From Emticicia sp. C21 (GTDB lineage Bacteria > Bacteroidota > Bacteroidia > Cytophagales > Spirosomataceae): DNA of 64,000 bases. The notes beneath the pieces are model-generated. The model had not been told where the DNA came from. It ran no database searches and saw only the letters and a list, made by a program, of their open reading frames with translations. Positions 1-64,000 of this stretch are shown here, piece after piece. Position numbers and translations under genes: made by a program. The stretch covers positions 124,353 to 188,352 of the forward strand of contig NZ_QVMT01000011.1 in assembly GCF_003418935.1 (NCBI RefSeq), in the 5' to 3' direction. The first letter of the stretch is position 1, and each line of letters opens with the position of its first letter.

Positions 1-185
1 TTTGAAAAAGTGAAGGTAAAAGATTTGAAAAAAAAGGTCTGATTACCATTTGATAAAATATATAATGCAACTACTTGATTATTAGGATTTTTTGAAGATA
101 AAATTTGTAATTATCTGGAATTATTTTTTAGATTTGGTAAAGTTTCAAACCAATCTCTTATCTAAACCTCTAAACAAATTTTATT

Positions 186-656
186 ATGAACAATTTTCGC
201 TTGGCCGGTTTTGGCAAACGTTTTCTGGCGTACATTATCGATGGTATTCTTCTAGGTATTGCGTTCATGTTAATATTCCTTCCTTTTGGTGGGCTTTTTG
301 CTTTTCTGGGCTTAGGTTCTGGAAGGGGGCTTTCGGATGGTGAAGCTGCAGCTATGGCAGTGACCGGAGGAGTAAGTATCCTTGGCATCATTTTAATAGC
401 TATCATTGCACCAGTTGTTTATGACGCCTTAATGACGGCCTCACCTAGGCAAGGCACACTTGGCAAAAGCATTATGAAAATTAAAGTTATCAAAGAAAAC
501 GGCGAACCATTAAACACAAATGAAGCTTTTATAAGAGCTTTGGTAAAATTTGTAGCAGGCCAATTCTGTATATTATTATTGTTGGTATGTTTATTTAACA
601 AAGAAGAACAGAATTTACATGATTTAGCTGCCAAAACTTTGGTAGTGGAGGATTAA
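186..656 (+). CDS. RDD family membrane protein
   Basis: A 156-residue integral membrane protein. The N-terminus carries the RDD-family signature: Arg in GFGKRFLAYIIDG followed by Asp at the start of the first hydrophobic segment. Three hydrophobic stretches are visible, near residues 15-40, 60-85 and 125-145. A conserved-looking TPGK-type loop (SPRQGTLGKSIMKIKV) precedes the last segment, as is usual in RDD proteins. The molecular role of most RDD proteins is unknown; some are linked to ion or osmotic homeostasis. The next gene starts only 6 nt downstream, so the pair is probably cotranscribed. I chose the ATG at 186 because the RDD motif begins 9 residues later. The family assignment is firm, the function is not. 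Confidence 0.85.
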   Translation: MNNFRLAGFGKRFLAYIIDGILLGIAFMLIFLPFGGLFAFLGLGSGRGLSDGEAAAMAVTGGVSILGIILIAIIAPVVYDALMTASPRQGTLGKSIMKIKVIKENGEPLNTNEAFIRALVKFVAGQFCILLLLVCLFNKEEQNLHDLAAKTLVVED

Positions 657-662
657 GAGTTT

Positions 663-1064
663 ATGAATCGTAGCCTGGAGTATAAGATATTTTTGGCGGT
701 AATAGTACTCTCTATTACCGCTTATTATTTTTATTATCCATCTGCAGAGTTGCTACCTAATATGCAGTGTCTATTCAATAAAACTACGGGTTTATATTGT
801 CTGGGTTGTGGAGGTCAGAGAGCTTTTCATGCGTTGTTGCATGGGCATATAGCCACTGCCGCCCAAAATAACCTTCTTGTTTTCTTAGTATTGCCATTAA
901 TAGGCATAAAGCTATTTGAGGAATTCAGCAGTAAAAAGATACTCCCTCCTGAATTTTATTCACGTAAAATTATTCTGCCAATACTACTATTTATAATTCT
1001 CTTTACAATTTTAAGAAACATTCCTGTTGAACCATTCCGCTATTTTGTGCCTTTTTTAAAATAG
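663..1064 (+). CDS. DUF2752 domain membrane protein
   Basis: A 133-residue protein with the DUF2752 hallmark around residues 40-60: a Cys, then TGLYCLGCGGQRAFHALLHG. In this family the CPxCGxTRA-type cysteine motif sits between membrane helices. Helices are visible near residues 8-24, 70-88 and 100-118. DUF2752 proteins are small membrane proteins of unknown function, common in Bacteroidota and often placed beside RDD or CD225/TM2 genes. It lies 6 nt after the RDD gene on the same strand, so it is probably the second gene of a two-gene operon. No function beyond the family can be claimed. Confidence 0.85.
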   Translation: MNRSLEYKIFLAVIVLSITAYYFYYPSAELLPNMQCLFNKTTGLYCLGCGGQRAFHALLHGHIATAAQNNLLVFLVLPLIGIKLFEEFSSKKILPPEFYSRKIILPILLFIILFTILRNIPVEPFRYFVPFLK

Positions 1065-1090
1065 ATTCAGAGTAATTTGGTATAGGTTAT

Positions 1091-1129
1091 AAAAAAAAGG
1101 TGTTATCCATCAAAATAGATAACACCTTT
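1091..1129 (-). terminator. intrinsic terminator of the malic enzyme gene
   Basis: A perfect 12-bp stem (1096-1107 with 1118-1129) encloses a 10-nt loop. Read on the minus strand it is followed by eight consecutive T residues, so it terminates the minus-strand malic enzyme gene. It lies between convergent genes and may also slow plus-strand transcription from DUF2752, but the T-run on that side is weak. Confidence 0.9.
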
Positions 1130-1148
1130 CAATATTTATAAAAGCCTT

Positions 1149-3419
1149 TTATCTCGCATCAACTACCGCAATTGCTACCATATTCACAATCTCCCTAACA
1201 GAACTACCTAGCTGCAATACGTGAACAGGTTTCTTCATCCCTAATAAAATAGGCCCGATTTTTTCGATATTGGCTATTTCTTTTACCAGGTTATAAGCAA
1301 TGTTTGAAGCTGATAAATTCGGGAAAATAAGGGTATTGGCACCGCCATCAACCAAATCACAGAACGGGTGATTTTCACGCAGTAAATCCAGATCAAAAGG
1401 TAAGTGCGCTTGCATTTCACCATCAACTATCATAGTAGGGTGTTTTTCCTTCAAAATCGCCACAGCCTTTTGCATTTTTACGGCATCGTCGCCATCAGCA
1501 CTTCCAAAGTTAGAGTAAGTTAATAAGGCAATCCGTGGTTTAATATTGAATTTCTCTACTTCTTTAGCTGCCAGTTCCGTAATCTCCACAATCTCTTCTG
1601 TAGTTGGATTAAAGTTAACTGTAGTGTCAGCCAGGAATAATGGGCCGAAACGACTCATCAGGATATACATACCCGATACTTTCTTTACACCTTCCTGACG
1701 ACCGATAATTTGTAAAGCCGGACGGATAGTCTCAGGATAGTTACGGGTCATCCCACCAATCATCGCATCAGCCTCTCCGGTTTCAACCATCATCGCGCCG
1801 AAATAGTTACGGTTAAGCATGGAGATTTTGGCCTCAAATTTATTCAAGCCTTTGCGCTTGCGTTTTTCATAAAATATATCGCCAAATTTTTGCAAACGAG
1901 GTTCTTCTTTAGGTGAACGGGGATCGATAATTTCAACGCCTGCCACATCAATATGGTTTTCTAATACCAATTGGGTAATTCTATTTTCATTACCTAACAA
2001 AATCGGAATTGCAATGCCATCGTCAATAACCTGTTGCGCGGCTTTCAATACGGTTAGGTTCTCTGCATCAGCAAATACCACACGTTTCAGGTTTTGTTTA
2101 GCTTTTGTAATAATTACTTTGCTAAGGGTATTATCCTGCCCTAAACGTTTAGATAGTTGTGTATCATAGGCTTCCCAATCAATAATCGGGAATTTGGCAA
2201 CACCTGTATCCATAGCGGCCTTAGCAACAGCAGGTGCAACTGTTGTCAACAGACGGGGGTCAACCGGTTTTGGAATAATGTATTTCTTGCCAAAAATCAT
2301 ATTATTTTCACCATAAGCCAGGTTTACGATGTCGGGTACAGGTTTTTTGGCTAAATCGGCCAGCGCTCTTACAGCTGCCAGTTTCATTTCTTCATTAATC
2401 ACTTTCGAGCGAACATCTAACGCACCTCTGAAGATATAGGGAAACCCTAAAACGTTATTTACCTGATTCGGATAATCTGAGCGACCTGTGGCAAAAATAA
2501 TATCTTCACGTGCCGCCATTGCTTCATCGTAGGCAATCTCCGGGGTAGGGTTGGCCATGGCAAACACAATACAATCTTTCGCCATCGATTGCACCATTTC
2601 CTGCTTTAAGGTATTTCCTTTCGAAAGCCCAATAAATACATCGGCACCCACCAAAGCATCTGCCAGAGTCGTTTCGGCAGGCATAGCATCATTGGCAAAT
2701 TCTATTTTTTTTCCATCTAAGTTCGTACGGCTTGGATGAATAAGGCCTTTGCTATCGAACATAAAAATGTTTTTCTTCTGTGCTCCTAAACAATTGTATA
2801 AGCGAGTACAAGAAATAGCAGAAGCTCCAGCGCCATTAATGACGATTTTTACATCTTCGAATTTTTTGTTTACCAATTCCAGTGCATTCAACAAGGCCGC
2901 AGCAGAGATAATAGCTGTGCCATGTTGATCGTCGTGCATTACCGGAATATTCATTTCGGCTTTCAAACGTTCTTCAATCTCAAAACATTCGGGTGCAGAA
3001 ATATCTTCGAGGTTTACACCGCCAAAAGTAGGTTCAAGAATCTTTACAGTTCTTACAAACTCATCCACATCTTTGGTATTGAGTTCTATATCAAATACAT
3101 CAATATCGGCATATATTTTAAACAAAAGCCCTTTTCCCTCCATGACAGGTTTACCTGCTTCGGGCCCAATATCTCCCAAGCCTAATACGGCCGTGCCATT
3201 AGAAATTACAGCTACCAGATTGCCTTTGGCTGTGTATTTATAAACATCTTCGGGGTTTTCGTAGATCGCCATACATGGGTCGGCAACGCCCGGAGAGTAG
3301 GCTAAAGTTAAATCTCTTTGAGTGGCTGTTTCTTTCGATGGAATCACCTCTATCTTGCCTGGTCGACCTTTGGCATGGTAATATAAGGCTTCTTCTTTCA
3401 GTGTTTTCTTCGTACTCAT
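1149..3419 (-). CDS. maeB: NADP-dependent malic enzyme with phosphotransacetylase-like domain
   Basis: A 756-residue cytosolic enzyme that decarboxylates malate to pyruvate, producing NADPH. Residues about 10-420 are the malic enzyme part: SPGVADPC near the start, the NGTAVLGLGDIGP region, and a Rossmann segment with GAGASAISC. Residues about 430-756 resemble phosphate acetyltransferase (RVVFADAENLTVLKAAQ, MIGGMTRNY). In MaeB-type enzymes this C-terminal part is usually regulatory and senses acetyl-CoA, rather than catalytic. The length matches the family. A start 10 codons upstream (3449) is open, but a good -7 box (TACCTTTG, 3454-3447 on the minus strand) overlaps it, so MSTKK at 3419 is preferred. 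The neighbouring dicarboxylate symporter fits joint use of C4 acids. Confidence 0.95.
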   Translation of the reverse strand: MSTKKTLKEEALYYHAKGRPGKIEVIPSKETATQRDLTLAYSPGVADPCMAIYENPEDVYKYTAKGNLVAVISNGTAVLGLGDIGPEAGKPVMEGKGLLFKIYADIDVFDIELNTKDVDEFVRTVKILEPTFGGVNLEDISAPECFEIEERLKAEMNIPVMHDDQHGTAIISAAALLNALELVNKKFEDVKIVINGAGASAISCTRLYNCLGAQKKNIFMFDSKGLIHPSRTNLDGKKIEFANDAMPAETTLADALVGADVFIGLSKGNTLKQEMVQSMAKDCIVFAMANPTPEIAYDEAMAAREDIIFATGRSDYPNQVNNVLGFPYIFRGALDVRSKVINEEMKLAAVRALADLAKKPVPDIVNLAYGENNMIFGKKYIIPKPVDPRLLTTVAPAVAKAAMDTGVAKFPIIDWEAYDTQLSKRLGQDNTLSKVIITKAKQNLKRVVFADAENLTVLKAAQQVIDDGIAIPILLGNENRITQLVLENHIDVAGVEIIDPRSPKEEPRLQKFGDIFYEKRKRKGLNKFEAKISMLNRNYFGAMMVETGEADAMIGGMTRNYPETIRPALQIIGRQEGVKKVSGMYILMSRFGPLFLADTTVNFNPTTEEIVEITELAAKEVEKFNIKPRIALLTYSNFGSADGDDAVKMQKAVAILKEKHPTMIVDGEMQAHLPFDLDLLRENHPFCDLVDGGANTLIFPNLSASNIAYNLVKEIANIEKIGPILLGMKKPVHVLQLGSSVREIVNMVAIAVVDAR

Positions 3420-3446
3420 TTTTCGAATAGTTTTGTTTTCCAGGCG

Positions 3447-3479
3447 CAAAGGTACGCATAGAAAATTGTTAGATAGAAA
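3447..3479 (-). promoter_or_regulatory. predicted maeB promoter
   Basis: On the minus strand, TACCTTTG (3454-3447) matches the Bacteroidota -7 consensus TAnnTTTG exactly. TTTC (3479-3476) lies 21 nt upstream in place of the -33 TTTG. The predicted leader before the ATG at 3419 is about 20 nt. Confidence 0.55.
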
Positions 3480-3549
3480 GAAAATGTTGTTTTTAGCCTG
3501 TATTCAGGCTATGATGATGGTGTAATTGTTGAAATATCCTTTGAAATTC

Positions 3550-4860
3550 TTAGTTCTTGATGTTGTCGGTAACGATGTCTTCAAACTTATTTACTTTTTT
3601 AAAAGCTGCATCCATTTTTTTGCGGTCAAATTCATTCTCATTGTTTGAAATCCATACGGTTGCTACTCCATTGCCAATAAAATTGGTAATCGCACGAGCT
3701 TCTGACATAAATCTGTCAACTCCTAAAAGTAAAGCAAGCCCCTCAACCGGAATTACTTTAATGGCTGTCAGGGTAGAAGCCAAAACAATAAACCCACTCC
3801 CCGTTACACCAGCCGCTCCTTTAGAAGTTACCATCAGAATACCGATAATGGTCAGTATTTGCTGAATATCTAAATGGACATTAAATACCTGGGCTAAAAA
3901 TATAACGGCCATTGAAAGATAAATAGTGGTTCCATCCAGATTAAAAGAGTATCCTGCCGGAACAACCAGCCCAACTACTGATTTGGAACAACCCATTTTC
4001 TCCAGTTTTTCCATCAAAGATGGCAAAGCTGCTTCTGAAGATGAGGTGCCTAGTACAATTAACAATTCTTCTCTGATGTATTTCAAAAAGCCCCAAAGGC
4101 TGATTTTATAATAGCGGAGAATGAAATAGAGTACCACAAAAATGAAAAGAGCCATGGTGGTATAAACTGTTGCCATTAATTTAGCTAATGGGAGTAAAGT
4201 TTTAATACCATATTTAGCAATCGTAAAGGCCATACCTCCGAACGCTCCGATAGGAGCAAATAACATAACCTTATGCAAAGCCCAGAAAACTTTCTTGGAA
4301 ATAGGGGAGAGGAAATTAACTACTGCCTGGCGACCTGAATAGTTGCTCAGAGCAATACCTAAAGCAATAGCTACAACCAGTACTTGCAACGTAACATTAT
4401 CCCAAAAGAATTTTACCCAGCTAAAATGCTCGGCACTTTGGGTATATTTCGATATATCACCCCCTTTAATCTCATTAGTAACCACTCCATCACCAGGACG
4501 TAAAACATTCGCTACAAAAATACCAATGATGAGCGCGACCGTTGTTACTATTTCAAAGTAAATCAAAGCTTTCGCACCGACTTTGCCTACCTTTTTCAAA
4601 TCACCCATCGAAATGATGCCTAATGTGATAGTAAGAAAGATGATCGGATTGATAAAGAGTTTAACAGTACTAATAAATATGCTACTCAGGAATTCGCTGA
4701 AAGTGGTTTTAATTTCGAACTCAGAAATGAAAAGGTTAAATTTAATGCCTTTTTCAAGGATAGGTTTTAAGGCAAATTCAGGATTATAATGGCCTAATAA
4801 AATACCACAGACAATGGCAGTTAATACCCAGAAAGTAAGATTGGTAAAAAGTTTTTTCAT
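3550..4860 (-). CDS. dicarboxylate/amino acid:cation symporter (DAACS family)
   Basis: A 436-residue inner-membrane transporter of the DctA/GltP family, coupling uptake of C4-dicarboxylates or acidic amino acids to protons or sodium. Family marks are clear: the serine-rich reentrant loop GTSSSEAALPSLMEKL, the PAGYSFNLDGTTIYL motif, and a second reentrant loop TSKGAAGVTGSGFIVLAST near residues 345-365. Eight or so hydrophobic helices are visible. An atypical N-terminal loop rich in Glu/Phe/Lys lies around residues 35-60. Substrate cannot be decided from sequence alone. Its position beside a malic enzyme suggests malate, fumarate or succinate, but glutamate/aspartate transport is also possible. 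A secreted-protein gene ends 10 nt upstream on the same strand. Confidence 0.92.
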   Translation of the reverse strand: MKKLFTNLTFWVLTAIVCGILLGHYNPEFALKPILEKGIKFNLFISEFEIKTTFSEFLSSIFISTVKLFINPIIFLTITLGIISMGDLKKVGKVGAKALIYFEIVTTVALIIGIFVANVLRPGDGVVTNEIKGGDISKYTQSAEHFSWVKFFWDNVTLQVLVVAIALGIALSNYSGRQAVVNFLSPISKKVFWALHKVMLFAPIGAFGGMAFTIAKYGIKTLLPLAKLMATVYTTMALFIFVVLYFILRYYKISLWGFLKYIREELLIVLGTSSSEAALPSLMEKLEKMGCSKSVVGLVVPAGYSFNLDGTTIYLSMAVIFLAQVFNVHLDIQQILTIIGILMVTSKGAAGVTGSGFIVLASTLTAIKVIPVEGLALLLGVDRFMSEARAITNFIGNGVATVWISNNENEFDRKKMDAAFKKVNKFEDIVTDNIKN

Positions 4861-4870
4861 GCTGTTCAGA

Positions 4871-5362
4871 CTATAGTTTTTTCCCGCTAAGGAACATAGA
4901 TTCTGTAATCTTTTTGCTGGTATCGCTGTCGAGAACTATTTTCCAACGGTCATCAAACTTGCGAAGTACTACTGTAAATTTTCCATAAAAAGTGCCTGTT
5001 TTTCCATTGGCATCGGTTGTAGTAACTTTATAGTAGCCCACTTCAAAAGCGGATGTTTCATTGTGTACGCGTTCTTCAAAACTAAACTCAATAGCCTGTC
5101 TTCTTTTATGCCTGAAATTATATTCATTACTCTGCTGATTATTCAGACTATATTCTTCGTAATTATAAATCTTTTTAGAATCAACAGGCACCCGTAATAA
5201 ATCTCTCGAATGAAGATTCATAAAACCGATAGCGTCCATACTGCTATAAGTTTTTATAAATGGTAACCAAACTTGATTATTAATTTCTATTTCGATATTA
5301 TCTGATTGGGCAAAAGCGGTAGAAAAACTACATATCAGGAAAGCGCAGAGTAGTGTTTTCAT
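4871..5362 (-). CDS. secreted protein of unknown function
   Basis: A 163-residue protein with a signal peptide (MKTLLCAFLICSFSTAFAQ, cleavage after AFAQ). The mature part alternates short beta-prone and helical segments: WLPFIKTYSSMDAIGFMNLHS early, then YYKVTTTDANGKTGTFYGKFTV and RKFDDRWKIVLDS near the end. That arrangement resembles SnoaL/DUF4440 cone-fold (NTF2-like) proteins, where DxWKIVxD closes the domain. This family call is a guess from pattern. I chose ATG 5362 because it gives a canonical signal peptide. The longer reading (5404) would begin inside a -7-like box TACATTTG at 5409-5402. The symporter gene starts 10 nt after this gene, so the two are likely cotranscribed. Confidence 0.7.
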   Translation of the reverse strand: MKTLLCAFLICSFSTAFAQSDNIEIEINNQVWLPFIKTYSSMDAIGFMNLHSRDLLRVPVDSKKIYNYEEYSLNNQQSNEYNFRHKRRQAIEFSFEERVHNETSAFEVGYYKVTTTDANGKTGTFYGKFTVVLRKFDDRWKIVLDSDTSKKITESMFLSGKKL

Positions 5363-5620
5363 GTGTTTGATGACAAAATGCTGCATAATTAGGTTTAGAA
5401 ACAAATGTAAGCATTTAATTCCGTTGGGTAAATGAATGCAGTTGTTTTCTTTCTATTTGCTGGTTTAACTCATTAGCCAGATATAAACTCCATATTAGTC
5501 TATGAATAAGTTTATGTCAATCAATGATTATATTATTTCTGAATGTCAAGAGTAATTAGTGAACAAAACGGCAAGAAAACAATTGAACCTAAACCAGATA
5601 ATTAGCTGTTTACCATTCAA

Positions 5621-7468
5621 ATGAAACGACAGAAAATGGCTAGAATCCCCACGGAAGAAAAAGAAGAGAAAATAGATATACGTCAAAGGCTGAAAGCACT
5701 TAATAACCTGCCCACATTCCTCAAAGAAGTCTACCAGACTTCACCAGCTTTAGCATCTGGTAATATAGTGTTAAGGCTTATTCGCTCTTCAATCCCTTTG
5801 TTGGTTTTATACATTGGTAAATTGCTGATTGATGAGGTGGTGCTACTAATTGACAAAAAATCAATGGAGTACAGCCATTTGTGGCTTTTAATAGGCCTTG
5901 AATTCGGATTAGTAATCATCAGTGATTTATTGGCTAGAGGTATTAGCCTGACCGATAGTCTTTTAGGTGATATGTTTGCTAATAAAACCTCAATTAAACT
6001 AATGGAACATGCTGCTTCATTAGACTTAGCTCAATTTGAGGATGCTACTTTTTATGATAAACTCGAAAGAGCCAGACAGCAGGTGACTGGAAGAACAGCT
6101 TTGCTCTCACAGACCTTGGCACAAGGCCAGGATGCTATTACAATGGGGAGTTTGTTGGTGGGATTGGTTACATTTAACCCATGGTTGATTTTACTATTGT
6201 TAGTAGCTGTAATTCCCTCATTTATTGGTGAACTACATTTTAATGCCAGAAGTTACTCATTGCAACGTGGTTGGACACCCCAGAGACGTGAATTAGATTA
6301 TTACCGATACATTGGCGCAAGCGATGAGACGGCTAAGGAAGTAAAGTTATTTGGCTTATCAGGTTTCCTGATTGAGCGTTTTAGAAATTTATCAAGCCGT
6401 TATTTCAACGAAAATAAAAAATTATCCATTGAGAGAGCATCCTGGGGTAGTCTTTTAGTAGCTATTGGTACAATTGGTTATTTCTCGGCCTATAGTATTA
6501 TTGTTTTCGAAACTGTAAAAGGCGTTGTAAGTATTGGTAGCCTTACATTCCTGACAGGCTCATTCAGACAATTACAATCTTTACTTGAAAGCATATTAGG
6601 ACGCTTTAATAGTATTTCGCAAGGGGCATTATATTTAAACGATTTATTCGATTTCTACAAAATCACACCAACAATTGTTTCACCAGCAAAACCTAGAGCT
6701 ATTCCCAATCCAATACAGCAAGGATTTACCTTTGAAAATGTTGGGTTCAAATATCCTAACTCAGAGCGATGGGCCAACAGACATTTAAGTTTTACTTTGA
6801 AAGTAGGAGAGAAACTTGCATTAGTTGGAGAGAATGGCTCTGGCAAAACCACCTTGGTTAAACTATTGGCAAGATTATATGACCCAGATGAGGGTAGAAT
6901 CTTATTGGATGGTTATGATTTGAAAGAATATGATTTAACTGAGCTACGGCAACAAATTGGAGTTATCTTTCAGGATTTTCAGCGTTTTCAGTTTACAGCA
7001 GGAGATAATATTGCAGTTGGAGGAATTGAGTCAATAGACAAACAAAACCATCTGGAAAGGGCCGCCGAACAAAGCCTGGCAGATACTGTGATCGAAAAAC
7101 TACCTATGAAATACAGTCAGCCCTTAGGCAGACGATTTGCTAAAGGCGTAGAACTATCAGGAGGGGAATGGCAGAAAGTAGCCTTGGCCAGAGCTTATCT
7201 GAGAGAAGCCAATGTAATAATCCTGGACGAACCAACAGCCGCACTTGATGCCCGTGCGGAGTATGAAGTATTTCGTCGCTTTGCAGAATTAACTAAGGGT
7301 AAAACAGCAGTGCTCATCTCTCACAGATTCTCAACTGTAAGAATGGCTGACCGGATTCTGGTATTAGACAAAGGCGAATTATTAGAGATTGGTAGCCATG
7401 AAGAATTATTAGCTAAGAATGGGCGATATGCTGAATTGTTTTATTTGCAGGCTGAGGGGTATAGGTAA
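5621..7468 (+). CDS. ABC transporter, fused permease and ATP-binding protein
   Basis: A 615-residue half-transporter of the exporter type. Residues about 40-340 form the membrane domain with hydrophobic helices near 55-75, 90-110, 175-205 and 285-320. Residues about 360-600 are the nucleotide-binding domain: Walker A GENGSGKTTLV, Q-loop GVIFQDFQRF, signature LSGGEWQKVALARA, Walker B VIILDEPTAALDA and H-loop ISHRF are all intact. It should act as a homodimer at the inner membrane. Exporters of this architecture move lipids, peptides or drugs, and the substrate here is unknown. No peptidase C39 domain or membrane-fusion partner is adjacent. An internal Met at codon 6 is an alternative start. 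Confidence 0.9.
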   Translation: MKRQKMARIPTEEKEEKIDIRQRLKALNNLPTFLKEVYQTSPALASGNIVLRLIRSSIPLLVLYIGKLLIDEVVLLIDKKSMEYSHLWLLIGLEFGLVIISDLLARGISLTDSLLGDMFANKTSIKLMEHAASLDLAQFEDATFYDKLERARQQVTGRTALLSQTLAQGQDAITMGSLLVGLVTFNPWLILLLLVAVIPSFIGELHFNARSYSLQRGWTPQRRELDYYRYIGASDETAKEVKLFGLSGFLIERFRNLSSRYFNENKKLSIERASWGSLLVAIGTIGYFSAYSIIVFETVKGVVSIGSLTFLTGSFRQLQSLLESILGRFNSISQGALYLNDLFDFYKITPTIVSPAKPRAIPNPIQQGFTFENVGFKYPNSERWANRHLSFTLKVGEKLALVGENGSGKTTLVKLLARLYDPDEGRILLDGYDLKEYDLTELRQQIGVIFQDFQRFQFTAGDNIAVGGIESIDKQNHLERAAEQSLADTVIEKLPMKYSQPLGRRFAKGVELSGGEWQKVALARAYLREANVIILDEPTAALDARAEYEVFRRFAELTKGKTAVLISHRFSTVRMADRILVLDKGELLEIGSHEELLAKNGRYAELFYLQAEGYR

Positions 7469-7523
7469 TATTGATAAGTTTATTATTTTGCAGGTGATTT
7501 GTAATCTTACTTACTTGATTCGC

Positions 7524-7997
7524 ATGATACATTCTTTCCAGGCAAAAATCTACCCAACCGGAATCAATTGGGCTGTTGATGTTTCTGAAGAAATTACAAG
7601 CCAATTGCAGAAGCAAAAAGGCTATATCAAAATTAAAGGGCAGATTAATGGCTTTGATTTTACTCAAACATTAATGCCTGTCAAAAATGCTCCTTATCGT
7701 CTTTTTGTGAATTTAATTATGATGAAAGGAGGGAAAACAGCTTTAGGAGAAGTGGCTGAGTTTGCGATTGAACAGGATGATGTTGAGGAGGATAAACGTT
7801 ATCCAATGCCTGATGTGTTGTTAAAGGCTCTTCAGGAAAACAATTTACAAGAAGCATTTGATAGTCTTACAGCTTCCCGCAAAAAAGATATTTTGAAGTA
7901 TTTATTCTATATTAAAACAGAAGAAACTTTGTTGAGGAATATAGACAAATTAATTGTTCAGTTAAAAGATAAACCGAAGAATGCAAGAATACCTTAA
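7524..7997 (+). CDS. DUF1905/YdeI-like protein
   Basis: A 157-residue soluble protein in two parts. Residues about 5-85 form a DUF1905-type beta-rich domain (INWAVDVSEEI, KIKGQINGFDFTQTLMPV, RLFVNLIMMKGG). Residues about 100-150 resemble the YdeI/OmpD-associated helical domain (PMPDVLLKALQEN, AFDSLTASRKKDILKYLF, KTEETLLRNIDKLI). The pairing is common in Bacteroidota and sometimes annotated as bacteriocin protection, a function not established here. A longer reading from 7419 overlaps the 3' end of the ABC gene in another frame. The ATG at 7524 starts just ahead of the domain and leaves a normal spacer, so it is preferred. Confidence 0.8.
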   Translation: MIHSFQAKIYPTGINWAVDVSEEITSQLQKQKGYIKIKGQINGFDFTQTLMPVKNAPYRLFVNLIMMKGGKTALGEVAEFAIEQDDVEEDKRYPMPDVLLKALQENNLQEAFDSLTASRKKDILKYLFYIKTEETLLRNIDKLIVQLKDKPKNARIP

Positions 7998-8010
7998 GTA
8001 AGAATTGTTA

Positions 8011-8367
8011 ATGAGAATTAAGCTGATAGTAGTTCGTACACAATACCCTGAAAAATTAGCAGATTTTTACAGCCTGCTTGGGTTGACATTTGATTATCAT
8101 AAATACGGTAATTCACCATATCATTACTCGGCAGTTATTGATGGATTAATTTTTGAGATTTATCCATTTACAAAAAATCAAACGGAGGCTGATAAAAATT
8201 TAAGGTTAGGTTTTGAATTAGATAGTTTTGAAGAATCTCTGGCAGCCTTAAGCAATCAAGGGTTTTTGATATCTGAACCTAAGCAAACAGATTTTGGCAT
8301 AATTGCTATTATAACAGACCCCGATGGCAGAAAAATTGAATTGTATAAATCCAATGAAAGCATTTAA
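8011..8367 (+). CDS. VOC superfamily (glyoxalase/bleomycin-resistance fold) protein
   Basis: A 118-residue single-domain VOC protein. It has the beta-alpha-beta-beta-beta pattern: KLIVVRTQYPEKLADFYSLLGL at the start, then a second half containing SFEESLAALSNQGF, and the closing DPDGRKIELYK typical of glyoxalase and dioxygenase folds. The final Glu (IEL) could be a metal ligand. The first-strand ligand position carries Arg-Thr rather than His, so classical metal chemistry is uncertain. The ATG at 8011 was chosen over an in-frame TTG at 8005. Its last 14 nt overlap the next gene, implying cotranscription. Substrate unknown. Confidence 0.75.
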   Translation: MRIKLIVVRTQYPEKLADFYSLLGLTFDYHKYGNSPYHYSAVIDGLIFEIYPFTKNQTEADKNLRLGFELDSFEESLAALSNQGFLISEPKQTDFGIIAIITDPDGRKIELYKSNESI

Positions 8368-8668
8368 AGTAGAAATTATAAGATTCGCAGATAATAGTCA
8401 ACCCGGATTTATAGAAGCGAGGTTCAAAGATGCTTGGGATATAGAGCATGTGGTAATAGATAAGGTACCAGTCCTCACATTAGAAGACTTGGATGAGAAT
8501 AGTGATTATCCAAAAGAAGGAGTAGTTGCATGTGAAATTCTAAAGAAATGGGAAGATGCAAATGGACGTACAATACTTACTATTGATACCGAGAAGCCTT
8601 GGGGAATATATACTATTGAAGAACTAACAAGATTTGATTTATTAGAAGAGAAATTAGTTGAAGATTGA
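8354..8668 (+). CDS. small conserved-looking protein of unknown function
   Basis: A 104-residue acidic cytosolic protein with no signal peptide or membrane segment. It starts MKAFKVEIIRFADNS and contains FIEARFKDAWDIEHVVIDKVP and a C-terminal stretch ending EELTRFDLLEEKLVED. I do not recognise the family. The start at 8354 lies inside the last 14 nt of the VOC gene in another frame, an overlap typical of translationally coupled genes; an upstream start at 8324 would overlap by 44 nt and is less likely. The Trp/Glu-rich pattern recalls small immunity-type or SMI1-adjacent proteins, but that is only an impression. Confidence 0.6.
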   Translation: MKAFKVEIIRFADNSQPGFIEARFKDAWDIEHVVIDKVPVLTLEDLDENSDYPKEGVVACEILKKWEDANGRTILTIDTEKPWGIYTIEELTRFDLLEEKLVED

Positions 8669-8776
8669 TTTTAGGCAAATTGAGATTTATTAAACCATCT
8701 TAATATCGCATCCCAATCCAATCGATTTGAAAATTCCACCTTTTAACCTGAACTTTTATCCTCTGACAAAGCAATT

Positions 8777-8808
8777 TTTGCAGGTATTTCTATCGAGTCA
8801 TAATTTCG
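8777..8808 (+). promoter_or_regulatory. predicted promoter of the first C1q-like gene
   Basis: TTTG at 8777-8780 and TAATTTCG at 8801-8808, spaced 20 nt apart, match the Bacteroidota promoter layout with one mismatch in the -7 box. The start codon at 8831 follows about 15 nt after the expected transcription start. Confidence 0.45.
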
Positions 8809-8830
8809 TTTCATAATCTAAACAATTTTT

Positions 8831-9508
8831 ATGAAACGAATTCTCCTCACTTTCTTTTTACTGGGTTTTATCTTATCTGGCTTTGCCCAATCAATCAGCT
8901 TAGAGGCAAATAGCTTTCAGCTACCGCGTATTTCAGAAAACCCTGCTTGTACAGTAGAAGACAAAGGCAAACAGATATTTAATACAGTTCAGAATAAAGT
9001 ACTTTATTGCAATGGCACAGCCTGGATAAGTGGCGAGCCTGCAGTTGAGGCAAGTGTAATTCCTGCTTTTCAGGTATATAATACTACAGGTAAAATTTTC
9101 ACAGCTTCTGAATCAGAGATTGATATGCTTTCTAAAAGCTATGATTTAACCAATAGTGCGAATCTTAAAAATATAATTGATTTTCCGAATAGGTTTATTG
9201 TCCCTGTAAAAGGTGTATATAATCTGAAAGTTTATGGAGATCTGGAGTTGACAAATTTTACACCTAAAGCTACTACAAAAGTATATATCATACTTTCGAG
9301 AGAAACAGCTTACTCATCGTATAATTACTCATCGGGTTTCCCTGTGTATGCAAATGATAATTGGAAACACTTATTAGTATCTAAAGATTTTAACTTTTTA
9401 GCCGGAGAAAGGATAGTTGTAAAGATATATATGTACGACCCACCAGTAACAGGAACAATAAAACTGAATAAAATCTATTTTGAGGGACATTTGATAGCGA
9501 AGCAATAA
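8831..9508 (+). CDS. secreted protein, paralog 1 of a pair
   Basis: A 225-residue exported protein. The signal peptide is MKRILLTFFLLGFILSGFAQ, with cleavage after FAQ. Next comes a short conserved module (NSFQLPRISENPACTVEDKG, then VLYCNGTAWI, with two Cys) that in Bacteroidota often heads surface proteins with tail-fibre or C1q-like domains. Residues about 75-225 are a beta-rich domain with KGVYNLKVYGDLEL and LAGERIVVKIYM, compatible with a C1q/TNF-like jelly roll. That fold is inference. No T9SS C-terminal signal is present. The gene has its own promoter-like sequence and terminator. The next gene is a clear paralog, so the pair arose by tandem duplication. Function unknown. Confidence 0.75.
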   Translation: MKRILLTFFLLGFILSGFAQSISLEANSFQLPRISENPACTVEDKGKQIFNTVQNKVLYCNGTAWISGEPAVEASVIPAFQVYNTTGKIFTASESEIDMLSKSYDLTNSANLKNIIDFPNRFIVPVKGVYNLKVYGDLELTNFTPKATTKVYIILSRETAYSSYNYSSGFPVYANDNWKHLLVSKDFNFLAGERIVVKIYMYDPPVTGTIKLNKIYFEGHLIAKQ

Positions 9509-9527
9509 CCTTAAATTTAACAAGCAG

Positions 9528-9562
9528 AGTCTCTTGTTTACAGTAATGCGCAAGAGACTTTT
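9528..9562 (+). terminator. intrinsic terminator
   Basis: A 9-bp perfect stem (9528-9536 with 9551-9559) with a 14-nt loop is followed by a T-rich tract (TTTGTGTATTTTG). It closes the preceding secreted-protein gene. Confidence 0.75.
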
Positions 9563-9619
9563 GTGTATTTTGTGAGAACTCCAATAAATTAAATTTAATA
9601 ACTTCAAAGTATTTGTAAA

Positions 9620-9639
9620 AATCACGGCAAACCGTGATT
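9620..9639. promoter_or_regulatory. 8-bp perfect hairpin upstream of paralog 2
   Basis: AATCACGG-CAAA-CCGTGATT is a perfect 8-bp inverted repeat 45 nt before the start codon at 9685. No T-run follows, so it is not a terminator. It could be a leader hairpin or an operator. Confidence 0.4.
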
Positions 9640-9684
9640 GACTATAATCACATTATTTGGTTGTTTTGAGGAAAGAAATAAGCT

Positions 9685-10371
9685 ATGAAAATCCTCAGAC
9701 GAGTACTTTGTATAATTTTCTATATAATTTTCCACATAAATGCGTTTGGGCAATCAATCAGTTTGCAGCCCAACTCTTTCCAATTGCCAAAGGTAGCTAC
9801 CAACCCTGCCTGCACAGTCGCCGATAAGGGCAAGGTAGTTTTCAATACCAATCAGAATAAGATCTTGTATTGCAATGGTTCGGCATGGATAGACCCGGAA
9901 AACGGAACTGTTCTAAGAATTACACCTGCTTTTAGCGTTTATAATTATAGCGGACAAGCCTTCACATCAGATTATGAAACCATTAAATTTACTTCGAAAG
10001 AGTTTGATTTGAATAATAATTTCAATCTCGATAATGCAACAGTTTACCCAAATGCCTTTGTAGCACCAGATAATGGTGTTTATCAAATCGATCTTAACGC
10101 AAAACTTGACTTATCTAGTTTTTCACCGGGAGCTTCAACAAAAATCAGAATAGGAATTGCCAAAAATACAGGACTTAGTGGCAGTATGACCTATTATCAA
10201 TTACCGATTAATGATAAATCAGATAATGATTATATCCATATATCAAAAATGTTTAGATTAGGCGCAGGAAATAGAATCCATTTTTTTATGATAATTGATA
10301 ATGCTCCAACTTTTGGTACTTTAAGAATAGATGAAATCTATTTTTCCGGGCACTTGGTTTCGTGGTATTAA
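9685..10371 (+). CDS. secreted protein, paralog 2 of a pair
   Basis: A 228-residue paralog of the preceding secreted gene. It has a signal peptide ending INAFGQ. The N-terminal module is almost the same as its neighbour's (SISLQPNSFQLPKVATNPAC, then ILYCNGSAWI). The beta-rich C-terminal domain has NGVYQIDLNAKLDLSSFSPG and LGAGNRIHFFMIID, aligned with the matching segments of paralog 1. The C-terminal domains have diverged far more than the first 60 residues. Strong constraint or recent exchange on the N-terminal module, with variation in the presumed binding domain, would explain this. The gene ends 33 nt before the end of the convergent recQ gene. Function unknown. Confidence 0.75.
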   Translation: MKILRRVLCIIFYIIFHINAFGQSISLQPNSFQLPKVATNPACTVADKGKVVFNTNQNKILYCNGSAWIDPENGTVLRITPAFSVYNYSGQAFTSDYETIKFTSKEFDLNNNFNLDNATVYPNAFVAPDNGVYQIDLNAKLDLSSFSPGASTKIRIGIAKNTGLSGSMTYYQLPINDKSDNDYIHISKMFRLGAGNRIHFFMIIDNAPTFGTLRIDEIYFSGHLVSWY

Positions 10372-10403
10372 ATCAATCATCGTTTATTTCAAAATTATTT
10401 TTG

Positions 10404-12545
10404 TTACTCTCCTTCCCAAAGAGCCAGAGCAATTCTCAGTTTCCCATAATCATACAATCCTTCTAAATCGTCAAACAAGGGTTTCAAAGCATCTCCTTTC
10501 TGCATATTTAACCGCACTGCCGAGGCGATAATCTGGTTATATTCATAGCTAGGTATTAAATCTTTCAGATTAATATCATTCCCTTCTTCCTTTAGTTTTA
10601 CTAGATGGCTTATTATGGTTACCGTGCTAAGGTTTCTTCTTTGGGCAATATCCTCGACAGATAAGCCTTTTTTATATAAGTCTAAGGTTTCAACATAAGT
10701 AAAGCCTTTCACGACTCTGGTTTTACCCGGTTCGGTATTTTCTCTGGCAAAGTCAAGAATTTCATTGATGAACTGGTCACCGAATTGTTTAAACTTCTGC
10801 TCACCCACACCAGATACTGCCAACATCTGAATCTTATTGATAGGCTTTTTCTGTGCCATATCTGATAGGGTAGCATCAGAGAATACCACAAAAGGAGGGA
10901 GGTTGAGCTCATCTGCAATTTTCTTACGCAATGTCCTCAGTTTCTCAAACAAAGCATCTTTAATAACCTCTTTCTTCGATTTCTCCTTTGGCGCTTCTTC
11001 CTCCTGACGAGCTTTCTTCACTTCGTATGGCTCAAACTTCACCAAGTCTACTTTTTTCTCATTTTTCAGAACCTGCCATGATAAAGTATTTAGTTTCAGA
11101 GAATGTCGCTCATCATACGCAATATCAATAATGCCAGAGTTAAGCATTTGCGTAATATAATCCGCCCATTCTTCGTACCTTAGTTCTTTACCTGCACCAA
11201 AAGTTTTAAGGGTTTGGTAATTATGCTCAAAAACATTCCGGTTCTGAGCACCTCTTAGAATATCTATTAATAAACCCATAGCAACTTTCTCATTGGCACG
11301 AGCAATAGCTGATAAAGCCTTTTGTGCAAAAATAGTCGCATCAAACTTCACAGGTGGATTCTGACAGACATCGCAGTTCCCACAATCATTCTGGGCCTCT
11401 TCATTAAAATAACTTAGCAATACGCGTCTACGGCAAATTTCAGTCTCTGCATATTGTTTCATCCGGTCGAGTTTAGCTAACTGAACTTCTTTCATCTCCG
11501 GAGGTAGTTCAGACTTAGCAATCATATCCTTACGGGTTACAATATCAGCAAAACTATAAAACAACAAGGTTTCCGAAGGCATGCCATCTCTACCTGCACG
11601 TCCTATCTCCTGATAAAAGCTTTCTACATTCGAGGGCAGGCTATAATGCACTACGAAACGTACATTTGATTTATCAATGCCCATACCAAAGGCAATGGTG
11701 GCTACAATTACCTGAATTTCGTCTTTTATAAAAGAATCCTGAACTTCCGATCGTGTTTGTGCATCGATACCAGCATGGTAGTGCATAGCGGCAATGCCTA
11801 GTTTTCGTAACCCCTCTGCGACCTCCTCAGTGTTTTTTCGGCTCAGACAATAGATAATTCCTGAGTCTCTCGGGCGTTGAGCAATAAATTGATGAATCAC
11901 CTTTAATCGATTACGACCAGGAGATACTGAAAGTTTAAGATTAGGTCTGTCAAATGAAGAAATGAATACTTTGGCATCGGGTATACCCAATTGCTTAAGA
12001 ATATCTTTTCTTGTGACCCTGTCAGCTGTTGCCGTAAGTGCAACCATAGGTATATGGGGAAACGCCTCTTTTAATACATATAATTGCGTGTATTCTGGCC
12101 TGAAATCGTGCCCCCACGTTGATACACAGTGTGATTCATCGATGGCAATTAACGATACTTGTAGTGTTTTTATAAAGTCCAGATAGTTAGGCGTTAATAA
12201 TTTCTCAGGAGAAACATAAAGTAATTTCAAAGCGCCGGTGCGGCACTGCATTTCTATGTCCCTTTGCTCACTTGCTGATAAAGTACTATTTATGAAAGCG
12301 GCTGGAATACCATTAGCTTGTAGCGCCTGCACCTGGTCTTTCATTAAGGCTATTAAGGGAGATATAACCAGTGTTAACCCATTTAAAACCATAGCTGGTA
12401 CCTGAAAGCAGATAGACTTACCACCACCGGTAGGCATCAGTACCAGGCAATCCTCTTTAGCCAGAATCGTCTCAATAATATCAGATTGAAGTGGGCGGAA
12501 TGTGTCGTAACCAAAATATTTTTTAAGAACCTGTTCTTTAGTCAT
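10404..12545 (-). CDS. recQ: ATP-dependent DNA helicase RecQ
   Basis: A 713-residue superfamily 2 helicase that unwinds DNA 3' to 5' in recombination and repair. All expected parts are seen. The motor domain (about 1-340) has Walker A TGGGKSICFQ, the DESH box in AIDESHCVSTWGHDFRPEY, and motif VI QEIGRAGRDG. The zinc-binding RecQ-Ct has CRRRVLLSYF...CGNCDVC at about 370-400. A winged helix follows at about 405-510, and an HRDC domain at about 530-600. A C-terminal helix-turn-helix-like tail (VEDIAQRRNLSTVTIISHL) occurs in many Bacteroidota RecQ proteins. It is divergent from the M28 peptidase gene, with a 127-bp shared upstream region. Start ATG 12545 gives the usual N-terminus. Confidence 0.96.
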   Translation of the reverse strand: MTKEQVLKKYFGYDTFRPLQSDIIETILAKEDCLVLMPTGGGKSICFQVPAMVLNGLTLVISPLIALMKDQVQALQANGIPAAFINSTLSASEQRDIEMQCRTGALKLLYVSPEKLLTPNYLDFIKTLQVSLIAIDESHCVSTWGHDFRPEYTQLYVLKEAFPHIPMVALTATADRVTRKDILKQLGIPDAKVFISSFDRPNLKLSVSPGRNRLKVIHQFIAQRPRDSGIIYCLSRKNTEEVAEGLRKLGIAAMHYHAGIDAQTRSEVQDSFIKDEIQVIVATIAFGMGIDKSNVRFVVHYSLPSNVESFYQEIGRAGRDGMPSETLLFYSFADIVTRKDMIAKSELPPEMKEVQLAKLDRMKQYAETEICRRRVLLSYFNEEAQNDCGNCDVCQNPPVKFDATIFAQKALSAIARANEKVAMGLLIDILRGAQNRNVFEHNYQTLKTFGAGKELRYEEWADYITQMLNSGIIDIAYDERHSLKLNTLSWQVLKNEKKVDLVKFEPYEVKKARQEEEAPKEKSKKEVIKDALFEKLRTLRKKIADELNLPPFVVFSDATLSDMAQKKPINKIQMLAVSGVGEQKFKQFGDQFINEILDFARENTEPGKTRVVKGFTYVETLDLYKKGLSVEDIAQRRNLSTVTIISHLVKLKEEGNDINLKDLIPSYEYNQIIASAVRLNMQKGDALKPLFDDLEGLYDYGKLRIALALWEGE

Positions 12546-12672
12546 TCGTAGATTAATACAATTTTTAACAAAATAATAAATAATTCTGCTATCTCCATAA
12601 AATCCTCTTAATTTTACAAAAGTATAACTCTTAGTTTTACGGAATTATAACTCAACAAACCTAAATTATCGT

Positions 12673-14289
12673 ATGAAAAAAAGCTTCATAGCTCTTATTT
12701 TTTTTAGTTCCTGTTCTTTTATTTACGCTCAAAGTGGCACTTCTGCTGAAAAAGTGAAGCAATATGCAGCCACTATTTCAGCTGATAACCTTAAAAAAGA
12801 CCTTACTTATATTGCTTCTGACGAGCTTGAAGGCCGTGATACCGGCTCTGAGGGACAAAGAAAAGCCGCCGATTATATTGCCAAACGTTTTGCCGATTTA
12901 GGCTTGCAACCATTAGCTTCTGATGGTAAAGATGGCAAAGGCTATTTTCAGTTTTTCAACCTTTATAAAAAAGGTTGGAAAGATGCTTACATCAAGATAG
13001 GTAATCAGAAAAAAGAGTTTTTTAAAGACTATTACCCTAACGGGCTTACAAGTATTCCTCAAGAAGAATCAATAAAAGTAGTTTTTGCAGGTTATGGCAT
13101 TGAATCTGATACGTATAATGATTATAAAGATATTGATGTAAAGGGCAAAGCTGTGGTTATTCTGGATGGTGAGCCGAAAGATGCTTCCGGCAAATATTAT
13201 ATTACCAAAGCAGGAGAAAAATCTGAATGGGAAGATAAAACCGGATTTCAGAAGAAGATGAATATTGGTTTGAATAAAGGCGCCAAAATGTTTTTTGTGG
13301 TGACAGATTCAGACGAATCTCAATTTAAAACACTTGCGGCTGAACGAAAAGCTGTTCTTTCACGCTTCAATCGTATGTCGTTTAACGAATCAACTGGCCC
13401 TGAGCAGGCTTCTTCCAATCCTACTTTTTATATTTCAAAAGCAATGGCTGCCGAAATGTTAGCAACCAAACCGAAAAAGTTTGATAAATTAGTAAGCAAA
13501 ATCACTAGCACCGGAATTAGTACTGCAGGTAATGCAAAAGAGTCTACCGTTTCAGTAAAAGCTGAGAGGGGAGAGGTTCCGGTTCAAACGCAAAATGTGT
13601 TGGGCTTTTTAGAAGGTACAGATAAAAAAGATGAAGTAATATTGATTACCGCTCACTATGACCACGTAGGTATCCAGAATGGACAAATACATAATGGAGC
13701 AGATGATGATGGTTCAGGCACTTGTGCCGTACTGGAATTGGCAAGAGCTTTTTCACAAGCTAAGAAAGAGGGCAATGGCCCAAGAAGAAGCATTTTGTTC
13801 ATGACCGTAACAGGTGAGGAAAAAGGCTTATTAGGTTCACAATATTATGCTGATAAGGCACCAATTATTCCTATTGCAAATACTGTTTGCGATTTGAATA
13901 TTGATATGATTGGTCGCATAGACAAAGAGCATGCACCAAAAGAAGATTATGTGTATCTGATTGGCTCTGATAAATTATCTTCTGAATTACATAAAATTAG
14001 TGAGGATGCAAACAATAATTCAGTCAAATTTCAGTTAGATTATACATACAACGATCCTAAAGACCCTAACCGTTTTTATTATCGTTCAGATCATTACAAC
14101 TTCGCAAAACATAAGATACCTGTTATCTTCTACTTTACAGGAGTACATGCCGATTATCATCGTCCGGGCGACGATGTTGAGAAAATACTTTTTCCAAAAT
14201 ACAGGCAGATAACTGAATTAGTATTTCATACAGCGTGGGAGGTAGCGAATCGTGAGGAAAGAATTAAGGTTGATAGCAATAAGCCTTAA
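12673..14289 (+). CDS. M28 family zinc aminopeptidase, secreted
   Basis: A 538-residue exported metallopeptidase. The signal peptide ends FIYAQ. A PA-like insert (about residues 110-240) interrupts the catalytic domain, as is common in M28 enzymes. Two-zinc ligand motifs are intact: TAHYDHVG, NGADDDGSGT, TGEEKGLLGS, NIDMIGR and the final VHADYHRPGDD. The acidic residue after TGE serves as catalytic base in this family. It probably removes N-terminal residues from peptides in the periplasm or outside the cell. No T9SS tail is visible, so periplasmic or outer-membrane location is likely. It is monocistronic, divergent from recQ and followed by a long gap. Confidence 0.92.
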   Translation: MKKSFIALIFFSSCSFIYAQSGTSAEKVKQYAATISADNLKKDLTYIASDELEGRDTGSEGQRKAADYIAKRFADLGLQPLASDGKDGKGYFQFFNLYKKGWKDAYIKIGNQKKEFFKDYYPNGLTSIPQEESIKVVFAGYGIESDTYNDYKDIDVKGKAVVILDGEPKDASGKYYITKAGEKSEWEDKTGFQKKMNIGLNKGAKMFFVVTDSDESQFKTLAAERKAVLSRFNRMSFNESTGPEQASSNPTFYISKAMAAEMLATKPKKFDKLVSKITSTGISTAGNAKESTVSVKAERGEVPVQTQNVLGFLEGTDKKDEVILITAHYDHVGIQNGQIHNGADDDGSGTCAVLELARAFSQAKKEGNGPRRSILFMTVTGEEKGLLGSQYYADKAPIIPIANTVCDLNIDMIGRIDKEHAPKEDYVYLIGSDKLSSELHKISEDANNNSVKFQLDYTYNDPKDPNRFYYRSDHYNFAKHKIPVIFYFTGVHADYHRPGDDVEKILFPKYRQITELVFHTAWEVANREERIKVDSNKP

Positions 14290-14660
14290 ATAGTATGTAT
14301 TTACATAAAAATAACGTCATTTTTTGAAGAATCATTTGTGAACGAAATTTTTAGTTATAGTAAACAATCACAATTAATTAACTGTCTGATAATGACAAAG
14401 TTATGTTTTTAGAGTTCACATTAAAAAGAAATAAATAATCTTTAAAAAGTGCAAAAGAATCATTTAGTAATAAAAAATTATCATGATGGATATTTTTTGT
14501 TTCACTGATTTTGCTTAAACTTGTCCCATGATTGAAAAGAATATATGGCAGGTTTTTACAAAATTTTCTTTTACTAATATTCTTTCTTTTAAAATTTTCA
14601 CTTTTATTTACCAAAAAATTCATTGTTTCATTTTTTAAAACCCTAAAATTTTCAAAGCTA
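14290..14660. other. 371-bp intergenic leader region before exbB
   Basis: No convincing gene lies here. The region is strongly AT-rich with many T-tracts. TTTG at 14496-14499 and TAAACTTG at 14516-14523 give a weak promoter-like pair (16-nt spacing), which would leave a leader of roughly 130 nt before exbB. An open frame runs from 14532 into exbB but is low-complexity Phe/Lys-rich sequence, judged to be untranslated leader. I see no terminator hairpin for the M28 gene. Confidence 0.4.
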
Positions 14661-15488
14661 ATGGAAAAAAAGACTACAGCCCCAGCAGCAAAACCAGCAG
14701 CCCCTAAGTCTTCAAGTGGTGGATTGAATCCAGCGTTCGTTATCCCAATTTTACTCGTTATCGGTTTTTGTTTATGGTATTTCATCTTAGGAGATCCTTC
14801 AAACTTCTCTGATCCTGAAACAAAACACAAACCAACTACTGCTATGGGTATCGTTTACTCAGGTGGTATCATTGTACCAATCTTGTTGACATTCATGCTG
14901 TCGGTGTTGGTTTTCTCAATTGAGCGTTTCATTACGATCAATAAAGCTTCTGGTTCTGGCGACTTAGACGCTTTCGTTCGTAAAGTTCGTTCATTAGTAG
15001 ATTCAAACAACATTGCTGATGCAATTAAAGAATGCGACAAACAAAAAGGTTCAGTTGGTAATGTTACTAAAACTGCACTTTTAAAGTACAGCCAATTAGC
15101 TGCTGATGATTCAATGGCTAAAGACCAGAAATTGGTTGCATTACAAAAAGAAGTTGAAGAAGCTACTACATTAGAGCTTCCAATGTTAGAGAAAAACCTT
15201 ACAATTCTTTCAACACTTGCATCAGTATCAACCCTTGTAGCCCTGTTAGGAACTGTAATCGGTATGATTCGTTCATTCTTTGCTCTTGGTTCTGGTGGTG
15301 GTGCTCCTGATGCATCTGCTCTTGCAACTGGTATCGCTGAGGCCTTGATCAACACAGCCTTAGGTATCGGTACTTCTGCAATTGCCATCATTATGTATAA
15401 CTTATTTACCTCAAAAATAGATACGCTTACTTACAAGATTGACGAAATCGGAATGAGCCTTCAGCAAAACTTCGCTGCTCATCACTAA
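14661..15488 (+). CDS. exbB: MotA/TolQ/ExbB proton channel family protein
   Basis: A 275-residue inner-membrane protein, the proton channel of the TonB energising complex. It has an N-terminal Ala/Pro/Lys-rich tail, a first helix (FVIPILLVIGFCLWYFIL), a second (IIVPILLTFMLSVLVFSIERFI) and a pair of C-terminal helices. The family motif GTVIGMIRSFFALGSGGG and the GIAEALINTALGIGTSAIAIIMYN segment sit in the last third. The longer open frame from 14532 adds 43 Phe/Lys-rich residues; ATG 14661 gives the standard start. It heads an exbB-exbD-exbD-tonB operon with spacers of 27-55 nt, ended by a terminator after the small fifth gene. Confidence 0.95.
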   Translation: MEKKTTAPAAKPAAPKSSSGGLNPAFVIPILLVIGFCLWYFILGDPSNFSDPETKHKPTTAMGIVYSGGIIVPILLTFMLSVLVFSIERFITINKASGSGDLDAFVRKVRSLVDSNNIADAIKECDKQKGSVGNVTKTALLKYSQLAADDSMAKDQKLVALQKEVEEATTLELPMLEKNLTILSTLASVSTLVALLGTVIGMIRSFFALGSGGGAPDASALATGIAEALINTALGIGTSAIAIIMYNLFTSKIDTLTYKIDEIGMSLQQNFAAHH

Positions 15489-15543
15489 GAGAAGCAGTTA
15501 AGTTAACAGTTTAGTTTAAACATTTAAACTTTCGATTAAAGCT

Positions 15544-16146
15544 ATGGCAGCACCGAAACCAGCCAGAAAAAGTCCATCAATGGATATGACTGCGATGTGT
15601 GACGTTGCGTTCCTACTTCTTACATTCTTCATCATGACTACCCAATTCAAGAGTCAGGAGTCTGTAACAGTAGATACGCCTTCATCAGTCTCAGAAATTA
15701 AAGTTGAGGATAAGGATATGGCTACAATTACGATTGACAAGGACGGCAAATATTATTTTGGCGTTACGAACCCGCAAGACAGATATACACTTATTCAGAA
15801 AATGAATGAGAAGTATGGTGCTGGGCTTTCAGATACAGATCAGAAAAACTTTACGAAGCTAGCAGAAACAGGAGTTTCTATAACTTCATTAAAACAATAT
15901 CTTGGTCTCAGTGAAGCTCAGAAAGGTCAAGTAAAATTGGCAGGAATTCCAAATGACAGTACCAAAAGTGAATTAGTTGATTGGGTAAAAACTTATTTGA
16001 CTGATATCAACAAAAAAGCTAAGTTGGCTGTTCGTGGTGATGTGAAAACACAATACCCTGCTATCAGAAATCTGTTTAATGAATTGGGGAAAAATGAAAT
16101 TAACAAATTTCAATTAATCACAGATTCAGAAAACGCAGAAAAGTAA
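15544..16146 (+). CDS. exbD: ExbD/TolR family biopolymer transporter, first copy
   Basis: A 200-residue protein with one N-terminal helix and a periplasmic domain. The signature is SMDMTAMCDVAFLLLTFFIMTT, where the Asp before the helix is the proton-path residue of ExbD. It is longer than enterobacterial ExbD (about 140) because of a middle insert near residues 75-135 that includes KNFTKLAETGVSITSLKQYLGLS. The close (VRGDVKTQYPAIRNLFNELG) matches the family's periplasmic alpha/beta domain. Working with ExbB, it passes proton-motive force to TonB. Two different ExbD genes in a row is the normal Bacteroidota layout, and the two copies may form a mixed dimer. Gene order and motif make this call firm. 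Confidence 0.93.
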   Translation: MAAPKPARKSPSMDMTAMCDVAFLLLTFFIMTTQFKSQESVTVDTPSSVSEIKVEDKDMATITIDKDGKYYFGVTNPQDRYTLIQKMNEKYGAGLSDTDQKNFTKLAETGVSITSLKQYLGLSEAQKGQVKLAGIPNDSTKSELVDWVKTYLTDINKKAKLAVRGDVKTQYPAIRNLFNELGKNEINKFQLITDSENAEK

Positions 16147-16179
16147 CATTAATTGAACCCTTTAATTACCAGATAGAAA

Positions 16180-16731
16180 ATGGCAGAAATAGCAGACTCA
16201 GGTGGGGGTGGTAAGAAAGGCGGTGGTAAGGTCCGGTCGAAGAAAGCAGGTGGTAAACCTGATATGACTCCGATGGTGGACTTGGGCTTTTTGCTTATCA
16301 CTTTCTTTATGTATACCACTACATTTGGCAAGCCTAATATGATGAAGTTGAATATGCCTGATAAACCAGATCCGAATGATCCGCCTCCACCAGAAGTAAA
16401 GGTAACCAATACCATTACTGTATTGATGGCGAAAGATGATAGAATATTCTGGTATCAGAAACCACTTCCTGAATTAACAGTAGCTGATTTAAACGAAACA
16501 GATTATTCTGTAGAAGGTATCAGAAAAGCTGTTTTAGTAAGAAAAGCAAATGCGCTTGATGTAAATAAATTTACAGTAATTATTAAACCAAGCGATGAAG
16601 CAAACTGGAAGAATACAGTAGATATTTTGGATGAAATGTCAATTACAAAGTCTGACCGCTATGCAATTGTTGATTTGGCTCCAAAAGAAAAAGAGATACT
16701 TGACCAAAAGTTGGCTCAACCCAAACAATAA
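16180..16731 (+). CDS. exbD: ExbD/TolR family biopolymer transporter, second copy
   Basis: A 183-residue ExbD-type protein. It starts with a Gly/Lys-rich cytosolic tail (GGGGKKGGGKVRSKKAGG), then KPDMTPMVDLGFLLITFFMYTTT. This holds the conserved Asp followed by the single transmembrane helix. A Pro/Asp-rich stretch (DKPDPNDPPPPEVKV) leads into a periplasmic domain ending with VDILDEMSITKSDRYAIVDLAP. It differs clearly from the first ExbD copy outside the helix, so the two are old paralogs rather than a recent duplication. Spacing is 33 nt after the first exbD and 27 nt before tonB. Role: energy transduction to outer-membrane TonB-dependent transporters. Confidence 0.93.
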   Translation: MAEIADSGGGGKKGGGKVRSKKAGGKPDMTPMVDLGFLLITFFMYTTTFGKPNMMKLNMPDKPDPNDPPPPEVKVTNTITVLMAKDDRIFWYQKPLPELTVADLNETDYSVEGIRKAVLVRKANALDVNKFTVIIKPSDEANWKNTVDILDEMSITKSDRYAIVDLAPKEKEILDQKLAQPKQ

Positions 16732-16758
16732 GTAATCTAAGGAAAAACAAACAAACAA

Positions 16759-17586
16759 ATGGAAGCAAAAAATGCTAAAAACATCACCTTAGATGAAATC
16801 GTATTCGAAGGACGTAACAAGGACTACGGTGCATATTCACTAAGGAAAAACTACTCACGATACCTTACCAGAGCAGCTGTTATAGGTATCGGGTTATTTG
16901 GTGGAGCATTATTGGCAGCTTGGAGTTTCAATAAATTCGGCGGTAATAAAGAAGAAGATCTTCAAAGCGTTGAAATTGACTTATCTAAGTTGAAGGAAGA
17001 ACAACCGGAAGAAAAGAAACCCGATATTCCTCCTCCTCCGCCAGAACCGGAACCACCAAAACCGGAAGTAGCACAAATTAAGTTCATTCCGCCAGAGCCA
17101 AAAGCTGATGAGGAAGTAAAGAACGAAGAACCACCACCAAAAGTGGAAGAGGTTGAAAAAGCGGTTATTTCAAACGTAACCAAAGAGGGTGCTGAAACAG
17201 AAGAGGTAGCCGCGGCTCCCCCTCCGGTAGAAGCACCAAAACCAGCCGAAATCGAGCAACCAAAAGAAGACGAAATCTTTACAACGGTTGAGCAAAACCC
17301 TGAGTTTCCGGGTGGTATTAAGGAAATGTATGCCTTTATTGGTAAAAACCTTAAATATCCATCGGCAGCACAACGTGCAAACGTTTCAGGAAAAGTATTT
17401 GCCAAATTCGTTGTTGAAAGAGACGGAAGAATTGGTGATGTTCAGATTCTGAAAGGAATTGGTTTTGGTTGCGACGAAGAGGCGCAACGTGTGATTAAGT
17501 CGATGCCAAAATGGAATCCAGGTAAACAAAATGGTCGTAGCGTACGTGTATTCTTTACGATGCCGATCAACTTCCAACTTGAGTAA
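16759..17586 (+). CDS. tonB: TonB family energy transducer
   Basis: A 275-residue periplasm-spanning protein. The N-terminus has the Bacteroidota motif LDEIVFEGRNKDYGAYSLR, followed by one transmembrane helix near residues 38-58. A long Pro/Glu-rich linker (about 70-175, with PPPPPEPEPPKPE) is thought to reach across the periplasm. The C-terminal TonB domain (about 180-275) has NPEFPGGIKEMYAFIGKNL, GKVFAKFVVERDGRIGDVQI and MPKWNPGKQNGRSVRVFFT. It delivers proton-motive force to TonB-dependent/SusC-type receptors. It is the fourth gene of the exb operon, with the next small gene 5 nt downstream. Confidence 0.95.
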   Translation: MEAKNAKNITLDEIVFEGRNKDYGAYSLRKNYSRYLTRAAVIGIGLFGGALLAAWSFNKFGGNKEEDLQSVEIDLSKLKEEQPEEKKPDIPPPPPEPEPPKPEVAQIKFIPPEPKADEEVKNEEPPPKVEEVEKAVISNVTKEGAETEEVAAAPPPVEAPKPAEIEQPKEDEIFTTVEQNPEFPGGIKEMYAFIGKNLKYPSAAQRANVSGKVFAKFVVERDGRIGDVQILKGIGFGCDEEAQRVIKSMPKWNPGKQNGRSVRVFFTMPINFQLE

Positions 17587-17591
17587 TAATA

Positions 17592-17834
17592 ATGGCAACA
17601 CGACGTAATTCATCAGATAAGCAGCGTCAGGTATTTCAGAGAGTCCTGCAATTATCTATGGGTTTATTCGCCTTGGTTTACATTGCTTTAGGATACTTTG
17701 TTATCAAATTGAAATGGTTGATGGTACCTTTGTCTGATAATCTGGCTTATGCAATGGGGGCATTACTTATTGTATACGGGATTTTCAGAGCTTACAGAGC
17801 CTACCTTGCAATCAGGGATACGATGAATAACTGA
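17592..17834 (+). CDS. small two-helix membrane protein in the exb-tonB operon
   Basis: An 80-residue protein with a basic start (MATRRNSSDKQRQVFQRVLQ) and two predicted membrane helices, near residues 20-42 and 52-72. The second is followed by YGIFRAYRAYLAIRD. I do not recognise a named family. It starts 5 nt after tonB and is followed by the operon terminator, so it is almost certainly cotranscribed with exbBD-tonB. That context points to a helper or stability role for the energising complex, which is inference. Composition resembles its neighbours. Confidence 0.7.
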   Translation: MATRRNSSDKQRQVFQRVLQLSMGLFALVYIALGYFVIKLKWLMVPLSDNLAYAMGALLIVYGIFRAYRAYLAIRDTMNN

Positions 17835-17854
17835 TTAAATCTTTTTAATACAGG

Positions 17855-17889
17855 CATGCCACTTTGTACTACAGAGTGGCATGTTTTTT
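17855..17889 (+). terminator. exb-tonB operon terminator
   Basis: CATGCCACT (17855-17863) pairs with AGTGGCATG (17875-17883), followed directly by six T residues. It is a strong intrinsic terminator 20 nt after the stop codon of the small membrane-protein gene. Confidence 0.92.
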
Positions 17890-17994
17890 AATTTCATTTT
17901 AATTTTTTTTTAATATTATACCGAATCGCTTGACTTTATCGTTTACTAATACTTAAATTTACATTGTTCATACTTAAACTATATAATAACTACC

Positions 17995-18894
17995 ATGAGA
18001 AAATTCCTTCTCTTGATAACGTGTGCTTTGCTATTTACAAGATGTTCTAAGCCGGAAAAGCCAGATTTACCCAATGATGGCGAGATAACGATTGCAGCCG
18101 ACGAATCACTAAAACCTATTGTTGAAGCTCAGATAATGGCTTATAACGCACATTATCCTAAAGCCATATTGCATGTAAAGTATATGCCTGAGCAAAAAGC
18201 AATGGCATTACTAATGAAAGACTCAGTAGACATAGCAATAGGAACACGTGAGGCAACCGACAATGAAAAAGCTATTTTTGCGTCTCGTAAAATAGCCTAT
18301 CTACCTGCAAAAATGGCACTTGATGGTGTAGCATTGATTACCAATCTTGCGAATCCGATGGAACATATTTCTTTAAAAGAACTAAAAGAAATATTCGATG
18401 GCAATGCGTATACAGATTATAAGTTGGTTTTTGATAACAGTAATTCAAGCAACCTGAATTATATGATTCAGAAACTAAATATTAAGGATATTAAAAGAGC
18501 AAATATTTTTGCAGCTGATGGCAATAAGGATGTAATAGATTATATCGAGAAAAACCCCAAAGCTATCGGCTTGATAGGAGGTAACTGGATTAGTGATTTA
18601 GACGATAGAAACAGTCGTACTTTTATTACTAAGGTAAAAGTATTAGGAGTTTCTGCTTCTGATAATCCGGGCGAAAATGATTATTACAAACCTGATACCG
18701 AATCACTCAGAGCAAGAAGATATCCTTTAGAAAGAAGGGTCTATTTACATACATTCGATCATTATGGCTTAACAAAAGCATTCACCCGTTTTTGTTGTGC
18801 TCAGATAGGTCAGCTGGTTGTAGAGAAATCCGGACTAATTCCCTATTATGTCTATCCAAAAGGGGTTGTTATCAATAGAGAACAACCATTATAG
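17995..18894 (+). CDS. PstS-like substrate-binding lipoprotein
   Basis: A 299-residue lipoprotein. The signal peptide ends in a lipobox (LLFTRC, Cys at about residue 17). The mature part follows the phosphate-binding PBP fold: ITIAADESLKPIVEAQ at the start, SVDIAIGTREATDNEK, ALDGVALITN, SLKELKEIFDG, NSSNLNYMI and KAIGLIGGNWI. These are the typical landmarks of PstS/PBP-like proteins. The ligand need not be phosphate: no pstC, pstA or pstB lies nearby and the gene sits between the exb-tonB operon and a TPR gene. A sensing or envelope role is possible. The gene is separated from the exb operon by a terminator. Confidence 0.85.
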   Translation: MRKFLLLITCALLFTRCSKPEKPDLPNDGEITIAADESLKPIVEAQIMAYNAHYPKAILHVKYMPEQKAMALLMKDSVDIAIGTREATDNEKAIFASRKIAYLPAKMALDGVALITNLANPMEHISLKELKEIFDGNAYTDYKLVFDNSNSSNLNYMIQKLNIKDIKRANIFAADGNKDVIDYIEKNPKAIGLIGGNWISDLDDRNSRTFITKVKVLGVSASDNPGENDYYKPDTESLRARRYPLERRVYLHTFDHYGLTKAFTRFCCAQIGQLVVEKSGLIPYYVYPKGVVINREQPL

Positions 18895-19083
18895 GATAAT
18901 ACAGTAGTAAAACAGAACAATACAGGCAAAATATTTGTTGTATTGATTTGAATCATAAAAACTTGCATTAACAACTTATTAATAAACCTCAGATATAAGA
19001 TTTTGTCTTAATCAACAAAAGCAAAAGATTTAAAAAGTTTATACAAGCAATAACAAATTTTTTTCTGTTTGAAATACATTTTT

Positions 19084-19091
19084 TAACTTTG
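19084..19091 (+). promoter_or_regulatory. -7 promoter element before the TPR gene
   Basis: TAACTTTG is an exact match to the Bacteroidota -7 consensus TAnnTTTG. The -33 position (about 19061-19064) is TTTT rather than TTTG. The predicted leader is about 45 nt. Confidence 0.4.
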
Positions 19092-19142
19092 CTTAATTTT
19101 TTTTTAATACAAAGAATTGTAAACCTAACTTTCAGAGTGAAA

Positions 19143-20870
19143 ATGAACAAGATTTTGAGATCTTTGTCAGTATCAGCGGTGGCGGTGCTGGCGTTGACGT
19201 TCCACACTATGGCACAGACAGTGCAGGATGGACTGAGAAATTTGGATGCCGAGCGATACAACGCTGCTGGTACAGTTTTCAATCAATTAACAACTTCTGC
19301 ACCAACAGCAGAGAATTTTTTCTATCAGGGATATTATTTTCTGAATTTACCTGAGCCGGATTTAGCCAAAGCAAAAGATGCTTTCACTAAAGGTGCAGCA
19401 ACAGAAAAAAAACCTGATCCTCTTAATCGTGTTGGTTTAGCAACTGTAAAATTACTTTCAGGTGATAAAGCAGGTGCCAAAGCAGATTTTGATTTGATTA
19501 AAAAGGACACTAAAAATAAAAATCCTGAAGTATTATTCAGAATTGGAGAGGCTTATGCTATCTCAGAAGACCCGAAATTGAATGACCCTGCAGAGGCTGT
19601 ATTGTCTATTCAGGCTGGTCTGGATGTTTTAAAAGTTAAGAACAATCCTGATTACTATATTGCCTTAGCTAAGGCTTTCTTATTGAAGAACGACGGTGGT
19701 TCTGCCATGACAGCCCTTGAAAATGCCTTAAATATGGGTCAGAAAGCAGCTGTAATTCGTACGCTTATGGGTAGAGTATGGTTCCAGGGTAAAAACTATC
19801 CTAAAGCGCAACAAGAGTTAAACGAATCTATTAAAGCTGATCCTGAGCATGCCCCTGCATATTATTATCTGAGCGGTCTGTTCACGGTTTTTGGAAAGTA
19901 TGACCTTGCAGCGAAAAATGCAAAATTGTATCTGGAGAAAAGTGAGGCTTCAGATAATGCTAAACTTCAATATGTGAAACTTGCATTTACTTCAAAAGAC
20001 TACGACGGCGCAACTCAGGTGTTGAATTCAATCTTTGATAAAATTCAGGATCCTGTTAAATATCGTTTGAGAGGTTATACTCAGGTTGAAAAAGGCGAAT
20101 GTGCTGAAGGTGTAAAAAATGTTCAGGAATTCTTGAAACAAGCCCCTCAAGACCGTCATTTAGCATCTGACTATGGTACTATTGGTCGTGGTTATATCTG
20201 TATCAAAGATGATGCAAATAAAGCAGCTAACGACTCAATAGGGATTACCTATATGGAAAAAGCTATGGAATTGGGGGATACTACAACCAATTACACAAAT
20301 GATATTGTGGCTGTATATAAAGCGGCTAAAAGATGGGATAAACTAGCCCCGCTTTATGAGAAGTCTATTGCTAAAGCAGGCCCTAAGGCTAATGGCGCTG
20401 ACTACTACAACCTGGCTGATTCTTATATGCGTACTAAAGACTATGTAAAAGCTGATTCAGCTTTATCGAAAACGATTATATTGTATAAAGATACCTGGTT
20501 AGTACCATACATCATTAAGGCTCGGGCTAAACAATATGCAAACCCGAATGACTCAACATTTGCAGCTGCACCAGTTTATGAGAAATATATTTCTTTAGTA
20601 CCTGAAGCAGACAAAGTTAAAGACAATACCAAAAAATATTTAGCTGAAGCTTATGGGTATTTAGGTGTAAAAGCTTTGTTGTTGGACAAAGATACGGCTA
20701 AGGCAAAAGAATATATGAACCTGGTATTGACTTATGATCCGGCTAACCAACAAGCATTAAAAGTGTTGGATAGCATTAATGGTACAAATACTGCCACTCC
20801 AACAAATGGTACGGCAACGCCTCCTGCTAATAACAATCCGTCTGGTAGCAGCGGTGGACCTAAAGGTTGA
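19143..20870 (+). CDS. secreted tetratricopeptide repeat protein
   Basis: A 575-residue exported protein. A signal peptide ends at FHTMAQ; the mature part starts TVQDGLRNLDAERYNAAGTVF. Helical TPR-type repeats run through most of the chain, for example AEAVLSIQAGLDVLKVKNNPDYYIALAKAF in two parts, and PEHAPAYYYLSGLFTVFGKY. The C-terminal 30 residues are low-complexity Thr/Pro/Asn/Gly. I chose ATG 19143 because the longer frame from 19089 would start at the -7 promoter box. TPR proteins scaffold complexes. With TonB, ExbB/D and a PstS-like lipoprotein as neighbours, a periplasmic scaffold is likely, but the partners are unknown. Confidence 0.88.
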   Translation: MNKILRSLSVSAVAVLALTFHTMAQTVQDGLRNLDAERYNAAGTVFNQLTTSAPTAENFFYQGYYFLNLPEPDLAKAKDAFTKGAATEKKPDPLNRVGLATVKLLSGDKAGAKADFDLIKKDTKNKNPEVLFRIGEAYAISEDPKLNDPAEAVLSIQAGLDVLKVKNNPDYYIALAKAFLLKNDGGSAMTALENALNMGQKAAVIRTLMGRVWFQGKNYPKAQQELNESIKADPEHAPAYYYLSGLFTVFGKYDLAAKNAKLYLEKSEASDNAKLQYVKLAFTSKDYDGATQVLNSIFDKIQDPVKYRLRGYTQVEKGECAEGVKNVQEFLKQAPQDRHLASDYGTIGRGYICIKDDANKAANDSIGITYMEKAMELGDTTTNYTNDIVAVYKAAKRWDKLAPLYEKSIAKAGPKANGADYYNLADSYMRTKDYVKADSALSKTIILYKDTWLVPYIIKARAKQYANPNDSTFAAAPVYEKYISLVPEADKVKDNTKKYLAEAYGYLGVKALLLDKDTAKAKEYMNLVLTYDPANQQALKVLDSINGTNTATPTNGTATPPANNNPSGSSGGPKG

Positions 20871-20890
20871 TAAACTATTTAATTAATATA

Positions 20891-20929
20891 AAAACAGCCT
20901 GATTCAACCTGAATCAGGCTGTTTTTTTT
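20891..20929 (+). terminator. intrinsic terminator after the TPR gene
   Basis: A perfect 16-bp stem (20891-20906 with 20910-20925) has a 3-nt loop, and its 3' arm runs into a run of eight T residues. One of the strongest terminators in the window. Confidence 0.95.
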
Positions 20930-21045
20930 ACCTTTAGATAAATTATTTATTCCGAAATCGTACAAATTAGAAATTTTGATTTTATTTTTGCCATCCTGCT
21001 CATTTCAAAACACCTAAAAGGCAGGTTTGACCTATCATTTTACTT

Positions 21046-21624
21046 ATGTTTAATCTTGTAATATTTGGACCTCCAGGTGCCGGAAAGGGCACTCAATCAG
21101 CTAAAATTATTGACAAATACAAACTGGCTCACATTTCTACCGGTGATATGTTCAGAATGCATATCAGTCAGGATACGGAATTAGGTAAACGAGTAAAGCA
21201 AATTCTTGCCGACGGTTTATTAGTACCTGATTCTATTACGATAGATATGTTGGAAGAGGAAGTACAAAGAAACCCGGATGTAAGCGGCTTTATTTTTGAC
21301 GGTTTTCCTCGCACAGTAAATCAGGCAGAAGCACTAGATACATTTTTAGCTGGCAAAGGAGAGAAAATAGATCTTGTATTACAACTAGACGTGACTGAGA
21401 CGGAAATTAAAAACCGCATTGCGGAAAGAAAGAAAGTAAGCGGTAGAGCCGATGATGATGAAGATAAATTAATAAAACGTATCGACGAGTATTTCAGTAA
21501 GACTATTCATGTGTTGCCATTTTACCAGGAACAAGGTAAAGTAGTAAAAGTACAAGGTATTGGTGAAATTGAAACAATATTCGGCACGATTTGTGAAGCA
21601 ATAGATAATGCAAAGGTAGATTGA
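21046..21624 (+). CDS. adk: adenylate kinase
   Basis: A 192-residue cytosolic enzyme interconverting ATP + AMP and 2 ADP. The P-loop GPPGAGKGTQ sits at residues 7-16. The AMP-binding region is HISTGDMFRMHI, and FDGFPRTVNQAEAL is the classic adenylate kinase signature. The LID is the short, zinc-free form (RIAERKKVSGRADDDEDKLI), which fits the 192-residue length against 214 for long-LID enzymes. TATTTTTG at 20983-20990 matches the -7 promoter consensus. An octamer-repeat palindrome begins 7 nt after the stop and fills the gap to obg. Confidence 0.97.
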   Translation: MFNLVIFGPPGAGKGTQSAKIIDKYKLAHISTGDMFRMHISQDTELGKRVKQILADGLLVPDSITIDMLEEEVQRNPDVSGFIFDGFPRTVNQAEALDTFLAGKGEKIDLVLQLDVTETEIKNRIAERKKVSGRADDDEDKLIKRIDEYFSKTIHVLPFYQEQGKVVKVQGIGEIETIFGTICEAIDNAKVD

Positions 21625-21631
21625 TTTTTAA

Positions 21632-21796
21632 TTGAATGATTTAGTGAATGTGTGATTGAGTGATTATATTCATTAAAAACTCTTTTGCTAATTAAGGCAA
21701 TGAATCTATCTAAAAGGCAAAGAATGTTATGCAGAAAATTTTGTTGGTGACGATTTAAATCTAATCACTCAATCACTAAATCGCTCATTCACTCAA
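21632..21796. repeat. octamer-arm inverted repeat element, copy A
   Basis: The left arm (21632-21663) is four in-phase 8-mers: TTGAATGA, TTTAGTGA, ATGTGTGA, TTGAGTGA. The right arm (21765-21796) is the opposite strand form: TCACTCAA, TCACTAAA, TCGCTCAT, TCACTCAA. Over 37 aligned positions 30 can pair, around a spacer of about 100 nt. The element fills the adk-obg gap, with its right arm ending 11 nt before the obg start. Related copies lie at 30193-30306 and 57770-57939. Confidence 0.85.
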
Positions 21797-21807
21797 TTAA
21801 ATAGCTT

Positions 21808-22803
21808 ATGACAAGCAATTTTATAGATTACGTAAAAATAAATTGCCGTTCAGGCAATGGGGGGGCTGGGTCAAAGCATTTTCGCAGGGAAAAACACGTA
21901 CCTAATGGTGGGCCTGATGGTGGTGATGGTGGCCGGGGAGGCCATGTCATACTTAAAGGCAACTCTCAGCATTGGACACTTCTGCATTTGAAATACCGTA
22001 AGCATATTAAAGCTGAAAATGGTGTAGCAGGCGAGGGAGGAAGAAGAGCCGGAGCACAAGGAAAAGACGAGATTATAGAAGTACCACTTGGAACGGTAGC
22101 AAGAGATGCCGAAACAGGCGAAATCATTGGTGAAGTTACCCAGGATGGCGAAAAAATAGTTTTATTATCAGCCGGAAGAGGGGGATTAGGTAATTACCAT
22201 TTCAAAAACTCAACTAATCAGGCACCTGAGTACGCCCAGCCTGGCGAACCCGGAGAAGAAGCCTGGATAATATTAGAACTTAAAGTATTGGCAGATGTTG
22301 GCCTTGTAGGCTTCCCGAATGCCGGAAAATCAACACTTTTGTCGGTTGTTTCAGCTGCAAAGCCAGAAATCGCCGATTACCCTTTCACTACTCTTACGCC
22401 TAACTTAGGCGTGGTGGCCTATCGTGATTATAAATCTTTTGTAATGGCCGATATACCGGGTATTATTGAAGGTGCATCTGAAGGAAAAGGCCTTGGACTA
22501 CGTTTTCTTAGGCATATTGAGCGAAACTCAATCCTGCTATTTCTGGTTTCTGCCGATAGCGAAAATCCTTTAAAGGAATACAAAACCCTGCTCAAAGAAT
22601 TAAAACAGTACAACCCGGAACTACTCGATAAAAAGAGAATTTTAGGTATTTCGAAATGTGATTTGGTCGACGAGAAGCAAATCGCAAAAATTAAGAAGAA
22701 GATTCCAGTAGACTTGCCTTATGTATTCTTCTCTTCCTTTGCAAATCAGGGAATAGACGAATTGAAAGATTTAATCTGGAATAATATTCATGCTGCTAAT
22801 TGA
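21808..22803 (+). CDS. obgE: GTPase Obg/CgtA
   Basis: A 331-residue essential GTPase acting in large-subunit ribosome maturation and stress control. The N-terminal Obg domain (about 1-158) is glycine-rich: [30 protein letters not shown] and [10 protein letters not shown]. The G domain follows, with P-loop [11 protein letters not shown], switch [30 protein letters not shown], a SKCDLVD guanine-specificity motif and SSFANQGI. The C-terminal extension of some Obg proteins is absent, as is usual in Bacteroidota. It follows adk across a repeat element, so translation of obg starts just beyond that repeat's right arm. Confidence 0.97.
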
Positions 22804-22898
22804 TAAATAATTTATCAACGCTCAAAAGTATTTTATTCATTTTAGCTGATGATTTAAAATGCTGTATTTGAGGTAGATTAAAGAAGTTTAATCTGCGG

Positions 22899-23050
22899 CT
22901 TGTGGAATAATTCTTAACTTCGGAGTACAGAAGATGTCGTATGCCTTGCCATGATACCTAGGTGTTGTGGGTTTCTGTGTTATTGATTTATTTGTAGTTC
23001 TATGTGACTGAAGAATAATCAAGTATGAAAAAGTATATTTATTCCACAAG
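22899..23050. repeat. 12-bp perfect inverted repeat framing about 130 bp
   Basis: CTTGTGGAATAA (22899-22910) and TTATTCCACAAG (23039-23050) are perfect reverse complements. A separate hairpin, AGATTAAA-GAAG-TTTAATCT, lies just upstream at 22875-22894. No open frame of note lies inside and no target duplication is visible at the edges. It could be a structured leader or small RNA ahead of the esterase gene, or a small non-autonomous element. The rest of 22804-23093 shows no gene. Confidence 0.5.
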
Positions 23051-23093
23051 ACTAATAATTGATTGAGTGAACCTTTACTATTTAACTAAGACC

Positions 23094-25811
23094 ATGAAGA
23101 AAATACTTGTGGGCTTACTCCTGTTCGCAAATTCAAGTGTTTTTGCACAACTGATGATTACTTTTCCGATGAATCGGGCTGTTTTTCAGCGTAATAACTC
23201 GGGAGGGGGGGTAATTCCTATTGCCGGAACTTTTCAGACAAGAGTTGACAGAATTGATGCCCGACTCGTGGCTATAAAAGGAGGCTCAACAGTTGACTGG
23301 ATTCCTATATCGGTTAATCCAAACTTTGGAGGTTTCTCCGGAGGAATCTACGCAATAGGTGGATGGTACCGATTGGAAGTGAGGGCTATCTACAACAATA
23401 ATATTATCAGCACTGTTTCTATCGAAAAAGTGGGCTTAGGCGAGGTCTTTTTAATTGCGGGGCAGTCAAATGCGCAAGGCTACGAAGGCCGTGGCAATCC
23501 ACCAGCACTTGATGATAGAGTAAATGTCATTACTAATTTCTACTCTTTTGGACAGATTTCCGAAGTTCCTTTTCCCGTTGTTGGCCATCTTGATGAAAAT
23601 ATAAAAATAGCACCTTTAGGCAATGGTTCGTGGTGTTGGGGTAAATTAGGCGATTTACTAGCTAACAAGTTAGATGTGCCTATCATGTTTTTTAATGCAG
23701 CATTCGAAGCCCTTGGTATTGAAGAATGGAGTAAAAGTGCAAATGGAGAAGCGGGTAGAGATTTCTATTCCGGCAATTATGCAAAGCCTGGATACCCATT
23801 CGAAAATATCCGTAAATCGATGCATAACTATGCCAATATGTTTGGCGTAAGAGCCATTTTGTGGCATCAGGGAGAAACTGATAATGATAAAGGCACTAGT
23901 TTTGATATTTATCGCAACGCCTTGCAGTACGTGATTCAGCGGAGTAGAAATGATACCGGAAGAGATATGAGCTGGATGGTAAGCAAAGTTTCACGAACAA
24001 GAAGAGGAACTTCACAAACAATTATTGAGGCGCAAAAAGCAGTAATTAGAGAGTACCCTAATGTTTTTAATGGTCCTGACACCGATGATATTGTTCATCG
24101 TTCAGATGGGGTACACTTCGAAAGTTTCAGTCTTTTACAATTAGCCGAAGCCTGGAATGATAAACTTAATCAGGATTTTTTCATCAGATCTAATCCTATT
24201 CCGGCTTCATCTCCTTTGTCTTTTCAGATGAACTGCAATCCCGATAACGTTAATGCTCCTTTAAACATATTTATGCCTGATGGCTTTAGAGACTACTTTT
24301 GGACGAACGGCTTCGGGAATTTGAATAGTAGTTCGAATATTCAGATTAAAAATGGGTTTTTGAGAGGTAAAGCTATAGACTACCTTGGGAATGTATACTA
24401 TACAGCAGGAGTTAACTATGCAGGGGAAGTTATTCCTGATAGACCGTCTCTGACGGTAGAAGGTGCGACAGATTTTTGTCAGGGAGGAAGTGTAAGGCTT
24501 ACCTCATCTACTGATCAGGAAATTTCCTGGAATACAGGTGAATTTGGTAAGTCAATTGTAGCGTCGCAACCTGGTTATTATGTGGTTAACAGACATAACT
24601 ATTTAGGTTGTTTTAACACTTCTAATGGAGTTAATGTAACGGTTTACCCGAATCCGGAAGCTAAGATAGTAGCCGAAGGTCCAACAACCTTTTGTCAGGA
24701 TAATAATGTAAGTCTTCGTTCAACTACTGAGGCTGGCAATTTATGGAATACCGGACTGAGTAATCAAAGAATAACTGTAGATAGAAGCGGGGAATATTTT
24801 TTAAAGGTAAAGAATCAATTTGGTTGTGAAAGTATTTCTGAAAAAGTAGTAATAACTGTTAACCCTAAACCGGAGAAGCCTACTGTTACTGCTGATGGGC
24901 CAACAGTTTTTTGCGCTGATACCAGTGTAAACATTGCATCAGATGTTACAAATGAAATTGCCTGGAATACAGGCCAAACAGCGGCTCAACTCAGAATTAT
25001 CAACAGCGGCGATTTTTTTGTGACGGCTACTAACCAATATGGTTGCCAGCAGATTTCAAATACTATTTCAATCAAAGTAAATCCGATTCCGGCTAAACCA
25101 TCGGTTACAACCGATGGACCTGTTATCTTTTGTTATGGCGATAGTGTAAATCTATCAGCCACCAAAAGTGTTGGCTATATCTGGAACAATAATAGAACAA
25201 CACAGAGTTTCAAGGTAGGACTTTCTGGTGTATTCTCGGTGAAAACCCGTGACGAAAATGGATGCATTTCTCCTGTATCTGACGAAGTAAGAGTATCAGT
25301 AAAAGACAATCCATTAGATATAGATATATTTCAATCAGGGCCATATACGCTTGAGGCCCTTACTAACGGGCAAATAGATTCGAAATTTGAATGGTATAAA
25401 GATACTGTGCTGATACCTAAAGAAGAACGGGTAATAAAGGCTAAAGAATCAGGTTCTTATACCATTAAAGGTTCTATTTTATATTTGTTAGATGACGGTA
25501 CTTCACTTCGTTGCTATTCCAAATCTTCTGAACCTTATCTTTTCAAAATAGACCCTGCAGATGACGGGGCACGCGTTTTCCCCAATCCAACTGCTGATGA
25601 TATGGTGAATGTTGAAACACTTGAAGATCTGGAGGATGTGCAAATAACTTTTTATGATATGAGAGGTACTATTGTACGAGAGTACAAGATTTATAAATTT
25701 GACTCTCGAAAAACGCTGGAGTTGGCAAATCTACCGATGGGTAAATATATTGTCGACATCAGGAATAAAGACTATCATGTACTAAAACGTGTTTTTGTTG
25801 AACAAAAATAA
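23094..25811 (+). CDS. secreted sialate O-acetylesterase-like SGNH protein with Ig-like repeats and T9SS sorting domain, copy 1
   Basis: A 905-residue secreted protein. The signal peptide ends SSVFAQ (start MKKILVG at 23094). An N-terminal beta domain (about 25-110) precedes the SASA/SGNH esterase region: GEVFLIAGQSNAQG holds the nucleophile Ser, LWHQGETDN the oxyanion block, and SDGVHFE the Asp-His pair. Four repeats of about 72 residues follow (about 460-745), each with GPT-FC at the start and a second Cys (GC) near the end, resembling Ig-like/PKD modules. The C-terminus (VFPNPTADD... to the last Lys) is a type A T9SS sorting domain. It probably removes acetyl groups from glycans at the cell surface. 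Next to a paralog. Confidence 0.88.
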   Translation: MKKILVGLLLFANSSVFAQLMITFPMNRAVFQRNNSGGGVIPIAGTFQTRVDRIDARLVAIKGGSTVDWIPISVNPNFGGFSGGIYAIGGWYRLEVRAIYNNNIISTVSIEKVGLGEVFLIAGQSNAQGYEGRGNPPALDDRVNVITNFYSFGQISEVPFPVVGHLDENIKIAPLGNGSWCWGKLGDLLANKLDVPIMFFNAAFEALGIEEWSKSANGEAGRDFYSGNYAKPGYPFENIRKSMHNYANMFGVRAILWHQGETDNDKGTSFDIYRNALQYVIQRSRNDTGRDMSWMVSKVSRTRRGTSQTIIEAQKAVIREYPNVFNGPDTDDIVHRSDGVHFESFSLLQLAEAWNDKLNQDFFIRSNPIPASSPLSFQMNCNPDNVNAPLNIFMPDGFRDYFWTNGFGNLNSSSNIQIKNGFLRGKAIDYLGNVYYTAGVNYAGEVIPDRPSLTVEGATDFCQGGSVRLTSSTDQEISWNTGEFGKSIVASQPGYYVVNRHNYLGCFNTSNGVNVTVYPNPEAKIVAEGPTTFCQDNNVSLRSTTEAGNLWNTGLSNQRITVDRSGEYFLKVKNQFGCESISEKVVITVNPKPEKPTVTADGPTVFCADTSVNIASDVTNEIAWNTGQTAAQLRIINSGDFFVTATNQYGCQQISNTISIKVNPIPAKPSVTTDGPVIFCYGDSVNLSATKSVGYIWNNNRTTQSFKVGLSGVFSVKTRDENGCISPVSDEVRVSVKDNPLDIDIFQSGPYTLEALTNGQIDSKFEWYKDTVLIPKEERVIKAKESGSYTIKGSILYLLDDGTSLRCYSKSSEPYLFKIDPADDGARVFPNPTADDMVNVETLEDLEDVQITFYDMRGTIVREYKIYKFDSRKTLELANLPMGKYIVDIRNKDYHVLKRVFVEQK

Positions 25812-25925
25812 TTTTTTCGCCATTAAATAAAATTTTAATACTATTATCAACCGGACAGTGTTGTTATTCTTTGAGGGCATTTGTAAATTTGTTTCTCCAT
25901 GCAATAAATTTTAACCCAGGTGTAT

Positions 25926-28871
25926 ATGCTTAAAAAGAAATGGTTGGTAATAGTGTGGAGTTTTATTGCTTTCAATACCTACTCACAAATACAAATTACC
26001 TTCCCGGTTTCGCGAATCGTTTTTCAGAGGAATAATGCTAATCTGGCCAATGTAAATATTACAGGTAGTTATTTTCAGCAATTAGACCGCATCGATGCAC
26101 GCGCTTTTCCTGTTTATCCGGGCCAGGGTAATGAAGTTGGCTGGACAACCATACAGGACTACTTAACTACTGGTATTTTCAACGGATTTCTACAATTGAG
26201 TGGAGGGTGGTACAATATCGAAGTAAGAGGGGTTTTAAACGGGCAAGTAGTTACCTCATCCATACTTGAAAGAGTAGGGGTGGGCGAAGTATTTATTGTT
26301 GCAGGCCAGTCAAATGCCCAAGGTGATCCCAGTTATTCAGGCGGAGCAATTGGTGCTAGTGATGATCGCGTTTCTACTATAGATTATTATAATGCCGCAC
26401 TGAACGAAAACCAATTGCCATTCCAGTTTTCGCACATGAATAATTTCTCCCGAATGGCACCTTATAATTATGTGCCCTGGTTCTGGGGGCGATTAGGTGA
26501 TAAACTGGCACAAAAATATAATGTTCCTGTCTTATTTTATGGAGCAGCCCTAGGTGGAATTAATGTAAGTGCCTGGGAGAGGTCTTCGAGAGGAGAAGAT
26601 TTGCGTAAAGAATTACCTTCATTTATTGCTGTTGCTGGAATGCCTTTCAGAGCATTGCAAGCTGCGTTGCAACAATATGTTCCGCGCACAGGCGTACGGG
26701 CAGTACTTTGGCAACAAGGCGAAAGCGATGATCAGACTTCAGCTAATGCTTATTTTAACAGACTTAAAATAGTAATTGAAGCAAGTCGGAATAATTCAGG
26801 TAAAGGAGATTTGGCTTGGGTAGTTGCCCGCTCGTCTCGCAACCCGACTCCACATCAAAATGTAATTGATGGACAAAATATAACTATTGATCAGGTTCAT
26901 AATGTATTCAGAGGCCCTAATACTGATGAAATAACTGGTGCGAATTTCAGGGCTGATGGGGTACACTTTCATAACGAAGGACTAAACCGTGCCGCCGAGT
27001 ATTGGAATGATGCGTTGAACGATAATTTCTTTGCAAGCTCTCAGCCGTTGGAATCTAGGGGGTTAGTAAACGTCAGCTTATCTTGTAACCCTGCCAATCC
27101 TAACAATAAATTTACTATTCAGGTAAATGGCGATTACAGTAGCTTTAATTGGAGTAATGGGGTGAATGGTCGTTCAATTACAGTCAATAATGGAAGTTAT
27201 GTTGTCAAAACCACTGATTGGTATGGGAACTCACTCTTTTCACAACCAGTTCCTATTTCGCCAAATAATCCGGTAGTTCAACCTTCTGTTAATATTACTG
27301 GTCCGACTACTTTTTGTGATGGAGGAAGCGTAGCATTAATATCAAGTGAAGCTGGCGGAAATGTATGGAGCAATGGAGAACGAGGGCAAGCTATTGTGGC
27401 ACGTACGTCTGGCACTTATTCATTTACAAATTATACATTGAATGGTTGCCCATCGGTGTCTGGCTCTGTAAATGTCAATGTTAATCCTTTGCCACGTAAT
27501 AATATTTTGGTCAATAAAGATTTACCTATTTGTCCTGATGATAGTGTCATGTTGGTAACCGACAATTTTGAGAATGTATCTTATCAATGGAACACGAATG
27601 CCAACTCGCAGAATATCATAGTGAGAGATGCCGGGACATATAGTTTAAAACTTAGAGACCAGAATGGTTGTGAATCTACGAGTTTTATTAATGTAGGGCT
27701 TAGAGAGCGCCCGGTTACAAATATACTCCCTGATGGGCCTACCGTTTTTTGTTTGGGTAAAAGTGTGAATCTAAGTCCGAATGCCGATTTTAATGGATAT
27801 TTCTGGAGCAACGGAAGTACCAATAAAAATGTTAATATCAGAGCCAGTGGAGAGTACTCTTTAAGAGTTACGGATAATTTTGGATGCTTCTCGTTGCCGG
27901 TTTCACAAAATGTTACAGTAAATGCATTGCCGACTATTAAAATTGCAGCCACAGGTCTTGAACAATTTTGCCCGGGCAATGTGGTAAATCTTGAAGCAGC
28001 CTCTGACCAGAATTTAGTATATATGTGGAATACCGGAGCAGGATCTAAAGCTATTACTATAGCCAATCCAGGTCTTTATACTCTTCAGGTAAGAGATACC
28101 AATGGATGCGAATCTTTAGCCGATTCTGTAACTCTGAGCTACATTCCTCCGCCATCTGTTTCGATTTCAACTATAGATAATATTAATACTATTTGTGATG
28201 GTCTTAATGTAACCCTCAATGGCAGCAATGCCGTAAGTTATGCCTGGAATACCGGAGCAACAACAAAGGACATTGTAGTGGGCGAGGCAGGTACATATAC
28301 GCTTAAAATCAGGGATGAAAAAAACTGTGAATCAAATCCTGTTTCCTTTCAGGTATTCGTAAAAGATACGCCACCGGCGCCAACTTTAGAAAAAGATGGT
28401 GCTTATCAGGTAATAGCTATTCCGGCTACAAATATTCCGGGGCAGTATTTTAACTGGAAATTGGACGATGGGCCACTCCCTGATACATCAGAAGTTCTGA
28501 AAGTATCACGTCAGGGAAATTTTGCTGTTCGTACAGCCTTGAGATACAATAATACTAATAATGGTTCTTTGGTTTGTTATTCACCGTTTTCTCAAGTACT
28601 CAACTTCCTGATTCCAGCAGGTGATAATGGTCTTCGGGTCTATCCAAATCCGAACCCTACAGGAGAATTTACTATTGAGACTTTTGGAGATAATCCGAAT
28701 GCGAGAATTGATGTCTATTCTTTAAGCGGACTAAATGTTTACACAGGTGCAATAGCTGAATTAAAGCAGAAACGAGAACTGAATCTCAAGACGCTTGAGC
28801 CCGGTGTCTATATTATCCGGTTGACTAGCGGAGATTTTAAAGCGACACAGAAACTTTTCATAAAATACTAG
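25926..28871 (+). CDS. secreted sialate O-acetylesterase-like SGNH protein with Ig-like repeats and T9SS sorting domain, copy 2
   Basis: A 981-residue paralog of the upstream gene with the same plan: signal peptide ending FNTYSQ; N-terminal ITFPVSRIVFQRNN, matching the neighbour's ITFPMNRAVFQRNN; esterase motifs GEVFIVAGQSNAQG, LWQQGESDD and RADGVHFH; five Ig-like repeats instead of four (each FC/IC...GC); and a T9SS tail starting YPNPNPTGEF and ending in Lys-Tyr. The catalytic Ser and Asp-His are intact, so both copies look active. ATG 25926 is preferred over a GTG 6 nt upstream. The gene ends at a strong terminator. Natural substrates, such as acetylated polysaccharides, cannot be fixed from sequence. 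Confidence 0.88.
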   Translation: MLKKKWLVIVWSFIAFNTYSQIQITFPVSRIVFQRNNANLANVNITGSYFQQLDRIDARAFPVYPGQGNEVGWTTIQDYLTTGIFNGFLQLSGGWYNIEVRGVLNGQVVTSSILERVGVGEVFIVAGQSNAQGDPSYSGGAIGASDDRVSTIDYYNAALNENQLPFQFSHMNNFSRMAPYNYVPWFWGRLGDKLAQKYNVPVLFYGAALGGINVSAWERSSRGEDLRKELPSFIAVAGMPFRALQAALQQYVPRTGVRAVLWQQGESDDQTSANAYFNRLKIVIEASRNNSGKGDLAWVVARSSRNPTPHQNVIDGQNITIDQVHNVFRGPNTDEITGANFRADGVHFHNEGLNRAAEYWNDALNDNFFASSQPLESRGLVNVSLSCNPANPNNKFTIQVNGDYSSFNWSNGVNGRSITVNNGSYVVKTTDWYGNSLFSQPVPISPNNPVVQPSVNITGPTTFCDGGSVALISSEAGGNVWSNGERGQAIVARTSGTYSFTNYTLNGCPSVSGSVNVNVNPLPRNNILVNKDLPICPDDSVMLVTDNFENVSYQWNTNANSQNIIVRDAGTYSLKLRDQNGCESTSFINVGLRERPVTNILPDGPTVFCLGKSVNLSPNADFNGYFWSNGSTNKNVNIRASGEYSLRVTDNFGCFSLPVSQNVTVNALPTIKIAATGLEQFCPGNVVNLEAASDQNLVYMWNTGAGSKAITIANPGLYTLQVRDTNGCESLADSVTLSYIPPPSVSISTIDNINTICDGLNVTLNGSNAVSYAWNTGATTKDIVVGEAGTYTLKIRDEKNCESNPVSFQVFVKDTPPAPTLEKDGAYQVIAIPATNIPGQYFNWKLDDGPLPDTSEVLKVSRQGNFAVRTALRYNNTNNGSLVCYSPFSQVLNFLIPAGDNGLRVYPNPNPTGEFTIETFGDNPNARIDVYSLSGLNVYTGAIAELKQKRELNLKTLEPGVYIIRLTSGDFKATQKLFIKY

Positions 28872-28899
28872 AAGGGGTGAATATTCACCCCTTTTTTAT
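28872..28899 (+). terminator. intrinsic terminator after esterase copy 2
   Basis: A perfect 22-bp palindrome (28872-28893) lies directly after the stop codon and is followed by TTTTATTTTG. Its T-run abuts the -33 box of the nuo promoter. Confidence 0.9.
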
Positions 28900-28929
28900 T
28901 TTGTTTCTAAACTTTCCTTAGTAATTTTG
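28900..28929 (+). promoter_or_regulatory. predicted nuo operon promoter
   Basis: TTTG at 28900-28903 and TAATTTTG at 28922-28929 match both boxes of the Bacteroidota promoter consensus exactly, with an 18-nt spacer. Transcription would begin about 90 nt before nuoA. Confidence 0.75.
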
Positions 28930-29029
28930 AAACGCAATTGTTTTGCAACCAAACGAAGCATTTAATTGTTATTAATGTAGGCGAAAAACTAATAAAAGCC
29001 CTATATTACTAATTACTATTACAGTTATT

Positions 29030-29404
29030 ATGAAAGAATACTTGCCGTCAGATTTTCTCCCTATTTTGGTGCAGTTAATCGCTGCTATTGGTTTTATAGT
29101 CTTTACAATGATCGTTACACACTCAATAGGTCCTAAAAGACATAGTGCTAAAAAAGACGACCCTTTTGAGTGTGGTATTGAGGCACAAGGTGATGCCAGA
29201 ACTCCTATTTCAATCAAATACTTTCTGATAGCTATCCTGTTTGTGCTTTTCGACGTAGAGATTATTTTTATGTATCCTTGGGCCGTAAACTTTATGAAGT
29301 TAGGCTGGTTTGGTTTCGTGGAAATGATACTTTTTGTTGCTTTATTGATGGCTGGGTTCTACTACATCATTAAGAAAGGTGTACTAACCTGGGACAAAGA
29401 ATAA
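29030..29404 (+). CDS. nuoA: NADH-quinone oxidoreductase subunit A
   Basis: A 124-residue membrane subunit of respiratory complex I, at the junction of the peripheral and membrane arms. Three helices are seen. The loop FECGIEAQGDARTPISIKYF contains the conserved ECG motif, and FVLFDVEIIFMYPWAV is the typical second helix. The gene is separated from nuoB by 243 bp that hold a terminator-like hairpin and a degenerate repeat, which is unusual inside a nuo operon. Confidence 0.95.
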   Translation: MKEYLPSDFLPILVQLIAAIGFIVFTMIVTHSIGPKRHSAKKDDPFECGIEAQGDARTPISIKYFLIAILFVLFDVEIIFMYPWAVNFMKLGWFGFVEMILFVALLMAGFYYIIKKGVLTWDKE

Positions 29405-29410
29405 GTACAC

Positions 29411-29440
29411 GTCGGGTTATCAAATCCGACAATTTTGTTT
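29411..29440 (+). terminator. terminator-like hairpin between nuoA and nuoB
   Basis: GTCGGGTT (29411-29418) pairs with AATCCGAC (29423-29430), with one G-T wobble and a 4-nt loop, followed by AATTTTGTTTT. It may act as a partial terminator, lowering expression downstream of nuoA. Confidence 0.5.
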
Positions 29441-29463
29441 TAGGTGTATTAGTCTTGAACTTT

Positions 29464-29523
29464 GATTTAACTGATTAAGATGAAAGAGTATATTCAGAAT
29501 TTAATTAGTATAATCATGAAATC
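29464..29523. repeat. degenerate inverted repeat in the nuoA-nuoB gap
   Basis: GATTTAACTGATTA (29464-29477) pairs imperfectly with TAATCATGAAATC (29511-29523). The wording, GATTTAACTGATTAA followed by AATCATG...ATCATGG, resembles dispersed repeats I associate with Bacteroidota intergenic regions. That resemblance is from memory and needs a genome search. No gene is supported here. Confidence 0.4.
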
Positions 29524-29647
29524 TGGTAAAACGGTCCGCCATCATGGCAAAGTTTAAGACAATTCGCTCAATAATTTTCACAGATTTCTAAAAATTGTTT
29601 TAGACTTTATTCGTTAATAAGTCGCTAAACAAGAACAGATAAAAGAT

Positions 29648-30190
29648 ATGAGTTCAGTAAAAATGGTGGAAGCACCGGAAGGATTCGAGGGAGCAGGCTT
29701 CTTCGCTACTTCATTAGATAAAGTTATTGGTATGGCACGTAGCTACTCGTTATGGCCTTTGCCGTTTGCCACTTCTTGTTGTGGTATTGAGTTTATGGCT
29801 ACCATGGGTTCACACTACGATATCTCACGTTTCGGTTCAGAAAGACCAAGTTTCTCACCTCGTCAGGCTGACCTTTTGATGGTAATGGGTACTATTGCCA
29901 AAAAAATGGGTCCGGTGGTTAAACAGGTGTATTTACAGATGGCCGAACCGCGTTGGGTAATTGCCGTAGGTGCATGTGCCTCCAGTGGTGGTATTTTTGA
30001 TACGTATTCAGTATTACAGGGAATTGACCGTATTATTCCGGTTGATGTATATGTACCGGGTTGTCCGCCTCGCCCCGAGCAGATTCTTGATGGCTTAATG
30101 CAGATTCAGGAGCTGGCCAGAAACGAGTCGCTTCGTCGCAGAAATACCCCTGAGTACTCAGCCTTATTAGAGTCATATAATATTCAATAA
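29648..30190 (+). CDS. nuoB: NADH-quinone oxidoreductase subunit B
   Basis: A 180-residue peripheral subunit that carries the terminal [4Fe-4S] cluster N2, the direct electron donor to quinone. The four-Cys pattern is intact: tandem Cys in [12 protein letters not shown], Cys in VGACASSGG and Cys in [25 protein letters not shown] matches the family. The N-terminus is short, as in other Bacteroidota. The stop is followed after 2 nt by an octamer-repeat palindrome that occupies the whole gap to nuoC. Confidence 0.96.
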
Positions 30191-30192
30191 AA

Positions 30193-30306
30193 TTTAGTGA
30201 TTGAGCGATTTAGCGGCCGCCGCGCGGTGAATGAGTGATTAACTAAAAGTTTGAATTAATCACTTAATGTAAAATCACTAAATCACTCATTCACTCAATC
30301 ACTCAA
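30193..30306. repeat. octamer-arm inverted repeat element, copy B, with a GC-only block
   Basis: Left arm: TTTAGTGA, TTGAGCGA, TTTAGCGG, then a run of 15 G/C bases (30213-30227, including a NotI site GCGGCCGC), then TGAATGAGTGATTAA. Right arm: TCACTTAA at 30260-30267, then four in-phase 8-mers at 30275-30306 (TCACTAAA, TCACTCAT, TCACTCAA, TCACTCAA). It fills the nuoB-nuoC gap, starting 2 nt after one gene and ending 9 nt before the next. Confidence 0.85.
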
Positions 30307-30315
30307 TAGAATTGC

Positions 30316-30816
30316 ATGTTAAGTAGTCAACAAATAGCAGAAGATTTATTAGCTCATTTTGGTGAAAATGTGAAGAACTTCGAAGAACCTTATGAGCTGC
30401 TTACTTTTACAACCAATCGTCAGAATATAATCAATCTGCTGGTATATCTCAACAAGCACGAAACATTCCGTTTCCGTTTTCTTACAGATATTTGTGGTCT
30501 TCATTTACCAGATAATGCAGGTGAAGAATTTGGCGTAGTGTATCATTTGCATAGCTTAGAGAACAACAAACGCATTCGCATAAAAGTGTTCATCCCGGCT
30601 GATGATATTCACATTCCAACTGCTACTACATTATATGCTACCGCAAACTGGCTGGAAAGAGAAACCTATGATTTCTTCGGAATTATCTTCGACGGGCACC
30701 CGAATCTGAAACGTATTCTGAATATTGATGAGATGGATTACTTCCCGATGAGAAAGGAATATCCGTTAGAAGATGCTACCCGTCAGGATAAGATTGATGC
30801 ACTTTTCGGACGTTAA
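30316..30816 (+). CDS. nuoC: NADH-quinone oxidoreductase subunit C
   Basis: A 166-residue 30-kDa-type subunit of the complex I Q-module. The diagnostic run is ANWLERETYDFFGIIFDGHPNL in two pieces, matching the family's ERE.yDlfGi.f.gHP pattern, followed by KRILNIDEMDYFPMRKEYPLED. It is separate from nuoD, unlike the E. coli nuoCD fusion. Its ATG is preceded 9 nt upstream by the right arm of repeat copy B, so its initiation region may be held in RNA structure. Confidence 0.95.
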   Translation: MLSSQQIAEDLLAHFGENVKNFEEPYELLTFTTNRQNIINLLVYLNKHETFRFRFLTDICGLHLPDNAGEEFGVVYHLHSLENNKRIRIKVFIPADDIHIPTATTLYATANWLERETYDFFGIIFDGHPNLKRILNIDEMDYFPMRKEYPLEDATRQDKIDALFGR

Positions 30817-30879
30817 TAAAAATTCGAACAATTAGCATTGTAATATAAAATTATCGAGGTTAATTGAAAATAGTATACA

Positions 30880-32118
30880 ATGGCAGAAGAACTGATTATC
30901 CCTAAAAACACTACCGATGCATTGGCCTTGAACAGACCAATTGTTGAGGATACAGAATATACTACTCTCAATTTGGGGCCTACTCACCCTGCAACACATG
31001 GTATCTTCCAGAACGTGTTGAAAATGGACGGCGAAAAAATCGTATCAGGCGAACAAACTGTCGGATACATTCACCGCGCATTTGAGAAAATTGCAGAACG
31101 TCGGCCTTTCTATCAGATTACTACGCTTACTGACCGTATGAACTACTGTTCTTCGCCTATCAACAATATGGGCTGGCACATGACTGTAGAGAAACTGTTG
31201 GGTGTAACCGTACCTAAACGTGCGCAGTACATCAGGGTAATTATGATGGAGTTGGCTCGTATTACCGACCACTTGATCTGTAACTCAATTTTAGGCGTAG
31301 ATACAGGAGCTTATTCAGGCTTCTTATACTTGTTTCAGGAGAGAGAAAAAATATATGAAATCTACGAAGAGATGTGTGGTGCTCGTCTGACAACGAATAT
31401 GGGTCGCATCGGGGGCATGGAGCGTGATTTATCACCAACAGCGTTGAAGAAGATCAAGCAGGCGGTTTATCATGACTTGCCAAAAGCTTTGGCTGAATTT
31501 GAGAAACTCTTTAACAGAAACAGAATATTTATTGATAGAGTAGTAAACGTAGGGCCTATCACGGCAGAACGTGCCTTGGAATACGGTTTTACAGGTCCTA
31601 ATCTACGCGCCGCAGGTGTTGACTATGACGTGCGTGTAATGGAGCCATACTCATCATATGAAGACTTTGAGTTTGATATTCCGGTAGGCCACAATGGTGA
31701 TACCTACGACCGTTTCATGGTGCGTAACCAGGAAATGTGGGAGAGTATCAAAATCATTAAACAAGCGATTGAAAACCTACCAGAAGGCCCGTATTATGCC
31801 AACGAAAACCATTACTATTTACCACCTAAACAAGCGGTGTATAGTAATATGGAGGCTTTAATCTATCACTTTAAGATTGTGATGGGTGAAATTGATGCAC
31901 CTGTAGGAGAAGTATACCATGCAGTTGAGGGCGGTAATGGCGAATTAGGTTTCTATCTGATAAGCGATGGTGGCCGTGCTCCATACCGTTTACACTTCCG
32001 TCGTCCTTGCTTTATTTATTACCAGGCTTATCCTGAGATGTGTAAAGGTGTTGCCATTTCAGATGCCATTGCAATTATGAGTAGTCTCAATGTAATTGCA
32101 GGAGAATTAGATGCCTAA
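30880..32118 (+). CDS. nuoD: NADH-quinone oxidoreductase subunit D
   Basis: A 412-residue 49-kDa-type subunit that, with NuoB, forms the quinone site. Family blocks are clear: LNLGPTHPATHGIFQNVLKM, GYIHRAFEKIAERR, DRMNYCSSPINN, MMELARITDHLICNSILG, and the C-terminal APYRLHFRRPCF. The usual ending motif is modified (SSLNVIAGELDA) but of correct length. A short spacer of 63 nt follows nuoC and 16 nt precede nuoE, so it belongs to the same transcript. Confidence 0.97.
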   Translation: MAEELIIPKNTTDALALNRPIVEDTEYTTLNLGPTHPATHGIFQNVLKMDGEKIVSGEQTVGYIHRAFEKIAERRPFYQITTLTDRMNYCSSPINNMGWHMTVEKLLGVTVPKRAQYIRVIMMELARITDHLICNSILGVDTGAYSGFLYLFQEREKIYEIYEEMCGARLTTNMGRIGGMERDLSPTALKKIKQAVYHDLPKALAEFEKLFNRNRIFIDRVVNVGPITAERALEYGFTGPNLRAAGVDYDVRVMEPYSSYEDFEFDIPVGHNGDTYDRFMVRNQEMWESIKIIKQAIENLPEGPYYANENHYYLPPKQAVYSNMEALIYHFKIVMGEIDAPVGEVYHAVEGGNGELGFYLISDGGRAPYRLHFRRPCFIYYQAYPEMCKGVAISDAIAIMSSLNVIAGELDA

Positions 32119-32134
32119 AATTTGATTACACAAA

Positions 32135-32632
32135 ATGATTGAACTTACAAATACGATAGCTTTTACTCCTGAACGTCTGGCTAAAGCCCAGGAAATGATT
32201 GCCCGTTATCCGGAAGGAAGACAAAAATCAGCTTTAATGCCAATTATGCATTTAGCCCAGGAGCAATTTGCATGGATGAGCCAGGATGTAATGGATTATG
32301 TTGCTTCATTATTAAATATCACTCCGGTAGAAGTATACGAAGTAGCTACTTTTTATACTATGTTTCATCTGGAACCCGTTGGCAAGCACGTAATTGAGTA
32401 CTGCCGTACAGGTCCTTGTGTATTAATGGGTGGTGAAGAAGTATATGCTCACCTGACCCAGAAATTAGGTGTTAAAAAAGGTCAGACTACATCTGATGGT
32501 CTTTTTACATTAAAAGAGGTGGAGTGTCTGGCTGCTTGCGGCTGGGGGCCCTGCTTCCAGATTCGTGAAAAGTACTATATGAACCTGACCAATGATAAAG
32601 TTGACAAGATAATTGCAGAATTATCAAGATAA
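32135..32632 (+). CDS. nuoE: NADH-quinone oxidoreductase subunit E
   Basis: A 165-residue 24-kDa-type subunit of the NADH dehydrogenase module, with a [2Fe-2S] thioredoxin-like fold. The four ligands are two Cys in CRTGPC (spaced by four residues) and two in CLAAC, matching C-x4-C ... C-x3-C. The N-terminal helical part contains ALMPIMHLAQEQFAWMSQDV. It is followed by nuoF after 63 nt. The presence of nuoE, F and G shows this is the NADH-using form of complex I. Confidence 0.96.
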   Translation: MIELTNTIAFTPERLAKAQEMIARYPEGRQKSALMPIMHLAQEQFAWMSQDVMDYVASLLNITPVEVYEVATFYTMFHLEPVGKHVIEYCRTGPCVLMGGEEVYAHLTQKLGVKKGQTTSDGLFTLKEVECLAACGWGPCFQIREKYYMNLTNDKVDKIIAELSR

Positions 32633-32695
32633 TACAGCCGTTTCGCAATCGGGAACAGCAATCAATAAAAGTTTTTGATTTTCTAATATAGATTC

Positions 32696-34030
32696 ATGAA
32701 GATATTAACCGAACATATTAACACCCCTGGTATTGAAACCTTTGATGTATATCGCAAAAAAGGTGGTTATACGGCTGTTGAGAAAGCAATCAAGACGATG
32801 GGTCCTGATGCAGTGGTAGAAGAAGTTAAGAAATCAGGTGTGCGTGGCCGTGGAGGTGCAGGTTTCCCGATGGGTATGAAGTGGTCTTTCTTGGCGAAAC
32901 CAGAGGGTGTTCCTCGTTATCTGGTTTGTAATGCAGATGAATCGGAGCCGGGTACTTTCAAAGACCATTACCTAATGAAAAATATTCCTCACTTATTGAT
33001 AGAGGGGATGATTATTTCGAGTTATGCTTTAGGGGCTAATAAATCGTTTATCTATGTAAGAGGGGAGTTAATGTACGTGATTCATATCCTTGAAAAAGCC
33101 ATTGAAGAAGCAAAAGCGGCCGGCTTTTTAGGAAAGAATATCTTAGGAAGCGGTTATGATTTAGAATTAATAGTTCAGCCTGGCGGTGGTGCGTATATAT
33201 GTGGAGAGGAAACAGCCTTGTTAGAGTCGTTGGAAGGTAAAAGAGGCAACCCAAGAAATAAGCCCCCTTTCCCTGCTGTAAAAGGCTTATACCAATGCCC
33301 TACTGTAGTAAATAACGTTGAATCAATTGCTACAACATCATGGATTATCAATAATGGTGGTGAGGCTTATGCAGCTATTGGGATTGGTAAAAGTACAGGT
33401 ACAAAATTGATTTCAGCTTCAGGTCATATCAATAAGCCGGGTGTTTATGAAATCGATCTGGGTGTTTCTTGCGACGAATTCCTGAATTCTGATGAATATT
33501 GTGGTGGAGTCCGTAAAGGACATTATTTAAAAGCGGTAGTTGCAGGTGGTTCGTCAGTACCAATTGTACCTGGTCATTTATTTCTGAAAACTGCTAACGG
33601 AGAAGATAGATTAATGAGTTACGAGTCATTGTCAGATGGTGGTTTTGCTACCGGAACAATGTTAGGTTCTGGTGGTTTCATCGTATTTGATGAAACAGCT
33701 TGTATCGTGCGTAATACATGGAACTTTGCTCGTTTCTATGAGCATGAGTCTTGTGGGCAATGTTCACCTTGTCGTGAAGGAACAGGCTGGATGCAAAAAG
33801 TACTAAACCGTATTGAACATGGAAAGGGCTCAATGCATGATATTGATTTATTAGTAGATATTTCAAAGAAAATCGAGGGTAATACTATTTGTCCTTTGGG
33901 TGATGCTGCGGCTTGGCCTGTTGCTTCGGCTATCCGTCATTTCCGCGATGAATTTGAGTGGCATATCAAAGAACCAATTGCTGCCACAAGACCAGGTGCT
34001 GTTTATATGAAAGAAAGTGTGTTAGTGTAA
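32696..34030 (+). CDS. nuoF: NADH-quinone oxidoreductase subunit F
   Basis: A 444-residue 51-kDa-type subunit that binds NADH, FMN and one [4Fe-4S] cluster. The glycine-rich NADH region is GRGGAGFPMGMKW. The FMN part includes CNADESEPGTFKD and GAYICGEETALLESLEGKRG. The cluster ligands are in ESCGQCSPCREGTGWM with the fourth Cys in TICPLGDAAAWP. The length fits the family. It sits between nuoE and nuoG in the standard order. Confidence 0.97.
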   Translation: MKILTEHINTPGIETFDVYRKKGGYTAVEKAIKTMGPDAVVEEVKKSGVRGRGGAGFPMGMKWSFLAKPEGVPRYLVCNADESEPGTFKDHYLMKNIPHLLIEGMIISSYALGANKSFIYVRGELMYVIHILEKAIEEAKAAGFLGKNILGSGYDLELIVQPGGGAYICGEETALLESLEGKRGNPRNKPPFPAVKGLYQCPTVVNNVESIATTSWIINNGGEAYAAIGIGKSTGTKLISASGHINKPGVYEIDLGVSCDEFLNSDEYCGGVRKGHYLKAVVAGGSSVPIVPGHLFLKTANGEDRLMSYESLSDGGFATGTMLGSGGFIVFDETACIVRNTWNFARFYEHESCGQCSPCREGTGWMQKVLNRIEHGKGSMHDIDLLVDISKKIEGNTICPLGDAAAWPVASAIRHFRDEFEWHIKEPIAATRPGAVYMKESVLV

Positions 34031-34066
34031 GCTACCTGTTTAAACTGAATTAAGAAATTAGATTTT

Positions 34067-35161
34067 ATGGAAAATACAGCCCCTCAATTATTTAAAGTAA
34101 CCATTGATGGTGTAGAGGTTGAAGTACCACCAGGAACAACTATTTTGCAAGCGGCACGTAAAATTGGCCCAGAGGTTGCTCCTCCGGCTATGTGTTATTA
34201 TGAACCATTGAAAGGTTCGGGTGGGAAATGCCGTGCTTGTTTGGTGAAAGTTTCTGCTGGTTCGGCTAAAGACCCTCGTCCTATGCCAAAATTGGTAGCT
34301 TCTTGTATTACGCCAATTCAGGATGGTATGGTAGTTGAAAACTACACAAACCCACAGGTGGTAGATGCAAGAAAATCTGTTGTTGAATTTTTATTAATCA
34401 ATCACCCATTAGATTGCCCTATCTGCGACCAGGCTGGAGAATGTCATTTACAGGATTTCTCTTATGAGCACGGCGTTGGGACAACCAGATACGAAGAAGA
34501 TCGCCGTACTTTCGAGAAAGAAGATATTGGTCCGTATATTCAGCTGCACATGACGCGTTGTATTCTTTGCTACCGTTGTGTTTACACAGCCGACCAGATT
34601 ACAGAAAAACGTGTGCATGGGGTAATGAATCGTGGAGACCATGCAGAAATCTCAACTTATATTGGGCAGGCGATTGATAACGATTTCTCAGGAAATGTAA
34701 TTGATGTATGTCCGGTGGGAGCGTTGACTGATAAAACTTATCGTTTCAAAAACCGTGTTTGGTTCTCAAAACCAGTTGATGCCCATTGTGATTGTGAAAA
34801 GTGTAGCGGTAAAGTACAATTGTGGTATCGTGGTGATGAGGTGATTCGTGTAACAGCCCGTAAAAACGAATGGGGTGAAGTAAAAGAGTTTATCTGCAAT
34901 ACTTGCCGTTTCGAAAGAAAACAAACTAGCGAATGGACAATCGAAGGGCCGACTAAGGTTTCTCGTGCTTCAGTTATTTCGGCAAATAAATACGGTAAAA
35001 ACTTAGTTACAAAACCTGATTTCGCTCTGAAACTGGCTGAATCACAATACAAGAAAATTGATGATGATCGTCCGTATCTGCATGAGATGAGTGAGATTCA
35101 GCAATCAGAAGATTATAAAGCTTTGATGGCAAAAGACGAAAAATATTTTGGTCATAAGTAA
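34067..35161 (+). CDS. nuoG: NADH-quinone oxidoreductase subunit G, short form
   Basis: A 364-residue iron-sulfur subunit of the NADH module. It has the ferredoxin-type [2Fe-2S] motif (CYYEPLKGSGGKCRACLV), the H-C motif LDCPICDQAGECHLQDFS, and the third cluster set CILCYRC with the later Cys in DVCPVGALTDKTYRF. It stops soon after a fourth Cys group (CDCEKC...FICNTCRF) and lacks the large molybdopterin-oxidoreductase domain of E. coli NuoG (about 900 residues). Short NuoG is normal for many Bacteroidota, so this is not read as a truncation. Confidence 0.94.
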   Translation: MENTAPQLFKVTIDGVEVEVPPGTTILQAARKIGPEVAPPAMCYYEPLKGSGGKCRACLVKVSAGSAKDPRPMPKLVASCITPIQDGMVVENYTNPQVVDARKSVVEFLLINHPLDCPICDQAGECHLQDFSYEHGVGTTRYEEDRRTFEKEDIGPYIQLHMTRCILCYRCVYTADQITEKRVHGVMNRGDHAEISTYIGQAIDNDFSGNVIDVCPVGALTDKTYRFKNRVWFSKPVDAHCDCEKCSGKVQLWYRGDEVIRVTARKNEWGEVKEFICNTCRFERKQTSEWTIEGPTKVSRASVISANKYGKNLVTKPDFALKLAESQYKKIDDDRPYLHEMSEIQQSEDYKALMAKDEKYFGHK

Positions 35162-35171
35162 TTAACAAACT

Positions 35172-36347
35172 ATGAACGGTTTTATTCAGTGGGCAAACGA
35201 AACCATGTTTCTTTGGAAAGCCCTTATTATTATAGTGATTTTTGCAATTACGCTCGGCATTGCGGCCTATTCAACATGGGCAGAGCGTAAAGTAGCCGGA
35301 TATATTCAGGATAGACCAGGCCCAAACCGTGCGGGTTGGGGTGGTTTATTGCAGCCATTAGCTGATGCAGGTAAAATGTTCTTCAAAGAAGACTTTATTC
35401 CGGCACAGGCAGATAAATGGTTATTTATTTTAGGCCCTTGCTTATCGATGCTTACAGCCTTGATGTCAAGTGCAGTAGTGCCTTTTGGTGATGCATTTAT
35501 TATCGGTGGCAAAGCAGTAACAGTACAAGCTATTGAAATCAATATTGGTATTTTATACGTATTCGGTGTGGTTTCTTTAGGTGTTTATGGAGTAATGATT
35601 GGTGGTTGGGCCTCTAATAACAAATTCTCTTTGCTAGGAGCTATTCGTGCTGCTTCTCAAAATATCAGCTACGAGTTAGCGATGGGTATGTCAATTATCG
35701 CTATCTTGATGATGACAGGCTCTTTGTCACTTCGTACGATAGTTGAACAGCAACACGGTTTTAACTGGAATATCTTCTATCAGCCATTAGGTTGTTTGAT
35801 ATTCATTGTATGTGCTTTTGCAGAATGTAACCGTACACCGTTCGATTTACCTGAGTGTGAAACTGAGTTGGTAGGTGGTTATCACACAGAATATAGTTCG
35901 ATGAAATTAGGGTTTTACCTGTTTGCCGAATATATCAATATGTTTGCTTCATCTGCTGTAACAGCTTGTTTGTTCTTTGGCGGATACAACTATCCGGGTA
36001 TGGATTGGGTACAGGCACAGTTGGTTGGTGCATTTGGACAAACAGTAGGACAAAACATCGCTACTTTCATCGGTATCGGTTCAATGTTTACCAAAATCCT
36101 TTTCGGAATCTTCTTCTTTATGTGGGTTCGTTGGACAGTTCCACGTTTCCGTTATGACCAATTGATGAATTTAGGTTGGAAAGGGTTGATTCCTTTAGCT
36201 GTCGGAAATATGATAATTACAGCGGTTGCCATGCTTTCGGGCTATAAATTAGCAGGAATCTGGATTGGCTTAGCAGTTTTGATTCTGATAATATCAATTT
36301 TCTGGGCTTTACGTCCAAGGAAAGAGGCAGCGGTTTTAGGTGCTTAA
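35172..36347 (+). CDS. nuoH: NADH-quinone oxidoreductase subunit H
   Basis: A 391-residue membrane subunit with about nine helices, forming the entry to the quinone chamber and the first proton path. Typical blocks are AERKVAGYIQDRPGPNRAGW, GLLQPLADAGKMFFKED, and the acidic loop AECNRTPFDLPECETELVGG followed by YHTEYSSMKLGFYLFAEY. It is slightly longer than E. coli NuoH (325) because of loop inserts, one near residues 95-125. It starts 10 nt after nuoG. Confidence 0.96.
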   Translation: MNGFIQWANETMFLWKALIIIVIFAITLGIAAYSTWAERKVAGYIQDRPGPNRAGWGGLLQPLADAGKMFFKEDFIPAQADKWLFILGPCLSMLTALMSSAVVPFGDAFIIGGKAVTVQAIEINIGILYVFGVVSLGVYGVMIGGWASNNKFSLLGAIRAASQNISYELAMGMSIIAILMMTGSLSLRTIVEQQHGFNWNIFYQPLGCLIFIVCAFAECNRTPFDLPECETELVGGYHTEYSSMKLGFYLFAEYINMFASSAVTACLFFGGYNYPGMDWVQAQLVGAFGQTVGQNIATFIGIGSMFTKILFGIFFFMWVRWTVPRFRYDQLMNLGWKGLIPLAVGNMIITAVAMLSGYKLAGIWIGLAVLILIISIFWALRPRKEAAVLGA

Positions 36348-36405
36348 ATATAATAAGCCATTAATTTGGATTCAAATTGATGGCTTGTATTGAAATATTA
36401 AAAAT

Positions 36406-36957
36406 ATGCAATTAACTAATAGAGCTAAAAAAACTGATAAGAGTGAGCTGAGTTTATTCGAGCGCAGCTACTTACCTTCTTTAGCAACAGGTTTAGGAAT
36501 TACGATTCGTCACTTTTTCATGAAGAAGCCAACGATTCAGTATCCTGAACAAAAAAGATATTTAGGACCCGTTTTTCGTGGGCACCATATCCTAAAGAGG
36601 GATGAAGAGGGACGCGAGCGTTGTACTGCCTGTGGTTTATGCGCAGTTGCTTGCCCTGCTGAAGCTATCTCAATGGTGGCACAGGAAAGAAAAAAAGGTG
36701 AAGAGCATCTATACCGTGAAGAAAAATATGCGGCAGTATATGAAATTAATATGCTACGCTGTATTTTCTGTGGTCTTTGCGAAGAGGCTTGCCCTAAACA
36801 AGCAGTTTATCTTCGTCATGATAAATTTGTACCGGTATTCACAGAGCGTGAAGATGTGATTTTTGGTAAAGATAAATTGGTAGAAGACCCAAATAACCGC
36901 TATCGCCGTGATGCATGGACGAAAGAGGATGCAATGAAACTTTGGAAAAACGATTAA
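36406..36957 (+). CDS. nuoI: NADH-quinone oxidoreductase subunit I
   Basis: A 183-residue ferredoxin-like subunit with two [4Fe-4S] clusters linking NuoG to NuoB. The two motifs are CTACGLCAVACPAEAI and CIFCGLCEEACPKQAV, both complete. The N-terminus has an amphipathic membrane-attachment stretch before RPTIQYPEQ-type sequence (KKPTIQYPEQKRYLGP). The C-terminal tail is charged (NRYRRDAWTKEDAMKLWKND). It lies 58 nt after nuoH and 32 nt before nuoJ. Confidence 0.96.
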   Translation: MQLTNRAKKTDKSELSLFERSYLPSLATGLGITIRHFFMKKPTIQYPEQKRYLGPVFRGHHILKRDEEGRERCTACGLCAVACPAEAISMVAQERKKGEEHLYREEKYAAVYEINMLRCIFCGLCEEACPKQAVYLRHDKFVPVFTEREDVIFGKDKLVEDPNNRYRRDAWTKEDAMKLWKND

Positions 36958-36989
36958 CTCAAATAGAAATCATTTGAGATACTTATAAT

Positions 36990-37535
36990 ATGGAATATCT
37001 TAAAAACATACTAAGCCTCCCACCCATTTATTACACCTTTGCGATACTATCAGTACTGACTCTTTTCGGAGCCTTAGGTACTGTGATGTCACGCAACCCT
37101 GTGCATAGTGTAATTTATATGATAGTTACATTCTTTTCACTATCAGCGCACTATATTTTATTAAATGCACAGTTTTTAGCTGCGGTTAACATTATCGTAT
37201 ATGCAGGGGCAATCATGGTCTTGTTCTTGTTTGTTATCATGTTTTTGAACATGAAACAGGAAGCCGAAGAAATGAAAAAGGAAAAAATCATTTATACTGC
37301 TGTAATAACAGCTGTTATTTTAGGTGGGATATTGATTATTTTCTTACGTAGAGCCGAGCGCGAACCTGTGAATCCTTTGACTTATAACTCACAAAGTGGA
37401 ATGATTGAGGTTTTGGGTAGATCATTATACGGCGAGTATCTTTTACCTTTTGAGTTGATTTCGATTTTGCTTTTGGTTGCCATGGCCGGAGCTGTAATGT
37501 TAGGGAAGAGAGAAGCCGGAGAGAGACATTTCTAA
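36990..37535 (+). CDS. nuoJ: NADH-quinone oxidoreductase subunit J
   Basis: A 181-residue membrane subunit with five helices. The third helix region contains AAVNIIVYAGAIMVLFLFVIM, which holds the pi-bulge helix characteristic of NuoJ (shown here in shortened form as VYAGAIMVLFLFVI). The protein ends MAGAVMLGKREAGERHF. It is the last nuo gene of the operon: a strong terminator follows 27 nt after the stop. nuoK, nuoL, nuoM and nuoN, which usually come next, are not in the window. Confidence 0.94.
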   Translation: MEYLKNILSLPPIYYTFAILSVLTLFGALGTVMSRNPVHSVIYMIVTFFSLSAHYILLNAQFLAAVNIIVYAGAIMVLFLFVIMFLNMKQEAEEMKKEKIIYTAVITAVILGGILIIFLRRAEREPVNPLTYNSQSGMIEVLGRSLYGEYLLPFELISILLLVAMAGAVMLGKREAGERHF

Positions 37536-37562
37536 GATTTTGAATCAGAAATTTTCTATATA

Positions 37563-37600
37563 AAAAATCCCTTTCTAAACCAGGAAAGGGATTTTTGTTT
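37563..37600 (+). terminator. terminator closing the nuo operon after nuoJ
   Basis: A perfect 13-bp stem (37563-37575 with 37584-37596) with an 8-nt loop and T-rich tail (ATTTTTGTTT). It is symmetrical enough to stop the convergent minus-strand gene as well. Its place directly after nuoJ shows that nuoKLMN is not part of this transcript. Confidence 0.92.
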
Positions 37601-37648
37601 GGAGCCATGTGTAATGAACTACACATCGCATTTATCAGGGTTCAATCA

Positions 37649-38014
37649 TCAGATAGTCGATTCTTTTACGGAAATAACAATATTGTTTTTCTTATTATAC
37701 TTTTCTACAAATTGTTGCCATGTCTCTTTTTTCTTAAAAACATAACGATATGCCCATAAGATTGTGGCTGTAGGAATAATATCAGTAAATGGTATAATTT
37801 CTTCCAAAAATCCAAATGCAGCCCCGAAACTTGTACGATGTACAGCAAATATTAAAGCTGCAATAACAGGTGCTAAAACCAAATCAAAAGTTTCGCCTAA
37901 GGCAGGTAATAAAAAAGTTGACATACCCAACGCATCTATAGCTAAACTTGCTAATAAATCAAAGCGACGTCTTTCAGCAAACTTTTCATTCAATTCTACG
38001 TTATTTTTGTTCAT
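37649..38014 (-). CDS. small membrane protein of unknown function
   Basis: A 121-residue protein with two or three hydrophobic stretches (about residues 20-40, 42-62 and 78-92). The start is charged (NKNNVELNEKFAERRRFDLL). The middle holds LPALGETFDLVLAPVIAALI and FGFLEEIIPFTDIIPTATIL, and the tail is basic (KKKETWQQFVEKYNKKNN). I recognise no family name, although the LGETFD-APV and FxEE-PFTDIIPT pattern looks conserved. It is convergent with the nuo operon and divergent from the adenine deaminase gene, so it is probably monocistronic. Start ATG 38014 leaves 230 bp for the divergent promoters. Confidence 0.65.
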   Translation of the reverse strand: MNKNNVELNEKFAERRRFDLLASLAIDALGMSTFLLPALGETFDLVLAPVIAALIFAVHRTSFGAAFGFLEEIIPFTDIIPTATILWAYRYVFKKKETWQQFVEKYNKKNNIVISVKESTI

Positions 38015-38245
38015 TTCAAATACGATTGATTAATTTATACATTTAAACGTAAAATCACTCAAAAAGTATCAAAAAAATAAATGTTTTTTGAAAAGTGCAC
38101 GTTTGATGAAAATTTGACTATTTTCGTAGTACTAGTAGTCTGAGTTAGCCTTTTATGAAAAAGCATTATATCTTCAATTTGCAACCAGATATAATCAGAT
38201 AAGCAACAAATCTATTTTACCCTATAAAATCAAGTTTTAGAGAAG

Positions 38246-39892
38246 ATGACGACCTATACAGCCAATCTGGTAAATGTGTTTGACGGAACAATTGAATTTG
38301 GAGAATTAACGGTAGAAAACAAAAGAATTCAGCAGATAAAGTATCTAGGAGCCGAAAGAGCAGGGGAGAAGTATATACTGCCGGGATTAATAGATGCCCA
38401 TATTCATGTGGAAAGTTCTATGCTTACTCCAGCTCAGTTTGCAAGGCTCGCTGTAGTACATGGTACAGTTGGAACCGTTTCGGATCCTCATGAAATTGCT
38501 AACGTTCTGGGAGCTGAAGGAGTAAGGTATATGATAGAAGATGGGCGTAAAGTACCTTTTAAATTCTGCTTTGGTGCACCTTCGTGTGTGCCTGCTACGG
38601 CTTTTGAAACTGCAGGAGCCACTGTAACGGTAGAAGACATTGCAAATTTATTTTCCTACAAAGAAGTCGGCTATCTGGCTGAAATGATGAACTTCCCGGG
38701 TGTATTGAACGAAGATCCTGTTGTGATGCAGAAACTGGCTTTAGCTAAAGCTTTTAATAAACCTATAGACGGCCATGCTCCAGGGTTAAGAGGAGCAGCT
38801 GCCAAGAAATATATAGAAGCAGGTATTGAAACTGACCACGAGTGTTTTACCAAGGGTGAAGCCCTCGAAAAACTGAAATTAGGTATGAAAATCCTGATTC
38901 GGGAAGGAAGTGCCGCTAAGAATTTTGAAGAACTGATTCCCTTGGCTGATACCTATTATTCAGAAATGATGTTCTGCTCAGATGATAAACATCCGGATAA
39001 TTTAGTGGAAGGACATATCAATCAATTGATTAAAAGAGCAATAGCCAAGGGCATAGATAAGTTTAAAGTGCTACGTATGGCTACCATTAATCCTGTATTG
39101 CACTACCGGATGAATGTGGGTTTATTAAGAGAAGGAGATTGGGCAGATTTCATCATAGTTGATAATCTGGAAAATTTTGAAGTGCTTGAAACCTATATTG
39201 ATGGAGAAAAAGTAGCAGAAAATGGAACTTCATTAATGAAAAACCTTACAAGTGAAGTAATTAATAATTTCAACTGTCGACCACTTGACCCTCAGGATAT
39301 AGTAGTAGTAGCGCCTCATAAAGGCAATCTATTGCGTGTAATCCAAACCATAGACGGGCAGTTAATTACTAAAGAATTACTAGTAGAGCCAAAAATAGCA
39401 GAAGCTAAAGTAGTTTCAGATATAGAGAATGATATATTAAAAGTTGTAGTTCATAATAGATATAATGATGCTAAACCAGTGATAGCTTTCATTAATAATT
39501 TTGGTTTAAAAGAAGGTGCAATCGCTTCGTCGGTAGCGCATGATTCTCATAATATTATAGCAGTAGGCGTTGATGATGAATCTATCTGTGAGGCAGTTAA
39601 TCTGATAGTAAGAGAGAAAGGCGGAGTGTCTGCTGTAAGCAACATGAAAAAAGGTGTTTTGGCCTTACCAGTAGCGGGATTAATGAGTAATGAAGATGGT
39701 TACAAAGTAGCTGAAAGCTATACCATGATTGATAAATTTGCCAAAGAACAATTGGGTAGTACACTTATCTCTCCATTCATGAGCCTCTCATTTATGGCGT
39801 TATTGGTAATTCCTTCATTGAAATTAAGTGATTTAGGTTTATTTGATGGAAATACGTTTAGTTTTGTGGATTTGTTTCAGGCACAAGAATAG
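38246..39892 (+). CDS. ade: adenine deaminase
   Basis: A 548-residue metal-dependent amidohydrolase that converts adenine to hypoxanthine and ammonia in purine salvage. Metal-binding motifs are intact: [13 protein letters not shown] near residue 50, SDPHEIANV, the GHAPGL segment and [11 protein letters not shown]. The C-terminal region ([28 protein letters not shown]) is typical of the Ade-type family rather than adenosine deaminase. Length matches the family (about 550-590). It is monocistronic and ends at a shared bidirectional terminator. Confidence 0.95.
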
Positions 39893-39904
39893 TAATTCAT
39901 TTAT

Positions 39905-39958
39905 GATTTTTTAGCTCGTTGAAACACAATGCATCGTGTCTCAACGAGCTAAAAAATC
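39905..39958. terminator. bidirectional terminator between ade and the dehydratase gene
   Basis: A long inverted repeat (39905-39958) pairs GATTTTTTAGCTCGTTGA with TCAACGAGCTAAAAAATC around a near-palindromic ACACAATGCATCGTGT loop. The T-runs at both ends suit termination in either direction between convergent genes. Confidence 0.88.
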
Positions 39959-39965
39959 AATCTTT

Positions 39966-40913
39966 TCAAAATGGCAATTTCCCTAAATCGACATTTCCCC
40001 CAGTAAGAATAATACCAACCCGTTTCCCTACAAATCGATTTTTTTCTTTAAGTAATGCCGCAAAAGGGACTGCAGATGATGGTTCAATCACAATCTTCAA
40101 TTGCTCCCAAACCAAACGCATAGCCGCAATAATTTCTTCTTCGCTAACAGTGATAATATCTTTTACATAAGTGCGAATAATTTCAATAGTCTTGTCTCCC
40201 AAAGTAGTTAATAAACCATCAGCAATAGTCTTAATATAAGGTGCTTTTTCTATTTTACCACTTTTGAATGATAATATGGCATCGGCTGCACCTTCGGGTT
40301 CTCCGGCTATTACTTCAGCATTTGGTAATAGATAATGTGTTGCTAAGGCAGTGCCGCTTAATAGGCCACCACCTCCTACAGGTGCCATTATTACATGCAG
40401 GTCACCTGCTTGTTCAATTAATTCTACAGCTGCAGTTGCTTGTCCGGCTATTACATCATAGTTATTGAACGGATGTATGAAAGTTGCTCCTTTTTTTTCG
40501 ATTATCTTTTGAACTGTGGTTTCTCTCGCCTCCAAAGTAGGCTCACATTCAATGATTTCACCACCCAAATATTTTACCCCATTTTTTTTGATTTCAGGGG
40601 CATTGTTAGGCATTACGATATAAGCCCTTGAGCCGACAGCTTTGGCAGCCAAAGCAATGGCCTGCGCATGATTTCCTGATGAATGTGTAGTAATACCCTT
40701 TTGCTGGTCTTCTTTGCTTAAAGACAATACGGCATTCATGCCTCCACGCGCCTTAAACGCGCCGATTTTTTGAAGGTTTTCGCATTTAAAGAATACGTGG
40801 CAACCTGCTAGCTCATTAATGGCATCCGAAGTCAATACAGGTGTTTTATTAATATAAATTCTGATTCTCTCGTGAGTATCTCTGATGTCGTCAAATGTTG
40901 GAATATGATTCAT
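39966..40913 (-). CDS. PLP-dependent threonine/serine ammonia-lyase
   Basis: A 315-residue fold-type II PLP enzyme. The PLP lysine is in FFKCENLQKIGAFKARGG, the phosphate-binding and substrate loop is THSSGNHAQAIALAAK, and the glycine loop is APVGGGGLLSGTALA. It lacks the C-terminal ACT domain of biosynthetic IlvA, so it is the short form: a catabolic threonine dehydratase or a Ser/Thr dehydratase-racemase. Which activity dominates cannot be read from sequence. It is the last gene of a tight minus-strand cluster with a DinB protein and a maltokinase-like gene, 25 nt after dinB. Confidence 0.9.
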   Translation of the reverse strand: MNHIPTFDDIRDTHERIRIYINKTPVLTSDAINELAGCHVFFKCENLQKIGAFKARGGMNAVLSLSKEDQQKGITTHSSGNHAQAIALAAKAVGSRAYIVMPNNAPEIKKNGVKYLGGEIIECEPTLEARETTVQKIIEKKGATFIHPFNNYDVIAGQATAAVELIEQAGDLHVIMAPVGGGGLLSGTALATHYLLPNAEVIAGEPEGAADAILSFKSGKIEKAPYIKTIADGLLTTLGDKTIEIIRTYVKDIITVSEEEIIAAMRLVWEQLKIVIEPSSAVPFAALLKEKNRFVGKRVGIILTGGNVDLGKLPF

Positions 40914-40938
40914 TAGAATGTTGATGAAAAGCGCCGAT

Positions 40939-41379
40939 TTAACGGTAATAAAAAATATAGTCAGTGGCCGGAAGTTTCTCTACCTGGCCTTTGATTAATA
41001 AAACGATTTGACCTCTATGATAGGAAGCGTGTAGTGCCATGTGTGTGAGTATATCACTCAATATACTACTATGTTGCTCACCTCTTGAATTGGTATATCT
41101 AACAACACGATCGAAATCTTCTCTGTCTATGATTTGCTGTAATGATTGATAATTTGCATCAAACAATCCTTTTACAGCTTCTTTCTCATAGATTGACCAA
41201 ACCTTAGTATCTGACCGTGTGCCATTCATCCTCTCAATCCAGATAGTTTGGGCTGCTGCCATATGAGAGATGATTTCATGTGTTCTGTCAGAGGCTTGTC
41301 TCGCCTCCAGAAATGTCTCTAAAACCTTGACATTAGCCCAGTGTTCGTGCTCGAAGAGTTTCTGAAAATATGCTTTCAT
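40939..41379 (-). CDS. DinB-fold protein
   Basis: A 146-residue four-helix bundle protein of the DinB/DfsB-like superfamily. Candidate metal ligands are His in HEHWANVKVLETFLEA at the N-terminus and the pair in MALHASYHRGQIVLL near residue 115. That spacing is typical of the family, where three His bind a divalent metal. Members include thiol transferases (bacillithiol or mycothiol S-transferases), and the function of most is unknown. It starts 1 nt after the maltokinase-like gene ends, so the two are translated from one message. Confidence 0.85.
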   Translation of the reverse strand: MKAYFQKLFEHEHWANVKVLETFLEARQASDRTHEIISHMAAAQTIWIERMNGTRSDTKVWSIYEKEAVKGLFDANYQSLQQIIDREDFDRVVRYTNSRGEQHSSILSDILTHMALHASYHRGQIVLLIKGQVEKLPATDYIFYYR

Positions 41380-41380
41380 A

Positions 41381-42928
41381 TCAACGTCTTAGTTTTTCAA
41401 TTTCATTAATTACCTCTACAATTCCTTTTAATGGAATTTTCACCCATGTTGGTCTATAATTAACTTCATAGCCTAATTCATAAATGGCTTTTTCCAACAA
41501 GTGGAACAATAGAAGGTAGTTTACTTCATTTGGGTCTTTAAATAAAGGATGTGGCGACCCAAACATCGACAAATACTCTTCTAAATAAGTATCTTTAATT
41601 AGTTTATACCAACGGTCAGCCGCGCGCTGCAAGACAACCGTTTCCTTTGTACTGGTTTCAGCTGAGTTAAAGAGTTTGGCAGAAACAGCATAATGATACG
41701 AACGAATCATACCTGCCACATCTTTTAACGGAGAATGTTTGATTTTGCGCTCGGTAATGCTACTTTCAGGCTCTCCCTCAAAATCTATAATGACAAGATC
41801 ATCATTAGTTGCCAGAATCTGCCCTAGATGAAAATCACCATGTATACGTGTTCGGAAGGATGACAGCGGACGAGTCAGCACCTGATCAACAAAGTCCAGA
41901 ATCAGGTCTTTAGCTTCCATAAATGTCCAGGCGAGATTCTGAGCCTGCTCATCTAACTTTAAATAATTATCCGTCAGAAGTGTGTAGCGACGCTCTAGTA
42001 GCGTTTCAAATTTTTCGTGTAAATATCTTCTATATGGGCGGTCGAATGGTTCAGCATTGAAACTATCTGCGCCACGTAAGGCAAATAAAGCCAGGTGCAT
42101 TTGTGCGGTGCGGTGTGCCAGTTGCGTAACTTTATCGAATACGGATTCTTTAATCTGGAAATTTCCCTCTACAAAGGCTTCTAGAAAGTCATTCAGGTAA
42201 TCGCCTGTCATGCTCCAGTCGTCTTTGATATTTTCTACCACCTGCACCATTACTCCGAAAGTTACCGCAGCATCATTTTGACGATTCCATGTAATACTTC
42301 CGGCAAACAATGGGATATTTCTGAATTCTGAATACTGTGTAATGAATTCAACCATCTCAACTTCCGGATTGGTCTCTGAAAAGATTTTTCGATACAATTT
42401 TAGAAAGTATTTTCCGCCAAAAATCATGGCCGAATTAGAAGAGTCAATATCAGGTAAATTAGAATCTATTTCGTCTGATTTTTCTACAAAAGCTTTCCCT
42501 TTTGAAAAGGTTAATAAATCCTTATTATATTGTGTGAGTTGAGATTGATTGAAAATACTTTTGTAAAGTGCATTGCGGAAATTGGCATCATAGATGGCAT
42601 CAACTAGATGCCCAGTCTTATCGTCCAATGATGCCTTACTGAGAATTCCTTTTGTAGGAATATCCTGCGTATTTTCTTCAACAAAAGAAAGAGGGAGCAG
42701 ATATAATTCATTATCACCTTCTTCATATCGGGCTTCAAAAACCATGAAGATGAACTCTTCAAAGTGCACGACATGTCTTACTTTCAATTGTTTAATCTTC
42801 CGTGATTTTCCGGCAAACCAACGGCATTGCTTGATATAAGGTGGTAGAATGTTATCTTCTAAAACTGTGTGTACATACTTATCCTTCTCAAATCCTTTCC
42901 ACTCAATGGTTAATACGAATTCGGTCAT
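41381..42928 (-). CDS. maltokinase-like protein (Mak N-cap and APH-type kinase domains)
   Basis: A 515-residue protein related to maltokinase Pep2 and to the kinase part of TreS-fused proteins. The N-terminal cap (about 25-130) has PPYIKQCRWFAGKSRKIK, the mark of this group. The kinase core has RIHGDFHLGQIL as catalytic loop and IIDFEGEPESSITERKIKHS as the metal-binding segment, then SPLKDVAGMIRSYHYA. It would phosphorylate maltose to maltose 1-phosphate. No trehalose synthase (treS) or GlgE gene is beside it, which leaves its pathway open. First gene of a three-gene unit. Confidence 0.85.
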   Translation of the reverse strand: MTEFVLTIEWKGFEKDKYVHTVLEDNILPPYIKQCRWFAGKSRKIKQLKVRHVVHFEEFIFMVFEARYEEGDNELYLLPLSFVEENTQDIPTKGILSKASLDDKTGHLVDAIYDANFRNALYKSIFNQSQLTQYNKDLLTFSKGKAFVEKSDEIDSNLPDIDSSNSAMIFGGKYFLKLYRKIFSETNPEVEMVEFITQYSEFRNIPLFAGSITWNRQNDAAVTFGVMVQVVENIKDDWSMTGDYLNDFLEAFVEGNFQIKESVFDKVTQLAHRTAQMHLALFALRGADSFNAEPFDRPYRRYLHEKFETLLERRYTLLTDNYLKLDEQAQNLAWTFMEAKDLILDFVDQVLTRPLSSFRTRIHGDFHLGQILATNDDLVIIDFEGEPESSITERKIKHSPLKDVAGMIRSYHYAVSAKLFNSAETSTKETVVLQRAADRWYKLIKDTYLEEYLSMFGSPHPLFKDPNEVNYLLLFHLLEKAIYELGYEVNYRPTWVKIPLKGIVEVINEIEKLRR

Positions 42929-43079
42929 TTTAGCAAGATGGTTAAAGTAATATTTGCGAAGATAGCATTTAGCCTTACATTTTTTTAATTATTTATTATA
43001 TTTCATTTTTTATTAATAGATTATCTGGATGACCAATGTGATACGAGTAAAATTTATTAATAAGCTCTTAAAAACAAAT

Positions 43080-43117
43080 AAACCATCTATTCTCAGATTG
43101 CTGAAAATAGATGGTTT
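43080..43117 (-). terminator. terminator of the permease gene
   Basis: AAACCATCTATT (43080-43091) pairs with AATAGATGGTTT (43106-43117); an inner TCAG/CTGA extends the stem. On the minus strand it is followed by TATTTGTTTTT. It closes the minus-strand permease gene 44 nt after its stop. Confidence 0.82.
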
Positions 43118-43160
43118 CTAATTTTATTTTTGTTGTAAAGCTTAATTATTAAATTGAACT

Positions 43161-45587
43161 CTATTCGCTCTTCAAAACTTTCACAGGATTAGTTCTCGCA
43201 GCTTTCATCGTTTGCGATCCAATCATAATAAATGCGATTAGTAGTACTACTAGCAAGCCGATAAACAACTCAATAATTTGTACAGGTGTATGATACGGGA
43301 AATTTGTAAGTACAAATTTCTCAAAAAAAATGTAGGTTAAAGGTAGAGCGATGAGTGCAGATATTGATAACATTACTAGAAAGCCCCGGCTCAATAAATA
43401 GATAAGACTACCAGAGTTTGCACCCATCACTTTACGGATTCCAATTTCTTTCAGTCTGGTTTCAGTTGTGAAAGCTACCATTCCTAGCAATCCCATTGAA
43501 GCAATAGAAATGGCCAGAATTGAAAGAAATCCAATAACCTTAATCATGATAGAAAATTCGCTGTATGCATCCTGTATTTCTTCACTATAGAATTTGGCAT
43601 CAAATGGATGAACCCTGTCAATCTTCTTCCAAGCTGACTCAATTTTTGCCATAGTAGCCTGAATATCATTGCTTTGAATTTTGGCGTTAATAACCGCCCT
43701 GTTTCCAGGTACCCAAGACATAAAAGCTACAGGTTCGATTAGATTATCGACTTTTCCATAATGAAAGTCTTTCATTACGCCCACAATTTTCATCTTTCGA
43801 TTTGGCATATTGAAACTACTAAATGTGATTTCTTCCCCAATCGCTTTCTCCGGGTCTCTTTTACTGATGTTGAACCGTTTTAACAATTGCTCGTTAACTA
43901 TTATTTCTCTTACAGCGTCGGCAGTGGTTGGGCGTGTTATAAAACCATTTCCGGCAATGAGCTTATATTCATGCAGTGCCAGATAATTTTCGTCAACATT
44001 GTTTGTCATTACCAGTGCAGAATCGCGAGAATCTTTATATTTCATAAATCCACCCCAAGCATTACCGACACTGGTAATAATCAGCGACTTAGATACCGAT
44101 ATTACCTCCGGCATCTCGCCTAATTCCTTAGCGAACGCGTCAGGTTTATTACCTTGCATATCTATGTTCAAGATGTTTTCTGTGTTAAAGCCGAGGTCGA
44201 ACGACAGTATGTTTTTGTATTGAACATAGCCTATAGCAGTTGTTGTTATAAAAATTAGTGTAAGTGTATATTGAACAACTACCAGGGCACGTCTGAATGT
44301 TAAGTGTTTAAATCCTTTTATTGAAGATTCATTCCTAAGCGCATTGATGGCGTTGACTTTCGAAAAGAAAAGGGCAGGCATGAAACCGGCAATAATCCCT
44401 ACTATAATTGAAAAGACTATGAATAATAAGACCATAGGTAGGGTGAGTCCTAACTTCACAGTCCGCTGCATCTCCGGTGCAAGATTAATCAATTGCGGGC
44501 GTAGTATAAGGAAGATAAAAAATGAAAGAGAAAGGGCCGCCAATGAAATCATGATTGACTCTACAAGGAACTGTTGCCAAACCTGACTCTTCTGAGCACC
44601 AATAGCCTTGCGGATACCTACTTCTTTAAAACGGCGCATGGCGCGTGCTATCGAAAGATTGGTGTAATTGAAACAGGCAGACAATATAACAACTAAAGCC
44701 AGCCCACCAAGTATCCAAAGGACAGTAGGGGACATGTGAGGACCTACAGATCCCGGTCCCCCCTCGGAGGCGCGGAAGTTTTCGCCAACTACGATATTGT
44801 ATAGAGGGAGAAGCTCGAGTTGGATTTTGGTATTTTCTTCGGCAAGGTTTTCTTCGTTTGAAATAGCCTTGAGTTGAGACTGGATGGATGCTATATTAGC
44901 GTTTTCAGGCAGTAGCAGGTATACAAAGTTTGAGGACATATTTGTCCACTTCCCGAAATTGTTATCGTTTTTGTTGAGTTGCTCTGCTGTAGATAGTGAT
45001 ACCAGGGCCTCGAAATTAATATGAGAGAAGAAAGGGACGTCTTTCATTACACCTGTTACCTGATAATCCTGAGTATCGAACCTGATTACCTTGCCCAAAA
45101 CATTTTCACTGCCAAAGAGTTTTTTGGCGGTTGTCTGCGTCAGAACGATTGAATAGGGATCTTTTAGAGCAGTTTCCGGGTCCCCTTGCAGCATTGGATA
45201 AGTAAAGACTTTGAGAACGGATGGATCTGCCCACATACCCTTAACAGGGAGTGTATGATCACCAACTTTCGCATCCTGCGAAAAGTCATTGCGCAAAATA
45301 GCTACTTCTTGTACGCCTGTCACTTTTTGTCGGATAAGCTTACCTGTTTTAATTGAGGTAGTTGCAAACTTGCCGCTTTGTTTACGATTTTCTGTTAGTA
45401 CATTGGTAATACGATAAACCCGGTCTCCATTTTTGTTGAATCTGTCATAAGACCGCATGTCGAGTACAAACGCAATCAGCAGTAACCCAACAGACATACT
45501 GATGGCGAGACCAACAATATTAATGAAAGAGAACATTTTATTGCGCAATAAGTTGCGTTTCGATGTTTTGATGTAGCTTCCAATCAT
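43161..45587 (-). CDS. MacB/FtsX-type ABC transporter permease
   Basis: An 808-residue inner-membrane protein with two MacB-like periplasmic domains and two FtsX domains, about eight helices. It starts SYIKTSKRNLLRNKMFSFIN with the first helix VGLAISMSVGLLLIAFV. The mid-protein motif RRFKEVGIRKAIGAQKSQV and the C-terminal TRLKEIGIRKVMGANSGSL are the paired ExGIRKxxGA motifs of this family. In Bacteroidota these tandem permeases are abundant, often in paralogous sets. No ATP-binding gene is adjacent, so the ATPase must be encoded elsewhere. Substrate unknown. Start ATG 45587 gives the normal N-terminal helix. Confidence 0.92.
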   Translation of the reverse strand: MIGSYIKTSKRNLLRNKMFSFINIVGLAISMSVGLLLIAFVLDMRSYDRFNKNGDRVYRITNVLTENRKQSGKFATTSIKTGKLIRQKVTGVQEVAILRNDFSQDAKVGDHTLPVKGMWADPSVLKVFTYPMLQGDPETALKDPYSIVLTQTTAKKLFGSENVLGKVIRFDTQDYQVTGVMKDVPFFSHINFEALVSLSTAEQLNKNDNNFGKWTNMSSNFVYLLLPENANIASIQSQLKAISNEENLAEENTKIQLELLPLYNIVVGENFRASEGGPGSVGPHMSPTVLWILGGLALVVILSACFNYTNLSIARAMRRFKEVGIRKAIGAQKSQVWQQFLVESIMISLAALSLSFFIFLILRPQLINLAPEMQRTVKLGLTLPMVLLFIVFSIIVGIIAGFMPALFFSKVNAINALRNESSIKGFKHLTFRRALVVVQYTLTLIFITTTAIGYVQYKNILSFDLGFNTENILNIDMQGNKPDAFAKELGEMPEVISVSKSLIITSVGNAWGGFMKYKDSRDSALVMTNNVDENYLALHEYKLIAGNGFITRPTTADAVREIIVNEQLLKRFNISKRDPEKAIGEEITFSSFNMPNRKMKIVGVMKDFHYGKVDNLIEPVAFMSWVPGNRAVINAKIQSNDIQATMAKIESAWKKIDRVHPFDAKFYSEEIQDAYSEFSIMIKVIGFLSILAISIASMGLLGMVAFTTETRLKEIGIRKVMGANSGSLIYLLSRGFLVMLSISALIALPLTYIFFEKFVLTNFPYHTPVQIIELFIGLLVVLLIAFIMIGSQTMKAARTNPVKVLKSE

Positions 45588-45772
45588 AATTTTGCTAATA
45601 AAAGTGTTGAAGATTTCAGCCTTAGATATCTAATATTAGAATATACTAATGACCAGCTTCAAAATTATGAGGTTACTACAAATAGAATGGAAAAATGGGG
45701 TGAATCTGGCTAAAAATGTTGTGAATCTGAAGTTTCTCAGTTGATAATATAGGATGTAACAATAAAGCAAGC

Positions 45773-45800
45773 AAAAAAAAATCCTGATTATACATCAGGA
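45773..45800 (-). terminator. dapF terminator
   Basis: TCCTGAT (45782-45788) pairs with ATCAGGA (45794-45800). On the minus strand the stem runs straight into nine T residues. It lies 9 nt after the dapF stop. Confidence 0.88.
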
Positions 45801-45808
45801 CTAAAGAT

Positions 45809-46585
45809 TTATAATTTTCCGTCAAAAACCTTGACTGCCGGGCCAATCAGATAGACATTCTGGAAGTCTTTATCGAAAGACACTTGCAGGTTACCGCCAT
45901 TGGTAATGATTTTAACAGGGCTTTGCAGGCCATGTTTCAAATAAGCGGATAGAGCAGATGCGGTCACTCCCGTGCCGCATGAATAGGTTTCATCTTCTAC
46001 GCCTCTTTCGTAAGTTCTTACATAGATAGTTTCATTATCAAGTACTTCCACAAAATTTACATTCGTACCACCACGTTTCACCCATTCATCCGAGTACCTT
46101 ACTTTTTTGCCTTCATTAAATACATCAAAATTTTTAATATCAGACACATATTGTACATAATGTGGTGAGCCTGTATTCATGAAATCATAATCAGTATTTT
46201 GTTCGAGACTATGAACTTCGCCCATTTTTAATGAGATAACTTCTGTACTAGCTGAGGCTTCATGTTCACCATCAACAGCAATAAAAGTAGTACTGCCATT
46301 AAAAATACCCAGATCTTCTGCAAAGCGCACAGTGCAACGGCCACCATTCCCACACATACTTCCTTCACGACCATCGGCATTGAAATACACCATTCTGAAA
46401 TCGTAATCAGGATCATTTTGTAGTAAAATTAACCCATCTGCACCAATGCCAAAACGGCGGTGACAAAGATGTTCTATATAAGTCTGGCTGACAGGAAACT
46501 GGCCGTCACGGTTATCAATCATCACAAAGTCGTTGCCTGTGCCCTGGTATTTATAAAAGTTTCCGGTATATTTTTGATTATTCAT
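45809..46585 (-). CDS. dapF: diaminopimelate epimerase
   Basis: A 258-residue PLP-independent racemase converting LL- to meso-diaminopimelate for peptidoglycan and lysine synthesis. Both catalytic cysteines are seen in their motifs: MCGNGGRCTVRFA near residue 80 and SCGTGVTASALSAYL near residue 210. The N-terminal KYQGTGNDFVMIDNR is typical. The protein is somewhat shorter than the 274 residues of E. coli, within the family range. TAAGTTTG at 46614-46607 on the minus strand is a candidate -7 box about 20 nt before the start. It is divergent from hmgA. Confidence 0.96.
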   Translation of the reverse strand: MNNQKYTGNFYKYQGTGNDFVMIDNRDGQFPVSQTYIEHLCHRRFGIGADGLILLQNDPDYDFRMVYFNADGREGSMCGNGGRCTVRFAEDLGIFNGSTTFIAVDGEHEASASTEVISLKMGEVHSLEQNTDYDFMNTGSPHYVQYVSDIKNFDVFNEGKKVRYSDEWVKRGGTNVNFVEVLDNETIYVRTYERGVEDETYSCGTGVTASALSAYLKHGLQSPVKIITNGGNLQVSFDKDFQNVYLIGPAVKVFDGKL

Positions 46586-46715
46586 AGTGGTTCAACAAAT
46601 TCGATTCAAACTTAATTCTTTTCTGAAAGAATTTCTGCTTAAGTATTTTCAATGATCCAATTTAACAGTAAAAACTCTTTTTTGTCCTATCCAATAAAAA
46701 AATATTGATAAATTA

Positions 46716-46765
46716 TTTGTCATAACAATTATTTTTATTTTATTTTGCTAGACAATAATTGTTAT
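46716..46765 (+). promoter_or_regulatory. hmgA promoter with bracketing inverted repeat (probable MarR operator)
   Basis: TTTG at 46716-46719 and TTATTTTG at 46740-46747, spaced 20 nt, form a promoter. A perfect 12-bp inverted repeat, ATAACAATTATT (46722-46733) and AATAATTGTTAT (46754-46765), brackets the -7 box. Each arm also overlaps a small palindrome, TTGT-CATA-ACAA (46718-46729) and ACAAT-A-ATTGT (46752-46762). A regulator bound here would block transcription; the MarR protein encoded downstream is the obvious candidate. Confidence 0.65.
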
Positions 46766-46776
46766 AGCAAATATAT

Positions 46777-47937
46777 ATGCCTGTCTATCATAAACTAGGA
46801 AAAATACCTGCTAAACGCCACACGCAGTTTGAGAAGCCGGATGGAAGTGGGCTGTATTATGAGCAGCTCTTTGGTACAATCGGTTTCGATGGCATGGCTT
46901 CGCTGATGTATCATATACACCGGCCTACGCAGGTAATGCAAATATTGGATAGTAAAGATATAACTCCCAAAATAGCCAATGCACAACAGTTAATGATGCG
47001 CAAGCTGATTGGATTTAATGTAGAACCAAAAGAAGATTTTCTTGATAGCCGTGTTCCATTACTGGTTAATAAGGATTGTATTATAGGCTTAGCTGCTCCA
47101 CAAAAATCACTACGGGAGTATTTCTATAAAAATGCCGACTCGGACGAACTACTGTTCATTCATAAAGGTTCTGGCACTTTACGCACGCAGTTAGGAAATA
47201 TTGTTTTTGAATATGGAGATTATCTGATTATTCCCAGAGGAATGATTTATCAGATAGATTTTGATACAACTGACAATAGGATTTTTTATGTAGAATCGCA
47301 TTCTCCAATTTATACACCGAAGAGATACCGGAATTATTTCGGGCAATTACTAGAGCATTCTCCGTATTGTGAACGAGATTATAAACTGCCTTCAACTCTT
47401 GAAACCCATGATGAAAAAGGGGAATTTATTATCAAAATTAAAAAGCAGAATCAACTCCATAGTTTAGTTTATCAATATCATCCTTTTGATGTAGTTGGTT
47501 TTGATGGTTACAATTATCCCTGGGGATTTTCAATACATAACTTTGAGCCTATTACCGGTCGTATTCATCAACCACCGCCAGTTCATCAGACATTTCAGAC
47601 CGATGCTTTTGTGGTTTGCTCCTTCTGCCCAAGATTGTTTGACTACCACCCGAAAGCCGTCCCTGCGCCATATAATCACTCTAATATTGACTCTGACGAG
47701 GTGATTTATTATGTCGATGGTGATTTTATGAGCCGTAATGATATTGCTCAGGGGCATATTACATTGCATCCCGGTGGTATCCCACATGGGCCGGCGCCAG
47801 GTGCCATGGAACGTAGTATTGGTAAAAAAGAGGCGCATGAATTAGCCGTAATGGTTGATACTTTCAGACCATTACAGCTCACAGAAGAGGCCCTTCAACT
47901 TGATGACGGTAAATATTTTCATAGCTGGATAGAATAA
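46777..47937 (+). CDS. hmgA: homogentisate 1,2-dioxygenase
   Basis: A 386-residue iron(II) cupin-fold enzyme that opens the homogentisate ring to maleylacetoacetate. Recognisable parts: PVYHKLGKIPAKRHTQFEKP at the start, SPYCERDYKLP in the middle, GRIHQPPPVHQTFQT, the metal region YNHSNIDSDEVIYYVDGDFM and HPGGIPHGPAPGAMERSIG near the C-terminus. It is shorter than the human and Pseudomonas enzymes (about 435-445), as usual in Bacteroidota. First gene of the Phe/Tyr degradation cluster, with hppD 27 nt downstream. Regulation is probably by the MarR protein of the cluster through the bracketed promoter. Confidence 0.95.
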   Translation: MPVYHKLGKIPAKRHTQFEKPDGSGLYYEQLFGTIGFDGMASLMYHIHRPTQVMQILDSKDITPKIANAQQLMMRKLIGFNVEPKEDFLDSRVPLLVNKDCIIGLAAPQKSLREYFYKNADSDELLFIHKGSGTLRTQLGNIVFEYGDYLIIPRGMIYQIDFDTTDNRIFYVESHSPIYTPKRYRNYFGQLLEHSPYCERDYKLPSTLETHDEKGEFIIKIKKQNQLHSLVYQYHPFDVVGFDGYNYPWGFSIHNFEPITGRIHQPPPVHQTFQTDAFVVCSFCPRLFDYHPKAVPAPYNHSNIDSDEVIYYVDGDFMSRNDIAQGHITLHPGGIPHGPAPGAMERSIGKKEAHELAVMVDTFRPLQLTEEALQLDDGKYFHSWIE

Positions 47938-47964
47938 GTAATTCCACTCAAAACGTACGCAATT

Positions 47965-49095
47965 ATGCTTCATCAACAATCAGATATTTTAGATAAAACA
48001 GAAAATGTAGATTTTCTGCCTATTAATGGTACAGATTATCTCGAATTATACGTAGGTAACTGCAAGCAGGCAGCTCATTATTACCAATCTGCTTTTGGCT
48101 TTCAACCCCTTGCTTATGCAGGATTAGAAACAGGTTTGAAAGACCGGGAGAGTTATGTGCTGCAACAAGGCAAAATCCGTTTAGTACTTACTTCCCCTTT
48201 GCATGGTGGCACCGAAATCGGCAAGCATATAGACAAGCATGGCGATGGAGTAAAAGTTGTAGCACTTTGGGTAGACGATGCCCGTGATGCCTACTATGAA
48301 ACCATCTCTCGGGGCGCAAAACCTTATATGGAACCAATTGAAGAGAAAGATGAGCATGGTATCGTGGTTCGTTCGGGTATCCATACCTATGGTGATACAG
48401 TGCATATTTTCGTAGAAAGAAGCCAGTACAATGGGGTATTTCTGCCTGATTTTCGTGCCTGGACGCCAACTTATCATCCTGCTCCGGTTGGGCTTAAATT
48501 TGTTGACCATATGGTGGGTAATGTAGGATGGCATGAGATGAATCAATGGGTGAATTTTTATGCTAAAGTGATGGGTTTTAGCCAATTAGTAAGTTTTGAT
48601 GATAAGGATATTTCGACAGATTATACAGCTTTGATGAGTAAGGTAATGTCGAACGGAAATGGGAGAATCAAATTCCCTATTAATGAACCCGCTGAGGGTA
48701 AGAAGAAATCGCAGGTAGAGGAATACCTTGATTTTTATGAAGGTGCGGGGGTACAGCACTTAGCCGTAGCCACTGATGATATTATTACAACGGTTACGCA
48801 TTTAAGAGAAAGAGGAGTTGAGTTTTTGCGTGTACCGGACAGTTATTATGAAGAATTACGCGGCCGTATCGGAGATATTGATGAAGAAATGGAACAATTG
48901 CAGTCCTTAGGTATACTGGTCGACCGTGATGATGAGGGGTACCTCTTACAGATTTTTAGCAAACCGATTGAACCTCGTCCGACCATGTTCTTTGAGATTA
49001 TTCAAAGAAAAGGAGCAAAGTCATTTGGTAAAGGAAACTTTAAAGCGCTTTTTGAGGCCATTGAAAGAGAACAGGTGCTGAGAGGCACTTTGTGA
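47965..49095 (+). CDS. hppD: 4-hydroxyphenylpyruvate dioxygenase
   Basis: A 376-residue two-domain VOC-fold enzyme converting 4-hydroxyphenylpyruvate to homogentisate. The iron ligands fall in the C-terminal domain: His in KFVDHMVGNVGWHEM, His in GAGVQHLAVATDDI and Glu in PTMFFEIIQRKGAKSFGKGN. The C-terminal helix (FKALFEAIEREQVLRGTL) that gates the active site is complete. The N-terminal domain (about 15-160) keeps the fold but not metal ligands, as expected. It lies between hmgA and phhA with spacers of 27 and 16 nt, so the three are one transcript. Confidence 0.96.
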   Translation: MLHQQSDILDKTENVDFLPINGTDYLELYVGNCKQAAHYYQSAFGFQPLAYAGLETGLKDRESYVLQQGKIRLVLTSPLHGGTEIGKHIDKHGDGVKVVALWVDDARDAYYETISRGAKPYMEPIEEKDEHGIVVRSGIHTYGDTVHIFVERSQYNGVFLPDFRAWTPTYHPAPVGLKFVDHMVGNVGWHEMNQWVNFYAKVMGFSQLVSFDDKDISTDYTALMSKVMSNGNGRIKFPINEPAEGKKKSQVEEYLDFYEGAGVQHLAVATDDIITTVTHLRERGVEFLRVPDSYYEELRGRIGDIDEEMEQLQSLGILVDRDDEGYLLQIFSKPIEPRPTMFFEIIQRKGAKSFGKGNFKALFEAIEREQVLRGTL

Positions 49096-49111
49096 TAAAC
49101 AAGATAAAATC

Positions 49112-49843
49112 ATGAATCAGGCATATTCGTCATACACAGCCGACGACCATGAAGTATGGCGTCTGTTGTTTGAAAGACAATTAAATAAATTGCCAGAACT
49201 GGCAAGTAAAGATTATTTAGAGGGGATTGATAAGGCAGGCTTTGTAGCTGAGCATATTCCTGCTTTTGAAAAGGAATTGAACCCACGATTACAGGCCTTA
49301 ACAGGCTGGTCGGTCATAGGTGTGCCGGGCTTAGTACCAATCAAAGAGTTTTTTGAATTGATGGCAGATAAAAAGTTTCCAGCCTCAACCTGGTTGAGAC
49401 GTCGCGACCAATTGGAGTACCTGGAAGAACCAGATATGTTTCATGATACTTTCGGTCATGTGCCTTTATTGACGAACAAAGCTTTTTGTGATTTTCTGGC
49501 GAAATTCAGTAAGATCTCTTTGAAATATATTAGAGATGAAGCTGCAATCAGGATGATGCAACGATTGTATTGGTATACGGTTGAATTTGGTCTGGTAAGA
49601 GAAGATAATCAGGTAAAGATTTATGGAGGTGGTATTTTATCGTCGAGCGGCGAAAGTGAATATAGCCTGCATAGCGATATACCAGAAAGAGTACCTTACA
49701 ATATTGAAGAAATAATTGCTACAGAAGTAAAAATTGATGAATACCAGAAAAAGTATTTCATTATAGATTCTTACGAACAGTTGTTTCATTCTTTGCCCGA
49801 ATTTGAAAAAGTTTTGGAGCAACAATTATTAGTATGTCAATAA
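49112..49843 (+). CDS. phhA: phenylalanine 4-monooxygenase
   Basis: A 243-residue pterin-dependent hydroxylase forming tyrosine from phenylalanine. The iron ligands are the two His in EPDMFHDTFGHVPLLTNKAF and the Glu in YWYTVEFGLVRED. SGWxxx-type sequence appears as LTGWSVIGVPGLVPIKEFFE near residue 70, and RRRDQLEYLEEPDMF precedes the iron site. It is the compact bacterial form without a regulatory domain. The pterin-recycling enzyme PhhB is not beside it. The last codons overlap a half-site of the operator proposed for marR. Confidence 0.95.
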   Translation: MNQAYSSYTADDHEVWRLLFERQLNKLPELASKDYLEGIDKAGFVAEHIPAFEKELNPRLQALTGWSVIGVPGLVPIKEFFELMADKKFPASTWLRRRDQLEYLEEPDMFHDTFGHVPLLTNKAFCDFLAKFSKISLKYIRDEAAIRMMQRLYWYTVEFGLVREDNQVKIYGGGILSSSGESEYSLHSDIPERVPYNIEEIIATEVKIDEYQKKYFIIDSYEQLFHSLPEFEKVLEQQLLVCQ

Positions 49844-49865
49844 TTGAAGGTTTTTCCTACTTTTG
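49821..49865 (+). promoter_or_regulatory. marR promoter and shared operator half-sites
   Basis: TACTTTTG (49858-49865) matches the -7 consensus. Upstream, AACAATTATT (49821-49830) and AATAATTG (49839-49846) form an inverted pair spaced 8 nt, using the same half-site words as the hmgA promoter repeat. The left half lies in the end of phhA. This fits autoregulation by the MarR protein, but the AT-rich sequence makes chance matches possible. Confidence 0.45.
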
Positions 49866-49936
49866 TAAAATATTTTACCGTTTAAAAGCATTACAACAAA
49901 ATATTTGCTTACAAAAGGATTGACCAGCAACAAACA

Positions 49937-50368
49937 ATGACGCACTCTGACCAACGCTCCTACTTTTTTAAAATAGACACGACTATCAAGCGTATTCGTA
50001 GTTTTATGCAAAAGGGGCTAACTGATAATGGTATTGACCTGACTGTTGACCAATGGGTGGTGCTTGACCATATTAAGCCCAAACCTGGAATCAGTCAGAA
50101 TGATTTAGCAGTTGATACTGCGAAAGATGCCCCTACTGTAACCCGTATTCTGGATTTATTAGTAGATAAAAAACTGGTAAGACGCCAGATGGCCGACGAC
50201 GACAGAAGAAAGTTTAATATATTTCTGACCGAAGAAGGAGAACATTTACATACTAAAGCATTGGAGGTAATTGGTGAAGTAAGAAGAAAATCGTGGGATG
50301 GGCTAGCAGATAATGATTATGATGAATTGGTTAGAATCATGAACACGATTCATAAAAACGTCAGCTAA
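49937..50368 (+). CDS. MarR family transcriptional regulator
   Basis: A 143-residue winged-helix DNA-binding protein. The recognition region is KPGISQNDLAVDTAKDAPTV followed by TRILDLLVDKKLVRR, and the wing is MADDDRRKFNIFLTEEG. N- and C-terminal helices would form the dimer. It sits inside the Phe/Tyr degradation cluster between phhA and fahA, so it most likely represses or senses a pathway intermediate, such as 4-hydroxyphenylpyruvate or homogentisate. That ligand is inference. It has its own -7 box in addition to read-through from phhA. Confidence 0.9.
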   Translation: MTHSDQRSYFFKIDTTIKRIRSFMQKGLTDNGIDLTVDQWVVLDHIKPKPGISQNDLAVDTAKDAPTVTRILDLLVDKKLVRRQMADDDRRKFNIFLTEEGEHLHTKALEVIGEVRRKSWDGLADNDYDELVRIMNTIHKNVS

Positions 50369-50403
50369 TTCCTCTCAACTCAATTAATTTGTTTCAAATC
50401 ATA

Positions 50404-51630
50404 ATGAATTCCTGGCTAAATATTCCTGCAGACTCTGATTTCTCTATTCATAATCTTCCGTTTGGTATATTTAGTATTGGCAAAAACTCACCTAGAGTAG
50501 GCGTTCGCATAGGTGATTTTGTAATAGATTTAGAACAATTACGAAAGTTCGGTTTATTAGAAGTTCCTCGCAACATATTTAACCAAACGCATCTGAATGC
50601 CTTTATCAACTTAGGCAAAAAGAAAACTACAGCCATCAGGCTTGAGTTACAGGAATGGCTTATACAAGAAAAATCCCCTCTTAAAAGATATTTCAATCAG
50701 GCGTTTTATCCTATCGAATCTGTTACCATGCATCTACCTGTAAAGGTAGGCGATTATACTGATTTTTATTCCAGTCTGGAACATGCTACCAATGTAGGCA
50801 AGATGTTCCGACCTGACAACCCTTTAGTGGCTAACTGGAAGCATATACCCATTGCTTATCACGGACGTGCCAGTTCGATTGTAGTTTCAGGCACACCCAT
50901 TATCCGTCCAAAAGGGCAGATAAAATCTGCTGATAGTCCAATACCTTTTTTCTCTCCAACTAAAGAAATGGATTTTGAAGTGGAAATCGGTGCAATTGTA
51001 GGAAAAAATTCAATCTTAGGTGAAAGTATAAGTACAGAAGATGCCGAAAGCTATGTCTTTGGTTTGGTATTGTTTAATGACTGGTCGGCTCGTGATATAC
51101 AACGATGGGAGTATCAACCTTTGGGGCCATTTCTAGGTAAAAACTTTGCTTCTTCTATTTCACCATGGGTAGTTACCTTAGAAGCTTTGGAGCATTTCAG
51201 AACTGAAACTCCTTTGCAAGAGCCTAAGCCTTTGCCTTACCTGGCATTTGAAGGGAAGAAAAATTTTGATATAGCTTTAGATGTCCACCTTTCTTTACCT
51301 AATAATCAAAGCTATATTATATCCCGTACCAATTTTAAATATATGTACTGGAATCTGGCTCAACAGATAGCCCATCATACTATGAATGGTTGTAACCTTA
51401 AAATAGGCGATATTCTGGCTTCGGGTACTATTAGTGGGCCAATGCCCAATAGTAATGGTTGTTTACTGGAACTAACTTTAGGAGGAAAACAACCCGTAAT
51501 GTTAGATAATGGCCAACAAAGAGGATTTTTAGAAGATGGTGATACCTTAGCTATTAAGGGATACTGTGAGAAAGATGGGATAAGGATAGGGTTTGGTGAG
51601 GTCAGCGGTAAAATAGTTGCAAGTCGTTGA
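50404..51630 (+). CDS. fahA: fumarylacetoacetase
   Basis: A 408-residue hydrolase splitting fumarylacetoacetate into fumarate and acetoacetate, the last step of tyrosine breakdown. Blocks: GDYTDFYSSLEHATNVGKMF, HIPIAYHGRASSIVVSGTPI, the metal-binding DFEVEIGAIVG, and VLFNDWSARDIQRWEYQPLG with GPFLGKNFASSISPWV. The N-terminal SH3-like domain (about 15-115) is present. ATG 50404 is chosen over a TTG at 50389. It is 35 nt downstream of marR. Maleylacetoacetate isomerase is not encoded here, so the step between hmgA and fahA must be served from elsewhere. Confidence 0.95.
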   Translation: MNSWLNIPADSDFSIHNLPFGIFSIGKNSPRVGVRIGDFVIDLEQLRKFGLLEVPRNIFNQTHLNAFINLGKKKTTAIRLELQEWLIQEKSPLKRYFNQAFYPIESVTMHLPVKVGDYTDFYSSLEHATNVGKMFRPDNPLVANWKHIPIAYHGRASSIVVSGTPIIRPKGQIKSADSPIPFFSPTKEMDFEVEIGAIVGKNSILGESISTEDAESYVFGLVLFNDWSARDIQRWEYQPLGPFLGKNFASSISPWVVTLEALEHFRTETPLQEPKPLPYLAFEGKKNFDIALDVHLSLPNNQSYIISRTNFKYMYWNLAQQIAHHTMNGCNLKIGDILASGTISGPMPNSNGCLLELTLGGKQPVMLDNGQQRGFLEDGDTLAIKGYCEKDGIRIGFGEVSGKIVASR

Positions 51631-51690
51631 TTTATTTGTAATTTACGCTTCCAAAGAACTGTTGTATTCATCAACAAACCTCACGACCTT

Positions 51691-52857
51691 ATGACCAATA
51701 CGATTATTATTATCATTTGTTCGCTGATACTTATCGCTTACTTATTTGATATTTCCTCTAAAAATACCAGAATTCCTGGCGTTGTTTTATTGCTTACTGT
51801 AGGTATACTGGCCAAAATTATCACTAATAATCTGAATTTTCGGGTTCCTAATTTAGAACCTTATCTTCCTGTAGTTGGCACAATCGGTTTGATACTTATA
51901 GTATTAGAAGGTTCGCTTGAATTAGAAATTAATGCCCAGAAACAGAAGCTATTTTCATCTACCGTAAAAAGCGCTTTTCTAGGACTGGCTCTTTTTAGTA
52001 TAATTTTAACTGTAGGATTATATTATCTGACAAATAAGCCTATTCTTACCTGTCTTATTAATGCTATTCCTTTAGGAATCATCAGTAGTGCCATTGCTAT
52101 CCCTAGTGTAAAAAATCTCTCTTCATATAACCGGGAATTTGTAATTTACGAAAGTTCGATGTCTGATATTCTTGGTATTATTTTCTTTAATTTCCTTGTC
52201 CTGCATAATTCATTTGGTTTAGGTACTTTTACTTCATTTTTATTTGATATTATCATTATCATAGCCTTATCTGTTGTGGCAAGTATTGGGTTAGGAAGTA
52301 TGATTAGTAAACTTAATCATCATATCAAATATATTCCAATTGTTACGATTCTGATTTTGTTGTATGTAATTACGAAGATATATCATTTACCCTCTTTAAT
52401 GCTTGTACTGATTTTTGGCTTATTTTTAAACAATGTCCATCTGATAAAATTCGATTTTGTAAAAAAATGGATAAATCCAGAAAGTATCAAAGCAGAAGTT
52501 AACTCATTTGAGCATTTGATTGCCGAGGTAACTTTTGTTATCAGGTCTTTCTTTTTCATTATGTTTGGTTATTATACCAACCTTAAAGCTTTATTAAGCT
52601 TGTCTGATTTTGTCAATGCTATTCTGATATTGGTATTCATCTTTGCAGGCCGATATTTGATTTTTACCTTATTAAAAATCAAAACAGAACCTTTGCTTTA
52701 TATTGCTCCAAGAGGACTGATTACCATTTTACTCTTTCTGGCTATACCAATCTCACATCAAATTTTAGAGGTAAATAAAGGTTTACTGACTCAGGTAATA
52801 TTCCTGACTGCATTTGCCATGATGTTTGGTTTGATTCGCCATAAAAAGCCAGCTTAA
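51691..52857 (+). CDS. cation:proton antiporter-like membrane protein
   Basis: A 388-residue protein with about 11-12 membrane helices, of the monovalent cation:proton antiporter (CPA) superfamily. The start resembles NhaP/KefB proteins (TRIPGVVLLLTVGILA). The middle has PLGIISSAIAIPSV where CPA families have an unwound helix, and the end has IAPRGLITILLFLAIPI, a CPA1-type motif. The clear ND or DD pair of well-studied antiporters is not obvious: the SSMSDILGIIFFN segment holds the single Asp. No RCK/TrkA-N domain follows. Ion specificity unknown. It is 60 nt after fahA and 11 nt before the flavin reductase gene. Confidence 0.82.
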   Translation: MTNTIIIIICSLILIAYLFDISSKNTRIPGVVLLLTVGILAKIITNNLNFRVPNLEPYLPVVGTIGLILIVLEGSLELEINAQKQKLFSSTVKSAFLGLALFSIILTVGLYYLTNKPILTCLINAIPLGIISSAIAIPSVKNLSSYNREFVIYESSMSDILGIIFFNFLVLHNSFGLGTFTSFLFDIIIIIALSVVASIGLGSMISKLNHHIKYIPIVTILILLYVITKIYHLPSLMLVLIFGLFLNNVHLIKFDFVKKWINPESIKAEVNSFEHLIAEVTFVIRSFFFIMFGYYTNLKALLSLSDFVNAILILVFIFAGRYLIFTLLKIKTEPLLYIAPRGLITILLFLAIPISHQILEVNKGLLTQVIFLTAFAMMFGLIRHKKPA

Positions 52858-52868
52858 TTTTAATCACT

Positions 52869-53771
52869 ATGCTTACACTCAACCCTAAAGATTTAGATGC
52901 CAGAGTCTTTTATAGTTACCTTACCGGAACTGTGGCTCCACGTCCTATTGCTTTTGTCAGTAGTATTGACAAGGCAGGTAATGTCAATCTAAGTCCTTTC
53001 AGTTTTTTTAATATCATGGGTATTAATCCACCTTTATTGGTATTTGCGCCCAATAATCGTGGGCGAGATGGATCAAAAAAGGACACTACTCTCAATATTA
53101 GTGAAGTACATGAAGTAGTGATCAATATGGTTGATTTTGCCATGGTACAACAAATGTCACTGGCAAGTGTCGAGTATCCCCGAGGTACCAATGAGTTTGT
53201 TAAAGCAGGATTTACTCCTGAACCGTCTCTACTGGTTACTCCGCCAAGGGTAAAAGAATCACCAGCACAATTTGAGTGTAAAGTACTGGAGGTGCGAGAA
53301 ATTGGGACGATGAACCTTTATATATGCCAGATAATAATGGCGCATTTCTCTGAACATATTATTGGGGAAAATGGTAAAATAGACCAACGAAAAACTGATT
53401 GGGTTGCACGGCTGGGAGCAGATTGGTATGCACATATCAGCGAAGGAGCCATGTTTGAGGTAGAAAAGCCAAATACAAAAATTGGTATTGGTTATGATGC
53501 TATTCCGGAAAGTATCCGATTATCTAAAATATTAACAGGTAATCATCTGGGACAATTGGGAAATATTGAGGCTTTACCTACTAAGGAAGAAGTACTGGCA
53601 TTCAGGCAAACTCCTTTGCTGAAAGATATTTTTGATCAGGTTATGAACGGCTGTGCTTATCTGGAGAATCTATTGCATGACGAAGCACAAAGGCTTTTGG
53701 CGCAGAACAAAGTGAAAGAAGCATGGTTGGTGCTTTTGCAAAGTCAGAACGATTTTTTGAAAGATGATTAA
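52869..53771 (+). CDS. flavin reductase family (FMN-binding split-barrel) protein
   Basis: A 300-residue protein with a flavin reductase-like domain at about residues 10-200. The marks are TGTVAPRPIAFVSSIDKAGN, NLSPFSFFNIMGINPPLLVF and GSKKDTTLNISEVHEVVINM, typical of the Bacteroidota FMN-binding family. The C-terminal third (about 215-300) is helical and lacks known motifs. Proteins of this type pass electrons from NAD(P)H to FMN for use by monooxygenases or other flavoenzymes. The physiological partner is unknown. It could serve aromatic degradation given the cluster upstream, but the antiporter gene lies between. Confidence 0.85.
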   Translation: MLTLNPKDLDARVFYSYLTGTVAPRPIAFVSSIDKAGNVNLSPFSFFNIMGINPPLLVFAPNNRGRDGSKKDTTLNISEVHEVVINMVDFAMVQQMSLASVEYPRGTNEFVKAGFTPEPSLLVTPPRVKESPAQFECKVLEVREIGTMNLYICQIIMAHFSEHIIGENGKIDQRKTDWVARLGADWYAHISEGAMFEVEKPNTKIGIGYDAIPESIRLSKILTGNHLGQLGNIEALPTKEEVLAFRQTPLLKDIFDQVMNGCAYLENLLHDEAQRLLAQNKVKEAWLVLLQSQNDFLKDD

Positions 53772-53788
53772 AATTGATAAATAAAGAA

Positions 53789-53836
53789 ACCCCACTTTCC
53801 AAATCAGCAAGTCTGATTATTCAGAAAATGGGGTTA
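53789..53836. terminator. bidirectional terminator between flavin reductase and lipoprotein genes
   Basis: An outer stem (53789-53800 with 53825-53836, one mismatch) encloses an inner AATCAG/CTGATT stem. The minus-strand side is followed by a T-rich tail (TTTCTTTATTT), so it mainly serves the small lipoprotein gene and can also end the plus-strand operon. Confidence 0.75.
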
Positions 53837-53876
53837 AAACTTTCATGGTTTATTTAAATTAGTAGATAGATATATG

Positions 53877-54056
53877 TTAGCCTTTATTTCCTCCGCCACC
53901 GAACATTTTAAAAAGACCCACAATAACCAACACAATTACAATTAATACAACTACAATACCTGTATTAAAACCTGCTTTAAAAATACCAGCAATGGCATCA
54001 CAAGATGAAATAATCAACACAAAGCAGATGACTAAGAGATAATTTATAAGTTTCAT
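53877..54056 (-). CDS. small lipoprotein with a membrane segment
   Basis: A 59-residue gene found by direct translation; it is below the usual ORF length cut. The start MKLINYLLVICFVLIISSC gives a signal peptide with a lipobox ending at Cys19. DAIAGIFKAGFNTG follows, then a second hydrophobic stretch (IVVVLIVIVLVIVGLF) and a Gly-rich tail KMFGGGGNKG. Bacteroidota carry many such short lipoproteins with C-D/E-A-I-x-G-I-F-K-A-G, sometimes misnamed phosphatidate cytidylyltransferase. That recollection needs a database check. It has its own terminator and a separate upstream region. Function unknown. Confidence 0.75.
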   Translation of the reverse strand: MKLINYLLVICFVLIISSCDAIAGIFKAGFNTGIVVVLIVIVLVIVGLFKMFGGGGNKG

Positions 54057-54140
54057 GGCTGTTATAAAGTTTTAGTGAATTTAAGTAACTGGAATAACTA
54101 AAAATCTGTGCCAGCCAACGTATAAGGCACTTTTGCACAT

Positions 54141-54632
54141 TTATGGAGTAGGTCTCCACTTGAATGATTGCGCGTCTATCGCTCGCATAGTACAAAGTAT
54201 ACCATTCAGATGATCATATTCATGCTGTAATAATTCAGAGAGTGCATCTTCCATATACCAGTTTTGCTCTTGCCAGTTTTCATCTAAATATTTCATTACC
54301 AAAGATTTATGCCTTTTCACCTTAACCAGCAAATTAGGGAAACTCATGCAATCATCCCATAGTTCAAACATTTCGTCACTCAAATTTTCAAAGGCGGGAT
54401 TTATTATTATTACAGGGTGGTCTATATTTACATAAATCAGACGTTTCATAATACCCAGTTGTGGGGCGGCAATGCCCCTGCCAAATTTGTATTTTGCTCG
54501 TATTCCCTCCATTACATTATGTAGATTTTTTACCCACTCTGTTACTTGTGGTAACTCTTCTTTCGTAATGGGCTCACAAACTTCATACAATCTGGGGTCT
54601 CCTAATAAAATCAAATCTTCTAGATGTTTCAT
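54141..54632 (-). CDS. def: peptide deformylase-like protein
   Basis: A 163-residue metalloenzyme of the peptide deformylase family, which removes formyl from initiator Met. Motif 1 is GRGIAAPQLG. Motif 2 should be EGCLS but reads DDCMS, keeping the metal-binding Cys. Motif 3 is LLQHEYDHLNGIL with the HExxH set intact. Conserved outer residues are therefore altered at motif 2, which sometimes marks a second, divergent deformylase. Whether this is the housekeeping enzyme depends on finding another def in the genome. It is flanked by a small lipoprotein gene (same strand) and divergent from the OmpA gene. Confidence 0.8.
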   Translation of the reverse strand: MKHLEDLILLGDPRLYEVCEPITKEELPQVTEWVKNLHNVMEGIRAKYKFGRGIAAPQLGIMKRLIYVNIDHPVIIINPAFENLSDEMFELWDDCMSFPNLLVKVKRHKSLVMKYLDENWQEQNWYMEDALSELLQHEYDHLNGILCTMRAIDAQSFKWRPTP

Positions 54633-54842
54633 ACTTATGCTCGACGATGACTATTTCTTAAATTGTAGGATAATTATTTCAATAAAAAAACATAGGCAAC
54701 CCTTCTTGTTTGAAAGATTTATAATAATTTTCATTCATGTTTCGTAATATATGCGAAACCGATTTTAACAAATATTAAGCAATTGTGTTAAACTAATTGA
54801 ATGAGCTGTTTCGTTAAGTTCTGTGCAATAAATTGTATGCCC

Positions 54843-56117
54843 ATGAAAAGAATATTTCTGCTAATTTTCATCTTATGTAATATACAGAGTTTTGGTCAGA
54901 CCATTACTCATACACCCGAGATTGATGACCAGGTAACTTATGATACAGATATTGAAAAAGTAGAGTTACGCGACGAATTTACCATAATTTATTTCAGCTA
55001 TCAATACAGTAACCGCAGAAGTCAGAATTATAATCTTCCAATTCCTTTGCCTAATCCAAGGCAACAGACCTCTACTGCCACCATTTCTATCAATCCTAAA
55101 AGCTATCTGAATGGAAATGGGAAACGGTTTAAGTATATCAGGTCGACAGGTATTCCTGAGTTACCGGATTCGAAACCAGTTTCACCGGGACAGGCCTATC
55201 GCTTTACAGTCTATTACGAAAGACTTGACCCAGGTATCGAACTTTTTAATCTGATTGAGGGGAAAAATTCACCAGAACAAACCCTGCAGTTCTGGAATTT
55301 CTATGGCGTTCATATAAAAAATCCATTAAGAAAAATACCAACTACTCCTACGGGGCCTGTGACATTGACTATTAAAGGGAAAATTCTGGATGCAAAAACA
55401 CAGAAGCCTGTTAAAGGTAAAATAATTTATCAGTTTGATAAGAATGCCGCTAAAACAGGCTCTGCTTTGGTTTCTGCTACCGGAGATTTCTCATTTGCCT
55501 TAAGTCCGGATGCTTATACTTTTACAGCCTCTGCTAATGGTTATGATTCGGAACAAGCTAGCCTGGACTTATCAAAAATTAAACGAAACCAGCAGTTTAC
55601 ACAGAATATTTATCTGAATCCGGTAGTTCAAAAAACTACTCCAAGGCCTGCCCCAAAAGAAACGCCTAAGAAAGACTTGCCAAAAATTGAAGTACCGAAA
55701 GTTGAAACTCCTGCAATTGACTCAACCTCTATTGTAGCTCCAAAGGAGGAAGCAGCTCCTGTGAAAATAGAAGAGAATAAATTCAGACTAGATAAGGTCT
55801 ATTTCAATATTGGTGAATCAGGCTTATTATCTGAGTCATTTGAGCAATTGAATGGCTTACTGAAAATGATGAAGGACAGCCCAACCATGAATATTATCAT
55901 AGAAGGACATACAGACAATATTGGTGACCCCGAGCAAAATAAGCGTTTATCTTTAGAGCGAGCTTTTAATGTACGAGAATACCTCATTAAAAAGGGCATT
56001 GCAGGCAAACGTATTCAATTTAAAGGCTATGGAGATACTAAGCCTATTGCAGATAATAATTCAGAAGAAGGTAAGAAATTGAACAGGAGAGTAGAGTTTG
56101 TGATTTTGAATCCATGA
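54843..56117 (+). CDS. OmpA family outer-membrane protein
   Basis: A 424-residue exported protein. The signal peptide ends NIQSFGQ. An N-terminal beta-rich region of unknown type (about 20-180) is followed by a carboxypeptidase-regulatory-like domain (about 180-255, with TIKGKILDAKTQKPVKGKII). Next is a Pro/Lys/Glu linker (about 265-315), then an OmpA C-terminal peptidoglycan-binding domain (IIIEGHTDNIGDPEQNKRLS, RAFNVREYLIKKGIAGKRI, NRRVEFVIL). The linker and peptidoglycan domain suggest it ties the outer membrane to the cell wall. The start at 54843 gives the signal peptide; ATG 54837 would add two residues. A palindromic repeat begins 11 nt after the stop. Confidence 0.88.
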   Translation: MKRIFLLIFILCNIQSFGQTITHTPEIDDQVTYDTDIEKVELRDEFTIIYFSYQYSNRRSQNYNLPIPLPNPRQQTSTATISINPKSYLNGNGKRFKYIRSTGIPELPDSKPVSPGQAYRFTVYYERLDPGIELFNLIEGKNSPEQTLQFWNFYGVHIKNPLRKIPTTPTGPVTLTIKGKILDAKTQKPVKGKIIYQFDKNAAKTGSALVSATGDFSFALSPDAYTFTASANGYDSEQASLDLSKIKRNQQFTQNIYLNPVVQKTTPRPAPKETPKKDLPKIEVPKVETPAIDSTSIVAPKEEAAPVKIEENKFRLDKVYFNIGESGLLSESFEQLNGLLKMMKDSPTMNIIIEGHTDNIGDPEQNKRLSLERAFNVREYLIKKGIAGKRIQFKGYGDTKPIADNNSEEGKKLNRRVEFVILNP

Positions 56118-56128
56118 TTTTCATTCAA

Positions 56129-56223
56129 CCGTGGAGTGACGCTGAGTTTTGCGTAAAGTTACATAGAATTTATATGGAAGAATACTCTGTGTAACCCCGT
56201 GCAAAACTCTGCGTTACTCCGTG
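56129..56223. repeat. imperfect palindromic intergenic element, copy D
   Basis: The left arm (56129-56170) and right arm (56181-56223) are imperfect reverse complements. They share GGAGT-ACGC-GAGTTTTGC-GTTACA-AGA with about ten mismatches, around a 10-nt spacer. It fills the gap between two convergent genes, ending 10 nt from the nnr stop. The CTCTGCGTTACTCCGTG wording is GC-richer than the surroundings and differs from the octamer-arm elements. It may also act as a terminator. Confidence 0.75.
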
Positions 56224-56233
56224 ATAAAAAAAA

Positions 56234-57751
56234 TTAAAACCTGATACTCTCGATTATATCACTTGCAACCATCGATGTAGTGCCTTTTAATTGGGCGGCT
56301 CTGTCTCCGGCTAGCCCATGCTCATATACGCCCAAGATTGCTGCTTCTTCCGAAGTATAGCCTTGCGCTAAAAGTGCTAATATCATACCTGTCAGAACAT
56401 CCCCACTACCACCTTTAGCCATACCTGCATTTCCGGTAGAGTTAAAGTGGATTGTGCCATCGGGCAGTGCAACTGCAGTAAATGCACCTTTCAGGCAAAC
56501 TATACATTTATATTCTGTTGCAAATTGGCTTAAGATGTCTAATTTTTCATAATCATTTTCCCATTTCTTACCAATCAAACGCTGAAATTCTTTAGGATGA
56601 GGTGTTAATATCACACCTTTGGGTATTAGCTTTAAAAGCTTTTTATCCGAAGCTATGATATTTAGTGCATCCGCATCTATTACAATAGGTACTTCTATTT
56701 TTTTCAAGAGCTGTTCAACTAACCCAACAGTTTCAGGTTTTGTACCTATTCCACAACCAATACCTATAGCCTGATAACTTTCTAATTTTGGTAGTTCTTC
56801 TAAAACGTCAGTGCTTTTATTTGGTAAGCACATAGCTTCAGGAACAGAGGTTTGCAGAATCTCATAGCCGCACCCAGGAGCATAAACAGTTACTTTTCCA
56901 ACTCCTGAGCGTAAACAGGCTTTTGTAGAAAGTACTGCAGCGCCTATCATACCATAACTACCTGCGATCATTAAGGCATGACCAAAGTTTCCTTTGTTAG
57001 CAAATTTGTTGCGTGGCTTTATTAAAGCTTTTGCAGTTTCACCATCCGTGTACACGTATTGGCTTTTTAAGCTTTGAATAAAGCCTTCATTAAGTCCTAT
57101 ATTTACAATTGTCCAATCGCCTACAAAATCAGCATTTTGGGGTAAGACAAAAGCTAATTTAGGTGATTGAAACGAAATGGTGTGAGTAGCCTTGAGTATA
57201 GTATCATCTTTGTTATTTAACGAATCTGCAAATAGGCCAGTCGGAATATCAACTGTTACAATTTCGGCTTTGGAATCATTCAGTTTTTCAACTACTGATT
57301 TTATCAAATCCTCTAAAGGTCGGGAGAGCCCGGCTCCTAATATCGCATCAATTACTAAATTGTTTGGCTGAAAATCTGGGATTTCATTAATATGATTAAT
57401 CCACTTTGGCTGAATTTTATTTTTTAATCTTGCAAGATTTATCTGAAAGTTGGTTGATTGTTTAGACGCATAGTTAATAGCAAACACTTCTAATTCATAT
57501 CCTAAAGCATATAACATACGGGCTATGGCTAATCCATCGCCACCATTATCTCCTAATCCACAAATGATTAGTAGCTTTTTATAAGAAACCGGAAAATGCT
57601 GAATAAAACTACTTACAAATGCTCTTGATGCTCGTTCCATCAAATCAATAGAAGCAATTGGTTCATGGGCGATGGTATATTCATCTGCTTCTTTTATCTC
57701 CGAAATATAATTACCTTCCTGTGTCTGCTTTCTTGTTAATAAAATTTTCAT
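56234..57751 (-). CDS. nnr: bifunctional NAD(P)H-hydrate epimerase / ADP-dependent dehydratase
   Basis: A 505-residue metabolite-repair enzyme. The N-terminal YjeF epimerase domain (about 1-215) has CGLGDNGGDGLAIARMLY and VDAILGAGL. The C-terminal ribokinase-like domain (about 225-505) has AGSYGMIGAAVLSTKACLRSG, VILTPHPKEFQRL and the GSGDVLTGMILALLAQG substrate motif. Together they repair hydrated NAD(P)H using ADP. A longer frame from 57832 runs through a repeat element, so MKILLTRKQTQ at 57751 is preferred. The repeat's left arm lies 18 nt upstream of this start. The gene is convergent with ompA. Confidence 0.94.
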   Translation of the reverse strand: MKILLTRKQTQEGNYISEIKEADEYTIAHEPIASIDLMERASRAFVSSFIQHFPVSYKKLLIICGLGDNGGDGLAIARMLYALGYELEVFAINYASKQSTNFQINLARLKNKIQPKWINHINEIPDFQPNNLVIDAILGAGLSRPLEDLIKSVVEKLNDSKAEIVTVDIPTGLFADSLNNKDDTILKATHTISFQSPKLAFVLPQNADFVGDWTIVNIGLNEGFIQSLKSQYVYTDGETAKALIKPRNKFANKGNFGHALMIAGSYGMIGAAVLSTKACLRSGVGKVTVYAPGCGYEILQTSVPEAMCLPNKSTDVLEELPKLESYQAIGIGCGIGTKPETVGLVEQLLKKIEVPIVIDADALNIIASDKKLLKLIPKGVILTPHPKEFQRLIGKKWENDYEKLDILSQFATEYKCIVCLKGAFTAVALPDGTIHFNSTGNAGMAKGGSGDVLTGMILALLAQGYTSEEAAILGVYEHGLAGDRAAQLKGTTSMVASDIIESIRF

Positions 57752-57769
57752 CAAATTTGCGCTGAATAA

Positions 57770-57939
57770 TTTAGTGAATGAGTGATTGGGTGATTTGTAA
57801 TTAATTATTCTATAAATAAAACTATCTTTCAATGAATATCTCTTAATATCAAGAGATTGTTCAGAGATTAAGTAAAATTATTATCATTTATATAAAGTGT
57901 AAAGATTTTAATTGAGTTTATATTCACTCAATCACTAAA
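57770..57939. repeat. octamer-arm inverted repeat element, copy C
   Basis: The left arm (57770-57797) is in-phase 8-mers TTTAGTGA, ATGAGTGA, TTGGGTGA, then TTTG. The right arm (57924-57939) is TCACTCAA, TCACTAAA, preceded by ATAT. The spacer is about 125 nt. It occupies the gap between divergent nnr and the VOC gene, ending 12 nt before the VOC start codon and 18 nt above the nnr start. Confidence 0.8.
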
Positions 57940-57951
57940 TTTTTTTTAAAC

Positions 57952-59001
57952 ATGTCAGAATTTATCAGCGGCATTCAACAAGTGGGGATTGGCGTAAGAG
58001 ATGCAGCGAAGGCTTTCAATTGGTATAATAAAATATTAGGACTGAACGTCCCGCTTTTTGATGATGTGGCAGAAGCCAAACTCATGACTCCACACACCAA
58101 TGGTGTCATCCGGCAACGCAGAGCCATTCTTGCTCTGAATATGGCCGGTGGCGGTGGTGCCGAAATCTGGCAATCTAATCGCCCTGAACCATTGGCTCCT
58201 GCTTTTACTCCAGAATTAGGTGATTATGGCATTTTTGCCCTGAAAATTAAGTCACTAGATGTTAAGCAGTTTGCTGAAAGACAAAAGTTAAAACTTGAAA
58301 CATCACCTGAGAATAAAAGCCATAGCTGGTTGCGGGATCCTTATGGCAATCAATTGCAGATTGTGCCAGATAATTCATGGTTCAAGCCAAACGGAAGCCT
58401 GACAGGTGGGGTAGTGGGTGTTATTATCGGTGTGAGCGATATTGACAAGGCCTTAAAGCTTTATAAAGATACCTTAGGAATTAACCAGATAGCTTACGAT
58501 AAAAGCGGAAAATTTGAAGATTTTGCTACTTTGGGTAAAGGCAATGTGAAATTCAGAAGAGTATTATTACGCAAAGCTATGAACGGAAATGGGGCATTCA
58601 GTCGTTTATTAGGAAATGTAGAAGTAGAATTAGTTCAGAATTTAGAATCAGATGCAAAGCCAAGAAAACTATTCGAAAACCGTAGTTGGGGTGATTTAGG
58701 TTTTATTCATTTGTGTTTCGACACATTAAATATGGATAATTTGAAACAACTTTGCCAAAAAAATGGTTTTCCTTTTACAGTAGATAGTAGCGATACCTTT
58801 GATATGGGCGAAGCAGGTGGTAGATTCACTTATATAGAAGACCCCGATGGTACGCTGATAGAGTTCGTTGAAACACATAAAGTGCCAATATTGAAAAAGA
58901 TAGGCTGGTATCTGGACCTAAAAAAGAGAAAAACGCAGAAACCATTGCCAAACTGGATGGTAGCAACTATGGGTTGGGGTAAGGTAAAAGCAGAGGATTA
59001 A
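57952..59001 (+). CDS. two-domain VOC family protein
   Basis: A 349-residue protein with two glyoxalase/VOC domains, about residues 5-150 and 155-305. The first has IQQVGIGVRDAAKAFNWYNK and ends LRDPYGNQLQIVPD. The second has GVIIGVSDIDKALKLYKDTLG and ends DPDGTLIEFVETHK, with His in FIHLCFDTLN. A C-terminal basic tail (LKKRKTQKPLPNWMVATMG) follows. Candidate metal ligands exist (His and Glu of the second domain), but the first position is not the classic His. It could be an extradiol-type dioxygenase or a binding protein; substrate unknown. Its initiation region is the right end of repeat copy C. Confidence 0.8.
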   Translation: MSEFISGIQQVGIGVRDAAKAFNWYNKILGLNVPLFDDVAEAKLMTPHTNGVIRQRRAILALNMAGGGGAEIWQSNRPEPLAPAFTPELGDYGIFALKIKSLDVKQFAERQKLKLETSPENKSHSWLRDPYGNQLQIVPDNSWFKPNGSLTGGVVGVIIGVSDIDKALKLYKDTLGINQIAYDKSGKFEDFATLGKGNVKFRRVLLRKAMNGNGAFSRLLGNVEVELVQNLESDAKPRKLFENRSWGDLGFIHLCFDTLNMDNLKQLCQKNGFPFTVDSSDTFDMGEAGGRFTYIEDPDGTLIEFVETHKVPILKKIGWYLDLKKRKTQKPLPNWMVATMGWGKVKAED

Positions 59002-59139
59002 ACGGGTTTAGCAGGATAACGAATATTTTTATACGAAATTGAAAAAAAACTAAATTTTTTTTCAATCAAATTTTACCCAAGTCATTTTTTTTTATATATT
59101 AGCACCTAGAAATACAACAAATGAAAAATCCAGACGTTT

Positions 59140-59171
59140 TTTGGATTTTACAGGAAAAATTATTAATTTTG
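59140..59171 (+). promoter_or_regulatory. predicted rplS promoter
   Basis: TTTG (59140-59143) and TAATTTTG (59164-59171) match both consensus boxes of the Bacteroidota promoter exactly with a 20-nt spacer. The predicted leader is about 80 nt. The rest of 59002-59257 is T/A-rich with no gene. Confidence 0.75.
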
Positions 59172-59257
59172 CACTCCGATTAGGAGAATGCTGGATTTGT
59201 ACGATTCAGCCGCTTCACTAAACGATTAAATTAATAATCAAGTAAATAATAAAGACA

Positions 59258-59611
59258 ATGGATTTGATTAAATTGGTTGAGTCAGAATTTACTGGCAAAA
59301 GAGAAAGTCAACCGGATTTTAAAGCAGGTGATACTGTAAACGTTCACGTTAAAATTAAAGAAGGTAACAAAGAACGTATTCAGGTTTACACTGGTACAGT
59401 TATTCAGCGTCGTAACGCTGGTACAAATGGTGAGAGTTTTACCGTTCGTAAAATTTCAAATGGCGTAGGTGTTGAGAGAATTTTCCCTATTTTATCACCA
59501 AGTATCGATAAAATTGAAGTAGTGCGCCATGGTAAAGTACGTCGTGCGAGATTGTTCTACTTACGTGGAAAACAAGGTAAAGCGGCTCGTATTAAAGAAT
59601 TAAAGAAATAA
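59258..59611 (+). CDS. rplS: 50S ribosomal protein L19
   Basis: A 117-residue ribosomal protein at the 30S/50S interface. It starts [20 protein letters not shown] with [60 protein letters not shown] and the end [20 protein letters not shown]. Length and motif match the universal family. It is monocistronic here, not linked to rpsP-rimM-trmD as in many bacteria, with its own strong promoter and terminator. Confidence 0.98.
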
Positions 59612-59698
59612 TGTACATCAAACCAACAATAGTTAAACTATTTGAGGTTTCAGATGTCTAAAGATAAAAGTAATAGCTTTTTCATAATTTTGTATGGG

Positions 59699-59730
59699 AA
59701 AAGGTCGCTTCTTTGAAGCGGCTTTTTTTG
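59699..59730 (+). terminator. rplS terminator
   Basis: The stem CGCTTC/GAAGCG with flanking G-T wobble and A-T pairs has a 3-nt loop TTT and ends in a run of seven T residues. It lies about 90 nt after the rplS stop. Confidence 0.82.
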
Positions 59731-59773
59731 TTTATATAGGTTAATGAAATTGATTGATACAGCACTAAAAATA

Positions 59774-59803
59774 AAATCCCATCCTGGTTTAAGGACGGGA
59801 TTT
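59774..59803 (-). terminator. acs terminator
   Basis: AAATCCC/GGGATTT with CCT/AGG inner pairs, and TATTTTTA following on the minus strand. It lies 23 nt after the acs stop. Confidence 0.8.
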
Positions 59804-59826
59804 GTAAAGTTGAAAAATCTTTCAAA

Positions 59827-61728
59827 CTATCTCATTTGCTGCGCACCATTCTTTATTTCTTCCACAACTCCAGGGTCAAGTAGGGTAGTGGTGTCACCCA
59901 GATTTGAAGTTTCACCTTCGGCAATTTTTCTTAAAATACGGCGCATAATTTTGCCCGAACGGGTTTTAGGCAGGCCGCTCACAAACTGAATTTTATCAGG
60001 TTTCGCGATTGGCCCAATTACTCTTGAAACGGTAGCTAAAATATCTTTACGTGTTAAATCAAGGTCATTCATATGACTTTCACAAATCACATAAGCGTAA
60101 ATACCCTGTCCTTTAATATCGTGCGGATAACCTACAACTGCCGACTCTACTACACCTGTGTGCATATTGATAGCATTTTCAACCTCGGCAGTGCCAATTC
60201 TATGGCCTGAAACGTTGAGTACATCATCTACGCGGCCTGTAATCCTATAAAAACCGTTCTCATCGCGCATAGCACCATCGCCGGTAAAATATAGGTTCGG
60301 ATAGGTAGCAAAATAAGTAGTGCGACAACGCTCATGGTCTCCCCAGGTCGTTCGGATAATTGATGGCCACGGGAATTTAATGCATAAATTGCCACTTACA
60401 TTTCCGCCTAAAATTTCGTTGCCACTTTCGTCGACCAACATCATTTGTACACCCGGAAGTGGGAGAGAGGCCCAGGCTGGTTTCAGAGGGGTAATTCCGG
60501 CTAAAGCCGAAATTAATATACCCGCAGTCTCAGTCTGCCACCACGTATCAACTACCGGACAATTATCTTTACCGATATTTTTAGAATACCAATGCCATGC
60601 TTCTTCGTTAATCGGCTCACCGACAGAACCTAATATTTTCAATGAACTTAAATCTTTTCCTTCTACATATTCCGTTCCGAAGCCCATTAATGAACGGATG
60701 GCTGTTGGTGCTGTATAAAGAATATTCACGCGATGTTTCTCTACAATTTCCCAGAAACGTCCGGCATCAGGATAAGTAGGAATACCCTCAAACATTAAAG
60801 AAATAGCCCCACAAGCTAATGGCCCGTAAACAATATATGAATGCCCTGTTATCCATCCAATATCAGCCGTACAGAAATGTATCATACCCGGTTTATATTG
60901 AAATACATTCAGGAATGTATAAGCAGTATAGACCATATAACCTCCACAGGTATGCACTACGCCTTTTGGTTTTCCTGTTGAGCCAGAAGTATATAGAATA
61001 AACAACGGGTCTTCTGAATCCATTTCTTCAGCCGGACAGTCAGAGTTTACAAACTTTACTTCTTCTTCCCACCAAACATCACGGCCTTTAATCATACTCA
61101 CAGGGGTGCGGGTACGAGTGGCTACAATTACTTTCTTTATCGATGGACAACCAATCAAAGCATCGTCCACAGTATCTTTCATCGGAATGGTTTTATTACC
61201 ACGCACGGCGCCATCAGTTGTAATGACAGCCACACATTGAGAGTCATTGATACGGTCGGCAATAGAAGAGGCAGAAAAACCACCAAATACCACCGAGTGA
61301 ATGGCACCAATACGCGCACAAGCCAGTGTTGCAATGGCTAATTCAGGTATCATGGGCATATAGATACATACTCTATCTCCTTTTTTGACACCATTGCGTT
61401 TCAATACGTTTGCAAAACTACATACACGGTCAAATAATTGACGGTAGGTCAGTGTAACACTATCTTCGTCCGGATCGTTAGGTTCCCAGATAATGGCAGG
61501 TTGCTGAGGTTTATCTCTTACGTGGCGGTCAAGGCAGTTTTCTGTAATATTGAGTTTACCACCTACAAACCAATGTATTTTTGGTTCCTTGAAATTCCAG
61601 TCTAAAACTTTTGTCCAGGGTTTTTTCCATTCAAAATTATTGGCAGCAATTTCAGCCCAAAAGCCTTCAGGGTCTTGCACACTCGCCTCATAGGCTTTTT
61701 GATATTCTTCGTAGTTTTGAATAAGCAT
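59827..61728 (-). CDS. acs: acetyl-CoA synthetase (AMP-forming)
   Basis: A 633-residue ligase making acetyl-CoA from acetate, ATP and CoA. The adenylation motifs are intact: YTSGSTGKPKGVVHTCGGYM (P-loop), VDTWWQTETAGI, YFTGDGAMRDENGFYRITGR, and the lysine acetylation/catalytic motif GLPKTRSGKIMRRILRKIAEG. The N-terminal NTENCLDRH-type sequence reads LNITENCLDRHV. Length fits the family (about 630-650). Monocistronic on the minus strand with its own terminator. The malic enzyme and symporter elsewhere in the window fit the same acid-use theme, but no regulatory link is visible. Confidence 0.96.
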   Translation of the reverse strand: MLIQNYEEYQKAYEASVQDPEGFWAEIAANNFEWKKPWTKVLDWNFKEPKIHWFVGGKLNITENCLDRHVRDKPQQPAIIWEPNDPDEDSVTLTYRQLFDRVCSFANVLKRNGVKKGDRVCIYMPMIPELAIATLACARIGAIHSVVFGGFSASSIADRINDSQCVAVITTDGAVRGNKTIPMKDTVDDALIGCPSIKKVIVATRTRTPVSMIKGRDVWWEEEVKFVNSDCPAEEMDSEDPLFILYTSGSTGKPKGVVHTCGGYMVYTAYTFLNVFQYKPGMIHFCTADIGWITGHSYIVYGPLACGAISLMFEGIPTYPDAGRFWEIVEKHRVNILYTAPTAIRSLMGFGTEYVEGKDLSSLKILGSVGEPINEEAWHWYSKNIGKDNCPVVDTWWQTETAGILISALAGITPLKPAWASLPLPGVQMMLVDESGNEILGGNVSGNLCIKFPWPSIIRTTWGDHERCRTTYFATYPNLYFTGDGAMRDENGFYRITGRVDDVLNVSGHRIGTAEVENAINMHTGVVESAVVGYPHDIKGQGIYAYVICESHMNDLDLTRKDILATVSRVIGPIAKPDKIQFVSGLPKTRSGKIMRRILRKIAEGETSNLGDTTTLLDPGVVEEIKNGAQQMR

Positions 61729-61844
61729 GATTGAATAAGAGGGTAATTAGAATTATAATGGTTACTCCGTACTTTAAAATTATGCCCAAAGTCTAATGAA
61801 ATTGGTCATAAACTCTCCTTAAGGGGCTAGGGGCGTTTTTCTTG

Positions 61845-61896
61845 CAAATATCGCAGATAATTATCCTACAATCCAACTACCAACTTTAGGAATTTT
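61845..61896. repeat. 52-bp exact duplicate at the 3' end of the first acyltransferase gene
   Basis: These 52 bases are identical to 63133-63184. They cover the last 36 nt of the coding region and 16 nt beyond the stop. The match extends past the gene end, showing that the two genes share a duplicated segment rather than convergent sequence. Confidence 0.9.
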
Positions 61897-62925
61897 ACTG
61901 ATAATCTTTACTATCAGATAACTAATAGCAACAGTTAGCAAAAAATGACTAGTAATTCCGACCAATGGATGAATCCATGTATAGTTAATCTGATATCCTC
62001 GTGATAATATTCGCAAAATCAAGGCATGAACTAAATAAATTCCAAAGCTTGTTTTATCAAGTTCGGCCATGATTTTAGGTAGAAAATCTACATTGCAAGC
62101 TTTCTGAAATAAAAGAAACATGAATATAGACATCAGTATAACAGGTATACTCAAATAATCTGTATAATCAAATAGATATGATCCTTCTTGCCATGAGACT
62201 ATATAACAAATATAGGCTGTAAGCGCCCAAGAAGCTAAAAATAAGAGAATAAGTATGCCTTTTGAGAGTTTTGTTCCTGTATTTCCTAGCCAATAACCTA
62301 ATACGAAATAACCAATAAAACCCGTAAAATATCTGAGGTCAAACTTGATTTCGAAGCCAAACCACTTATTTACTAAAGTATAAACTACATTCCCTACAAA
62401 CCACAAGGTTAAAAAATAGAAAATTTCATTCCTTCGGGTTTCCAGTGGAGGGCTATTTTCTCCTCCTTTTATCCATCGACTGATAATAGGTGTGAAAGCA
62501 TAGATACTCAGAAGCATATACACAAACCACAAATGCGCCGCACCCCCTCCGGTACCTGTTAGAATTTTTTTAACAAATTCGCTAACTGTCCAGGATGTTC
62601 TTTCATCATCTAACCCCTTAAAATTTAACCAGATGTTCCAGGTAATAATGTAAATCAGGCCCCAGATAAGAAACGGAACAAAAACTTTTATGAAGCGTTT
62701 TTTTAGAAAACTACCTAGTTCGTCGTACTTACCAATGAGTAGATAGCCTGAAAGCATGACAAATACAGGGACAGCAAACCTGCCAAATATATTAATAATA
62801 TGGCAAATCCACCAGTCTGTATAGGGTATTGTCTTCACGTTTAATGAACCAAAGGCTGCAACATGGAGCAAAATAACAGTAAGAGTCGCTAATACCCGCA
62901 AGTTAGTCACCCAGTATTTTTTCAT
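61861..62925 (-). CDS. acyltransferase family 3 membrane protein
   Basis: A 354-residue integral membrane acyltransferase (OafA/NodX-like family 3), which transfers acetyl or other acyl groups to sugars, exopolysaccharide or lipids. It starts KKYWVTNLRVLATLTVILLH with the family Arg and His (NLRVLATL, VILLHVAAF). The GRFAVPVFVMLSGYLLIGKY helix, a periplasmic glycine loop (GGGAAHLWFVYMLL) and about ten helices follow. The final HPLVGITSHFLLTVAISYLI matches the neighbour. It overlaps the preceding small gene by 4 nt (ATGA). A close paralog lies upstream. Confidence 0.9.
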   Translation of the reverse strand: MKKYWVTNLRVLATLTVILLHVAAFGSLNVKTIPYTDWWICHIINIFGRFAVPVFVMLSGYLLIGKYDELGSFLKKRFIKVFVPFLIWGLIYIITWNIWLNFKGLDDERTSWTVSEFVKKILTGTGGGAAHLWFVYMLLSIYAFTPIISRWIKGGENSPPLETRRNEIFYFLTLWFVGNVVYTLVNKWFGFEIKFDLRYFTGFIGYFVLGYWLGNTGTKLSKGILILLFLASWALTAYICYIVSWQEGSYLFDYTDYLSIPVILMSIFMFLLFQKACNVDFLPKIMAELDKTSFGIYLVHALILRILSRGYQINYTWIHPLVGITSHFLLTVAISYLIVKIISKIPKVGSWIVG

Positions 62926-63062
62926 AATTTTTTTCCACTCTTGGTGTTATAAACACCCTGCAAGGAATAATGACCGAATAATGACATGCCTAACGAAATG
63001 ATAGATGCCAGAAAAAATGCGAAAATAATGCTAGTCACTAAACCACTGGTTTGACTAAACAT
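62922..63062 (-). CDS. candidate 46-residue membrane peptide coupled to the acyltransferase
   Basis: Found by direct translation of the gap. It starts ATG 63062 (MFSQTSGLVTSIIFAFFLAS), continues as one hydrophobic helix, and ends LQGVYNTKSGKKL. Its TGA stop overlaps the acyltransferase ATG as ATGA, a layout typical of translational coupling. The frame stays open upstream to about 63128 without an ATG, so a remnant of a longer gene cannot be excluded. I recognise no family. Confidence 0.45.
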   Translation of the reverse strand: MFSQTSGLVTSIIFAFFLASIISLGMSLFGHYSLQGVYNTKSGKKL

Positions 63063-63132
63063 GATTAAATAACAGGATAATTTGAAATATAATAATATTA
63101 CTCCAAATAGGTATTCTAAACAATGTTAAGCT

Positions 63133-63184
63133 CAAATATCGCAGATAATTATCCTACAATCCAACTACCAACTTTAGGAATTTT
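63133..63184. repeat. 52-bp exact duplicate at the 3' end of the second acyltransferase gene
   Basis: Identical to 61845-61896; see that entry. The duplication edge lies about 16 nt beyond the stop codon. Confidence 0.9.
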
Positions 63185-64000
63185 GCTGATAATTTTTACA
63201 ATCAGATAGCTGATAGCCAATGTTATTAAAAAATGAACGGTAATTCCTATTAATGGATGAATCCAGGTAAAATTAATCTGGTATTCTCTGGATAATATTC
63301 GTAAAATCAAAGCATGTACCAGATAAATGCCATAGCTGGTAATATCCAACTCATTCATGAGTTTAGGTATAAATTCTATATTACAAGCTTTCTGAAATAA
63401 TAGAAATATGGTTATTGACATAGCCATTACAGGTAAACTCAGATAATCAGTATAATCATATACATACTTACCTGCCTGCCACGAAACAACATAACAAATA
63501 TAGGCTGTCAAAGCCAATGAGGTCAGGAATAAAAGAATAAGTATGCTTTTTGAGAGTCTTGTACCTATGTTGCCAAGCCAATAACCCAGCACAAAATAAC
63601 CCGCAAAACCCGTAAAATATCGGATATCAAACTTAATCTCAAAACCAAACCACTTGTTTACTAAAGTATAAACTACATTACCAACAACCCATAGAGATAT
63701 GAAATAGATAATTTCGTTGCGCTTGGCATCAGGGAGAGAACTGTTCTCTGTTCCTTTAATCCATCGGCTGATAACAGGTGTAAAGGCATAAATACCCAGA
63801 AGCATATACACAAACCATAAATGTCCGGCGCCACCTCCACCCCCTGTTAATATTTTCCTGATAAAATCACCAATCGTCCAGGGAGTTCGTTCATTAGCAA
63901 ATCCTTTAAAATTAGACCATATGATATAGATTAAGCTCCAGATGAGAAACGGAACAAAAATGCGACTGAAACGTTTTTTTAGAAAACTACTTAATTCTTC
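63149..64000 (-). CDS. acyltransferase family 3 membrane protein, paralog, cut by the window edge
   Basis: The C-terminal 283 or so residues of a second acyltransferase. The frame stays open to base 64000, where it begins in the equivalent of residue 70 of its neighbour (EELSSFLKKRF). A shorter start at 63811 would lose two-thirds of a domain and is not credible. Shared blocks include HLWFVYMLL, ISRWIKG, VNKWFGFEIKFD and IVKIISKIPKVGSWIVG; the two proteins align without gaps over most of their length. The C-terminal 12 codons are identical at the DNA level. The pair is a tandem duplication, and the substrates may differ. Confidence 0.9.
   Translation of the reverse strand, partial: EELSSFLKKRFSRIFVPFLIWSLIYIIWSNFKGFANERTPWTIGDFIRKILTGGGGGAGHLWFVYMLLGIYAFTPVISRWIKGTENSSLPDAKRNEIIYFISLWVVGNVVYTLVNKWFGFEIKFDIRYFTGFAGYFVLGYWLGNIGTRLSKSILILLFLTSLALTAYICYVVSWQAGKYVYDYTDYLSLPVMAMSITIFLLFQKACNIEFIPKLMNELDITSYGIYLVHALILRILSREYQINFTWIHPLIGITVHFLITLAISYLIVKIISKIPKVGSWIVG

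Follow-up and report, generated by a model that had tools for sequence, protein, structure and literature searches.

Among the closest described counterparts of the element reported here are the REP/REPIN families, which have been characterised together with RAYT transposases (PMC3733652, PMC3116915, PMC2817692). Like the present element, REP/REPIN repeats are intergenic and present in high copy, generally lie past the ends of coding regions, and occur both singly and as inverted pairs whose spacers vary (PMC3733652). The same source describes TIRtrons, TIR families found beside TIRYT transposases, which resemble our element in their long inverted repeats, unrelated to REPs, and their dispersal as families (PMC3733652). 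The BrickBuilt MITE of Porphyromonas gingivalis is also non-coding and intergenic, with inverted ends and tandem repeats; however, its 23-nt tandem repeat lies between a leader and a tail, whereas in the present element the tandem units are the ends and the middle is unshared (PMC4596501). Short-word intergenic tandem arrays are formed, too, by the TAACTGA heptamer direct repeats of Beggiatoaceae, cyanobacteria and five Bacteroidetes, which reach 43 copies in some Bacteroidetes and cyanobacteria; as with our element, they contain stop codons in all three frames of one orientation, and some near relatives have shorter, repeat-free gaps (PMC4679880). These seven-base units are almost only direct and, in the best-studied genome, lie for the most part immediately before start codons (PMC4679880), in contrast to the eight-base unit, inverted pairs and position behind stop codons seen here. 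The initial annotation of this DNA knew of no named REP or MITE family built from such octamers, and we found no named family or published description with this architecture in the literature searched.

We analysed a stretch of 64,000 nucleotides of the Emticicia sp. C21 genome (the window), in which inverted octamer arms had been annotated at three loci. Inverted TTNAGTGA arrays are indeed present at all three, at the annotated coordinates. With up to two mismatches, TTNAGTGATTNAGTGA matched the window 16 times, against a mean of 0.82 over 100 shuffles (largest 4); 15 of the matches fall inside the three loci, two of them (30252 and 57860) in spacers rather than main arms, and the single outsider is at 23055. 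Copy 1 (21632..21796; whole copies carry no strand) starts 7 nt past the stop codon of an adk-like adenylate kinase gene (stop 21624) and precedes an obg-like GTPase gene (start 21808). Its left arm (21632..21666, plus strand) is TTGAATGA TTTAGTGA ATGTGTGA TTGAGTGA followed by TTA, and its right arm (21762..21796), read on the minus strand, is TTGAGTGA ATGAGCGA TTTAGTGA TTGAGTGA followed by TTA. Copy 2 (30193..30306) lies between nuoB-like (stop 30190) and nuoC-like (start 30316) genes; its left arm (30193..30216, plus strand), TTTAGTGA TTGAGCGA TTTAGCGG, merges into a GC-rich block (30213..30229, plus strand; GCGGCCGCCGCGCGGTG), and its right arm (30275..30306) reads TTGAGTGA TTGAGTGA ATGAGTGA TTTAGTGA on the minus strand. 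Two diverging genes border copy 3 (57770..57939): on the minus strand one for a YjeF/NAD(P)H-hydrate dehydratase, whose start was taken at 57751, and on the plus strand a glyoxalase-fold gene that starts at 57952. The copy has TTTAGTGA ATGAGTGA TTGGGTGA as left arm (57770..57793, plus strand), TTTAGTGA TTGAGTGA as right arm (57924..57939, minus-strand reading) and a T run following. Some details of the annotation need correcting: copy 1 has four units in each arm and copy 3 three on the left and two on the right; the spacer of copy 3 is 130 nt, beyond the range of about 17-125 nt given earlier, and the GC-rich block belongs within the left arm of copy 2.

The typical arm end consists of an A, four octamers (consensus DTKAGYGA) and TTA, about 36 bp per end. 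Exactly four units make up 44 of 67 left and 33 of 67 right arms; the outer A is present in 82 and 90% of left and right arms, respectively, and the inner flank reads T76 T84 A61 and T76 T91 A75 (percent per base). Octamer position 3 was G or T in 439 of 445 units. Since the parsing of units had slightly credited G/T there, we repeated the count with position 3 left free: the C23 stretch then gave G 251, T 130, A 46 and C 28, against 26, 43, 44 and 27 in one shuffle, and in a small stretch of a relative, G001, the bias was weak (T 19, G 19, A 13, C 7). C is nearly confined to position 6 (43 of 445 units), so an arm has little potential to pair with itself. GC-rich blocks like that of copy 2 recur in further copies, in one arm or both, and may represent a REP-like exception to this rule. 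Spacers, nested repeats excepted, are unrelated between copies, which agrees with the annotation that the octamer arms are conserved and the whole element is not. Unrelated spacers are unusual for a young MITE family, which tells against the reading favoured below.

The arms had been called dispersed and intergenic, and this proved correct in 994,698 sampled bases: of 53 groups (12, 23 and 18 in the respective stretches, where five shuffles of each gave 0-3), 51 were largely intergenic, one lay in an ORF and one was mixed. When inverted pairs separated by no more than 60 nt were sought across the genome, 23 forward and 24 reverse matches resulted, counting both strands and overlapping registers, and the reversed control gave 0 and 0. 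The plain pattern matched 231 and 266 times against 117 and 156 for the reversed control; this control lacks independence, since in another register the reversed pattern hits the very same arrays. We counted 56 inverted pairs in 1.39 Mb of the source genome, of which 100 kb (5 of the 56 pairs) had been selected because copies were already known there and the C1 and C23 stretches after first pattern matches had been seen; scaling gives about 260 pairs per genome. Each is a short non-coding element with terminal inverted repeats, as in a MITE, and two inverted arms, as in a REPIN. Accepting a probability of roughly 0.5, we read the three loci as copies of one dispersed, non-coding, non-autonomous, MITE- or REPIN-like palindrome of Cytophagales whose octamers are putative protein recognition sites.

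The element is placed at gene ends, which we took from our own ORF calling (at least 90 aa) with no annotation used. Of the 56 pairs, 44 were in tandem, 11 in convergent and one, copy 3, in divergent gaps, compared with 651, 151 and 160 background gaps (divergent p = 9e-4). The stop codon was the nearer side in 37 of 44 tandem gaps (p = 5e-6), unlike in heptamer arrays near starts, and the median distance from stop to element in tandem gaps was 4 nt (at most 8 nt in 33 of 44), compared with 49-591 nt from genes for BrickBuilt (PMC4596501). This distribution bears on the idea that the arms bound invertible promoter segments flipped by a recombinase. Such invertons are common in Bacteroidota, and inverted arms do flank variable intergenic spacers here; however, 11 convergent cases and one divergent are the reverse of what a promoter switch requires, and in G001 and a further relative, G008, the copy 1 spacer aligns without a change of orientation. 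We find this explanation hardly credible.

Location right behind stop codons, with near absence from divergent gaps, would also suit a host-functional gene-end element: a transcribed hairpin or protein-bound array for mRNA 3′-end stability, processing or transcription insulation where genes lie close together. The three window copies fold strongly, the word is constrained at position 3, and the spot is occupied across species, though not always by the same repeat. A terminator-like hairpin was found in 2 of 43 tandem gaps with the element versus 86 of 402 others of at least 60 bp (p = 0.008), but the corresponding difference in convergent gaps was not significant (2 of 10 versus 57 of 158, p = 0.50). 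Likewise, 13 of 56 copies, copy 3 included, have a T-rich run (at least 6 T in 8 bases) beyond one arm, whereas 43 have none beyond either. Intrinsic terminators combine a GC-rich hairpin with a U-run; the arms are AT-rich, and a strong terminator would be harmful at the nuoB/nuoC-like junction of copy 2 and the adk/obg-like junction of copy 1. Presence is, moreover, patchy within the genus, the arm 17-mer being absent from 5 of 10 other Emticicia genomes and found once in 2, and the arms do not covary (see below). We consider a host role doubtful, if worth keeping in mind.

The annotation had proposed that each copy could fold as one large hairpin. The copies do fold well as RNA (z = -5.13, -4.68 and -5.68 for copies 1, 2 and 3), but pairing as the conserved feature is not supported. 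Among the 25 source-genome elements whose two arms each have four units (the 31 of 56 with other unit numbers were left out of these counts), partner arms showed no covariation above shuffles: 83.4% of cells were paired against a shuffled mean of 85.0% (498 of 500 shuffles as high), and the covariation score was 0.074 against 0.090 (487 of 500 as high). A control with slid partners favoured the helix (0.074 versus 0.013-0.038), because any inverted consensus must do so. Pair counts and covariation led to the same outcome in 22 elements, after the exclusion, by judgement, of three in which an arm was GC-rich, shifted or disturbed. An arm was no closer to its own partner than to a stranger's (0.684 versus 0.688 over 56 elements; 1305 of 2000 permutations as high). 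In Flectobacillus, partner arms were slightly closer than strangers in one of three sets (12 elements; 53 of 5000 permutations as high), with 1845 and 3199 permutations as high in the remaining two. Selection on the hairpin as the main constraint was rejected after the comparison of own and stranger arms and the pair counts in aligned elements. It is the octamer word, not the pairing of arms, that stays constant, and, as the arms do not covary while the word is constrained, recognition would seem to be of sequence rather than of fold. Of the two outcomes that the annotation had set against itself beforehand, arms without covariation are what we find; random placement without inverted pairing is not.

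With the source genome counted, 59 of 200 family genomes carry the arm 17-mer, and so do 14 of 36 genera. A search of 84,980 species genomes found 85 stretches, and the 80 matches listed are all from Bacteroidota. Copies in Flectobacillus have, as judged by eye, their own common arm form, a sign of within-genome copying. Where a relative lacks the element, its gap is in some cases shorter, so that the element looks inserted: the gap holding copy 2 is 125 bp against 41 and 41 bp in the element-free same-genus genomes G006 and G003; another is 114 bp with the element and 19 bp in G002; a third is 205 bp against 75 bp in G002 and 65 bp in G008, with 71 bp remaining beside the element and a possible scrap of another repeat in the gap of G008. 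At copy 1 (C3:145977), the element leaves 18 bp of other sequence in its gap, whereas the gaps of two non-carriers measure 84 and 101 bp; at copy 3 (C3:182104) the gap is 200 bp, and that of G001, which lacks the arms, is still 178 bp. In G001, four further loci likewise lack the arms but contain a different palindrome (gaps of 126, 327, 219 and 175 bp). In this species-level comparison three loci would thus fit insertion, and copies 1 and 3 would not do so simply. No clean base-exact empty site was found in two 80-kb stretches, containing two and three groups, of Flectobacillus genomes about 91% alike. Copies persist at orthologous sites. Between species, arms were 0.74 and spacers 0.55 identical (8 comparisons), but we do not use this as proof, given that good alignments are obtained for any pair of arms in the family. 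Ranked against arms from other loci, orthologous arms reached a mean percentile of 0.70 (16 comparisons), so part of their likeness is family likeness.

Arms might instead have grown locally without transposition, by octamer slippage and replication-fork template switching from short seeds, much as microsatellites do. Besides inverted pairs there are single arms, as well as arrays of 71 units (C12:403061-403628, the longest) and 11 units (C1:193200), from which it follows that slippage also shapes the arms. The unit numbers of partner arms are uncorrelated (r = -0.04), the spacers, as noted, are unrelated, and two single copies (G008 near 5823; G222 near 109357) have a rare variant common to both arms. 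Nor did flanks match in excess at any k from 2 to 9 in the 56 elements, as a target-site duplication would require, although age or slipped ends could hide one. Local growth, however, does not account for how common the four-unit arm bounded by A and TTA is, for the same words at many unlinked loci and in several genera, or for extra length where relatives look empty, and template switching predicts closer partner arms than Emticicia has. We regard it as unlikely to be the origin of the family.

The annotation saw no RAYT gene in the window, and there is none; the five Y1_Tnp matches of the genome are all on other contigs. These matches, and the inverted pairs, singles and downstream placement typical of REP families (PMC3733652), are what speak for a REPIN- or TIR-type element whose mover is an IS200/IS605-like Y1 transposase (RAYT or TIRYT). 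Already weakened, this proposal is in our view improbable. TIRtron repeats flank a Y1 transposase gene (PMC3733652), whereas none of the five Y1 loci of the source genome has arms within about 1.5 kb. REP/REPIN arms are self-palindromic with a GTAG/CGTC foot and go with a RAYT that the repeat flanks or accompanies; the present arms, degenerate octamers typically in fours, are not self-complementary and, read from the sequence, lack a GTAG or CGTC foot. Nor is copy number tied to Y1 genes: judged by eye, there was no link between arms and Y1 matches across 200 family genomes. Carriers without a Y1 match at E 0.001 include G011 (13 arm matches), G131 (9) and G138 (4), and G083 has 49 arm matches and one weak Y1 match, while the non-carriers G003, G005, G006 and G009 have 8-10 Y1 matches and the non-carrier G007 one. 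No autonomous copy was seen among the examined loci with arms 250-4500 bp apart; in the three wide pairs of this range the single enclosed gene is yicC. As to carriage by phages, a search with one 21-mer found no stretches in viral contigs.

For the MITE- or REPIN-like palindrome, we infer a protein acting in trans, a transposase or DNA-nicking enzyme other than RAYT, that would read the octamers as several binding sites and place the element into tight gene junctions. Copies would then persist behind stop codons, where promoters are spared, and transcribed copies would form long intercistronic RNA hairpins, possibly tuning their neighbours. Going further, one may speculate, with little confidence, that this is a mobile palindrome of a new class, its ends modular: a candidate Cytophagales enzyme would read DTKAGYGA arrays and insert the element behind stops at tight junctions, other repeats would come to nest within it at these lasting sites, and whole intergenic regions would become nested inverted layers. 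Should the palindrome reading be true, some Bacteroidota genomes carry hundreds of inserted hairpins behind stops, even between nuo genes, spread by a mover other than known RAYT; they would be a test case for how small repeats reach gene ends, and inverted intergenic arms alone would be no evidence of structured RNAs, terminators or invertible promoters there. The centre between the ends may once have been short and AT-rich: in a minimal Flectobacillus copy (L272) it is TTATTTTAAAATAA, and centres now often hold other repeats or unrelated DNA.

The three loci of inverted arms of tandem 8-bp units reported for the window by the initial annotation agree with its sequence: copy 1 at 21632-21796, copy 2 at 30193-30306 and copy 3 at 57770-57939. 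A 16-mer of two octamers had 16 matches in the window against 0.82 expected, and 15 of the 16 fall within these loci. The contig that holds the window, C3, belongs to a 6.64 Mb genome (G000). We examined 1,394,698 bases of this genome, namely C3, a portion of C1, the whole of C23 and three shorter stretches, and counted 82 octamer groups, of which 56 include an inverted pair. The three long stretches (1,294,698 bases) hold 51 of these pairs, from which we extrapolate to about 260 in the genome. A count over 994,698 bases gave 53 groups, against 0-3 per stretch in shuffles (five each), and 51 of the 53 were mainly intergenic, which bears out the description of the pairs as dispersed and intergenic.

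We compared the arms of 67 paired elements, the 56 from G000 and 11 from related genomes (G001, G002 and G008). Exactly four octamers were present in 44 left and 33 right arms, with TTA as the inner flank and an A as the base outside the arm. The 445 units of G000 gave the consensus DTKAGYGA, in which position 1 was T (291), A (121) or G (33), position 3 was G (283), T (156), A (5) or C (1), and position 6 was T (399), C (43), A (2) or G (1). With position 3 left free, C23 units had G 251, T 130, A 46 and C 28, whereas one shuffle gave G 26, T 43, A 44 and C 27; the excess is thus almost wholly G or T. It was less clear in the smaller stretches of relatives (in G001, T 19, G 19, A 13 and C 7 versus T 14, G 14, C 11 and A 9 in the shuffle). 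Between orthologues, position 3 differed by G/T 18 times and otherwise 7 times among 46 unit pairs, the alignment of which can err. A GC-rich block (GAGCGGCCGCCGCKGCGGTGA, GCGGCCGCCGCKGCGGTGA or a sequence like them) lies within some arms (window 30213-30229, locus L041, C1:510227 and C23:264394), on one side of the element or on both, and similar blocks occur within arms of other palindrome families.

RNA folds of the window copies were far better than those of shuffled sequences, as the hairpin proposed in the initial annotation would have it; inverted repeats, however, fold well by build. The compensatory changes that it suggested looking for did not appear. Left arms resembled their own right arm no more than those of other elements (0.684 versus 0.688), and in the 25 elements whose two arms each have four units there was no covariation between partners relative to shuffles (score 0.074 versus 0.090; paired cells 83.4% versus 85.0%), nor was there in a smaller count of 22 of them. 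The helix did stand out against slid partners (0.074 versus 0.013-0.038), but any inverted consensus yields such an excess. Unpaired cells cluster at octamer positions 1 and 3, and most core columns are nearly constant. Two of three Flectobacillus sets (14 and 7 elements) agreed in having no partner-arm excess; in the third (12 elements) partners were slightly more alike, with 53 of 5000 permutations as high. Both arms shared a rare variant in two single copies (G008 near 5823 and G222 near 109357). In the main, then, the conserved thing is the sequence, not the fold.

The 56 pairs of G000 were placed in tandem (44), convergent (11) and divergent (1) gaps, against a background of 651, 151 and 160. 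In the 44 tandem gaps the element started a median of 4 nt from the stop codon and left a median of 27 nt to the next start; the stop side was nearer in 37, and in 33 the element began at most 8 nt from the stop. Terminator-like hairpins were found in 2 of 43 tandem gaps with an element versus 86 of 402 others of at least 60 bp, and in 5 of 266 short tandem gaps, while convergent gaps showed no clear difference (2 of 10 versus 57 of 158). Copy 1 is flanked by adk-like and obg-like genes, copy 2 by nuoB-like and nuoC-like genes. In 13 of 56 copies, copy 3 among them, an arm is followed by a T-rich run. Taken together, these data speak against the element acting in general as a strong terminator, and in favour of tight gene junctions as its niche. 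A host function at gene ends would explain a part of the observations. Such placement is not unique, since REPs also lie mostly downstream of genes, and their ends can supply stop codons (PMC3733652); the octamer arms, however, fail the REP definition. BrickBuilt (PMC4596501) and TAACTGA arrays (PMC4679880) have single features in common with the element. Like the initial annotation, which knew no named REP or MITE family of this build, our literature search, with most subscription journals outside its coverage, found no paper describing the family.

At three loci the relatives' gaps that look empty are shorter by about the length of the element: 205 versus 75 and 65 bp at C3:79534 (in the 65-bp gap a remnant of a different repeat may persist), 114 versus 19 bp at C3:90115, and 125 versus 41 and 41 bp at C3:154543 (copy 2). 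Two loci do not fit: at C3:145977 (copy 1; 183 versus 84 and 101 bp) just 18 bp are left beside the element, and at C3:182104 (copy 3) the gap is 200 bp versus 178 bp in G001, which is without arms (829 bp in G006 and 841 bp in G003 are not comparable). Single arms also exist, several with four units, as does an expanded (TCACTAAA) array of 71 units (contig C12, C12:403061-403628) that fills nearly the whole gap between two genes on the same strand. Local growth through slippage and template switching would explain a part of what is seen.

We favour a dispersed non-autonomous palindrome, the octamers of which would be recognised by a trans-acting protein. This reading accounts for the prevailing arm form, the constraint on the word and the lack of covariation, and also for the patchy spread and the length added at several loci; placement at gene ends may reflect target choice or, alternatively, survival of copies where promoters are spared. 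An arm 17-mer was present in 59 of 200 family genomes and 14 of 36 genera, against one match in one genome for its reversed control. A 21-mer arm form matched 85 stretches among 84,980 species genomes (records very near G000 may be absent) and none of the viral contigs searched. The 80 stretches listed were all from Bacteroidota: Emticicia, Flectobacillus, Pontibacter, Mucilaginibacter, Spirosoma, a Bacteroidetes MAG and records named Cellulophaga sp. BC115SP (L241 and others between L236 and L305). Over 8 kb, the genome that carries L241 shares 91% identity with Flectobacillus sp. BAB-3569, so this genus label looks wrong. A RAYT-type (Y1_Tnp) transposase is unlikely to be the mover, because its presence does not track the arms: carriers G011, G131 and G138 had no Y1_Tnp match, whereas non-carriers G003, G005, G006 and G009 had 8-10. 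G000 has five Y1 loci, none with arms within about 1.5 kb, and no target duplication was found around the 56 pairs.

At several loci one spot holds different repeats across species, namely octamer arms, a TTGTCTGAACTTTGATTTA... palindrome or a GTGAATTAGCGAA... palindrome, and at some the other palindrome is nested within octamer arms. Many Flectobacillus copies have arms around a pair of GTAGAGACGC repeats together with a two-way terminator; a minimal copy (L272) has nothing but TTATTTTAAAATAA between its arms. Some unrelated spacers were thus inserted into the centre later, and the remaining ones may be decay, native DNA or capture. In layered Flectobacillus gaps (L262, L241, L258, L274, L297 and L306) octamer arms are followed by GTAG-type repeats and then the central terminator, the stem of which differs from locus to locus, its two sides changing in concert, as judged by eye. 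A second palindrome family (TTGTCTGAACTTTGATTTACCTGATT...AATCAGGTAAATCAAAGTTCAAGACAA, roughly 9-base periodic; for example C3:39939-40141, with counterparts in G001 and G008) and a third (GTGAATTAGCGAATGGTGAATTA..., about 8-base periodicity; C1:756115, C1:794163 and the G008 counterpart of C3:90121) both lie nested within octamer elements or take up the same position in relatives. Other REPIN-like inverted pairs have self-palindromic arms (GTAGAGACGTATTGCAATACGTCTC; CAGCGACTGAAGTCGCCGTCTAAGATAACAAAGG), as at C1:661516, C23:483356 and C23:635928, among others. Of 629 gaps of 25-600 bp, 143 held inverted repeats scoring at least 13, a count that takes in the octamer elements, against 0 of 629 shuffled gaps.
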